From positions 18,559,513 to 18,623,512 of the forward strand of contig CM057147.1 in assembly GCA_029964075.1 (NCBI GenBank): a stretch of 64,000 nucleotides of DNA, written 5' to 3'. The stretch is from Patiria pectinifera. Lineage: Eukaryota; Echinodermata; Asteroidea; Valvatida; Asterinidae. Below are positions 1 to 64,000 of this stretch, piece after piece. Each line of letters begins with the position of its first letter. Within the stretch, counting starts at the first letter, position 1. The notes under the pieces were generated by a model that saw only the letters and a list, made by a program, of their open reading frames with translations, was not told where the DNA came from and made no database searches. Both the position numbers and the translations under genes were made by a program.

Positions 1-3000
1 CTCAAGACTTGAAGTTATACTCTGAAAAAGGAAGTTCAATGACTAGGGTTCAACTGAGGTATGTTACCCTTTCTTATCAACTGAGGCAAGGGCGTTACAA
101 GACCACCCCTGTGTGTTGATGGAGGATAGAGTATGGGTCTACTGAGGAAGAAATCTGTATATGATCTGAAAAGGAGACTAGATCTCTGTGTAATGATGGA
201 TGTCAGTGTCATTTGCTGCAGGCTATAAGTATAAGTATGGATACCTCAGCTCCGATCCACGCCAGAAGATAAAAAAAAATCTGTACACATTTAGGAAACA
301 CGTGGACACCACAACTTTAGCTAATCACAGCAGGCATTGGCTGTGTTTTACAAGAACTAATTTCCTATATCTGACATGCTTGGTGTCCCGAGCGTGACAA
401 AAGCATGTGCGTCTAATTACACCACTCCACAAGATATCATGACGCATCCGTGCACAGTCTTCATGATGCCGAGAAAGCAGTACCCAGGTGTGTGTGTGGA
501 AAGATCTTTTTTTACCTCAAATGTCTTCAGGCATTGAACTATCCATGTTTCGGAAGAAACTCTGTCTCCATCCATGGAAATCACTTCTACCAAGAACCAA
601 TTTATAGAGGTGCTTGTTTTAGCACTACACGTGCATGACGTGTACAAGACAGTATCCGCTTTCCGTTTGAAAATTTGCCTCCCCCCCTTAGCTCAAACAG
701 CAGAATGTGTCTAAACTGGAGCTGGATAACTAACAAAAACTGGCCTTGCAAATGTGAAAGCTTGGTGAAGTAAACTATTTGGGGAAAAAGGTGAACGACT
801 GAAATTTGATTAAGAGATTACAGGCAATTTCTATCGTATATGGTGCAGTTTGCTTGAAATGATTTCCAGAATGTCGTGTACAAAATGAATTTTAAACATT
901 CCATCTCTTGCGATCACAAAACGCCGAACGTTTGTTTAAAAAAAATGAGTGGATCTGGATATGTTTTGCATGTCCAAATACTCGCTGATTAATTCAGAAT
1001 CTTTGCTAGAATTTTAATCAAGATGCCCATGCCCGTCGAAGTGCAACCAGTTGTACCCTTCACAGCCTATTTACCGTAATGGCAGTCAATAACCCTGGCA
1101 AAAGTCAAGTGGCTTCGCCTTGTCCATAGCTGATGAATGTACATGTATACATCAGGCCTTACTCAACTTCACATGGAGCTCCTTAGACTAGTACAGGCAT
1201 TTGCTATAATCACTGACAATTACAAAGAGAGGTTCCCAGCCGAAAGCCATGCTAATTATCAGGCATAACTTGTTACTTTCCCGTGATGTTTTGCTGAGCA
1301 GTTTTTCGCTGAGCCTGGTAATTGTTTGCAAAACAATATTTTCCGCAAAGTAACTCCATGAGCAGATGTATAGGTGTGGATTGGGAAGGGATCTGGAGGA
1401 GAGCCCCTCGAAACAAAGCTGCTCCTTCCCCTGCCTCGTGGATACGCCCTAAGCATTTAGCCCGCAAGTTGAACCTTAAATTTCTCTACGCTGTAGTGCT
1501 CGGCATTTATAATGTCAACGCCTAATAGCTCTATCAGGTGCCAGCAGTATCCGACTCAGACCGACAGTGGTACCAACAGGAGTGAGTGTTTTTTTCTTCT
1601 AAAAGCGGGATTTCCTGCGCACTCAGCAGCCCTCCAAAATAGACCCGGTTTACGTTTACGCTCGAGCTGTTTCTAATAACAAACTCCATATTTACTAATA
1701 AAGCTATCCAAGACAAGCTCCGTTTATAAGGTCAAATACAGGGCTGACTTTTTATAGCAAGGGTTTGGCTTGCCCTTATATTACGGTCTGATGACGGGTA
1801 ATTGAGGATGGAAAGGATGGCACCAAATTGATGGCGCAAACTATTACATTGGACATGTTTTGGAAATGGCCAGAGTAATTTATAATCCTCTTAAATTGAA
1901 GACACAATGATTATGTGTTAAGAACCGTGACTCATCTGTGAAAATAAGGTTATATATAGCATCGCAAGCACAGAAATGGGTAAATTGAATAGAAAAAGAA
2001 ATAGAAGCATGGCACAGAAGTAGAAAATGGTAAATTGATTCATACGTCCCTGAAACTGTTTCAAAAGAGATGTTTGTAAACCTCTGCAGTGGATTATGGC
2101 CGCTCTTCCTTAGCCACATTAGACACTTACATTTCTCAGTGAACTCAGTGAACATTCTTCCACTCCCACTACCCCCACTACCTCATAAATCTTCTCATTA
2201 TTGTTTGAGTTGACAAATTTGTCCTTCAACAGTTTCCGAAGTTGAAGTGGCCCCACACTGGTGCGATTGTGTCGCCTTGGTCAGTCTCCGTATAATTTTT
2301 TTCCAGGGGTCATTTTTCCAACCTCACCCAGTACCCGAGCGACACCAATTAGTAGGTATAGCGACAGTTGTTTCTTGTATGAATATGCTCCATTCATAAA
2401 CCTTCCTAAATATTTTGACACAATGGAGCCTCTGTGAGTGCGGTTAACGTCCCGGCAATTAGTCAATGTGTCCCCTCCTCCTTCCTGTCCCGGGGCTACC
2501 CTGGTTTAAGTCAAGTTGAAGACCTCTCAGATTGGGGTCAACCGACGGTGATACAAATCCAACAAATCCATGTACCGGGAAGTATATCAAATCCTTCGGG
2601 ATCAATCCAGATTGCTGATTTTTTTTTTTTAAAGTTGCGTTAAAAGCGCGCTGCGCTGGTGAAACTGACATTAAAAATCTGGACTTTTTTTTTGGGGGGG
2701 GGGCTTAGGGTTTGAGGGATAACACATCTTCTTGCGGTTGACCAGCACACTGACTGTGCTGTGCATAGGTGGCGCCAGTTTGTATGTATGCAGAATTTGT
2801 TTTCCTATGACTGAACACTGGCATACTATGAGTCACAGTTCCCGTCATTAAAGTTTAATTCACAAACCCTTGGAAACGTTAATTCAAGGAAAAATACCAA
2901 CGGCCCTGTTTACAACTACGTCTTATCAGACGAAGAAACTCTCCACATATATTTTTGCCCTAAGAGCAAACCGGTATAATAACGACATTCATTGAAATGT

Positions 3001-6000
3001 TTCGAAAATTGAATTTCTTTATGTACATTTGTGTACATGGAATCGCTGGTTTCCTGGTCTCAACCATATATAGTCAGGACGATGTACATGTACACTGCAA
3101 AACTGCGCTGGGTACCTGTTTATAATCAGTGATCCATGGTGTTTCTGCAGTTTTTAAAGAGCAATTACGTTGGTACCCATCCGGCCGAAACACTGAGCTG
3201 TAATAATTTTCATCGAAGGCAGACTTGTGTCTGTGGCTTCAACGATGACAGAGGTGTTTGAATTAAAACAAACCACACACAGTGGCTTGCCGAGTGAGAT
3301 ACCAATTTTACGGCGAGTTACCAACGGATGCTTTGGCCTCGACTCTACACCACAGCATGTGCAGACCATGTACCAGGCGCATCTCTCGCTGAAAGATGAC
3401 ATGTGTTATTTGTTGAGAAGGGGACTCTTGGAATGAAAATGTAGACTACAGACCAATAACAAGGTTTGTGGGATGAAGATTGCCTCTTCAGACATTTTCA
3501 TGTGACGCACGACATCCTTGTGGAATCTTGGAGATTTTTGCCTCCGGGTTCCCGAAGAGTGTATTTTTAGCTTACGGGCGGAAATACCAGGCCGAGATAC
3601 GAGCCGCCAGTCGCTTTTCAACTGATCTACCGCAAGATTTAAATCTCGTTATCGTAGGCAGACTTAATATACGGGAGGGTATCAGTGCAAATCTTTTGTT
3701 CAGAATATCAGGCTCCCCACATGACCATTTTTGCAGGGGTTTTGCAGCGTTAGGCCTTACTAAATATCCTGTAATTTACAAGTGTAAACGCAAATTATGC
3801 CTACCAAATTGTTTTCTTGTATCAGATTCAGTGCTTCAGATTCCAATTTTCGTGATGGAACACCAGCGCTTAGAGAAATAGCGAAACTATTAGTATGAGC
3901 AATTGATACTGGATATTGAAGTTTGGGGACTGACATTCAGACATTGTCAGATTACTCATAGTCGGGTAGAATCCTGTGTGAGTAGTATACCCTTATTATA
4001 ATACAATGTATGTGGCGTTCATAATGGTACATTGATATTATGCATACATTGCATGCATGGCAATGATGTGAGGTATACTACAATGATAACTGCAAACAAT
4101 TACATCGCAGGATTGTATTCCATGTATTTTACATCAAATTTGTCATTTTTATTGTATACAACAAAACTTTTATACACCTTTGATTTATTTGCTTTCTGGT
4201 AACGAATGGATGTATAATATTATAATAGAAAAGTTGTATACTTTATTCGTGCAAATATGGGCATGAACCAATTTCAAATACGATACATAACTTGTGGATT
4301 GGATCTCGTGTCGTTCAACTATCACATAGGTGAATGAAAATATTGTGAAGCAAACTTGCCATTCAACAAAAACCGAGTTACCACGCGAACAAAGATAATT
4401 TAAATTTAGGTGGTTTTTTTTTTATTAAACGAAATTTATTTGTCGAGAACGTTCAAGGACACTTGGATTTTATTCCATTGTGACTGCGTAACGAATATGG
4501 AGTTGTCAACATACACTATAATGTAAATGTAATTCCATGCAAAGTACTTTTCATAGCAGACAGCGTAATCGTTAAAGCGGAACTGGGGCCTTTTCTATGA
4601 TGTTCCGAGTATGTGAAGTTGCATTCTTGCAACCTTTGACCTTGCCCACCTTTATTGTGGTTTGGCAAGGTAAGTTGCGAACTAAAAACCGTACATTTTG
4701 AGTAGTTCTACAGCTGATTTATAGAGGGACATTTTGATGTGCATCGTATGCATGAAACTGTGAATATTGGATATTGGATGTGATATTGACCCATAAACCA
4801 AGTCATTCACTCACTGCATATGAAAAACAGGCCCAAAAAGCGTGTAAACGACAGGATGACGCCATTATGAACTCTGGATGCTTTTCGTCAGAACGCACAT
4901 GAAAAACGGGTGACTTTGCAGTTATTGCACCCATTAAGTTAAAATGATAGCATCCGCTTATTAGCAAGCGCACCTCTTCCACCAAACCTCCGACCCTCAT
5001 TGTCCGTATTTTGGCCCACCCATGGGGTACGTATATGTCATGTCAGGAAGTCATTAAGATTTACGAGAACCAGGACCTTTAGTTTAGGCCAGCCAAGTGC
5101 ATACCCTTCGTGTGGTATTCGGTGTTACTTAAAAACCCGTAGAAGTAGAACTAGAACTGGGTGAAGGACTTCCATAAATCATGTGATAGCAATACGGCTA
5201 GCCATTAATACAGCTGTCTTTAAAATCATCTTGGTGATTAACGTGGCAAAGCCTGCTTTTGAAAGCCTGCGTACGAATCCAGGGCACCCAGGCCATCCTC
5301 GGGCCGTAAAGCCTTGGTTGGCAAATGATAGTCTGTGCTGAACAACTGAACAAGGCCCATTCTTCTTATGAGGCAAATGAACCGTGGCAGACATATCCCT
5401 TTCTTAGGGTAGGCTAATTGTTTTTGCTCATGGATGCGTGTCAATATTGGTGTGTATAATATGACCTGGCATTTTGTGGTATCCTCGTTTATTTGTCATA
5501 CAGTATTAATTTCAGTTTAACTTTTAGCTGACTGCACGACAACAAAAACACGGACGAAGACATAAATTCTGAAATTAGTCATAGAGTTATCCAGGGACAT
5601 TTCAGGTTTTTTTTGGGGGGGGGGGGCAAAGGCCCGCAATTGCGATATCAAAAACATCATGTGAAATGCAGTTATGATTGACAGGCCTGTTTTTTGTAGC
5701 CCAGTGCATGCTTCCTCGAATACAAAGTACAAAGTCAAATACGAATCAATCTCGATTATTTCAGTTTCCCAGTGCATTTCTTTTTAATCGACAATAAAGA
5801 GACTATGTACAAACAATGTCCAGTCAGTGTTTGCCTACAATTATATTCTACTCCGAGAACCAACCATACGAGTACCGTAATTTTATCCACGGACCCAACT
5901 TTTGTCCATGACAATATGCTTTACCATTGAGCAATATAGCGTGGAAACAGTTGTTGTAAGGTGTTCAACTGCCATTTGTATTTAAAACTCGCTATTGGAC

Positions 6001-9000
6001 GATGAACCATGACCAAAACTGAACGATCCTTGAACAGCTTATCGGAACTTCGCAAGATATCAGGAGTGAATCATAAACCTCGAGATAACATTTGTTTCTG
6101 TTGTCCCCTAATGAGCAATAGAGTTACGTAACGGTCTCGGAATATCAACCGCACCATAGTAAATAAAATATTATGTCAGTGATAACTGATCAATGCTGGA
6201 CGGCTGCAAACGTTTTTCCTCGACCTTGATTGAATGAAACATCCGTGCGCATGCTCAGATCTAAACCAAGGAGTCTGCTGCCACCAAGAGTTTGAAACGT
6301 TCCTAATGAGAAAGAAGCGATGATCAAATCTTCCGAAGCTGCCATTGAAGTCAGTGAAGTGGTTATTTTGCACGAAAGCGGAACGAAACTCTCCGATGCA
6401 CATTAATTGCCATTTCGGTATAGCAGATGCTGCAATAAATCTCTCGAGCAACATTAGCAAAATGTGTGAGAGCACGTTGTGAGCAAGTGGAGGCAAAAGC
6501 TTGTGCTATGTTGGAAATGAGTTAGCCTTTATGCGTATTGGGAGGTGGTACTTGCATTGCAGTCACTGTGTTGAATCTGCGAAGTTGAATAAAGATATCC
6601 GAACGATGCAGCATCCCAAAGGTCCCCAGAACGTTTTCCCCTTTCTGTTTCCGTTTTCCCCTTGCAGTGCAAGTTGCACGTTCTCAAACGTGTTTTCTCT
6701 TGATTGCACGAGAATAAAAGAATGTCCACACAAGATATGCAAAACAAGTTTGTGTGTGAACAAAGTACGAAGGAAATCTCTAATGGGATGAGTGTGTCGG
6801 ACTCAGTGTTCAGTTTCATCTGGGAGATTTGTTGTACAACTAGCACGGTGCCTCAAGAGTCAAGACAAAAACGTATGGAGGAACACATTTCTATCAGCTT
6901 GTATGCGCATATGTCTGTCAGTTGAAAGGACGCTTGTAAACTCATTGATCATCCCAGTTTTACCTCATGTCCGGAGAATGCCATTCAGAAGACATCATGC
7001 TAATTAATGTCTTCGCCATGTCGCTGGAACTGGCAAAATATTATTTCTTTTTAAGAGGATCGGAATTCGGGCGAATTCTGCGAGACTGCGACGGACGTCT
7101 AGACTATAGATTGCGTGTGGTTGTCAAGATGGCGGCTGTATCGCTCCATCATGGCTGTAATGTAACAATAATCACCACGGATATCAGCGTCTGCTTTTGA
7201 TTTAGTTTGGATCAAAGGATCCGCCGTGCGATGATGGCATCAGCGGTTGGAAAATGAGGCATACGATACCAAGAATGTTCTTGCTCCGCTGAGGTGAAAT
7301 TCTTTACAAATTGCAGATGCTGTGTGCAAGATAGAAGATCCTAGTACTTTGGTATGCAGTGCCAGCAGTGATCTATCTTCATAGAGCCTCGAACGACTAT
7401 TTTTTGATTGAGCAATGGCCTATACCGTCCTGACCTGAATTATCTCGATCAACAGCTGTCAATATAGGCTAATATAGATGCTCCAAAATTTCGTAAGTTA
7501 TCCCTGTTTGTATAATTATATTAATGTCGGACGTACATACAAATATTATAGCCAGTGCTAGAACTGTTATGGATCACAGTTCCCAGCAGACGGGATTAGA
7601 AAATTAGGAAAGGCGTCCTTCTGCCTGAAAGGGGCTTGGGCATTCAGACTTTTTAATAAAGGCCTGCACAGTTGTTCCGATGGTGAGGACATGTAAAAAG
7701 ATCGCGCGGATTGATATAATGAGAAGGGACGAAACAAACAGGTGGATTTGGGTGGATAGCTTTTAAGCAGACTTCGGGTCTGTTGCCAGCTAGCCCTGAA
7801 CATGACCTGAATGAGCATGAGCTCACAGTTCACCAATAGTTCAAGTTCGCCAGTTTCTTTGATAAGTATCTTCCACACAAAGTGGCTTTCAGTACTGCGA
7901 TGAAGATGATGTATGGAGTGACAGGTCTGGCAAGGGGCCAGACAAAGCTAGCGGTGTTCCCCAAAATACCCAAGCCATGAGTCATCGAGTGTATGGTGAC
8001 GCTTGGACGACCCTGGATGAGCGCAAGCTGAGATGGGTTGGGTCGCACAGTGGTTACACCATCGATGCGGTTGCACTCCATCAACTTTCACACTCATGCT
8101 GCTCGAATGTCGTATCTCATTACAAGAGCCGATTCTTCGGCTCAGACCAATCGGTAGTCTTGGTGCAAGTGCGGGGTGCGATATTGGCGTGGGTGTTAAG
8201 GGCGCCCGCTTCGGTGAATCGCTGCACAGTCCAATAAACCAAAACATCGCACCACTTTAAAGGACGTCTTGGAGTCAAGACTGCCCAATCGTCAATTGGC
8301 TGTGGAGGCAATTCGGTCTTCGTTGTACAGCTTCTCCCTCTCTCTACACAAGTCCCAACTTGTGCTAAGAAAAATATCTGTAAACCAGTGAATGAACTAA
8401 TCCACGTTTAAATAATATGCAATATTTACTTTATTTCGAATTATTTGCGGCCCGACAATAATTCAGCTGTATCTTTTTGTGCGTGATATGGGCGCAAAAG
8501 CAACCCCCCCCCTCCAAAAAAGGTCTTTTTTTAAGGGGGTTGGAAACGTCCAAACAGAGAAAAGTAGCTTTTTCTCTTTAAAATAAAACATACATGTTGA
8601 ATGTTCATTAAAAACAAATCGCATATGTTGAAGAGCACGAGTTGAACAGCAGCCAGACTGATCAACTTCTTCAAAATCAGAAATGGTGAGCTATATGTGT
8701 TGCTGCGGCAGACAGGCGATTAACACCAACTATATAGAACACTTGCTTACATTCAGAAAGATACAAACATTTCTACTCAAGAACCGAGATTTACAAGAAC
8801 TCATTTTTCCCCCAAACAATCGTCGGCTGTTTAAAAAAACCCGAAAAACCGCGGAGCTTTGTTGAGCAGCATGAGCCATTAACGTAGCCCTGCATATTTT
8901 GTCCCAGATTCGATATTTGGAAAGTTAACGACATTAAAATAACATTTGGGTCATGGGGTCTTGATGACTACGATACTGCATTGTACTTTCCTGGGGGAAT

Positions 9001-10770
9001 AAAATAACAGAGTCGGGTCGGCTGTCCCGTTGCGATTGAGTAAACTTAATAAAGTCGTAATCAGTCTTCGTCGATGAGTCATGAGCATTTGTTTCAGGAC
9101 ATTATTTTAACAGTCCCACAGGGCTCACGGCAAAACCAATCCAGACATTTTCTTTGCCTGAAATTCTGCCTGAAATCGTTTTGCCGCTTTCTTTCTCAAG
9201 TCTATATTTTTATGACTGTGAGGGCAACAGGGCGTTAGCACTGTCGTACATCATCCCACTTGCGTCGCCAGTCACATGAACAATCATTTATTTTTTTGGT
9301 CTTAAGAGAGAAACATTGAGAAAGTGCATGTTATTTAGCTTAAAGCTCATTCTTTCCTAAGACTCCATGATTGAACTTAAGCGTTTCATTGGCCATTTGT
9401 CATTCTGTTAAGAAATAAAATGTCTTAGGCCTACTTAAATAAATTAAAACCATCTTGCGGTTTCAGTTACTCGTGCCCAGATTATCCCAAATAGGCACAG
9501 AAGGCACTGTGCCCAGGGCCTACGAAAAATTCGGGGGCCTACGACTTGGAGGGCCTGTGAAAATACCACAATGTGCCAACAGGGTTTTAGAGCAGTTCGT
9601 CCTGGCTTGCTTAGTACAGCTTGGCATCAATGCTGGTGCCTACAGGGCGGAGTAGGTGCCATGTTACTATTTTATTTTGGTCATCCGTCCAACATAATCC
9701 AACATAATCCACATGTAAAGCGAAGTTTAACCCACGCATTATTCAGATAATTCTCTAACAAGTTCCAACTAAACACTTTAATCGTGGGATTATTATACAT
9801 TAAACTGGTGTCAAAGTCTGATAAGTCTGTGAGGTTAATTAATATGTTCCTGCTTGTGAATGCCTATGTATGTAAGGCGTTTCCCTGATACAGTTCTTTC
9901 CAAGCTTTAGATTTTTTGGTCAATTTAGTTTAATTTTTTAGTTTTCGTTCCCTTCTTGTCATTGGCACAAAACTGTGCAAGAATCGATCAAAGTGGGCTG
10001 CAATTTACCTTTTTTGCATATTATACTCAAATAACAATCCTCGGTCATAATATATTCTATTATGTCTAGACGAGGTGTCGCACAACATGCGTTTTGTCAA
10101 GAGAGAAGACAAACCGCCGTATTCATTCCTAAAGGGGAAGGAATTAAATGGTCTGATGAAGATAGCAGTAAGGACAAAAGTTAGAACATCCTAATCTTTC
10201 CTTGTCTACCCCTGTTCCTTAAGCGTTGTTATAAAAAAATCTTTACTGCTCAATGTATTGGAAGTCAATCTCTTATTCTACAGGTACGTCCTAGCCTTAT
10301 CCTCCCAAAACTTCTCTGAAAGTTTTGCCTGTGCTTTTTGACAATGTTGTAGAGAGCGCCAAATATCCTTATTGGTGTTAAAGTTGATAACAGTGAGAAA
10401 AAAAAACGCAACCTTTTGTTAATCTTGAGTATTTCTGTTATGCCACTTGTGAGTTTAGTCTTTAAGACTTAAAAGATTTAAATATTTGGTACTATATGTA
10501 CATGTAACTCCATATTTTTTTTTATATTCTTACACCAAACATAAAGCAAACATAAAGTGAAAGTAACAAAAACAACTTTGGTATAGCAGTTTCAATTTTG
10601 GTTGTTCAATTTAATTGAAATGGTGGTGGAGAATTTGATTTTCCATCCCTGCTTATTGATGTTGTCATCTTTTCCGTGCATTTGCAGACAAATCTGGTGG
10701 TGTTTCCGAACAATACCTCCTTGATTTATCATATGCAATAGGACTTCCACTTCCCGCATATCTGAACATT
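1..10770. other. no supported gene; intergenic or unplaced upstream region
   Basis: Open reading frames here are short, on both strands, and none matches a family I recognise. The longest are 133 codons (+, 3480-3881), 106 codons (-, 6176-6496) and 103 codons (-, 7567-7878). The minus frame 3154-3402 has four cysteines in two close pairs but no clear fold. T-run/G-run junctions occur near 2685 and 5610, and 8500-8545 is a C-run/G-run hairpin. The missing signal-peptide exon of the metalloproteinase could lie here; I could not identify it. Confidence 0.5.
8190..8290. repeat. interspersed repeat, also near 54,936 and 62,977
   Basis: The phrase TTAAGGGCGCCCGC, followed by GTGAATC, a CACAGTCCAAT-like string and GACGTCTTGGA-like sequence, recurs at 54,936-55,010 and 62,977-63,040. 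The last two are paralogous copies downstream of genes C and D. The copy here lies outside the array, so the sequence is probably an interspersed repeat. Its ends are not defined. Confidence 0.55.
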
Positions 10771-10801
10771 TTGTCTCTTTGTTATACCTTTCTTTCTGCA
10801 G

Positions 10802-20226
<9,425 letters not shown>

Positions 20227-22012
20227 CAGATGTCAGGACCTTTTGAGACTTTTTTTCAGTGTGACTCTTAAACTAAAACATGTGTGTTCTATTTAAAAAA
20301 AGAAGAAGAAGAAGAAATGCTTAAGAACCATTTAAATGCTGCAGACTTCTGTATTCGATGTGTGTTTAGGAATATGTATTATGTGGATTCTGGGAAAGTA
20401 CAGGGTAAAAGTGTTTTGATGTTGCTTACTCTGTGAAAGGTCATGCTTGTTTGAATAGTTGGTACATATGGTATTCAATATGATATTTCATGATGTTTCA
20501 GGGTAAATTCAGTTTTCAAGAAAGCTAATAATGTGTCTGTTTAGGAAACGCTAAAAATCTGAAACGTAACTGCTTCAATGAGTACAAGAGTAACTTGGCT
20601 TTGATAGGTTGGTGTGTGTACCTCAAAATTGCAGACAGCAATAAGCTTTCTGCAGAATACCCAGCTATCTGAGGTGCCAATTTTCACCATTCATGATGTT
20701 TAGATAAGTATGCATTCTCGTTAGAAAACAAATATCACCACTGTTACGTGTGTGGCAGATGTGCCGGCTGGTATCAATTGAGACTTTTTAATTAAGTGCA
20801 TTACAAGTCTATACCTAGTCACAATGTCAATGTTAAGTCCAAGTAAGGTTTCGAGAAAGAGGGGAAGAGCAAGCGACAAAATTGGTTTGTTGTAGTTTGT
20901 GTTAATAGCTAACTTGAGACTTCAAGACTTGCGATTGCCATGTGATTGACTTGTGATTGGCATGTGATTGGCATGTGATTGACTTGTGTTGGACATGTGA
21001 TTGACTTGCGATTTACTTGTGATTGACATGTGATTAACATGTGATTGACTAGTAATTTACTTGTAGTTGACTTGTGAGGATTTGACTACAACTCCATACA
21101 GCTATAATGCTATGCAGCACAGCATGAACATTCTCAAGCCTGTTGCCTGATTTGATTGGTTATCCTGCGAGTGACCAAAAGGGTGTCCTATTGTGGTCAA
21201 TAAAATTACATCTATAGAGAGATCATCTATGCATCCATTGGGGTGCATTATAGAGGTGCACTAGTGACCGGATATATATGCCATCGATGTGCACTATTGA
21301 CCGGATAATTCGATGGCTATATATCCCAGTCAATGTGTGTATAATTCTACACTCGATTCCGCTACTTCAAAGCTCAGCCTGGCATGCCACATGAGCATGT
21401 AGTTTTTCAATCTGAGGTCATTTGAGGTATCAAGGAATGGGTACTCGTGCCGAAAGGTCTGTCCATTTATGGAAAGTTATTTGGAATTCGTGGAGTAGCA
21501 AGACTGAACAATATTTACTGATTTCAACTACTGTAGTCGGTCCTTGTTTGGATCTATCAATGAGTAGCTTTTTGTGCATTTAAAGACAATGTATTTTTAT
21601 TATTCAACGTGGTGCTATGAAATACCAAACAAGTCAGTATTCACGAAGAAGGCCTACTTCAAGCTTGCAATTCTCGGCTATGGAACTGAGTGGAGCAGTA
21701 AAAAGGCTTTGAAGGTTTGAAAAAAAATGTATATTCTGTGTAAATTTATGTTTTTACAAATGTACAGTTTTTTCCCTAGTCAATGATTTATTGTCTCTTT
21801 TTCAAAGCTTCTTATTCTTTATGCAACAACATGTCTTAATTGACAGTCTTCATGTTCTTTGTATGAAATTATTTTGTATTTTAAAAAAAATGACGTGAGG
21901 TTTAAGGTTTTTAACCGAATGCTAACTTCAATTCTGTAATTTTGTTACGTCCCCTTCATAGTAATGCTCAACTTTGTACTTTTTTTACAGAATAAATATT
22001 ACGAATAAAGAC
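20227..22012 (+). other. probable 3' UTR of the metalloproteinase
   Basis: No reading frame follows the stop codon at 20,224-20,226. Candidate AATAAA signals occur at 21,991 and 22,005, and an earlier one near 21,200. Which is used cannot be told from sequence. A short AAG run lies near 20,303. Confidence 0.35.
20930..21080. repeat. minisatellite of TGTGATTGACT-like units
   Basis: Imperfect copies of an 11-bp unit, TGTGATTGACT and TGTGATTGGCA and similar, follow each other for about 150 bp, usually with CTTG or CATG joining them. A related but looser tract occurs at 42,850-42,990. Confidence 0.65.
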
Positions 22013-22298
22013 CTTTCTTTCGTTTGTAAACATTGAGCGCCATTTTGAATGGGCTGACACAAGGGCGTACATTTTAAGCCGTGGTTGGCAAGAGACTTTG
22101 CCCAAAAAATGCATGTACATGTAATAACACCGGTCCCTTATTTTCGAAAGAGTCATTTTTATCAAGTCTTGGGTGGCGTTTGTTGTTGATTATTTTTGTA
22201 TTTTCAGCAATCGAACCATGTTTGAAAACATTCAAAACTGTTCTTCATTTTCGCAATGATAGACTTCCGTAGTTTTGGCAAGAAAGGTCTACCTTACT

Positions 22299-22450
22299 AT
22301 CCAGTAAGCGCCGCCCAATGCGCACGTGGTCAATTAACACGTGCTCCTCTCCGCTCCTGTGGCGTATAATACGCGCGCACGCACGCATGTCGGACGTACA
22401 TCGCGGCTGTGATTGGTCAGAGCATCATGGGGCGGGGCTTACTGGATCGG
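22299..22450. mobile_element. short GC-rich inverted-repeat element
   Basis: ATCCAGTAAGCGCCGCCC and its near complement GGGCGGGGCTTACTGGAT bound a 150-bp GC-rich stretch in AT-rich surroundings. It contains CACGTG-like and alternating CG/CA sequence but no gene. A MITE is the simplest reading. Confidence 0.55.
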
Positions 22451-23104
22451 TCTAAAGATTGCTTGAGATTGCACAAAAATAAGGGAAGAATTGATACGCA
22501 ACAGTTAATTGAAGACTGGATGATCTTGCAATGAGCCCAAAAGGAATTCTTGTCCTAGAATTTCAAGATATTTGTATTATATTTTGTACATAAAATCATT
22601 AGAACTATATAAACATTCTTTTGTATCAATTTCCCCATTTAGGAATTTATTATTTTTTTGGACTAGGAAAATCCAGTAACATGTGTATAATACCAGTTTC
22701 GGGGAAACAAAAACCGAGTTTTCTTTGAAGAATTTGTTTTGCATGTAAAAATTGTTACATAAATTAAGTAGGTCGCATTTTGTTCAGCGTCATATGATTT
22801 GTTTTTTATTTAGGCCTACAGTAGTTGTAGCCCTGCATCACAAGGTTTTGTCAACGTTTGTGTTATTTAAATAGTTCACACAAATTGCAGGGCAATTTGT
22901 GACAGTACTTTCAGTACATGCACTAAATTTAACGATGTGAAGAGAAATGTTTTAATTTAACTTTATAATCTGTAATATTATGGTCTATAAAATTACATGA
23001 TCATCCGTTGAATAGTTAACGTTAATGCTTGGACGACACGCATGAAATAAAGACCATATCAATTTGTCCAAAACTTCATACAAACGTGCAAGATTTTACA
23101 AAAC

Positions 23105-23272
23105 CAGGAATAAATCCCCGTCATTTGATTGGTGGGTCGTTGATCACATGTCATTGAACTATTCGTCCCAACCTATACGCTCGCGCACCTCAAGGTAAAT
23201 ATAAGTAATATTGCACGGTCACACTATTTGTGGTTCACACCAATCAGATGAGGAGGATTTATTCAGGTGTTG
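23105..23272. repeat. inverted repeat (hairpin element)
   Basis: The arms AGGAATAAATCCCCGTCATT and an inverted copy ending GGATTTATTCAGG lie about 165 bp apart, both next to a CACCAATC / GATTGGTG pair. The segment could fold into a long imperfect hairpin. Confidence 0.5.
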
Positions 23273-23282
23273 TGTAAAACAA

Positions 23283-23448
23283 ATGATGAATGTTTCACAT
23301 TCGTGCAATGGAAAGAATAATTTTATTCAGTGACAAAAAGATGGGATGTTCCATTCCACTCGGCTTCGCCTCGTGAAATGGAACATCACATATGTCACCT
23401 TATTCTTACCATTGCACTCATAAACATTATTTGTTTATTAAATGATGT
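23283..23448. repeat. nearly perfect long palindrome
   Basis: The centre is GATGTTCCATTCCACTCGG joined by a short loop to its complement CGTGAAATGGAACATC. The arms extend outwards through GTGCAATGG / CCATTGCAC to ATGATG / CATCAT-type ends, so almost the whole 165 bp is self-complementary. A hairpin MITE is likely. Confidence 0.6.
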
Positions 23449-25206
23449 TTTCCTTTACATTCGTCCCGCACCAAACCAAGAGGTTCCACTGTGATCGAGG
23501 TTGGTACTTAATGACATAGAAATATTAACGTCAGTCACTTGTTCTTGAGATTCATCAAATTAATTTCTTGGCATAAACTTATACTGTTCCTTTTGAGCTA
23601 ATTCAATCCTAGTCTTTCTGTCAAAATTCAGTGGCCGAGTAAGATCACAAAAATGCAGAAAGGCAGGCAATAGAAAACGAGGGATGCATTACCTTAATAG
23701 GCTATAAGTAATATATATTAAATGTTATTAAACGTCAAACGTAAGATGCACTGTTACCTTGAATTAAAAGTGTCATTATCATTGTGTCCATAGCGTCAAA
23801 GAATCTTCATTTGGATAGTTTCATTTCAATTATTTCATTTGTTTTTTATTCCAACTTGGAACACACCCCTTAACCCCGAGGAGGGTTATTTCAACAGTTA
23901 AACCTGAATATTTAAATATACATTGTACATGATCTCGAGCTGTACTTTTTCAGAACTCCAAATAAAATTAATCAATTTCTTAATGGGATTACATAAAAAT
24001 TAATACTTGCAGAAGAAATCAGTCCTGCCCTAATACCATCTTTCTCATAGTGAAATATTTCAGACAACGTACAATCCGTTAAATGTTAATTAATTAAGAC
24101 GTGTTTTCGTGGTGATTTTATAACTTTTCCGATTCAAATGCAACATTAATTCGTCTTCGAAGAACTGTTATTTTTGTGAAATCAATCAGTCTTAATCATT
24201 CAATTTCAAAATAAGGCAGGGCAACCAACCCTAGGGTTAAGCACACTTATATGTATTCCGTCAATGCTGTTCGAACGTGTCTCTCTTTCTTTCCCAAAGA
24301 AAGCTTTCAGAACTCTTCCTATTGTATCGTCACTTTAATACCATTGAAATGTTAAAAAGTCTGGTGTGAGGATCTGCATTTCATTGATTACTCCATCACA
24401 ACTATGGTCACGATCACATTGGTTAAGGCATGATACTGGGCCAAGCAGGTGCTATAAAGTTTAAGAACTCCTAACAAATTTTACATCAGATCGTGGTCCT
24501 CTTGTTGATGTAGGTTTGAAACAGTTTCTCAACTGTAACAGATGCACAGTTCGGCTGAATGAATTTTAGACAAGCAGTCTAAGTTCTGCTCTGGAAGACT
24601 TACTTATCTTTGGGGGCTTTTCCCATTTTGCCTGGCTACGCAATCTCTTGCCAATACTAAGCGTTACACTCAACAGGGGTTTCCCCACATTGCGAAAGCG
24701 CATACATGTATAATTATCTTCCAAATGTAGGGCCTACATGTACACGTACCTTATAGTACGTGCGTACGAACATGTACCGTACCACCGTTTATGAAGAGTA
24801 AAAATCGTTTAACCATGACATTTTCATCTGCGTGGACAAAACATAATTATGCACATGCGCAGTTAAGGCAAATTCCATTGGGCGTGTAAACTTTGACGAG
24901 GCCTACAAAATTATGCACATGTATTGTGTACACCTGGTTGGTGATTGTATCGCAGTTTCTTGGCTCATATGTCACATGTTCTTGCCCTTTGATGAGGGTC
25001 TTTCTGAGAAGGAAAGACTGTTTCAAAACGAGTATTATCCTAATGTGCTGTAAGAAAGCGACACTATAAAGAGGAGTTGTCAACATTTCAAGGAGTGTCA
25101 GGAACATCCTGAACGGGTATGTTTTACCGTTTTCTAGTGTGTGACGTCTATCTTAGTCAGTTGTACTTTCATATTGATTGTACTTTTATATTGATTGTAC
25201 TTTTAT

Positions 25207-25752
25207 ATACAGTGTGTATCAAAAACAATGCAAACAAAATACAACGGAATGCCAGACGTAGAATGTGCATAACCATAACCAGCACAGATAGTATAGGTAT
25301 GGTTTGAAAGATATAGGCCCTATACGCCTTTCCACTTTAAAATGAGACACCAAACGGCCAAATCTGATACTTTCTTGCTATCACATCATGGTAAAAATAT
25401 TTAGCATGTAAACATATTTAGAAACTGATAGCAAAAAAAGTGTTTAGAATTGTGTTTAGACGCTAAACACATTTTTGTAGGCCGAGCAAATATCCACACA
25501 GAGGCAAAACGGCTATATGTACTTTTGTCCCAAATGCCTAAATTTTAAACTTGGTCCCACCGTCACTTTGACCTCTCTTTGAAAATTACTCATAACTCTG
25601 TGAAAAATTATCAGATTTGGACGTTTGATGTCTCATTTTAAAGTGGACAGGCGTGTCTTTCAAACCATACCTATATTATTTATATTGGTTACACAATTCT
25701 ACGTCTGGCATTCCGTTATTTTTTGTTTGCATTTTTTTTTAAACACACTATA
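25207..25752. mobile_element. Tc1/mariner-like MITE with long inverted arms
   Basis: The left end ACAGTGTGTATCAAAAACAA and the right end (minus strand ATAGTGTGTTTAAAAAAAAA) are inverted repeats next to TATA. The arms run on for over 150 bp: GGAATGCCAGACGTAGAA, TATAGGTATGGTTTGAAAGA and TTTAAAATGAGACA all recur in inverted order on the right. No transposase frame. Confidence 0.75.
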
Positions 25753-26396
25753 TTTTTGCATTTCTGCTTCGTATTTTTTTTGCCGTCAGTTTTAGTCGTT
25801 TCACTTCTGTCTTGTCTGTCTCGTCCGTGTCTCGTTATAGTTTTGTTTTTCTGTTGTTATTGTTGTCTGTAAGGGCCGTTTCTTACAAGCCTCGGCTTAC
25901 TTCAACAGCACCATACTCCTTATTTTCTCCTGTACATAAACCAAAGTTAGTTTAGAATGTGTTCATACTTTATAGCGTATTTTACTTTTCCATGTATTAG
26001 ACCTATACATTTTTTGTGACTTATTCAACGAATTTGTTAAAGCGCACATGTACACAAAGCGTGACGTCATTACGTCTCAGGCCTATTGAATCTCTTGTCT
26101 CGGACTGAAATTTTGCTTGTCGTGTTATTGTCGGGTTACTATGATTATAGGACAAAATACGAAACGTACACTGCACATAAAACGATACGACATCTTGATC
26201 ATGTATGAATGGCTTTCACGCATGAGCAGCAAGCAAAGCAGCGAATTATGCGAGGTAAAGGTGAATCATATTATGGAGCATGCATGAAAAAAAATAGAGC
26301 GATTGAAAAGTACAAAAGAAGAAAAATGTATGAGCAGGGCAGTAACTAGCGTGTTGGAAGGTGAGGGACGCTTTTACCATTAGGTGGACCTTTTCA

Positions 26397-26423
26397 TTTT
26401 TTGGGGGGGGGGGGGGGGGGGGG
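26397..26423. repeat. T-run followed by a long G-run
   Basis: A run of T is followed by about 20 consecutive G. The same T-run/G-run junction recurs elsewhere in the window, as described in the findings. Confidence 0.8.
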
Positions 26424-26680
26424 CCGGGCCTACGGCCCTGATGAGTAATGTTTCACTTTTTTTTTCAATTGTGACGGTATCAGCGTAGCTGCCAAATCTT
26501 TGACCCAAGTTTAACTGCTCTTTTGTTCGATTTATTGTATTACCTATTGGTGTCCAAAAGAACTAATTCTTTTTGGCCTAATACGTTATCCATTTACCGT
26601 TGCAATGGTGTTGGTCTTTTAACGGTTGGTGCAAAGCGTCTTCAAATTACTTTTTACCTGTTTTCGTTTTTAGCATCGTC

Positions 26681-28442
26681 ATGGAGGGTTTTTTCCATTT
26701 ACCACTTCCAATCAATCGTCAAAGTGGAGTCAACAAGGACACCCTTAGGAGAAAAATTCTCGAACTCGAAGGTGACTTAAAAGCGCGTTCTGGTCGAGAA
26801 GAAGAGTTTGCCATCCTCAATATGAAAGGACTTCTGCAACTGCGTCTCGAGGAGTACGAAGAGGCTGACGACACTTTCAAATCAGTCCTAATAAAGGATG
26901 AACATAACCTGAATGCCATGGCTAACATGGAACACACGCTTAAAGAACTTGACAGGTCTAGAGATGCCGAAGAATTCAGCCAGAGACTTGAGGCAGAGAA
27001 GACGAACAAGCTAGCAAAGGCAAGGTGTCGGGCTGAGCAGGCTTACGCGTATGCTTGTGATCTCCACACTGACCGAGGTACACCTGCCCAAGACAGGTTG
27101 ATCAAGTCCAACGCAATCTTCCAGGAAGCAATGGATATTGCTGGCAATCTGATGGCACCGTCTGAACGCAACGTGTGGACGTTCTGCATGGCTAAAAATG
27201 CCCACAAAATCTTCAGCACATTCAGTTGTATGTATCAACCACAAGAAGCCACGGATCACATGCAAAAGGCGGTGACATTATTTCATGAGTTAACGCAGAC
27301 TGAGCCAGGAGATTCAGAATACTGTTGGGAGAGTTGGCGTAACTTGGCAGACATACTCCGCAAGGTTCAGAAGAGAAACCATTTGAATTCAAATGACGTA
27401 CCGAAACAAGTCGATAGGAGACTCATAGAGTATCCAGAGGAGTGCATGCGAAAGGCTATGCGAAACTCCCCAAACAACCCAAGGCTCCGTGCTAGGTACG
27501 GGAATTTCGTGTATTCGCTCAAGAAAGAACGCAAAAAAGAAGCACTCAGTCTCTTGGACCAATCTATTAAACTTCATGAGAGCAGCAGCAACTATTACGC
27601 TTTCCACACAAGAGGTGAAATCCTCGTGAAGAGCCTGATGCATCAGATGAGAAAGGCGGAGGAAGACAGTACGTTTCGCCTTGACATGTCCAAGCTAAAG
27701 AAGGCAAAGGGCGATCTTGACAAAGCGATAGAGTTCCGGAACGCTGAATTTGACTTGGTGAAGATGGCCGAGTTGCACCTTCTCATGGCTCAAAATAGTT
27801 ACAACCCATATGGAAGCATAAACAGACCACGACAGTACGTGGAAAAAGCATTCACATATCTGAAACGAGCTACTAACGATGATCAGAATGAAGCACAGAG
27901 AGAAGTTAGACAAGGTCGTGGACGATGCTACTTTGAAATCGGCGAATATCGGAAATGTGTAGAATGCTATAAAGAGGCTTTGGCCATCGAATCAGATAGT
28001 CCTTTTACGGGTTATTTCTATGAGATGTTTTGCAGTTACCTGTGCTTGGTGCGAGAGGAATCCGAACACACAACCGACAACAATGCAGCTCTGTTTAGAG
28101 AGATGGAGAAATCTCTCCGACAGGCAGTCAGTAAGCATGGAGAAGTGAACCTCATTAATTACTGCTACAGCTCCTGGCAAGAAGAGTACGAGAGAGAAAT
28201 GATGTCGTTTGCCGAATACTGCAGAACCATCCCAGACAATGGAAGCCTTTTGAAGGTGCTGACATCGAAGAAACCGCGGTCGCCACTAAGTTCATCACCT
28301 GTTCGCAAAGGCGGGAAGCTCAAGAAAATTTGGTTCGGCCCCTTTAATGCAAGACCTGCTCAGATACCAATCAGGGATGGAAGTACAAGCATTGCCCGGG
28401 CTCAAGAGGAAGTCAAACCTGCTCCTCCTTCGGGAGGTGCAG
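26681..28442 (+). CDS. gene A exon 1: TPR module and linker
   Basis: One intronless exon of 587 codons plus one base. It starts MEGFFHLPLPINR and ends in GGTGCAG|GTAGGT, the same donor sequence as in gene B. The translation could read on past the donor into the intron (to 28,549), but that tail matches nothing in the other members. Confidence 0.88.
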
Positions 28443-30345
28443 GTAGGTTTCCATTACAACTTTTTTTACAAGATTTTTGTCAAGTTAAATGTTCGCGTTT
28501 TTCGTTGCATATGCATGAGAAGGACAGAAAAGATAAGTTTTTCAGTTAAAATAAATAATAGTAAATAACAAATCGAAGAAGATGAAAATTCGTCAGGAGA
28601 GAAAAAACTCAAACTTGTTGAAGAGCACGGGTAGTATACAAAAAGACAGAAAACGAAAAGAAATGGAACCCTTTCCGATTCAGCTATGATCAAATTATAA
28701 TTGACTCCCAAAAGACTCCTTGCATGTGACGTCAGATCAGAGGGCAGGTCTTTGCTCCTCGTTAATACGCATGTATAGAAGCATTGTACTTGCATCGTCA
28801 ACGAATCTGAATCACAAAACCTTCGCTCTGAGGGCCCACCTTGCAAGGGGTCTATTTTAATCGACTTCCCTGTCGGTCACCAGGACAACCAAGGGTAGAT
28901 TGTTCAGCCGTCGTGAGACGACAGGGCTCCGAAGAGTTGGCTACAAGCTCTGTAGCAGCTGCTGTTGCTGCTGCTACCGCAGACGCCGACGCCGGCAGGC
29001 CTGTTTTCAACATCAACATCAATGCTACTAATAGTCCTGTCAACTTTGGCACTACCCACGACAGCGTTTGCAACTACGGTACAGGTACGTTTACTTAAAG
29101 GAAGATGATTGTAATATATCCAGTTGCAGATATTGTATTAAGAATAACAAATGGTTCTGCTCTTCACCAAAGAACTTTAATAATAAGCATTGTTATGCAC
29201 TCTTGCTGTCCAGGGGCTGTGAGAAAATAATACAAGCTTGCTATAAAGTGAGATTTGAACCTCGTCTTACTGGTGCAGTTCAGTCCGAATCTATCGAGAC
29301 AGAGGTCCATGGTTCCATTCCTACCCAAGGAAGCCTTTTTTTCCCTCGCAAGCTTGCAAACAGGGATGAGTATTAAGTGCTCGTGATACAACGTAGCCTA
29401 TTACGGACAAAAACCAATTATCTTTGACGCAAAACAAATCAACAACAAAAGAAAAGATGGTCTTTGAAAGATGATTATGGTCCATGCTTAATCTTCGAGA
29501 TATGAAAATCAAAGAAATGTATTGAAAGGAAATTAAACCTTTTTTTTTTATTCCCACAAATATAGCATCAATCACAGAAGGAAGAGGGGAAGACGTGTCC
29601 CCTGAAGCAATCCAAATGCTAACTGAGTTGGAGAAATGTCTTGGGAAGGAACATGTGGCAGGGGTGCTGTCAAAGGGTCTGGAGATGGTGAAAAAGCAAG
29701 GTATATAGCTACATCACGACATCATCTTTTGTTAGGTGGTCTCCCCAGCTCTCCTTTAAGTTATCGCGAGGGGTACTTGTGCACGGTGCCCATGGCCTAC
29801 AAGTATGCATAATTCCCCGACAAAACATGGATACAGCGTTGAAAATGAAGTTTCGTGTATAAAATTGAAAAGGTTGAGTCATTTACTAGACTAGACTAGA
29901 GTAAGATTTTACACCAAATTTAGTGTGTCTCGTTGAAAAAGTAATAATCGTCAGGGCTTTGGAGAACGTTGGAAGATAGAAAGCCAAATGTGTCTTGCAG
30001 AACGCTTGTCTGTACGCTAAGCTTGGGAACAACAAAAAAATCTTATCTAAACCTCTGCTCGATGAATTTCAGTTTACCAATATTCATGTTTTCTCTCCTT
30101 CACGACTCAGAGCCTTGAATATGATTTTTTGTTTCTTTCCGCTATTACAAGCAGGCCTTGATGACCCTTCTCAGATGCCAAGACTAACTGAAGCAAACCA
30201 AAGTGCGACCGGTTCATCATCGGAAGCCATGGCTCCGTCAGCTACCGATGCAACCCCTTTGCTTATGGACGTTGCCGCTGCATCGTGTGGAATCGATAAC
30301 ATACAAATTACTGAGACTTTCCCTGAAAACTCGGAGCAAAACTAA
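26681..30345 (+). CDS. gene A: TTC22-like TPR protein with RHIM/amyloid-like C-terminal exon; four exons
   Basis: Joined exons 26681-28442, 28884-29084, 29566-29700 and 30155-30345 give 762 residues plus stop, all junctions in phase 1. Residues 1 to about 550 are helical TPR-type repeats matching vertebrate TTC22 in motifs (FFHLPLP, DEHNLNAMAN, RCRAEQAYAYACD, RLRARYGNFVYSL, NYYAFHTRG). A basic/Pro-rich linker follows, then an Ala-rich stretch (about 611-620), the motif PVNFGTTHDSVCNYG (about 639-653), a helix LTELEKCLGK and a Ser/Thr-rich tail. The frame is open upstream to 26,600, but the ATG at 26,681 aligns with the paralogs' starts. TTTTCGTTTTTAG just before it is a plausible acceptor for a 5' UTR intron. 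TPR scaffolding is family knowledge; a signalling role is inferred. The TPR region is the most diverged from B, C and D on this strand. Confidence 0.85.
28884..29084 (+). CDS. gene A exon 2: Ala-rich stretch and amyloid-like motif
   Basis: Acceptor GTCGGTCACCAG and donor ACAG|GTACGT; 201 bp, phase 1. It encodes QPRVDCSAVVRRQG, SSVAAAVAAATA and NATNSPVNFGTTHDSVCNYG. The exon and its flanking introns are closely repeated in gene B, with the reading frame kept. Confidence 0.8.
29240..29375 (+). repeat. degenerate tRNA-derived SINE in gene A intron 2
   Basis: The B-box-like GGTTCCATTCC is followed by a T-run and CCCTCGCAAGCTTGCAAACA, which matches the tail of the fuller copy at 53,890-54,010 (minus strand). 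Gene B carries the same insertion at 39,030-39,170. Confidence 0.55.
29566..29700 (+). CDS. gene A exon 3: short helical segment
   Basis: Acceptor TTCCCACAAATATAG and donor CAAG|GTATAT; 135 bp, phase 1. It encodes ITEGRGEDVSPEAIQMLTEL and continues with EKCLGKEHVAGVLSKGLEMV, which looks like an amphipathic helix pair. Gene B has an exon of identical length. Confidence 0.8.
30155..30345 (+). CDS. gene A exon 4: C-terminal tail
   Basis: Acceptor TTTCCGCTATTACAAGCAG. It encodes LDDPSQMPRLTEANQSATGS and ends in ITETFPENSEQN and TAA. The tail is rich in Ser, Thr, Ala and Asp with no recognised domain. Its end is identical in gene B. Confidence 0.8.
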
Positions 30346-32981
30346 CACAGGGCGGATACAGGGGTAGGGCGATATGGATCTGATATTACAGCCCCTTACA
30401 ATGCACGGAAAGGGGACAGTGTCAAAGACTCGTCATATCTAGACCGGGTCGGTAACCACTGGTTGACTCAACCTGGTTCCCTGATGTGCATTGCAATTTG
30501 AATGGCTACTGATAACCAGGGATGCATGCGAGGCATATGATATAATGTTGGTCGCTCCCGAATATAGTTAAGTACAGTTTGACAATTGCATCAGACCCAT
30601 TAAAGTTTTGGCCGCCTGAAAAACACCCTTTTTAATTTTGCTAAAGACATTTTTGTGTTTCAACTGTCACCTCGGAGAAACTTCTATATTTATTTCCTTT
30701 CGAGTCACTCAAATTGCACAACTGAAAGAATACGCATGCAAAATATGTTAAGGAAACTCTACATTATACTGCAAATTTTTTTTTATACCTCTATACCGTC
30801 CCCATAGTGAAAAGGGAAAGAACCATCACTACACAGTCTTAACTCCCTAGGGGGTGTGCAAAATCGTATTGAAATTGGAGGATTCAGGACTGTTAGGGCT
30901 ATATAGGCAATGTCGTTTTTAAACGCGTTTTGAACGTGCGATAGTGTTAAACTGCAATCAATAGTTTTCAGAGGCCTTTGATTATGCTATTGCTAAGATC
31001 ATTTTATAAAATACCTGAATTACACAGACAAGTGCCCGCTACGTAGGTCGTAGGGTTCGGGGCCCGCTTCCCAAAAAAAAAATGGATCTTCGATGCTCTG
31101 TGGTGAATCAATTAAATTTCTTATCACTTTAACCAATAATTATCTAAATATAAAGATAATAATTTAAATATAGAGGCATGGGTTTTAAATAAATAAAGTT
31201 TTAAGAAAAATTTTTAAACATCGTTTTCGGGTTTCCAGCAGGCTGAATCAACTGCCAAAATAGTGGGGAACTGGGCGTAAGGGTTCGGGCTAAATAGAAA
31301 ATTTTAAATCTTCTGTTCTGTGCTCTGCTAATTTATCTGAATTTTAACCAATATACTTTGGCAATATAATACAAGCAATAGTACATTGTAGTACCAAAAT
31401 GACCTGTTGAGACAAAAAATCTGGGGGGTGGGGGGGGGATTTGTTGTGTCCCCACCCCTTCAAGAAGTGGTCAGGGGGACTGCCCCCCCCCCCAGGACGC
31501 CCATGGCGTCATGAGAGGAGGGGCGACTGGTCTCATCATAACCTAACACTGTGTGTTCAAAAGACTATTTGTTTGGCCGTAAAACTGAATATCAGCTCTT
31601 TGCCAGACTATCCTCTCTACGTGCTTGTGAAATGTTTTTTAACAGTTCATGTTTTAGTTATTTTTTTTTATATTACAAGGTATAAAATGTACGGTAAATC
31701 ACTTGCTTTTTGTGTATTTTGTTCATTTGAAGCAAATAAATTGTTATAAATCTTTATTAGGGTGTTTAACAAGTAACCTGTTAAAGTTGTGGCTCAGTGG
31801 ATATTATATACATCTTGTTAATAGCTCGCATACGTACATAATTTTAGTGTCGAAAATGTGCAAACAATAGCCTCGAAAAATGCCAAATACCAAGAAATGC
31901 TAGAAAGTAATCCCCATCCAAATGTGTGTAAATAAAATTCTCATTGGAAAAAAAACAATTTTTTCTAGATGACATGTGTGTTAATACCATGAAGTCTAAA
32001 GTAAATCGACTACACTCGTTGCTACGCAACAAATAGAGGCAAAATAAATGCAGTTGAAATAGTACGAGCTAAAATAATACATCAACATTTTTAGTTTGAA
32101 TTAAATGGTCTTTAACTTAAATAAAACTGAGAATCAATTGTAAATTTTGTTTGTACTTAACGATATACAAAGTTAAGGCAAAATATAAGCCATGGCTAAA
32201 ATAAATTCGGTACTGAGTAGTATGAATGAAAATGCCAAGATATGAATGATGTTCGTATATGATGTTACCCGAGTCTCATCCATGGACCAACCGTAGGCAT
32301 ATTCACTTCAGTTGCCAATGAGTTCCTGACATTTCCCACAGTTATCCGCGTATACCACAAGCTACTTCGTTATTAATTTAAACAGGAGTTTAATGTTATC
32401 AATCGATTTTGTCCCGGTTCGCTTTCTGCCTATATCTAGCATGTGCTTTAGTTGAATCCTTCACAAGTCCGGTCAAAAATAACCCAGTACAGTCACAAAT
32501 ACATGTAAACGGAATATTTTTTTTTGGGGGGGGGGGACCCGGAGGGGGGGGGGGGGTTTCATAATTCAAATTAATAGCTTGTGACTTGATTTGAGACTGT
32601 ATAGGAGTTGTGATGCATTCAAGATGACTTGTGCATAAATATATTTCCAAACAACAGGTATGCCTATCCATGATGTTTATAGAAAATATCTTGTTCATTG
32701 TGCATGGTACAATTAAATAAACCATGTTGTTTTCAATAAAAAGGTGAAAACATTGCTGTGGTCCGAAACCGAGATATTACTGCTAATATAATTGGATCGG
32801 AAGCAGGGCACATGTGAATCAAAGGGAGATATCCTCTGTTAGGGTTGAATCTCCTCTTTAAAATGACACCCTGATCATTTCATAACATTCATGGTTGACT
32901 GAGCAGGGACCAATTTTATGAAAGGGTCTATTTTAGAGAATTGCGCCACTTTCTAGTGGTAGGCCTATCGCGCTCGTTTTA
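30346..32981 (+). other. downstream region of gene A, duplicated after gene B
   Basis: No gene is supported. Most of this stretch recurs at 40,130-42,900 with small indels (for example CAGGGCGGATACAGGGGTAG right after both stop codons, and AAGTTTTGGCCGCCT). Candidate polyadenylation signals AATAAA lie at 31,735 and 32,735; the first is kept after gene B (41,229), and the second recurs after genes C (55,565) and D (63,558). T/G and G runs lie near 31,425 and 32,520. Confidence 0.6.
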
Positions 32982-33863
32982 CCATAAACACATTTCATAA
33001 GATATTTGCATATGAATACGATTTACTCACAGCTGGGATTTCCCCCGATGAGAAATTCTGAACCTGAACTTCCTCGTACTCCGCGGCCATGAACCGAAAG
33101 CACGCAGTATGGAATAATTTTTTTTCACCAGAATAGGATGTCGTGATTGGATGCCAACGTGTCAGTGTTAGTTACGTCTAGTCACGAGGTCACCAACGGC
33201 GGTTGCACATTCGCGCGCACGTCAGGTCCGTTTGCTTTACCCACAATCCTTTACGTTTTTCACACGATTCCTCACAGAACATCATCGGCCTGTACCGGAT
33301 GTTTTGAAGGGCTCGAGCAAAATGATACACTTTTCCCAGTCGTCCACACACTTTACAAAATATTCCCCAGGTGTAGACTACCTAATTTAATTTTCTGATG
33401 ATACTTTTAATAACAGTTAAAACTATTTGAAAATTTAAGATTTTTTTTACTGCTCATTTTCTCTCTTCCCTTTTAATGTGTGGAATTTAAAAGGACACTG
33501 AAAATAGTTAACCTTTAACACCCGTGGTGTTTGCAAACATGCGCAATCGGGAAAATCCAACTTAGGCATACACGACAGTATACATTTTGCAATGGCGTAC
33601 TATGATGGTACCCCACCCAATGCTTTTGCCAAAGTCGTTGATTATAGTTTATGGCATCATTTTCTTTAAATTGTGGGCGGGGTTATGTGGAGAAGGTGGG
33701 GCGGGGTCCCGAGTTATGTCAGTCCCTCGCCCTAATTCAACAGCATCTACCAACATTTAGTGTACTTTTACTAGTGGATGTCGTCTCAACTATCCAGTGT
33801 ACACGATAACGACGAAAAAAGATATCACACTTGTTCCATTGCAAATATTTGAAAAGCTTCCAG
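32982..33863 (+). promoter_or_regulatory. conserved upstream block of gene B with probable non-coding first exon
   Basis: This block recurs before genes C (46,174-49,020, interrupted by an insertion) and D (56,002-57,378), and begins again at 63,786. Shared elements in order: octamer ATTTGCAT (33,004), CCATGAACCGAA, GTGATTGGATGCC with an inverted CCAAT, an ACGTC/GGTCACC string, ACCCACAATCC (33,239), and a 5' splice donor CCAG|GTACGT at 33,863/33,864. Small indels break any reading frame before the donor, so a 5' UTR exon is inferred. A partner acceptor lies just before the gene B start. Confidence 0.5.
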
Positions 33864-34049
33864 GTACGTATATTTGCTTCATATTATGTGCCCACATACA
33901 CACAGTCTGGTTCCGTAGTTGTGTATTTGTGGGGACAGAACTGCTGTGGGGATAACAGAAACAGAAAGCCCCCTCAGTCCTAATTTGCCTAACAATAAAA
34001 AACCTTCCCCATAAGGCGGTGTAGGCCACGCATGTAAACACCTTCAATC

Positions 34050-35210
34050 GTGGACATTACTGTCCCTCTTTTGTTTGTACTTTCATATTTGTTGCACATA
34101 CACAATCGTCAATTGTGGACCCTCGGTCAATAATTGTGGACTCTAAATTGTCCTCTATTGTTCAAAGTTCACGATTTAAATGTGTAAACAAGTACACCGC
34201 CGCCAAGTTCTCTATAGAAAGTGATAATTCGTCTAGGGAAATATTTGTAGGCTGAGCTCCCTTTAACTTCACTGAGACAGGGGAAAGGAACAGTTTGTGT
34301 CAAACCAGCCGTGTGGTTGCGAAGGGCGATTTATAAAGGTTACATAACACTTTATTTTGAATGAAACTACATGTACACAGACATGTTCACGTTGGCGGGG
34401 AAATCTTTAAAATATAAATCCATAAATATAAATCTATGATGATCCAAGCATGTGCTAAAAATCGTTGTAATATGTTTATTACTTTTCGTTGAAATTGGAA
34501 AAATGGCCTGGCTACGTGCATTTTTAAAAGTTGTAACACTGGTGTTTGCAATATCTGTCAATCTTTTCAAGCCTCACGAATATTAATAAGGTTCCTATCC
34601 ATTGTGGTGTGCATTAAAAAAAATGCATACAACCTCCTTCACATGTTATTAATTAACAAATATATCACCCTTTTTGCCGCCCTGCATTGGTCGATATCGA
34701 GACCCACGCCGAATCATGCCGAGTGACGCTAAAGAATGCCGGGTCGAAATCAGTCAACAAAGCGCCCACGGCGCCCAGGGTTTTTACTGAAAACCACGTG
34801 GGATTTAGGTGGGAAAAAATCCTCTTCGAAAGTTTCCTTGGAAAAAGTTCAAGGTGTAACTCTAGCGTCTGCAACAACATAATTATTAAGCTGAAATTTG
34901 GAATATACTTAGATGATGTAAGTTTTCAACTACTCGTGAAATAACAACTTGAATGAGTAGATTCCTAGAAATTGAGATAAATACAAAGATTTGGGAAGTT
35001 TTCGAACATTTTCCTCCCGAGTTGAAGGTCAGCTTTACCATGATAACCAGTATTTGCTTTTTGGGATCGATGACGGTGATTTTGACCCTGAAAAGAGTCA
35101 GGCCCCATAGGACCCGGAATTCGGGTCACATCTGACCCGGTACTTTTTAGATTGCATTTATACACAACATGTATTATCATCTTTGAAAGCGTGACCACAC
35201 TCTGGGCCCA
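34050..35210. other. no feature seen in the presumed gene B 5' UTR intron
   Basis: I found no supported gene, RNA or strong repeat. Short frames on both strands show no family resemblance. Confidence 0.4.
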
Positions 35211-35214
35211 TACA

Positions 35215-35590
35215 AGGATAAATATCACCACCACCGCCGCCATTAGTATCATGATCACAATCAACACGTCATCTTGCTTGACAACCTGGCAACGTCTTGT
35301 GCTCATGGGCCCGGCCCGTTCGGGAATATAAACCACCATTTCCACCAATATCGCCATCACCATCATATCATCTTTTACAACCTGCCTAAAGCCATGGTCC
35401 CGTATAGAACAAAAATCACAATCATCACAACCACAACCATGCACCACCCTTCACTATATCAAGGTCATCATCAACAAGTACATCACTACCATGCCTTTGC
35501 AAACCTGACCACACCTTTGGGACCAATACACGTGCACAGTTAAAAATCACCATCACCACTATCATCCCCATCATAATTATCAGACGGTGG
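35215..35590. repeat. ATC/ACC-rich minisatellite
   Basis: Degenerate ATCACCACC-type simple sequence is interspersed with a longer recurring phrase (TTGACAACCTGG, CATGGGCCCGGC and similar). The same composite repeat occurs before gene C (49,200-50,285) and gene D (57,590-58,790). His/Thr/Ile-rich frames within it are by-products of the repeat. Confidence 0.75.
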
Positions 35591-36454
35591 AAAATATATC
35601 ACGTACTTTTTAGTTTATAAAAAAAAGAAATTGATTTCTCCTTGTTTACAAATATGGAAGAAAATTCAAATTTTTAAAACCAAACAATCACTGTCACACA
35701 TTCTGCCTTCTATTTTTGTTCCCATCATAATAAAATATAATTCAATCCGGGACAATGCATTCTGGACAGAAGAACCCTCTCACAGTAAAAAGAAAAAGAA
35801 CAAAAAGAAGATCATTTAAACTCCTTGGGCGTCGGTCACGTCATTTTTGTTTATAGGGACACTGCGTGCAGGAAATCGCCCAATTCTGCTACAAAACGCG
35901 TTTGGAGGGTTATCTCCTATACGGGTCCACAATAATCGACGCCTACACCACATACATGGCGTATTAAACTACGGTAAGATTTTTTTTTGGGGGGGGGACC
36001 TGGGGTAGGACACCTGGGAAAGTACAAAATGACCCAGGGAGGCAAATGATATACATTTCTGTTCTTTTCCAGATTTTAAATGGGATGGTGGGGGCATGCG
36101 AGGGTATACGGACATCTGTTGTATGTACCCCCCTTCTCCATAGTTACGCCACTGACCATTTTCTAGCAATATTTTGGGATCTTTTTTGAAAATTAACTCG
36201 TTTGTAGCACGATATATGGGACAGAACCCCCAACCCCTTTTTGTGTGTGTATTACCAGAATATCAAGAATTCTTTTGAGATATCTCGGGGGATGTTTAGG
36301 TAACAATAGTGTAGAGTTTGCATAGGGTATAGAGAGAATTGGGAAGGGGGGGGGTACCCCCGTCCCATATTGTGCTGGGTGTAAATTAACTTTCAAATGC
36401 ATGGTTACATTTAATTTGTTTCTTCCCAACAAGTAATTCGGTCCCACTTTCGCC

Positions 36455-38333
36455 ATGGCAAAGGATATTTCACCGGGGCTTTTTCATTTAAATCTGCCTT
36501 TCAACAAACCAGACTTGAAGAAAGACGTTTTCAAAATGAAGTTGGCAGACTTGGAGGCGCGAACAGGCCAACATGAGGAACTTGCCATCCTCAATCTGAT
36601 TGGTGTGTTCAATTGCCGGCTCGAACGCTACAAGGATGCCGAAGACAAATTTAGCGACGTCCTCTCTAAGGATGAACACAACCTCAACGCTCTAGCAAAC
36701 ATGCAGTACCTTTTGGAGAAACTTAACAGGACAGTAGAAGGCAAAAGGTTCAAAAGCAAACTAAACATGTTCCTGAGTAGGTCTACGGAGGAGGCAGTCA
36801 GTGTTAGGATGAGAGCAAGGTGCTTAGCAGAGCAGGCATATGCTTATGCTTGCGATATGCACACAGATCGTGACAGCGTCGGTAAAGAGTGGTTCATAGA
36901 ATCCAATGATATCTTCCAAAGGGCACTTGAGCTTGGTGGTGATCTGGTAGATACGGCGGAGAAGGACATCTGGAAATTCTGCATTGCCAAGAACGCGCAT
37001 AAGATCTTCGATAGGTTTACTTTCGGGGAAGACTATGTGGACGCCACAGAGTACATGGATAAAGCTATCGGGATCTTCTATGAAATTGCACAGAAGGATC
37101 CCGGTGATTCCAAGTACCAAGGCGAAAGTTGGCGCCATTTGGGAGACATTCTCCGCAAGGTTCAGAAAAGGAAGCACTGCAACTCTGACCATTTGCCGGA
37201 CGATTTGAAAAAGTATGTTGCAGACCCGGAGCTTTGCATGAAGAAAGCACTCGAGTGTGACCCGGACAATCCGAGGATCCTAGCTCGCTACGGAAACCTT
37301 GTGTATCACCTCAGGCGAAACACCGAAGAAGCACTGAGGTTGCTGGATAAGTCGATCGGACTAGACAACAGCGAGAGTAACTTCTACGCTTTCAGTACGA
37401 GAGGAACAGTCCGGCTGAAGTGCTACAAATTGAAGATGCGAATGGCTGAAAAAGATAGTAAAGGCCACTCCAAACCAGGCCGAAGCGTGCTAGAACTCGC
37501 CAAAATTGATATGGAGAGGGCAATTGACATACGCCATGCTTCATGGGACTTGCTAAATATCGCGGAAGTGTATCACCTTTTGGCCCAGTGTGACCCAGAT
37601 GAGCCGAAGGAGTCAAAAAGACGATATCTGGAGAAGGAATTCGAGTATTTGAAACGGGCTGCAGATTGTGAAAACGGTAACAGGTTAATTTCAGTGAAAC
37701 GCTTGCTGGGGCGCTGCTTATTCGACTTGGGCCACTATCGCGAGTCCATTCAATCGTATAATGAAACTTTGAATTTGCAACCAGCCACTTCGCAGTATAC
37801 AGGGTACTTCTATGAACAATTCCGCAGTTATCTGTGCCTACTGCAGAGCGGCCCGAAGGATGATTCTCCCTTAGAGGAAATGGCTCAGTCTTTGAGGCAG
37901 GCAGTTGCAAAGTACGGGACTAGCGCCCTCATCAAGCACGGCTTTGGCACATGGAAAGCAGAGTACAAACACGAGCTTCAGGTCTTCGCCGACTACTGTA
38001 AAACAATCCCGAACCACGACAGTTTCTTGTATGTGTTGACTTCTAATGAGCCACCGTACCCTCTCACCCCACTTCCTCGCCCAGGTGGGCTACTGAAGGA
38101 GTCTTGGGAAAGCCCAGAGCAAGAGGATCACGGTGTTGGAAAGCTTGACACGGAAAATTCCAAGACCTTGGATGGTCTGTCTCCAGATTCATCATCTCAA
38201 CAGGTTCCGCGCCTGATCGATGCCGGCAAAGATGTAGCCTGCTCACCAGATAGTGGACTTGTGGCACCAAACCAAACCCCAGATAAGACTGAAGATGAGG
38301 CTTCCACATCACTAGTGGAGGGAATAGGCACAG
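36455..38333 (+). CDS. gene B exon 1: TPR module and linker
   Basis: A single exon of 626 codons plus one base, from MAKDISPGLFHL to SLVEGIGTG at ACAG|GTAGGT. The paralogs C and D read straight through the corresponding point into their TIR region. Confidence 0.9.
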
Positions 38334-40129
38334 GTAGGTTTCCATTACAATTTTAATAGATTATTCCGACACTTAACATGGGATCAGTTTGGCAGGTTTT
38401 AAGGAAACGTTTTATTTTCGGATTCGTTGCAAGCGCCTGAGGTGAAAAAAGTATACTTTCTCAGTAAATAAAAATCACAGAAGTTGAAAATTGTCAGGGG
38501 CAACTTGAATTCGATAAATCGTCTAGAGCAAAAAAGACAGAAAACGAAAAGAAGTGGAACTCTTCTCGATTCAGTTATTGATAATGATCATGATGAAATT
38601 GCAATAGACTCCTTGCATTGTAACGTCAGATCTGACAGGTCTTGGTTCCTCTGTGAGACACATTGTACTTTCATTGTCAACGAATCTGAATGACAAAACC
38701 TTCCCTCAGTAAGGACACACCGCTTGCAAGGGGTCATTTTTAACCAATTCTCCTCTCGGTCATCATGCAGGACTACCAAGGGTAGACTGCTCAGCTGTTG
38801 TAAGACGACAGGGCGCCGAAGAGCTGACTACAAGCTCTGTAGCAGCTGCTGTTGCTGCTGCTACCGCCGACTCCGACGCCGGCACAATTAACACCACTTT
38901 TCATATCAGCATCAATGCTACGAATAGCCCTGTCAACTTCGGCACAACCCACGGCAGCGTTTGTAACTACGGTACAGGTGAGTTTGATAAGACGAGATGA
39001 TTGTCTGTAATTTATCACGTTGTATGCATTTAGCACACTGGTGTGGGATTCGAACCTACGCCCTACGTCTGACTGGTGCAGAAGTATCCAGACAGAGGTC
39101 CTTGGTTCCAGCCCCACCCAATGATTAAGTCTTTTTCCTCGCAAGCTCGCAAACAGTGTTCAGTTCTTGCTATACAACGTAGCCTATTATGGGAAAAAAT
39201 AACGATCTCCCCCCCCCCCAAAAAAAACACAAAAATTTGAAAGATGATTATGATCCTTGATTGATCTTCGAGAAATGACAATCAAAGAAACGTATTGAAA
39301 GTAAATGAACCCATGTTGTTTCCCCTCAAATATAGCCTCAATCACAGATGGAAGAGGGGCAGACGTCTCCCCTGAAGCAATCCAAGTGCTAACTGAGTTG
39401 GAGAAATGTCTTGGGAAGAAAAATGTGGCAGAGGTGCTGTCAAAGGGTCTGGAGATGGTGAAAAAGCAAGGTATTTAGCTTCAACCCTACATCATCATTT
39501 GTTAGGTGGTCTCCCAGCTCTCCTTAAGTTACCGCGGGGGTACTTGTGCACGGAGCCCATAGGGCTTACAAGTTTGCATGATTCCCTTTCAAAAACAAGG
39601 AGCGTCAGTGAAAAATGAAGTTTTTCGTATCTGAAATTGAAAAGGTTGAGTCACAAATAGACCAGAGTAAGATTTCACACCAAATTTAAGTGTGTCTCGT
39701 TAAAAAAAAACAATCGTCAGGGCTTTGGACTACGTTCGAATGACGAAAGTCAAACTTGTTCAGTTGCAACGAGAACGCTTGTCTGCACGCTGAGCGTGGG
39801 AATAACAAAAAGATTTACCCAAACATTCTGCTCGAAAAAAAATTGCAGTTGACCAATATTCATGTTTTCATTTGTTCTCCTTTACGACTCAGAGCCTTGA
39901 ATATGATTTTTGGTTGTTCCCTCTATTATAATAAGGAGGCGTTGATGACCCTGCTCTGATGCCGAGACTCTCTGAAGCAAGCCAAAGTGCGACCGGTTCA
40001 TCACCTGAAGCCGTGGCCACGTCTGCTACCGATGCAACCCCTTTGCGTATGGGCGTTGCCGCTGCATCGAGTGCAATTGATAACATACAAATCACTGAGA
40101 CTTTCCCTGAAAACTCAGAGCAAAACTAA
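36455..40129 (+). CDS. gene B: TTC22-like TPR protein with RHIM/amyloid-like C-terminal exon; four exons
   Basis: Joined exons 36455-38333, 38771-38977, 39336-39470 and 39939-40129 give 803 residues plus stop, all junctions phase 1. The TPR part (1 to about 560) is very close to genes C and D (SPGLFHL, PFNKPDLKKD, DEHNLNALANMQYLLEKL, RMRARCLAEQAYAYACDMHT, DPDNPRILARYGN, NFYAFSTRG), with a four-residue deletion near residue 32 relative to them. The linker shares PDSG, APNQTPD and SLVEGI with C and D. From the end of exon 1 onward the gene is close to A instead: Ala-rich stretch, PVNFGTTHGSVCNYG (about 680-694), helix and tail. It looks like a recombinant gene. The intron before the start probably ends at TTCTTCCCAACAAG, where C and D have CAACAG. 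Confidence 0.85.
38771..38977 (+). CDS. gene B exon 2: Ala-rich stretch and amyloid-like motif
   Basis: Acceptor GGTCATCATGCAG and donor ACAG|GTGAGT; 207 bp, two codons longer than in gene A. It encodes LPRVDCSAVVRRQGAEEL, SSVAAAVAAATA and INATNSPVNFGTTHGSVCNY. The other two frames contain a stop or lose the similarity to A, which supports this splice phase. Confidence 0.8.
39030..39170 (+). repeat. degenerate SINE in gene B intron 2
   Basis: This is the duplicate of the insertion in gene A intron 2. It has a B-box-like GGTTCCAGCCC and the tail CCTCGCAAGCTCGCAAACAG. It was inserted before the A/B 3' segment was duplicated. Confidence 0.5.
39336..39470 (+). CDS. gene B exon 3: short helical segment
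   Basis: Acceptor TTTCCCCTCAAATATAG and donor CAAG|GTATTT; 135 bp, as in gene A. It encodes SPEAIQVLTELEKCLGKKN and VAEVLSKGLEMVKKQ. Confidence 0.8.
39939..40129 (+). CDS. gene B exon 4: C-terminal tail
   Basis: The acceptor here is ATAATAAGGAG, weaker than the ACAAGCAG in gene A but at the same place. The exon is 191 bp in both genes. It encodes VDDPALMPRLSEASQSATGS and ends in ITETFPENSEQN and TAA. Confidence 0.75.
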
Positions 40130-43010
40130 TACAGGGCGGATACAGGGGTAGGGTTATATGAACTGATATTACGGCCCCTTACAGTGCACGGAAAGGGGAC
40201 AGTGTCAAAGACTCGTCATATCTAGACCGGGTCGATAACCACTGGTTGACTCGACCTGGTTCCCTGATGTGCATTGCAATTCGAACAGCTACAGATAACC
40301 AGTGAGGCATTTAATATACGGTGGTCGCTCCCACATAGTACACAAGTCTGACAATTGCATCTGACCCATTAAAGTTTTGGCCGCCTAAAATATTTTTAAA
40401 ACACACCCTTTTTTATTTCGCTCAAGACATATTTGTGTTACTAAAGCAAGAATTGTTTTAAATGTCACCTCGGAGAAACTTCTATTTTTAGCTCCTTTCG
40501 AGTCACTGAAATGGCAAAATTGAAAGAAAAACGTATGACAAAGATGTGGAGGAAACTCTACAGCACTGCAAAAACAAAACGTTTATTCCTCTAGACCGTC
40601 CCCATGGTGAAAGCGAGAGAAAACATCACTACACTGTAACTGCGATCTCGTTTTTAAATGCGTTTTATTATGTCATTGCTAAAATCATTTAATAAAATAC
40701 CTGAAATATACAGATAAGTCTCCAAATTCGGAGTTGTTAAGCTCGCGTTTAGACTAACAATTGACAATTTCTATAAGCGAGTTTGATTTGGTAGGTTTCC
40801 CCCGCAAATTAACATAATTACAGTTAATTCATATATAAATTTATACCATCTGATCAACCAAAATGAAATTTACATTGCAATGGAATTATAGTTCGAATAA
40901 CACAAGCATCGGCCCTTTCTTCCATATACATGTATTCGAACAAACTTTCTTATACCTTCTGCCTCAAGATTATATAATAATAGATATATTGTCTGGTAAA
41001 AATGATGTCTGTCCTATGTCCTCTCTCATTTAACCTAAAAATGTGTGTACCATAGACTATTTGCTTGGCTGTAATATTAAATACCAGCTCTTTGCCAGGC
41101 TATCCTCTCTACAAGCTTGTGAGATTTTTTTTTAAAAATTGTACAAGTTAATATAGTTATATTTTTTTATATTACAAGGTGTACAATGTATGGTAAATCA
41201 CTTGCTTTTTTTTTTTTCGTTTGAAGCAAATAAATTGTTAAAAATCTTTAGTAGGGTGCTCAACAAGTAACCTGTTAAAGTTGTAGCTCAGTGATTATAC
41301 ATCTTGATATGGCGCGCATACCATATACGTACATAATTTTAGTGTCGAAAATTTACAAATAATAGCGTCGAAAAATTGCCAAATACCGTCACAATGATAC
41401 TTTCAACTTATATATCGAGCAATCTAAACCCCTACCCAGTACTAACCGGGACGCCAAGGGGGTGGGCAGACATTCCCAAAGGTCCACACTGGACCAGGCT
41501 GGAGTCTCAGAACTCAGGTTTTCTGACGTATTTTCTGACCCAATTGTGTGCTCCATATCAGACAGATTCAGCCATGGGAAAAAAGGACAAGATCCCGCGA
41601 AACCAAATAACGCGGTAGACTAGTTTAAATATCCATGCGCGTTAAAATACACTTAACAATGGTTGACTGCTGTGATGTGGGATGACGTGCTATGCGCCCG
41701 AGGGTGTTTAAAACGTCATATCCGAAATCAAATCACAGCAGTAAAATTGTTCTTTTATACCTCTGTCTTGATTTTCTTGGATTTTGATGTAAAATCACGA
41801 GGAAAAAAACCACCAGTATTAAACACAACAATCACGACAATCGAACGTCAAGTCACATGCAGTGTCGTGTGCTCGAAACAGCTGATCGTCTGTTAATTCG
41901 CTGCTTCCACTCATGTGTTCAAACATGGTGAAAATAACGTGGATACCAACGATACAAGCGTTTCACACCGTACGTACAAACACGTACACGCAATCCCACA
42001 GGGAGTGTGCCATGACTATGCATACACTTAACACGTGATCGTTCTAGGCCAATGAAAATACAGCATTCAAGACAGAGGTATAACAAACATATTTGTTGTT
42101 AAATAAACTTAATTGAATTTGTCATTAAATCATTATCAAACGATCCATGATAATTTAACCAAGCAATGCTAGAAAGTAATCCCACCCAAATGTGTGTAAA
42201 TAAAATTTTCATTGGAAAAGAACTCACTTTTTAGATGACATGCGTGTAAATACCATATACTCTAAAGTACACCAACTACAGTATACTCGTTGCTACGCAA
42301 CAAATAGAGGCAAAATAAATGCATTTAAAATAGTACGAGCTAAAATAATTCATCAAAACTTTCAGTTTGAATTAAATGGTCTTAAACCTAAATAAAATTG
42401 TAAATCGATTGTAAATTTTGTTTGTACAAGGATATACAAAGTAAAGGCAAAATATAAGCCATGGCTAAAAATAAATTTGGTATTGAGTTGTACGTATGAA
42501 AATGCCAAGATATGAATGATGTTTTTATATGATGCTACCCGTGTCTCATCCATGGACCAACCGTAGGCATATTCACTTCAGGTGCCCGGATCCTGACAAT
42601 TTCCACAGTTAACTGTCTCAATACCACAAGCTACTTCGTTATTAATTTGAACAGGATTTCGATTCAATCAAACTTGTTTCATCGTGCATTTTTGTCCTGG
42701 TTCGCTTTCTGCCTATTTGGCATGTGCTATAGTCGAGTCCTTCACAAGTCCGGTCAAACATAAACCAGAAAAATACAGTCAAATTCTCCATGTAATGGGG
42801 GATGAAGAAAAACAAAGGAATAGGTTTTTTTTGGTCAAAGTTCAATTTAATAGCTTGTGACTTAACTTGTGAATGTAGGAGTTGTGATGACTTGTGGAGA
42901 CTTGCGATGACTTGTGGAAACTTGTGACTTGACTTTAAACTACAGGTCTTTTGATGGACTTTTGTAGTGTGGGACTTGTGATAATTTATGGGGACTTGGG
43001 ATGGAGTCGA
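40130..43010 (+). other. downstream region of gene B, duplicate of the region after gene A
   Basis: Alignable by eye with 30,346-32,600, including an AATAAA at 41,229. Relative to the gene A copy it has lost sequence near 40,640 and gained about 780 bp at 41,388-42,164. Toward the end it holds loose CTTGTGACTTG-type repeats (42,850-42,990). No gene is supported. Confidence 0.55.
41388..42164. mobile_element. insertion relative to the gene A copy, probably a mobile element
   Basis: The sequence GCCAAATACC before and AATGCTAGAAAGTAATCCC after are almost adjacent in the paralogous copy near 31,890 but about 780 bp apart here. The insert contains an internal inverted pair (CTGTGATGTGGGATGACGT and ACGTCATATCC ... 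ATCACAG). No clear target duplication or transposase was seen. Confidence 0.45.
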
Positions 43011-43049
43011 CTATATCACTGCAGTCTGGCATACTTATCTTCTGTGAAC

Positions 43050-44873
43050 TCATTCAGTGGAACTTGCCGATGCTCCATCAACCACGGCCTCAGTAACAGC
43101 ACCCTTGGGACTGTGCACGCTGTGTTCCAATGATGCTCTCCATGGTTCCTCCAGAGAACCACCGGGGCTGACCGGCAACGAGAACGGTAGTTTCTCGGCC
43201 ATGGATGTCAGCAAGGGGACCAGCTCTGCATGCTCCGGACGTCCTCTGCAGTATTCCGCGATTGTACGGATCTCCTTCCCGTACTCAGATCCCAACTTGC
43301 TTATGGTGTGTTTTTCCAGATTGCCCCGGCCATATTTAATCTGAGCTTTTTTCAAGTCCCCCACAACCTCTTCCATTTGAGGTCCGTCTCCACTGGCCGG
43401 AGGTTGACGTAACAATTGGAGGTACCCTTTCAGTAGCTCGGCAAAGTTACCGGAGAATATGGTTCTTTCGGGTTCGCAATGGATCGCCTTCTTGAAGTAT
43501 TCGATCGCGGCGAGGTAATCTCCCATGTCAAAGAGACAATTTCCCTGCAACAGATGTACCATGGTTCGTTTCTCCCCGTCTTCACAATCTGCTGCTTTTC
43601 TCAAGTAGAGCAGTGCTTTTTCTAAGTACCGTCGAATCACCGTATTCTCCTCGTTCTTGGTCTTGGAATGTTTGGCTAGGAGATGATAAATCTCACCCAA
43701 GTAGGAATAATCCCAAGGTGTGTCCCTCATACCAACAGCGGTCTCAAAGTCATTCCTGGCTTCTTGTAGATGTTTTATACTTGGTGGGTACTCGTAATAT
43801 GGACTGCCACTCTCAAACTGTTTCAAGCAAAATCTGTAGTTATGCAAAGTTATTCTTCCTCTTGTGGAAAATGCATAGAAGTTATTTTCACTGCTGTCTA
43901 AACCAATAGACCGCTGGAGCAATTCCATTGCTCTTTTGGTGCAACCTTTCTTCTTAAGGGAGTGAACAAAATTGGCATAGCGGGCCCACATCTTGGGATT
44001 ATCAGGGGCAATTTCTGCTGCCTTCTTCATGCACTCTTCCGGATCATCTCGGTATACATTCAATTCTGGAAGGAATTTATAATTCTTAAATTCCTTTTTC
44101 TTTATGGTACCCCGTATGAGGTCGGCCAAGTTGCGCCAGCTCTCCCACTTGAATTCGGCGTCACCAGGAGTACTTTGGGTAACTTCGAAGAACAAATTCT
44201 CTGCGATCTTCAAGTTGGACGCAGCTTCAGTGAACTCTCCTTTGTAGGTCAAGAAATTGACAATTTTGTGAGCATTTTTGGCCTTGCAGAACTTCCAGTT
44301 ATCTCTCTCCAATGGATCCACCAGATCTCCGCCGAGTTGGAACGCATCATCGTACAGGTGATTTGCTTGGAGGTACCTGGTCTCCCCAGGCCTATCAACG
44401 TGGATGTCACATGCATAGGCATACGCCTGCTCAGCCAGGCAACGCGCCTTTCGACAACGACGCTGTTTGATCTCGTCTGGCGACATAGCATCACCAACTT
44501 GCAACAAGCTGTCGAGTGTGGCTTGGTGGAGCTCTGCATCTGCCCTTCGGACGAGCTTCTCCAAAACTTCCTTCTTATTTGCTAGGGCATTCAGGTTGTT
44601 GCAATCTTTGGACAGCACGGCTTCAAAACGACAGAGTGCACTCTCGTAATCTTTGATGATGAAAGACAGCGCCCCCATGACGTTCAGAATGGCCAATTCT
44701 TCCAGACGACCGAGCCTTACCTTTAGGTCGTGCTCTAGCTCAGTAAGTTTCGTCTTCAGTAGATTAATGTCGATATTGGGTGCATTGAATGGCAATGGCA
44801 GAAAGAAATGTCCTGGCACGACATCTCTTTCACCTTCTTCTATCCGTTCATCACCAACTGCTGCGTCAGCCAT
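43050..44873 (-). CDS. gene E: diverged TTC22-like TPR protein, no C-terminal signalling domain
   Basis: One uninterrupted frame of 607 codons on the minus strand. It shares the family landmarks: PGHFFLPLPFNAP, EELAILNVMGAL, NLNALANKKEVLEKL, KARCLAEQAYAYACDIHV, NAHKIV, ESWRNLADLIR, DNPKMWARYANFVHSL and NNFYAFSTRGRI. It ends in a short Pro/Ser linker (FSLPVSPGGSLEEPW) and TGA, about where C and D continue to their TIR domain. The PGHF start resembles vertebrate TTC22. No minus-strand exon for a TIR or amyloid-like end was found in the next 2 kb. Just upstream, minus-strand TTTTTTTACCAAAG is a plausible acceptor for a 5' UTR intron. It lies between two array units and faces the other way. Confidence 0.88.
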   Translation of the reverse strand: MADAAVGDERIEEGERDVVPGHFFLPLPFNAPNIDINLLKTKLTELEHDLKVRLGRLEELAILNVMGALSFIIKDYESALCRFEAVLSKDCNNLNALANKKEVLEKLVRRADAELHQATLDSLLQVGDAMSPDEIKQRRCRKARCLAEQAYAYACDIHVDRPGETRYLQANHLYDDAFQLGGDLVDPLERDNWKFCKAKNAHKIVNFLTYKGEFTEAASNLKIAENLFFEVTQSTPGDAEFKWESWRNLADLIRGTIKKKEFKNYKFLPELNVYRDDPEECMKKAAEIAPDNPKMWARYANFVHSLKKKGCTKRAMELLQRSIGLDSSENNFYAFSTRGRITLHNYRFCLKQFESGSPYYEYPPSIKHLQEARNDFETAVGMRDTPWDYSYLGEIYHLLAKHSKTKNEENTVIRRYLEKALLYLRKAADCEDGEKRTMVHLLQGNCLFDMGDYLAAIEYFKKAIHCEPERTIFSGNFAELLKGYLQLLRQPPASGDGPQMEEVVGDLKKAQIKYGRGNLEKHTISKLGSEYGKEIRTIAEYCRGRPEHAELVPLLTSMAEKLPFSLPVSPGGSLEEPWRASLEHSVHSPKGAVTEAVVDGASASSTE

Positions 44874-44889
44874 GTCTCCGAAGTGAAAC

Positions 44890-46170
44890 CTTTGGTAAAA
44901 AAATCAAGAAAGGCTAGAAATCAACGTACGGTAGACTCTGCCACCATTTGTTTTTAACAAAGTGTCTTTATTCTTCAGGTTTCTCATTTCGAACTCTAAT
45001 GATAAACTCTACACACTCAGAAAGTTCATGTTGAAATTTTGATACGGAAACGTGTGCAAACGATCTGGAAATCTCACAAAAAATAGACATCTGAAAAAGG
45101 CAGCACATTCTGATTAGCCTACAAATAGGGTGAGTAGCTTCTAAAGCAAAAATAAACTACAAACTAAGCCTAAATGTGAAAATCAAAATTTGACAAACTT
45201 CGACATGTTTTTGTACATGGTAAAAGTGTGGCCTTTATTTACGGAGGTAGTCCAGTAAATTAGCCACATTTTTGGGGCTAGAAGTCAACGAACACAGGCC
45301 ATATCAAAGCAGCCAGGTTTCGCAATTTCCTGAAATGAATGCAAGTTTGAGGAAGAAATGAGAAGATAATAGATAATGTACGCCTCTCGAATGCTAATTT
45401 GATATTGAAACAGAAGGGCTATACATACATAAATCATACAAAATTAATAAAGTAATAGTCAGAAAATTCAAAACACAAACATTAATTGACTTACTTTTTA
45501 AAGTTATGGTTGAAGTAAAATAATATTCTGGTTGAAGAGAAGTGTACTACTGGTTGCCTAAAATGGCTTGACAGAAATGTAGGTCTTCTGAAAATAATAT
45601 ATATGAATTGTTTTAATTATAATTTAAAACAAAATGTGTACACAAATACCTGCTCATTCTTGGTTTGTTTTAGTCTATAAATTGGCATAAAAACGCACAA
45701 TGAGGCAAGCTTAATAGGAAATACACCGACTGATTATGTACTGATTATTGTATAAAATGCCCAAATCAAGTTTTAAAAAATACCCCCAAATTGTCTCAAA
45801 TTAATTTCCACACTACAACGGGGAACCATTATAGCCTTTTCAGATGATGGCGAACAAAATAGGAAGGCGCTGTTTGAGTTTGGTAAATTTTGGTAAATGC
45901 TAAATAGTTTACACAAACCAAATGGCGCGCTCCTATCATATTAAAATATGAATTTTTAATTATTCAGCACCTCTCTAACATTTTCTGCCGATGTAAATAT
46001 CAAAGTTATTTTTAAAATTCTCAAGTTCAAGCCTACCTGAGCTCTCAATATCATCATACCAAGATCAGCGCTAGGATGCATACAAGCGGAGATTAGAAAC
46101 AGTCGAGAGGCATCGCGCTTGTTGATATGCCAGTGTATACGTGTACATGTACACGGACCCCGCTGCAGAG
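44890..46170. other. region upstream of gene E; no gene seen
   Basis: No supported coding sequence or RNA. From about 45,955 to 46,090 it matches 55,610-55,720 and 63,615-63,720 (AGCCTACCTGAGCTCTCAAT), so the array unit resumes there after the gene E segment. Confidence 0.45.
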
Positions 46171-46173
46171 TCG

Positions 46174-46502
46174 CCATAAACACATTTCATAAAAAGCTAT
46201 TTGCATATGAATACGATTACTCACCGCTGGGATTTCCCACAGATGAGAAATTCTGAACCTGAACTTCCTCGTACTCGTACTCCGCGGCCATGAACCGAAA
46301 TCACGCAGTATGGGATGATTTTTCACCAGCTCAGGACGTGATTGGATGCCATCCTGCTACGTCTTGTCACAAGGTCACCAACGCTGGTTGCACGGTTGCA
46401 CATTCGCGCGCACGTCACTGCAGGTCAGTATGCTTTACCCACAATCCTTTGCGCATTCTCACATTATTCCGTACAGAAAATGTTCAGCATGTACCGGATG
46501 TT
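46174..46502 (+). promoter_or_regulatory. conserved upstream block of gene C, first part
   Basis: It carries the octamer ATTTGCAT at 46,199, CCATGAACCGAAAT, GTGATTGGATGCC, ACGTCTTGTCACAAGGTCACC and ACCCACAATCC at 46,437, in the same order as before genes B and D. The foldback element splits the block at 46,503; it continues at 48,462. Confidence 0.5.
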
Positions 46503-46556
46503 TTGAAGTACGGAAGCGTAGAAGGGCCAAAAGAAATGAAGAATTTTTTTTCCTAT

Positions 46557-46892
46557 CTCGCCGCGGCGAGTTATTATCTCGCCGCGGCGAGTTACTATCT
46601 CGCCGCGGCGAGTTACTATCTCGCCGCGGCGAGTTACTATATCGCCGCGGCGAGTTACTATCTCGCCGCGGCGAGTTACTATCTCGCCGCGGCGAGTTAC
46701 TATCTCGCCGCGGCGAGTTACTATCTCGCCGCGGCGAGTTACTATCTCGCCGCGGCGAGTTACTATCTCGCCGCGGCGAGTTAGTATCTCGCCGCGGCGA
46801 GATAGTAACTCGCCGCGGCGAGATAGTAAGTCGCCGCCACGAGATAGTAAGTCGCCGCGGCGAGTTACTATGTCGCCGCGGCAAATTACTAT
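46557..46892. repeat. 16 tandem 21-bp units, each with a 14-bp palindrome (left arm)
   Basis: Sixteen units of CTCGCCGCGGCGAG plus a 7-bp spacer fill 336 bp exactly. The spacer is mostly TTACTAT (TTATTAT and TTAGTAT occur) up to 46,787, then mostly ATAGTAA, its reverse complement, so the array itself turns round. YLAAASY- and SRRGELL-type frames across it are by-products of the 7-codon period. Confidence 0.92.
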
Positions 46893-46964
46893 TTTGTATC
46901 GGTGAGCGTCGGGCACAACAATTGCGATCCCTCCGGGTCCTATGGAACGCCAAAGAGGCATCGG

Positions 46965-47010
46965 CGTAGCCAGGGTTTTCATCCTAAGGGACGTGGGGGG
47001 GGGGGGGGGC
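46965..47010. repeat. GCGTAGCCAGG plus G-run repeat fragment
   Basis: GGCGTAGCCAGGGTTTTCAT followed by a run of about 15 G. Similar fragments, with GCGTAGCCAGG or its complement next to C/G-runs, occur at 58,180-58,360 and, more loosely, near 36,150 and 62,800. Confidence 0.45.
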
Positions 47011-48155
47011 TTGAGGTTACAATGGAGGGGCGACCCAAAATTTCATCCGAGCTGAAAGGCCGTGAGACAGGGTTCCTTCACCGGATACCCGCCCAATACC
47101 CGCCCTAGTCTAGTGTCCCACATACCACTCGGCCGGGCCACTATAGATGCTCTACATTAATCCGTGTTCCACTCGCGCTCGCTGAACATATAACTAAAAC
47201 ACACGGTCAACCGGAACGCTATGCCGCAACGTTGACGTAAATATGACGTGCGCGTTTTTAGCATATTAATTAGCGTGACTCTGCGTGACTTCCCGTGGGT
47301 CTTGGTATAGACCAATCGAAAACAACCAAAAAGGTTAACATTTTTTGGGGGGTGGAGAACTCGTGAAGGAGGGAGTCGTAAACTTTGTAACTGCATTCCA
47401 TATGGATAGAGCTTATTAATATTCGTGACGCTTGAAAGTATTGAAAAATGACGAACTCAAAGCCTATTTTTCAAATTGTAATGAAAAATACTGAACATAT
47501 CAAAACGATTTTTTAGTACATAGTAGGATCATGATCTCTGAGATACGGCCTTCAAAACGGGAGTAAATGATGTTTAAAGAGTTAACCCGCGAACATCCAA
47601 ATGTCTGTGTAACGGTAATTTGAGCTTGTTTCCTTCAAATCGGTCGTAACGATCGAAAGGACGGTACATTACAGTAATTACTTTCCCCGCCCTCTGAGAG
47701 ATGCAATCATAATGTTGAATAGTTGGCAGGGTCATCCTCATGCCGTACGCTAATGGATCTGGCATTCAAAGTGGATAAATCACCTGTTGCCGCCTATTGA
47801 ACTTTGTTTTCTTTCTTAATTTATTCTTAACAAAAAAAGAAAGGACAACTTTATTATTACATATATTATTTCATTCATCGGACGTACTAACTAAAGAAAT
47901 TAGAACCCAGCCCTGTGTGGGTGATTAGGTTGTTAGTTTTGCTAGAAGTTGATCACAGATTACATAAATCCATCACCACTCGCGAAAATCCATCACCGAT
48001 TGTGACAGTCAATCACCGATTGCAAAACTCCACTGCCTATCGATAAAGTGCATCACCGATTTGATGATCACATTAAATGCCTCTTTGGCGTTCCATAGAA
48101 CCCAAATGGTATCGCTATTCGTCGTGCCTGACGTTCGCCGATGCAAAACAGTAAG

Positions 48156-48411
48156 TCGCCGCGGCGAGTTATTATCTCGCCGCGGCGAGATAGTAACTCG
48201 CCGCGGCGAGATAGTAATTCATTTCGCGATATCGTAATTCGCCGCGGCGAGATAGTAATTCATTTCGCGATATCGTGATTCGCCGCGGCGATATCGTAAT
48301 TCGCCGTAACTCGCCGCGGCGAGATAGTAACTCGCCGCGGCGAGATAGTAACTCGCCGCGGCGAGATAGTAACTCGCCGCGGCGAGATAGTAACTCGCCG
48401 CGGCGAGATAG
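48156..48411. repeat. 21-bp palindromic units (right arm)
   Basis: The same CTCGCCGCGGCGAG palindrome with ATAGTAA spacers: three units at the inner end, five regular units at the outer end, and a disordered middle with a TTCATTTCGCGATATCGTAA variant. It is the inverted counterpart of the left array but shorter. Confidence 0.85.
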
Positions 48412-48461
48412 GAAAAAAAATTCTTAATTTCTTTTGGCCCTTCTACGCTTCCGTATTGAAG

Positions 48462-49020
48462 GGCTCGAACAAAATGATAGACTTTTCCCAGCCGTCCACA
48501 CACTTTACAAATATTCCCCTGTTGGGGGCAACCTGATTAAATTTCCTGATGACACAACCTGATAAAAATTCCTGATGGCATTACCAGAAAAAAGTCATTA
48601 GCCATTTTGAAATGTAATTTGTTTCTTCTGCTCCCTCTTGTCTTTTAAATGCGCAAATTAAAAGGACACTGTAAAACCTGTGACCTTTAACATCTATGGC
48701 GTTTCTAAATTAAACATGCGCAGTTGGGAAACATGCATGTCAACAGTTTGCAGTCTTACTGTGGATGGTGCCCCACCCAATGCTCTTGTCGAAGTCGTTG
48801 ATTTGTTCATGGAAGGATTTCTTTAAATTGTGGGCGGGTTTTTGTACAGTCTGCGGGGTGGGGGCTTCATGTCGAAGTTAGTGCATTGTCCAGATTCAAG
48901 AAGTTCTACCGAAATTTACTGTATATTGTGGATGTCGTTTTCAACTATGCCAGTGTACACTATAGTAACGACGAAAAAGGACATCGTGCTAGTTCCCGTA
49001 AATATTTGGGAAACTGCCAG
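48462..49020 (+). promoter_or_regulatory. conserved upstream block of gene C, second part, to predicted 5' splice site
   Basis: This continues the block after the foldback insertion (GGGCTCGAACAAAATGATAG matches 33,309). It ends at the conserved donor GCCAG|GTACGT (49,020/49,021), which would join the acceptor TTCTTCCCAACAG at 51,095. The reading frame is not kept among copies, so a 5' UTR exon is the likely reading. Confidence 0.5.
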
Positions 49021-49199
49021 GTACGTACGTTTGCTTTTACGGCATGTTTGGCTTAACATCATGTGCCCACATACACGCCACCCAGGTTCTCTATAAACAG
49101 TGATGATTCGTCAATGGAAATAATTGCAGGCTCTTTTTTATTTTGCTGGCATGGGGAAGGGAACTGTTTTGTCATACCTTTGGATTTGAAATGATTGGT

Positions 49200-50285
49200 G
49201 TCTTGATGTTTATAAGCCCAAGTATCACCACCATCACCATTATGTCATCCGACCATGATCACCACTAACACTGTCGTGATCATCACCATCCCATCACCAC
49301 CATGATCATCTTTGACAACATGACCACATATAATATGACCCCATACGGGTTAACAATCACTATAACCACCACCACCACCACCACACCATCCAACCACCAT
49401 CTCACCACCCCCACCACCACCATAACTATCACGATAATACCCATCCCCCACTATATCATCTTTGACAACCTGACCAACATCACCACAGCCATCTGCACTA
49501 ACACTATCATGATCATTACTGACACATCATCACTATATCATCTTTGAGAACCTGACCACACCCTTGGCCCATACAAGGATAAAAATTATCACCGACATCA
49601 CCACAACTACCACCGTCATCTCTATAAGGATCATCACCCTCGCATCATCACCACATTAATCGTCTTTGACAACACCCATGGACCCATAGACGGATACAAA
49701 TCACCATCGTCCCAACTACCACCGTCATCATCATCAGGGTCATCCCAATAACATCATCTCCATAATCATCTTTGACAACCTGACCAAAGCCTGGCCCCAC
49801 GCACAAAAAATCATCATCACCACCACCACCACCATCATCATCACTATCAGGATTGTCCCCATGATGACCCCATCCCCATCAGGATCATCTCATCGCCACC
49901 ATATTTTCTTTGACAGTAAGACCACACTCATGAGCCCATTAGATGATAAAAATGATAATCATCTCCACTATTTATCATCACTATCAGGATCATCACTAAC
50001 ACATCACCAATATATCTTTGACAGTAAGACCACACTCATGAGCCCATTAGATGATAAAAATGATAATCATCTCCACTATTTATCATCAATATCAGGATCA
50101 TCACTAACACATCACCAATATATCTTTGACATGATGACCACACTCGTGGGCCCATACGGGGATAAAAATCACCATCGCCTCCATCATCATCATAATCATT
50201 ATTATGAGGATCATATCCCCTCACTAACACATCACCCCTTATCATCTTTCACAACCAGACCACCATCATAATCATCATCAACCTC
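49200..50285. repeat. ATC/ACC-rich minisatellite with a 108-bp higher-order repeat
   Basis: ATCACC-type simple sequence with recurring TTTGAC...CC(A)CACTC...GCCCAT phrases. From 49,909 to about 50,130 three consecutive starts of TTTGACA lie exactly 108 bp apart (49,909, 50,017 and 50,125). Because 108 is a multiple of three, a 136-codon frame stays open (49,861-50,271); I regard it as a by-product. Confidence 0.8.
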
Positions 50286-50829
50286 ACCATCTTGATACCA
50301 CCCTGGTCCCAGTAAAGTAACAAAGTCAGGGGCTGTATCGTCAATCCCTATAATATCTTTACGAATCATCATCCAGTCAGATGACCTAAGCCTGGAAGTT
50401 GGAATTAGTATTAAAATCAAAAGACATGTACATGTGCACCGGACCATAACAATCAGCGCTCATTACTTAGCCAACTCATACCAGCCATCAACGATTAGAT
50501 TGGGTTGGGTTAGTGGGGTGAGAAACAGTGTGGTTTATTTTATATTATCGCGTCAATATCAAACCAGGTGCCACTTAAAGTTTTACGGCAAACTATTAAT
50601 GAAATGAAGCAGATAACTGAATTTTGTATGTCCGTCTCCTGTTTAAAAAATATCGATGGATTTCTCCCTGCTATATAGACCTATATATGGAAAACGAAAA
50701 TCACTTACTACATTTTGCACTCTACTTTTGTTCCCCCCATTTTGTTTTTAAAATTTACTGCAGTCACAAGGATTGTTAGGACACCATGACGAGATTGTTG
50801 GATTTTACTGTAGTATAGGCCTTTGTGAG

Positions 50830-51095
50830 CTTTAAAAAACTGCCATAGGAGGTTTCGGGAATTGACTGTTATAACCATATAGTTTCAACCATGAACAGCG
50901 TACGGGAACTACATTGTATGCATTTTATAGCAGGACCGCAAACTGGGGAAGAGTGGTAACCCCAAACAGCGTCCTCTCCTGTTCGTGCACGCCGTCCATA
51001 TAATCCATGCTTCAAAAGTACACCTATACGTTTGTTCGGATCATTTCCGTAACTGTCTTTCACATGCATGGTTACATTTTGTTTCTTCCCAACAG
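50830..51095 (+). other. conserved block ending in a 3' splice site, before gene C
   Basis: This stretch matches 59,070-59,339 before gene D (TTTCAACCATGAACAG, TAGCAGGACCG, GATCATTTCCGTAACTGTCT). It ends in GTTTCTTCCCAACAG, a good acceptor, followed by about 50 bp of leader to the ATG. It may be the end of the 5' UTR intron or carry a second promoter. Confidence 0.45.
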
Positions 51096-51147
51096 GCTAC
51101 TGTAACAAGTTGATCCGCCCGTCTGAAATTCGGTCTCCACTGTTACC

Positions 51148-53565
51148 ATGGCAAAGGATATTTCACCGGGGCTTTTCCAGTTAGATCTGCCTTTCAACAA
51201 ACCAGACTTGAAGAAAGACGCTTTCAAGATGAAGCTGCTAGACATTGAGGCGGACTTAGAGGCGCGAAAAGGCCGACCTGAGGAACTTGCCATCCTCAAT
51301 CTGATTGGTGTGTTCAATTGCCGGCTCGAACGCTACAAGGATGCCGAAGAAAAATTTCGCGATGTCCTCTCTAAGGATGAACACAACCTCAACGCTCTAG
51401 CAAACATGCAGTACCTTTTGGAGAAACTTTACAGAACAGTAGACGGTAGACGATACAAAAGCAAACTAGACATGTACCTGAGTAAGTCTACAGAGGAGGC
51501 AGTCAGTGTTAGGATGAGAGCAAGGTGCTTAGCAGAGCAGGCATATGCTTATGCTTGCGATATGCACACAGATCGTGACAGTGTCGGTAGAGAGCGGTTC
51601 ATAGAATCCAATGATATCTTCCAAAGGACACTGGAGCTTGGTGGTGATCTGGTAGAGACGGCGGAGAAGGACTTTTGGAAATTCTGCATTGCCAAGAACG
51701 CGCATAAGATTTTCGACAGGTTAAGCTTCGGCGAACATCGCGTTCAAGCCACAGACTACATGGACACAGCTATCGAGATCTTCTATGAAATAACACAGAA
51801 GGAACCCGGTGATTCCAAATACCAAGGCGAAAGTTGGCGCCACTTGGGAGACATTCTCCGCAAGGTTCAGTTGAGGAAGCACTGCAGTTCTGCCCATTTG
51901 CCGGACGAACTGCAGAAGTACGTTGCAGACCCGGAGCTATGCATGAAGAAAGCACTCGAGTGTGACCCGGATAATCCCAGGATCCTAGCCCGCTACGCTA
52001 ACTTTGTGTATCACCTCAGGCGATACACAAAAGAGGCACTGAGATTGCTGGATAGGTCGATCACACTAGACAACAGCGACTTTAACTTCTACGCTTTCAG
52101 TACAAGAGGAACAGTTCGGTTGAAGTTCTACAAATGGAAGATGCGAATGGCTGAGTTAGATAATAAACGGCACTCCAAACCAGATCGAAGCGTGCTAGAA
52201 CTCGCAAAAATTGATATGGAGAGGGCAATTGACATACGCCATGCGTCGTGGGACTTGCTGAATATCGCGGACGTGTATCACCTTTTGGCCCGGTGTGACC
52301 CAGATGAGCCCAACGAGTCAAAAAGGCAATACCTGGAGAAGGAATTCGAGTACTTGAAAAGGGCTGCAGATTGTGAAGCCGGTAACCGGTTAATTTCAGT
52401 GAAACGCTTGCTGGGGTGCTGCCTGTTTGACTTGGGCCACTATCGCGAGTCCATTCAGTTGTATGATGAAACTTTGAATTTGGAGTCAGCCACTTCGCAA
52501 TATACAGGTTATTTCTATGAACAATTCCGCAGTTATTTGTGCCTACTGCAGAGCGATCCAAAGGATGATTCCCCCTTGGAGGAGATGGCCCAGTCCTTGA
52601 GGCAGGCCGTTGCAAAGTATGGGACGAGCGCCCTCATCAAGAACGTCTTTGGCACATTGAGAGTAGAGTACAAACACGAGGTTCAGGTCTTCAGCGACTA
52701 CTGTAAAACAATCCCGAGCCACGATAGTCTCTTGTTTGTGCTGACTTCTAACGAACCACCGTCCCCTCTTACCCCACCTCCTCGCCCTGGTGGGTTACTC
52801 AAGGAGTCTTGGGAAAGCCCAGAGAAAGAGAAAGAGGATCACGGTGTTGGAGAGCCCCAAAAGGAAAATCCCAAGACCTTGGACAGTCTGTCTCCGGTTG
52901 CACTATCTGAACATACTCCTAGCCTGATTGATGCCGGCAAAGATGTGGCCCCCTCACCAGATAGTGGGCTCGAAGCACCCAACCAAAACCCAGATGAACA
53001 AGCAAGTCAAGCTACCGAATCACTAGTGGCATCCAACCAAACCCCAGACAAGCCAGCAGATGGGGCTGCCGCATCACTAGTGGAGGGAATAAGAAGCATA
53101 TCCATTACAGATTCACCACCAGAAAAAGGCTCTGATCGTACGCTGAAAGATTTTGACTTCTTTGTTGTACACACGGAAAGTGACACAGAGTGGGTGCACG
53201 AAGAATTGCTTCCTAAGTTGGGGATAAGGAAGTTAAAGGGGTCCACAACCCAAGAAAATTCTCTGGCAGGTTCCTTCGTCCTTAGCAGTGAGTTGCATTT
53301 GATGGAAAGCAGTGCTTGTATTTTGTTCGTCCTTACAAGTGGTTTCGAGACGGAGTGCAAGTTTCTCATGCATCACGCTCTGAAACTCAAGAAAGGAGGT
53401 CACGTCATTTTCCCGCTTCGAAGGGGCAAATCTGCAGTTCCACGGGAGCTTCAAGATATCCTCTTTTGCTTCGATGCTACTCACGAGAGAGTAAATTGGG
53501 ATAAATTAGCTCAAGACATTAAGCGTCAGATCCAAGCAGCTAAGGACTTGCCCGTGCATGATTAG
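51148..53565 (+). CDS. gene C: TTC22-like TPR-TIR protein
   Basis: A single coding exon of 805 residues. Residues 1 to about 555 are TPR-type repeats almost identical to genes B and D. Residues about 555-665 are a Pro/Ser/Asp/Gln-rich linker with a duplicated APNQ-PD...SLV phrase. Residues about 666-800 are a TIR domain: FDFFVVHTESDTEWVHEELL (box 1 strand and helix A), the BB-loop region around SLAGSFVL, strand CILFVLTSGF, ECKFLMHHALKL, VIFPLRRGKSAVPRELQD and a final WDKLAQDIKRQI helix. TIR domains bind other TIRs or hydrolyse NAD. Here the position usually held by the catalytic Glu appears to be Leu (KFLMHHAL), so scaffolding is more likely. The ATG context ACCATGG is strong. A TPR-TIR adaptor or sensor in innate signalling is inference. 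Confidence 0.93.
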   Translation: MAKDISPGLFQLDLPFNKPDLKKDAFKMKLLDIEADLEARKGRPEELAILNLIGVFNCRLERYKDAEEKFRDVLSKDEHNLNALANMQYLLEKLYRTVDGRRYKSKLDMYLSKSTEEAVSVRMRARCLAEQAYAYACDMHTDRDSVGRERFIESNDIFQRTLELGGDLVETAEKDFWKFCIAKNAHKIFDRLSFGEHRVQATDYMDTAIEIFYEITQKEPGDSKYQGESWRHLGDILRKVQLRKHCSSAHLPDELQKYVADPELCMKKALECDPDNPRILARYANFVYHLRRYTKEALRLLDRSITLDNSDFNFYAFSTRGTVRLKFYKWKMRMAELDNKRHSKPDRSVLELAKIDMERAIDIRHASWDLLNIADVYHLLARCDPDEPNESKRQYLEKEFEYLKRAADCEAGNRLISVKRLLGCCLFDLGHYRESIQLYDETLNLESATSQYTGYFYEQFRSYLCLLQSDPKDDSPLEEMAQSLRQAVAKYGTSALIKNVFGTLRVEYKHEVQVFSDYCKTIPSHDSLLFVLTSNEPPSPLTPPPRPGGLLKESWESPEKEKEDHGVGEPQKENPKTLDSLSPVALSEHTPSLIDAGKDVAPSPDSGLEAPNQNPDEQASQATESLVASNQTPDKPADGAAASLVEGIRSISITDSPPEKGSDRTLKDFDFFVVHTESDTEWVHEELLPKLGIRKLKGSTTQENSLAGSFVLSSELHLMESSACILFVLTSGFETECKFLMHHALKLKKGGHVIFPLRRGKSAVPRELQDILFCFDATHERVNWDKLAQDIKRQIQAAKDLPVHD

Positions 53566-55600
53566 GCCACCAGAGGTACAAAAAAAACATACACTCCAGT
53601 ACTGTTATAGAGTGCTCAGCAGGTGCCGGCGTCGTTCCACACAAACGAAGAAACATCACCCACTGATGGTGATGTCCGTTGCCACTGATGTGTCCAGCGC
53701 CATTTTTAGTTCCTGAACTTAGTCCATCCCTGCTAAGTACTGCAGGCTTACCACTGAGCTCCCCACTAAAATACCACCGGCTAATTCAACCACCGAGTTC
53801 ACATGCGTACAACAATATGCACATTTTTATATAGTGCGTTTTTCCCTTGGCCAGCGTATTTTATAAAGACTGTATACTCAGTGCTTGCGAGAAAAAAATA
53901 TCACAAGCTTACTCAGGTGGGACTCGAACCCACGACCTCCTGCTCACTAGTGCAGATACGTCCTTCCACTCGACCACCGAGCTTTCCCGGGTCGGCTGGC
54001 CGGTTCGAGTCTGATGATGATGTATAGATGTGGGTACCGCAACCAAACTTAAAAAAAAAAAACGTCGTCGAAATTGCAAAACCCAATGTTAAATGTACAT
54101 CTCCCTGACGCAAATTCCATCTTTTTTTCATAGACTAAGTATTTATCTTCAAACCATAACGCTAATTCATTGCGATCAATCAGGGCGTTGTCATTCTTAC
54201 TACCTCTTTCGCGAGGTAAACGTAAAATAAATATTTACCCGTCTCGATAGACGGAGCTGCTAGACATAGAAGTTTGCTAAGCACACTTGCTCACTAGTAA
54301 AACATGTTACCAGCCAAAGCTTTATGCAGTTTATGAAACTTTTGTTGTAATTGGTACTCAACATGCGGTTCCCATTCGCGAACCTGACTCACGAAGTCGA
54401 CGAACCGCACGCAAAGTGCTTTGGACTGCAGATCATAGACTGCATACATAGACCTCAGTGATAAATACGCGCATTTCCAAAAAATATTAAAAATGCTCAC
54501 AACTCTCCAAGGTGTTTGAGAAACACATTTATAATCTTTCATTTTCTGTCCATTTTTTTGGGATGAACCAATGATTTGGGGAGAAAATTCCATCCAAATG
54601 TGATCACCTCTAAAAGTACTCCTGAAGCCCATCGCCATTTTGAAAAAGGACTCATAAACGCTCCATTGCAAAAATAGAGCCATTCATTATTTTAGGGCCC
54701 TATTTCATCCGAATTTCACAGAAATACGAGCTCGCAGTCCTCTGCACGGCTTCCACCTTCTTTTTTTTTGCATTTTATTTCTACTACAACCTTCAAGTTT
54801 TCGGACGTAAAAATGCTCTAATACCGGATAATTTGTGGGCATGCAAATTGTGATTTGGCTGTCATTTTCGTAGACAATTTAGGGCCTGTTTACTGGTCTG
54901 CAGCCTTTGCGGCCTGTTTATACCGTGTGTGTTAATTAAGGGCGCCCGCTACGGTGAATCCCTTCACAGTCCAATGCACCACTAAGGACGTCTTCGAACC
55001 AAGAGTAAATTTAGCCGTGCATTGGTAAAAATGCATGCAGTGTACGAGTTAGAACATTTTGGTCGAATTTCTCAAAATGGTGGGTTTTCCTCTGAGTTGC
55101 CACAAGGGGATATAAGATTAAGCAGTATAGGGTAAAAAAAACTTGGAAAAAAAAACAAACACCGAGTGTGACGAACAGCACTGGCGGAGCAAATGTAAAT
55201 AAATTTGAAGCAATTGTTTGTCACCATGATGTACATAATAATGTCAGGTTTCCAAAGTAACCAGAAGCTGATGACTTGGCGGAAACTATGTAGTTTGTTT
55301 TAAAGGCGGAAACTATGTAGTTTGTTTTAAAGGCATATAGGATCAACTGCATCTATCCCAAAATTACCCGACCGAATTCAATTATCAAAAAGCTTGGATT
55401 TAAGATCTTACTGGTACTAAACACCCCGTCAAATTATTCTGTCTGCTGGCTTCCTCTGTATTTATTTCCAAACAACAGGTATCCATGAATAAAAGACAGT
55501 TTGTAGAAAATTTTATTTCTTGTACATTGTGCATTGTACAATTCTTTAAACCGTTTTTGTTTTCAATAAAAAGTTTATACTGTTGTTGTCAAAAATATAA
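53566..55600 (+). other. downstream region of gene C
   Basis: No gene is supported. From about 54,132 it matches the region after gene D (61,962 onward: AGACTAAGTATTTATCTTCA), but 53,603-54,130 is unlike D. An AATAAA at 55,565 is shared with D (63,558) and with the gene A side (32,735), so it may be the polyadenylation signal. Confidence 0.5.
53890..54010 (-). repeat. tRNA-derived SINE, fullest copy
   Basis: On the minus strand it has GCTCGGTGGTCGAGTGG (A box) and GGGTTCGAGTCCCACC (B box and T-arm), and a tail TTTTTTTCTCGCAAGC. The T-arm pairs well, but the acceptor stem has mismatches and wobbles and the anticodon region is not tRNA-like, so it is not called a tRNA gene. Confidence 0.65.
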
Positions 55601-56001
55601 GATTTTTTTCTTTGATTGCTAGAACCTCTTTAACATGTTCTGCGGATTTGGATACTAGTAATTAAAATATTTGCTCAAGTTTAAGCCTACCTGAGCTCTC
55701 AATACCATGAAGGAATAAACCTACAGCAGAATATGCCTACGACTCGTGTCATATGAGAATCCCTATTATTCCCTATTATTGGTTAATCCCTCGCACGTGA
55801 CAGGTCACCCTCATATATATTATCCTATAAATAGCATATTATCATACTTACGCGTGCGCAATACTACCAACAAGTTCATATTTCATGGAGTCGGATATTC
55901 ACGCTACACCGGAGAATATAAATAGTCGAGTGTGGAAGGCCTATCGCGCTTGTTGTACCAGCAGTGTTAACGGCACATTGTGCTTCTGCGCGGCAGAGTC
56001 G

Positions 56002-57378
56002 CCATCAACACATTTCATAAGCTATTTGCATATGAATACGATTACTCACCGCTGGGATTTCCCCCGATGAGAAGTTCTGAACGTGAACTTGGTCGCACTC
56101 CAACCTCGTCCCCAGGGTGTCGAGCAGTACGCGCCCACCACTACCCGCTCTCTCACAATTGCATGTGCAAGATTGATGCAAATGAGGAATAGTCTGGTGC
56201 CTGCATGTGCGTTACATTTGCATTTGTTTTTGTATGCGGTGTCTGGGATAAAAACAGAATCAATTCGTCGCAGCGCGAGCATGGCATGAGTTTCGAAAAT
56301 AAGATTTTATTTTAATAATGTTACGATCTTAACGAGACAATATGCAGTATCACATTTCATATTAATATGAACAAGTTGGAAAGGAGACGATATTTTTGAG
56401 AAGGCGTGGACGAATGATCACGAAAACACGTACTGCATGTTGTGAATAACAACACCAAGTACACGATATAAATCCATTTCTAGCCAATTGCGGTATCGAA
56501 TCAGGATACAGGAAAGAAGCGTCCTATCCAGGGCTTACTATTGGAAACGATGTTGGAAATAAAGTAAGCACTGGGGACGAGGTTGTGTCGCACTCGTACT
56601 TGTACTTGCGTGGCCATGAACCGAAGGCACGCAGTACATAGGATGATATCGTTAGATCAGAATAGGATACCACGATTGGATGCCGACCTGTGACGTCAAG
56701 GTCACCAACGCTGGTTGTTCATGGGCGCGCACGCCAGGTCAGTGCGCTTCACCCACAATCCTTTGCGTATTCTGACATGATTTTGTACAGAAAATGATCG
56801 GCCTGTACCGGAGATTTTAAAGGGCACGAGCAAAATAATACACTTGTTTCCCAGTCACCCACACATTTTACGAATGTTCCCTTGTTGTGGACTACCTGAT
56901 TAAAAAACCTAAAGACTTTGAAAAAAGTAGTCATTAACCGTTAAAAATTTAATTTTTATTTTACTGCTCTTTTCCTTTCTTGCCCTTAAAAAAATGTGAC
57001 ATTAAAAGTGTACTGAAAAACAAGGACCGTTAACCTTTAACACCAATGGTGTTTGCAAACATGCGCAGTATAGGCAATCCCAATTGCATGTCGACATTTT
57101 GCAATCGTACGATAATGGTGCCCAACCTAATGCTCTTGTCGAAGTCGTTGATTAGTTTATGACTGAGGAAGGATTTCTTTAATTTGTGGGCGGCATTTGT
57201 GGAGTCGTTTGGGCGGTGGCTCTGTGCCAAAGTCAGCCCCTGTTGTCGTCCAGATTCAGAAGCTTACCGAATGTACGATTGTGTATTTTGTGGATGTGGT
57301 TTCAACTACGCAGTGTACACGATACTGACGAGAGAGGACATCGACTACTTCCCCAACTAATGTTTGGAAAACTGTCAG
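56002..57378 (+). promoter_or_regulatory. conserved upstream block of gene D, with a hAT-like insertion, to predicted 5' splice site
   Basis: Octamer ATTTGCAT (56,024), CCATGAACCGAAGG, TGACGTCAAGGTCACC (a full CRE-like palindrome next to an AGGTCA half-site), ACCCACAATCC (56,751) and donor GTCAG|GTACAT at 57,378/57,379. The element at 56,101-56,587 splits it. The acceptor partner is CCCAACAG at 59,339. Confidence 0.5.
56101..56587. mobile_element. hAT-like non-autonomous element, 8-bp target duplication
   Basis: Ends CAACCTCGTCCCCAG and CTGGGGACGAGGTTG are inverted repeats. The 8-bp sequence TCGCACTC lies on both sides (56,093-56,100 and 56,588-56,595), and the other three copies of this block lack the insert. 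An 8-bp duplication with CA...TG-like ends fits hAT elements. No transposase in the 487 bp. Confidence 0.8.
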
Positions 57379-57589
57379 GTACATATGTTTGCTTTTATGG
57401 CATGTTGGGCTTCACATTATGTGCCCACACACACACAAGTACACCTCTGCCCCCAGGTTCTCTGTAAATATGGTGATGATTCGTCAATGGAAATAATTGC
57501 AGGTTCCCTTATATTTTACTGGCATGGGGAAGGGAACTGTTTTGTCATACCTTTGGATTTGAAATGATCATCGGTGTCGATGTTTATGA

Positions 57590-58790
57590 GCCCACATATC
57601 ATCCCCATCACCATTGCCCCCATGCAGGTTCTCAGTAGTGATGATTCGTGAATGGAAATAATTGTATAGGCTCCCTTTTAATTTTACTGACATGGGGCAA
57701 GCATGGTAAGGAACAGTTTGTGTCATACCTTTGGGTTTTTTGGTGTCTGTGTTCATAAGCCCAAGCCAAATATCACCACGATTACCATTACGTCATCTCC
57801 ACCATGATCACCACTAACACTATCATGATCATCACCAATTGACACATCACCACCATATCATCTTGACAACCTGTATGACCCCATACGGGGATAAAAAAAA
57901 CCCACCATCATCATAGGCATCATGTTAATTACTAACCCATCACCACCATCATCTTGGACAACCTGAGCAAATCCATGGCCCAACAGAGGCATACAAGTCA
58001 AAGTCAATAGCATCACCTCAAACGTCACCGTTATCAATCTCAGGATCATCACCATCACATCACCACCATATTATCGTGCTTGAAAACCTGGCAACACTAA
58101 TTGGCAACAAATGTATCAACCATCATCATAACCATGACCACAACTATTACCACCACAACTATCATCAGTGTCGTAACCACGGGGGCCGTAGGGGGCGACA
58201 GCCCTTCCCCCCATGAAACCTTGTCGCCCCCCAGTCCCCCCCCCACTGAGATTTTGAGTTTCTAAAAAAAAATATCATTGATCTACATGCCGCCCCCCCC
58301 CATGAAATGTTCCAGCCCCAGCGCCCCCCACTGAAAAATTCCTGGCTACGCCACTGACTATCATGTTCATCCCCATCACATCATCACTATAATCATCTTT
58401 GAAAACTGACCGCACTCATGGACCCAAACATATCACCATCACCACAACTACCACCGTCATCTCCATCAGGATCATCCCCATCACAATCATCCCCATAGTC
58501 ATCTTTGACGACCGGAACATGCTTATGGGCCCATACAGGGATACAAAATCACCATGATCAACATCACCACAACTACCACTGTCATCACCATTTGGATCAT
58601 CCCCATCACATCGCCATCATAATCACCTTGACAATCTGACAGCACTCATGGGCCCATGCAGGGATACAAATCACCATCACTAACCTCACCACAACTACCA
58701 CTGTCATCACCATTTGAATCATCCCCATCACATCATCACCATAATCATCTTTGAAAACCCGACCATGAGTGTTGAGATAAACATCACCAT
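57590..58790. repeat. ATC/ACC-rich minisatellite with units of about 105-125 bp
   Basis: Recurring phrase: TCATCTTTGAC-AACCTGAC, ACTCATGGGCCCATACAGGG, ACAACTACCACCGTCATC, ATCAGGATCATCCCCATCAC. Phrase starts near 58,396, 58,502, 58,625 and 58,748. It is interrupted by the insert at 58,180-58,365. Confidence 0.75.
58180..58365 (-). repeat. interspersed repeat fragment inserted in the minisatellite
   Basis: C-run-rich sequence ending in CCTGGCTACGCCACTGA; on the minus strand it starts GTGGCGTAGCCAGG and holds several G-runs. Its composition differs sharply from the ATC repeat on both sides. Confidence 0.5.
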
Positions 58791-59069
58791 ACCCCAGTGA
58801 TGTCGGCTTGCATGTTATTGGGCCCTGAACTTTGTTGATTTTACGCTGTTTTCACTGGGGCTTGAATTGGTTCAGTGCACCCTTGTGAAACGGGTCAGAG
58901 GTTGAAGAGCATAACCATGAAACGATCATCCGGTCGTGATGCGTGAGTGAGTAGGCCGGACGCAATCGACCCTTTATGTGCCGCCCTAGTCCGAAAAATC
59001 TTTGGATACCCCCAGGAAATATAACTCTTTATATGCTACCCGTCCGCATGTAAATGTAAGCGTTAATAA

Positions 59070-59339
59070 CACTGCCATGAGAGGTATCAGGAAACAGTGA
59101 CTGTTATTTCAATCATAGTTTCAACCATGAACAGTGTACGGGAAATATGCATGCAGTTTGTAGCAGGACCGGAATCTGGGCTAAGAGTGGTGACCCCAAG
59201 CAGCGTCTTCTCTTGTTCGCGTACGCGGTCGATAAAATCGATCCTTCAAAAGTACGCCATATCTAGAAGTTTGTTTGGATCATTTCCGTAACTGTCTGGC
59301 ACATGCACGGTTACATTTACATTTGTTTCTTCCCAACAG
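59070..59339 (+). other. conserved block ending in a 3' splice site, before gene D
   Basis: The counterpart of 50,830-51,095 before gene C, ending in GTTTCTTCCCAACAG|GTAACTG. A leader of about 57 bp follows to the ATG at 59,397. Confidence 0.45.
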
Positions 59340-59396
59340 GTAACTGTATCAAGTTGATCTGCCCGTCTGAAATTAAATTTCGTCTCCACTGTCACC

Positions 59397-61814
59397 ATGG
59401 CAACGAATATTTCACCGGGGCTTTTTCACTTAGATCTGCCTTTCAACAAACCGGAATTGACAAAAGACGCATTCAAGATGAAGCTGCTCGACATTGAGGC
59501 AGATTTGGAGGCGCGAAAAGGCCGACCTGAGGAACTTGCCATCCTCAATCTGATTGGTGTGTTCAATTGCCGGCTCGAACGCTACAAGGATGCCGAAGAA
59601 AAATTTCGCGATGTCCTCTCTAAGGATGAACATAACCTCAACGCTCTAGCAAACATGCAGTACGTGTTGGATAAACTTTACAGAACAGTAGATGGTAGAC
59701 GATACAAAAGCAAACTAGACATGTTCCTAAGTAAGTCTACGGAGGAGGCAGTCGGTGTTAGGATGAAAGCAAGGTGCTTAGCAGAGCAGGCATATGCTTA
59801 TGCTTGCGATATGCACACCGATCATGACAGCGTCGGTAGAGAGCGGTTCGTAGAATCCAATGATCTCTTCCAAAGGGCACTGGATCTTGGTGGGGATCTA
59901 GTAGAGATTGCGGAGAAGGACATATGGAAATTCTGCATCGCCAAGAACGCGCATAAGATCTTCGACAGGTTAAGCTACAGTGAACACCAAGCTCAAGCCG
60001 CAGATTACATGGACACAGCTATCGAGAACTTCTATGAAATAACACAGAAGGATCCGGGTGATGCCAAGTACCAAGGCGAAAGTTGGCGCCATTTGGCAGA
60101 CATTCTCCGCAAGGTTCAGGAAAGGAAGTACTGCAGCTCTGACCACTTGCCGGAATATCTAGAGAAGTACATTGAAGACCCAGAGCTATGCATGAAGAAA
60201 GCACTCGAGTGTGACCCGGACAATCCGAGGATCTTAGCTCGCTACGGAAACTTTCTGTATCATCACAAGCGATACAAAACCGAAGAAGCACTAAGGTTGC
60301 TAAATAAGTCGATCGCACTAGACAAAGGCGACTATAACTTCTATGCTTTCAGTACGAGAGGAACAGTTCGGCTGAAGTTCTACAATTGGAAGATGCGAAA
60401 AGCGACGGCGGACAGGGAACGTCACTCCAAACCAGAACGAAGCGTGCTAGAACTCGCCAAAATTGATATGGAGAGGGCAATTGACATACGCCATGCTTCA
60501 TGGGACTTGCAAAATATCGCGGAAGTGTGTCACTTGTTGGCCCAGTGTGACCCAGACGAGCCGAAGGAGTCAAAAAGGCAATACCTGGAGAAGGAATTCG
60601 AGTACTTGAAAAAGGCTGCAGATTGTGAGGACGGTAACCGGTTAATGTCAGTGAAACGCTTGCTGGGGCGCTGCTTATTCGACTTGGGCCACTATCGCGA
60701 GTCGATTAAGTCGTACGATGAAGCTTTGAATTTGCAGCCAGCCATTTCGCAGTATACAGGCTACTTCTATGAACAGTTTCGCAGTTATCTGTGCCTACTG
60801 CAGAGCGATCCGAAGGATGATTCCCCCTTGAAGGAAATGGCTCAGTCCTTGAGGCAGGCAGTTGCAAAGTACGGGACTAGCGCCCTCATCAAGCATGGCT
60901 TTGGTAAATTGAGAGCAGAGTACAAACACGAGCTTCAGGTTTTCGCCGACTTCTGTGAAACAATCCAGAACAGCGACAGTCTTTTGTATGTGTTGACTTC
61001 TAACGAGCCCCCGGGACCTTTTGCTCCACCTCGTCGCCCTGGTGGGTTACTGAAAGAGTCTTGGGAAAACCCAGAGAAAGAGGATCACGGTGTTGGAGAG
61101 CCTGACAAGGGAAATTCCAAGACCGTGGACATCGACAGTGTGTCTCCGGTTGCATCTGAACAGGCTCCTAGCCTGATTGATGCCAGCAAAGATGTGGCCC
61201 CCTCACCAGATAGTGGGCTCGAAGCACCCAACCAAAACCCAGATGAACAAGCAAGTCAAGCTACCGAATCACTAGTGGCATCCAACCAAACCCCAGACAA
61301 GCCAGCAGATGGGGCTGCCGTATCACTAGTGGAGGGAATAAGCAGCATGGCCATTACAGATTCACCACCAGAAAAGGACTCTGATCGGACGCTGAAAGAT
61401 TTTGACTTCTTTGTGGTGCACACGGCAAGTGACGCAGAGTGGGTGCACGAAGAATTGCTTCCTAAGTTGGGGATGAGAAAATTAAAGGGGTGCACAACCC
61501 AAGAATATGCCCTGGCAGGTTCCTTCGTCCTTACCAATGAGTTGCATTTGATGGAAAGCAGTGCGTGTATTTTGTTCGTCCTTACAAGTGGTTTCGAGAC
61601 GGAATGCGAGTTTCTCATGCATCATGCTCTGAAACTAAAGAAAGCCGGTCACGTCATTTTCCCGCTTCGAAGGGGCAAATCTGCAGTTCCACGGGAGCTT
61701 CAAGATATCCTCTTTTGCTTCGATGCTACTCGGGAGAGAGTAAATTGGGAAAAATTAGCTCAAGACATTAAGCGTCAGATCGATGCAGCTAAGGAATTGC
61801 CCGTGCATGATTAG
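59397..61814 (+). CDS. gene D: TTC22-like TPR-TIR protein
   Basis: A single coding exon of 805 residues, the same length and layout as gene C: TPR module (1 to about 555), acidic/Pro-rich linker with the same duplicated APNQ-PD phrase, and TIR domain (about 666-800: FDFFVVHTASDAEWVHEELL, CILFVLTSGF, ECEFLMHHALKL, VPRELQDILFCFDA, WEKLAQDIKRQI). Leu again sits where most NAD-cleaving TIRs have Glu. Differences from C cluster in the middle of the TPR region (residues about 200-345) and in the linker, while the TIR region is nearly identical. Start context ACCATGG. A recent tandem duplicate of C. Confidence 0.93.
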   Translation: MATNISPGLFHLDLPFNKPELTKDAFKMKLLDIEADLEARKGRPEELAILNLIGVFNCRLERYKDAEEKFRDVLSKDEHNLNALANMQYVLDKLYRTVDGRRYKSKLDMFLSKSTEEAVGVRMKARCLAEQAYAYACDMHTDHDSVGRERFVESNDLFQRALDLGGDLVEIAEKDIWKFCIAKNAHKIFDRLSYSEHQAQAADYMDTAIENFYEITQKDPGDAKYQGESWRHLADILRKVQERKYCSSDHLPEYLEKYIEDPELCMKKALECDPDNPRILARYGNFLYHHKRYKTEEALRLLNKSIALDKGDYNFYAFSTRGTVRLKFYNWKMRKATADRERHSKPERSVLELAKIDMERAIDIRHASWDLQNIAEVCHLLAQCDPDEPKESKRQYLEKEFEYLKKAADCEDGNRLMSVKRLLGRCLFDLGHYRESIKSYDEALNLQPAISQYTGYFYEQFRSYLCLLQSDPKDDSPLKEMAQSLRQAVAKYGTSALIKHGFGKLRAEYKHELQVFADFCETIQNSDSLLYVLTSNEPPGPFAPPRRPGGLLKESWENPEKEDHGVGEPDKGNSKTVDIDSVSPVASEQAPSLIDASKDVAPSPDSGLEAPNQNPDEQASQATESLVASNQTPDKPADGAAVSLVEGISSMAITDSPPEKDSDRTLKDFDFFVVHTASDAEWVHEELLPKLGMRKLKGCTTQEYALAGSFVLTNELHLMESSACILFVLTSGFETECEFLMHHALKLKKAGHVIFPLRRGKSAVPRELQDILFCFDATRERVNWEKLAQDIKRQIDAAKELPVHD

Positions 61815-63780
61815 GCCACCAGAGGCACAAAAAAAAACATACACTCCAGTACTGTTATAGAGTACATTTCCAAACTTAGAGGACCATTGGTGGCAGTCTA
61901 GCTGTACCCATGGAGAAGCATCCGTGTTATAGCCTCTATCGCAAGCTCACCAACAACTCAGACTAAGTATTTATCTTCAAACCATAACGCTAACTTATCG
62001 CGTTCGATCAGTGCGTTGTCATTCTTAAAAAACGACCTCTTTCGCGAGGTATACGTAATATAAATATTTACCGTCTCAATAGACGAAGCTCAGCTGCTAG
62101 AAATTTGCTAAGCACACAAAATATTTGCTGAATAGTAAAAACATGTTACCAGCCAAAGCTTCATGTAGGTTATGTAATTTTTGTTGTAATTGGTACTCAA
62201 ATGATTGGTACTTAGCACCAACAATTGCTCAAAATTGCAAAGCAAAATGTTCAGCTTATATGCAGAAACAGGAGTGACGCAAGAAGTACAATTTAGCCTA
62301 GTCTTGGTGCAAGACGTTCTTTGTTGGGTAGTTCACGATAGACAGTACAGCCTTTGTACCGCGCAGCTACATGTGATTCCCATTAGTGAACCCGACTCGG
62401 TCGACGAATCGCCTTTGTGTTGCAGACCAAGTAGACTGCGTGATATATACACGCACTTCTTAAACTTATTAAACAAATACTCAAAACTCTCCAAGGCTTT
62501 GAGACACTTCAGATTATAGCGCATTTCATCATCTTTCATTTTCTTTTCAATTTTTGGAGGTTAACAAATGACTTTGGGGAGAAAATTCCATCCAAAGATG
62601 GTCACTAAAAATACTCCCAAACGCCATCGCCAGTTTGTAATAAAGGACGTCTATACGCTCCATTGAAAAATAAAGCCATTTTAGGGCCCAATGTCATCCC
62701 AAATTTTGTTTACCAAGCTTCAAGTACAATGCCTTCAATAAACCGGATAATATTAGGGCGTGCAAATCGTGATTTGGCCGGCCTGATGTTTAATTGGCAG
62801 TGGCGTAAATCTGTTCCGATGAGGGGGATGGGAGGGATGGGGCATGACCAAATCCAAAAAAAAATCCGGCTGCGGAAATTCGAAAGGTGGGGGGGGACCC
62901 ACATTTACACTAGGGGGCGCTGTTAATGATACATCTTAATATAATACTCCCATCCCCCATTAATTACGCCCCTGTTAATTAAGGGCGCCCGCCATTGTGA
63001 ATCGCTTCACAGTTCAATGCACGTCTTGGAAGTTGGAACCAGCAACATGGTAGCCGTGCATTGGTAAAAATGCATGCAATAGTACGTGTTGGAACAAGTT
63101 ATGAAATTGCTCAAATGGTGGGTTTTCCTATGAGTTGCCACAAGGGGATATAAGTTTATCTCGCGGTGAAAAACAACTTAACCGAGTTTGACGAATAGTT
63201 TGAGCAAATGTAAACACATTTGAAGCTATTGTTTAATTGTCACCTATGATATACTGTACATGATAATGTTTGATTTCTAAAGTAACCAGAGCCTGAGGAC
63301 TTGGCGGAGACTATGCAGTGTTTTTTTCAAGGCATACATCAAATGCATCTATCCTAAAATTACCCAACCGAATTCAATTATCCCAACAACTTGGATTATA
63401 TGTAATAAGAGCTTAATGGTACTAAACACCCCGTGAAATTATTGTGTGCTGGCTTCCTCTGTGCTATATTTCTAAACAACAGGTAGGCCGGCCCCTGTCC
63501 ATAAAAAAAATGATGTTATCGAATATTAGGTTCTGCATGGTACCGTTTATTGTTTTCAATAAAAAGTGAATATATTATTGCTGTTGTCAAATAAGATATG
63601 ACTTTTTTTCTTTAAATGTTCAGAGCCTCTTTAACTTGTTAAGTGTATGTGAATATTAAAGTAATTTAAATATTTTCTCAAGTTTAAGCCTACCTGAGCT
63701 ATCAATATCATGAACGAAATGAAACTGCAGCAGAATGCCTACGACCAGAGATTAGAAACAGTCATTATCGCGCCACTGCA
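61815..63780 (+). other. downstream region of gene D
   Basis: No gene is supported. It parallels the region after gene C (for example CCAACCGAATTCAATTATC at 63,364 and the matching 55,370 stretch) and has an AATAAA at 63,558 shared with genes C and A. G-runs lie near 62,820 and 62,890. Confidence 0.5.
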
Positions 63781-63785
63781 GAGTC

Positions 63786-64000
63786 GCCATAAACACAATC
63801 CATAAGCTATTTGCATATGAATGCGATTACTCACCGCTGGAATTTCCCGGCCCTTGATAAGAAATTCTGAACGTGAATTTGGTCGTTCTCGTACTCACAC
63901 AGCCATGAACCGAAGGCACCCAGTAAGGGATGATATTGTTAGATCAGAATCGGATACCGTGATTGGATGCCGACCTGTGACGTCGAGGTCAACAACGCTG
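63786..64000 (+). promoter_or_regulatory. start of a fourth upstream block, cut by the window end
   Basis: Octamer ATTTGCAT (63,809), AGCCATGAACCGAAGGCACC, GTGATTGGATGCCGACCTGTG and ACGTCGAGGTCAACAACGCTG follow the same order as before genes B, C and D. A further TTC22-like gene about 3 kb beyond the window is expected. Confidence 0.5.

Follow-up and report, generated by a model that had tools for sequence, protein, structure and literature searches.

The window, the 64,000-nucleotide stretch of sea-star DNA analyzed here, holds a tandem array of five predicted genes (A to E) that combine one TPR module with differing C-terminal outputs. We propose that the array codes for intracellular proteins in which an IFIT-like TPR superhelix carries these outputs and which would serve as NF-kappaB-inducible sensors or adaptors, a reading to which we give an even chance. 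One Patiria miniata protein shares 93% identity with the predicted product of gene C, and the window comes from a sea star close to P. miniata. The TPR modules are intact as open frames in all five genes:

26681-28442, + strand: TPR exon of gene A, with donor CAG/GTAGGT at its end and a possible acceptor roughly 10 bp upstream of the ATG
36455-38333, + strand: TPR exon of gene B, with 87-88% DNA identity to D and C
43050-44873, - strand: gene E, only a TPR part (607 aa; the coordinates include the stop)
51148-53565, + strand: gene C, TPR and TIR in a single exon, 805 aa
59397-61814, + strand: gene D, TPR and TIR in a single exon, 805 aa

Pfam TPR families were matched in 5/5 genes, and NCBIfam, with three proteins scanned, gave weak bacterial TPR matches only. 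Two relatives of gene E, P0011 (P. miniata) and P0012 (Acanthaster), likewise end after the TPR part and have no TIR. Gene A was placed in the tree with support of 94/94, a placement that is unsure because of the long branch of A. Among the results listed in our literature search, there was no paper on the sea-star TPR-TIR architecture.

By profile comparison, C and D end in a MyD88/TLR-class TIR:

53158-53481, + strand: TIR of C (Pfam TIR_2 match, residues 671-778)
61407-61736, + strand: TIR of D (Pfam TIR_2 match)

The TIR_2 matches cover about residues 670-779 of C and D (E 8.3e-4 and 3.2e-4; 20.3 and 21.6 bits). The curated TIR_2 cut-off of 28 bits, which is a score threshold and no structural feature, was reached by none of the proteins scanned (C, D, and six homologues); the C TIR alone scored 24.5 bits and homologue P0013 scored 26.0 bits. 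Two of the six homologues (P0003 and P0005) had no Pfam TIR match at E values up to 10, yet both align. A profile built from eight TIRs (C, D, and six homologues) matched MyD88 (E 9.9e-10) and TLR2 (E 2.6e-9), which is a stronger test than the Pfam score cut-off, and the TIR call therefore holds; a single-sequence search placed TIRAP first (E 7.6e-5). The TIR-only model was of low confidence (pLDDT 38.9 from 13 sequences) and was therefore left out of the fold search. The TIR of C and D is probably nonenzymatic. At the column of SARM1 E642, which we take to be the catalytic glutamate of the NADase TIR, all eight TIRs examined have A or I and none has glutamate in 3/3 MAFFT alignments. A SARM1-like NADase TIR was rejected on this column, the register being that of MAFFT only, as hhalign to SARM1 aligned just 13 unrelated columns. 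A tblastn search of the whole window with the C TIR (E up to 1) hit C and D only, which at this threshold leaves no unrecognized TIR in the neighborhood of A, B, or E.

Where C and D have a TIR, A and B have three further predicted exons, listed here together with the chimera junction of B:

28884-29084, + strand: predicted exon 2 of gene A, with an Asn-rich RHIM-like stretch at 29018-29083
29566-29700, + strand: predicted exon 3 of gene A
30155-30345, + strand: predicted exon 4 of gene A, with stop
38318-38340, + strand: chimera junction of gene B, C/D-like before and A-like after
38771-38977, + strand: predicted exon 2 of gene B, with the RHIM-like stretch at 38911-38976
39336-39470, + strand: predicted exon 3 of gene B
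39939-40129, + strand: predicted exon 4 of gene B, with stop

These exons evolve as coding sequence, and their splicing to the TPR exon is predicted. Their borders are GT/AG, with phases identical between A and B; the exon 4 acceptor of gene B (GAG/) is weak, and AAG/ three bases earlier also keeps the frame. The nucleotide alignment of A and B contains 2 indels (7 and 1 nt, net 6) across exons 2-4 (527/533 nt), compared with 91 in the three introns. Exons 2-4 as a whole carry 25 synonymous and 30 nonsynonymous changes, which indicates purifying selection (Fisher p 2.8e-4); such selection was not apparent in exon 3 alone. A tblastn search of the whole window with both tails (E up to 1) hit A and B only, with no copy near C, D, or E.

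The pattern of identity marks gene B as a chimera of a C/D-type TPR exon and an A-type tail. Beyond the end of the TPR exon, B is 77-84% identical to A, and the switch from C/D type to A type falls at the exon border, so that one output has been exchanged for another within the array. Recombination or gene conversion within the array would account for such a gene. The original prediction had described five tandem genes with a common TPR module, C and D ending in a TIR at residues 666-800, E stopping after the TPR part, and A and B having exons 2-4 instead of a TIR. The open frames and Pfam matches, the profile match to MyD88, the like ends of P0011 and P0012, and the coding constraint and common borders of the predicted exons each bear this out. 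Chimeric B lends its central interpretation, a single module with exchangeable outputs, more support than the prediction itself could offer. The prediction had noticed neither the chimeric make-up of B nor the partial further upstream unit at the right edge of the window.

The part of that interpretation which gave A and B a RHIM-like amyloid motif did not fare as well. In exon 2 of A and B, the motif corresponds to an Asn-rich stretch, INATNSPVNFGTTH, that is conserved. The RHIM tetrad is defined as V/I-Q-V/I-G (PMC12119088), and the tetrad of A and B is VNFG. A relaxed RHIM-like tetrad occurred in 849/20000 shuffles of tail A, a frequency that puts the tetrad by itself near chance level; in the E-type homologues P0011 and P0012 a relaxed tetrad occurs elsewhere, in the TPR part. 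Neither tail matched the Pfam RHIM family at E values up to 10, a PDB search with tail A gave no match up to E 10, and 0/13 homologues have an A/B-like motif. RHIM membership was rejected on the tetrad and the Pfam profile, and the amyloid claim for the tail is weak. A search with residues 585-762 of spliced A against 7764 candidates of about 420-1330 aa gave no tail homologue at E 0.01, a size range in which shorter proteins with the tail could not appear. With full-length A as the query, there were six matches, all among the 13 known homologues and none with the tail. Both full-length homologue searches scored only about 8000 candidates, those sharing most words, and the absence of A- or B-type proteins from other species is for this reason not proven.

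These results leave a little less than an even chance that the A/B tail is neither amyloid nor signaling, its Asn-rich stretch being just part of a disordered tail, and that A and B would, as would E, act as decoys or regulators that have no TIR. The missing Pfam and PDB matches, the lack of a tail homologue among the candidates scored, and the nonstrict, chance-prone tetrad all favor it. However, of the changes between A and B in the 22-codon motif, 5 are synonymous and 1 is nonsynonymous (p 0.0017). The tail is constrained as a whole too, so it does something. In addition, VNFG is one residue from VQFG, described as a natural RHIM tetrad that is functional in RIPK3, although it activates NF-kappaB less than the usual tetrad does (PMC12119088).

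In predicted shape, the TPR module resembles the vertebrate antiviral IFIT proteins, the model having an IFIT-type TPR superhelix. When this model was searched against solved structures, IFITs stood in the first 11 rows and covered nearly the entire TPR part (about 530 residues), with IFIT2 and IFIT3 entries lower (ranks 22 and 38) and about 290 residues covered for LGN. Another fold search placed IFITs at ranks 2-5. A viral structure library returned mostly general TPR and repeat proteins and no IFIT-like pattern. By sequence, the TPR profile scored best against designed consensus TPRs, and no IFIT stood among the best 60 of 76. The hhalign score to IFIT5 was 35.5 (probability 22%; best of 20 shuffles, 24.5), or 22.4 (probability 18%) without realignment. 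Across seven alignment settings, IFIT5 K426 was aligned to a Lys in all seven, R253/Y254 lay opposite invariant residues in six, and R186 was aligned to K187 in two. K150, the strongest RNA contact, had a conserved basic partner in 0/7 settings; K415 lay opposite mostly Glu in 7/7, and E33, T37, and Q41 were partnerless in four settings and had inconsistent partners in three.

Alternatively, the TPR-TIR proteins could be constitutive adaptors or brakes of Toll/MyD88 signaling and not sensors, with a groove that binds protein (a receptor tail or chaperone) and an IFIT likeness that reflects merely how long TPR superhelices fold. We consider this possible, though on the unlikely side: the IFIT matches extend over nearly the whole TPR part, against about 290 residues for LGN, and the residues opposite R253/Y254 are invariant in most alignments. 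Distinctly doubtful is the reading of the array as sea-star cytosolic nucleic-acid sensors, in which an IFIT-like superhelix is fused to a Toll-type TIR, foreign RNA nucleates TIR assembly, and output exons (TIR or RHIM-like amyloid tail) are recombined onto sensor exons. If it were true, IFIT-like RNA recognition would predate or parallel the interferon system.

Alignment of the upstream regions revealed an octamer-plus-kappaB block common to B, C, D, and a partly visible next unit:

33004-33044, + strand: octamer ATTTGCAT and kappaB-type site GGGATTTCCC, upstream unit of gene B
33857-33869, + strand: splice donor predicted for a 5' noncoding exon of gene B
46199-46238, + strand: octamer and kappaB-type site, upstream unit of gene C, between E (-) and C (+)
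56024-56063, + strand: octamer and kappaB-type site, upstream unit of gene D
63787-64000, + strand: partial fourth upstream unit, with GGAATTTCCC at 63839-63848

The partial unit at the right edge suggests a further array member past the window. Sites similar to the predicted 5' donor of B lie upstream of C and D, and no copy of the octamer-kappaB block was found upstream of A. Searched as a single pattern, the block was found at B alone because the spacer of the pattern fits only B; alignment gives the other three. The kappaB copies derive from one ancestral copy by duplication and therefore count as one kept element. A general kappaB consensus had 22 matches compared with a mean of 8 expected, with palindromes counted twice and 22 reached in 1/100 shuffles; consequently, only the exact repeated site was used. 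The ISRE-type GAAANNGAAA had 13 raw matches in the window, of which those at 33958 and 50690 lie at most 4 kb upstream of the TPR exon of one of genes A-D, both outside the octamer-kappaB block. ISRE and TATA patterns were dropped as too common or misplaced. The immune role that the original prediction had inferred gains indirect support from this block, the MyD88/TLR-class TIR, and the IFIT-like fold.

Under our preferred reading of inducible sensors or adaptors, NF-kappaB would switch the genes on through the common upstream block. The TPR superhelix would bind a ligand (RNA or protein) in its groove and then be brought into clusters, where the probably nonenzymatic TIR would nucleate a joint assembly with further TIR proteins from Toll/MyD88 signaling. 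The ligands of A/B and E would be those of the TIR members or would overlap with them, and these proteins would either feed another assembly via the tail or damp the TIR members by ligand competition. It is very improbable that exons 2-4 are instead another transcript or a decayed remnant, with A and B reading through to a nearby stop: the weak exon 4 acceptor of B and the predicted joining would allow it, but the borders and phase common to A and B, the few indels relative to the introns, the purifying selection, and the unequal lengths of the read-through ends speak against it.

Animal immune output domains are usually compared across distant species. Here, parental types and a recombinant lie together in one array, so that output switching can be studied between closely related paralogues whose breakpoint is known. 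Should the IFIT-like module bind RNA, a fold for RNA recognition reported only from jawed vertebrates would be linked to the more ancient Toll/MyD88 pathway, in animals for which no interferon is known. Sea stars also serve as laboratory models, which makes knockdown and challenge tests feasible.

Among known systems, vertebrate TTC22 is linked to the array only by "TTC22-like," the automatic NCBI name of several sea-star homologues; TTC22 is not known to carry a TIR. The TIR domains of MyD88, TIRAP, and TLRs are alike in being the best profile matches (MyD88/TLR2) or the first single-sequence match (TIRAP), and the C/D TIR resembles them in having no glutamate at the SARM1 catalytic column (MAFFT). 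The TIRs of these proteins are joined to a death domain, a lipid-binding region, or an LRR ectodomain, whereas the TIR of C and D is joined to a TPR module. With RHIM proteins (RIPK1, RIPK3, TRIF, and ZBP1), fungal PP, and bacterial BASS, the A/B tail shares a short Asn-rich stretch and a V-x-F-G core but differs in its VNFG tetrad, without a profile match. TPRs can be present in fungal NLRs that have a PP motif, and bacterial TIR domains accompany some BASS motifs (PMC7889193). The bacterial proteins in Group 6 of a TIR survey (PMC7075850) similarly combine TIR and TPR in one large protein, but their TIR is bacterial and often N-terminal, whereas the sea-star TIR is C-terminal and of animal class. 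The IFITs share with the array the TPR superhelix (predicted here), a single large exon that encodes almost the whole module, and clustered genes; the sea-star module differs in escaping clear sequence-level detection and in not conserving the K150 pocket residue. IFITs are not known to carry a TIR. They have been reported from jawed vertebrates only, sea urchin having no identifiable gene, and most mammalian IFIT genes have their start codon in a first exon of its own (PMC3688568), whereas the sea-star start codon lies inside the TPR exon.

Gene B is, on its sequence, a chimera in which a TIR-type TPR exon is followed by an A-type output (the C-terminal end of the protein). It belongs to an array of five genes with a common TPR module, and all five modules expected from the original prediction were found intact, in one exon each:

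26681-28442, forward strand, gene A, TPR module with predicted tail
36455-38333, forward strand, gene B, TPR module with predicted tail
43050-44873, reverse strand, gene E, TPR module only
51148-53565, forward strand, gene C, TPR module with TIR
59397-61814, forward strand, gene D, TPR module with TIR

In DNA sequence, C and D match the B TPR exon (36435-38318) at 88% and 87% identity, respectively. Between 38463 and 42781, B matches A at 77-84% identity in five stretches with gaps between them, covering introns, exons 2-4 (the tail), and 3' flank, and MAFFT places the switch from C/D-type to A-type sequence within about 20 bp, at the TPR exon end. The TPRs of A and B share only 46% identity, with dS not computable (NG86); their tails have a dS of 0.227, and comparing the TPRs of B and C gives a similar value, 0.290 (NG86 again). 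In a maximum-likelihood tree, B groups with C, D, and the sea star homologues P0001 and P0002 (100/99), and A falls outside this group on a long branch (94/94, a placement flagged as unsure). Read directly, B would have been joined through recombination or gene conversion within the array. Because TIR is the common state in this unrooted tree, the simplest reading would have the tails, or the absence of an output, replace TIR.

A short TCCATTACA/CCATTACA stretch lies at an equivalent place next to the junction in four genes, and may stem either from shared ancestry or from microhomology that took part in the swap:

28432-28470, stretch in gene A
38321-38350, stretch in gene B
53090-53115, stretch in gene C
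61340-61365, stretch in gene D

Within the otherwise homologous 3' flanks, about 770 bp of B (41388-42157) have no counterpart in A.

In both A and B, exon 1 ends at CAG/GTAGGT and is followed by three more predicted exons with matching phases. The tail exons (527/533 nt) differ by 2 indels (7 and 1 nt, net 6, with frame equal at both ends), compared with 91 in the three introns. Synonymous changes number 25 and nonsynonymous ones 30 (pS 0.194 versus pN 0.076; p 2.8e-4), which shows constraint on the predicted coding sequence, with no sign of it in exon 3 taken alone (dN 0.062, dS 0.033). A 22-codon Asn-rich stretch, with 5 synonymous changes and 1 nonsynonymous change (p 0.0017), has a RHIM-like look. 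It was rejected as a RHIM: it has no Pfam RHIM match, its tetrad is VNFG rather than V/I-Q-V/I-G, and a relaxed tetrad turns up in 849 of 20,000 shuffles. Tail A had no match in the PDB. Of the predicted splicing of A and B to exons with an amyloid-like motif, the phase-matched, constrained candidate exons hold up by sequence and the motif failed as a RHIM. By analogy, the VNFG stretch may still be functional, because RIPK3 with a natural VQFG tetrad is reported to be functional, with less NF-kappaB activation (PMC12119088).

Gene E stops after the TPR part as predicted, and because P0011 (Patiria miniata) and P0012 (Acanthaster) group with E and also end there, its shortness is, by this sequence comparison, old and kept. 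Thirteen homologues were found at E 1e-5 (about 8,000 candidates scored); the 12 with names come from P. miniata, Acanthaster planci, Asterias rubens, and Asterias amurensis, and P0004 has none. P. miniata P0001, named "tetratricopeptide repeat protein 22-like" by NCBI, is 93% identical to gene C over its full length, which places the window in a sea star close to P. miniata yet distinct from its reference; most of these homologues are publicly deposited with automatic names. Three sets, each within one species and with longest contigs of equal length (P0001/P0002/P0011; P0003/P0010/P0012/P0013; P0005/P0006/P0008), suggest that the homologues are clustered in other sea stars too; P. miniata P0009 is on a contig other than that of P0001/P0002/P0011. 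Among the matches listed in the open-licence literature, no paper on sea star TPR-TIR proteins was found. By eye, the TPR-TIR linker of Asterias P0006, P0007, and P0008 contains repeated units of about 45 residues, varying in number among these paralogues.

Upstream segments of roughly 1 kb are homologous among B, C, and D, and a partial copy occupies the window edge from 63787 onward; none was found upstream of A. The best-conserved 40 alignment columns (identity across the B, C, and D copies 0.93, versus a mean of 0.55) hold ATTTGCAT, which we take to be an octamer site, followed by GGGATTTCCC, presumably a kappaB site; the edge copy carries GGAATTTCCC. The window has 3 occurrences of GGGATTTCCC where 0.14 are expected, a count reached in 0 of 100 shuffles. 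The segments close with a common splice-donor-like CAG/GTAC, which fits a putative noncoding first exon. The C copy sits in the interval separating the divergently oriented genes E and C. It contains a transposon-like insert (46509-48455) whose termini read TACGGAAGCGTAGAAGGGCC and which has inverted terminal arrays of the 21-bp unit CTATCTCGCCGCGGCGAGTTA; TTGAAG is probably its 6-bp target duplication. Shortly past the kappaB-type site, the D unit has a roughly 475-bp insertion (about 56110-56590) not found in the B, C, or edge copies.

The window (41.6% GC, zero N) also contains a tRNA-like element at 53909-53983 on the reverse strand (29.3 bits versus an Rfam cut-off of 29; no readable anticodon by ARAGORN), which looks like a tRNA-derived SINE. 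Domain matches mark a matrix metalloproteinase gene:

10766-20223, forward strand, metalloproteinase exons, ending in a hydrophobic stretch
10766-11080, forward strand, PG_binding_1 with PRCGLPD, presumably the cysteine switch
12460-12732, forward strand, Peptidase_M10 (E 6e-17)
19897-20223, forward strand, Hemopexin

C and D run from TPR through a linker to a TIR domain without an intron. Pfam by itself is weak on this domain, and an eight-TIR profile bears out the predicted ending by matching MyD88 (E 9.9e-10) and TLR2 (E 2.6e-9). Eleven of the 13 homologues can be aligned with C and D across the TIR; among six of these scanned with Pfam, four gave a subthreshold TIR match and P0003 and P0005 gave none.

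The main rival explanation holds that the TPR-TIR proteins are constitutive adaptors or brakes of Toll/MyD88 signalling, not sensors. In the mechanism we propose, recombination would have caused the swapped output, NF-kappaB would induce the genes, the superhelix would be the ligand-binding part, the proteins would cluster, the TIRs would assemble with the Toll pathway, and A, B, and E would give a second output or damping. We give this mechanism as a whole an even chance.

For the TIRs themselves, a role in assembly appears more likely than NAD cleavage, because no glutamate occupies the SARM1 E642 column. Since hhalign against SARM1 gave no usable alignment, the register of this column comes from MAFFT only. 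Whereas SARM1 has the catalytic glutamate E642, all eight TIRs have alanine or isoleucine in that column in three of three MAFFT alignments.
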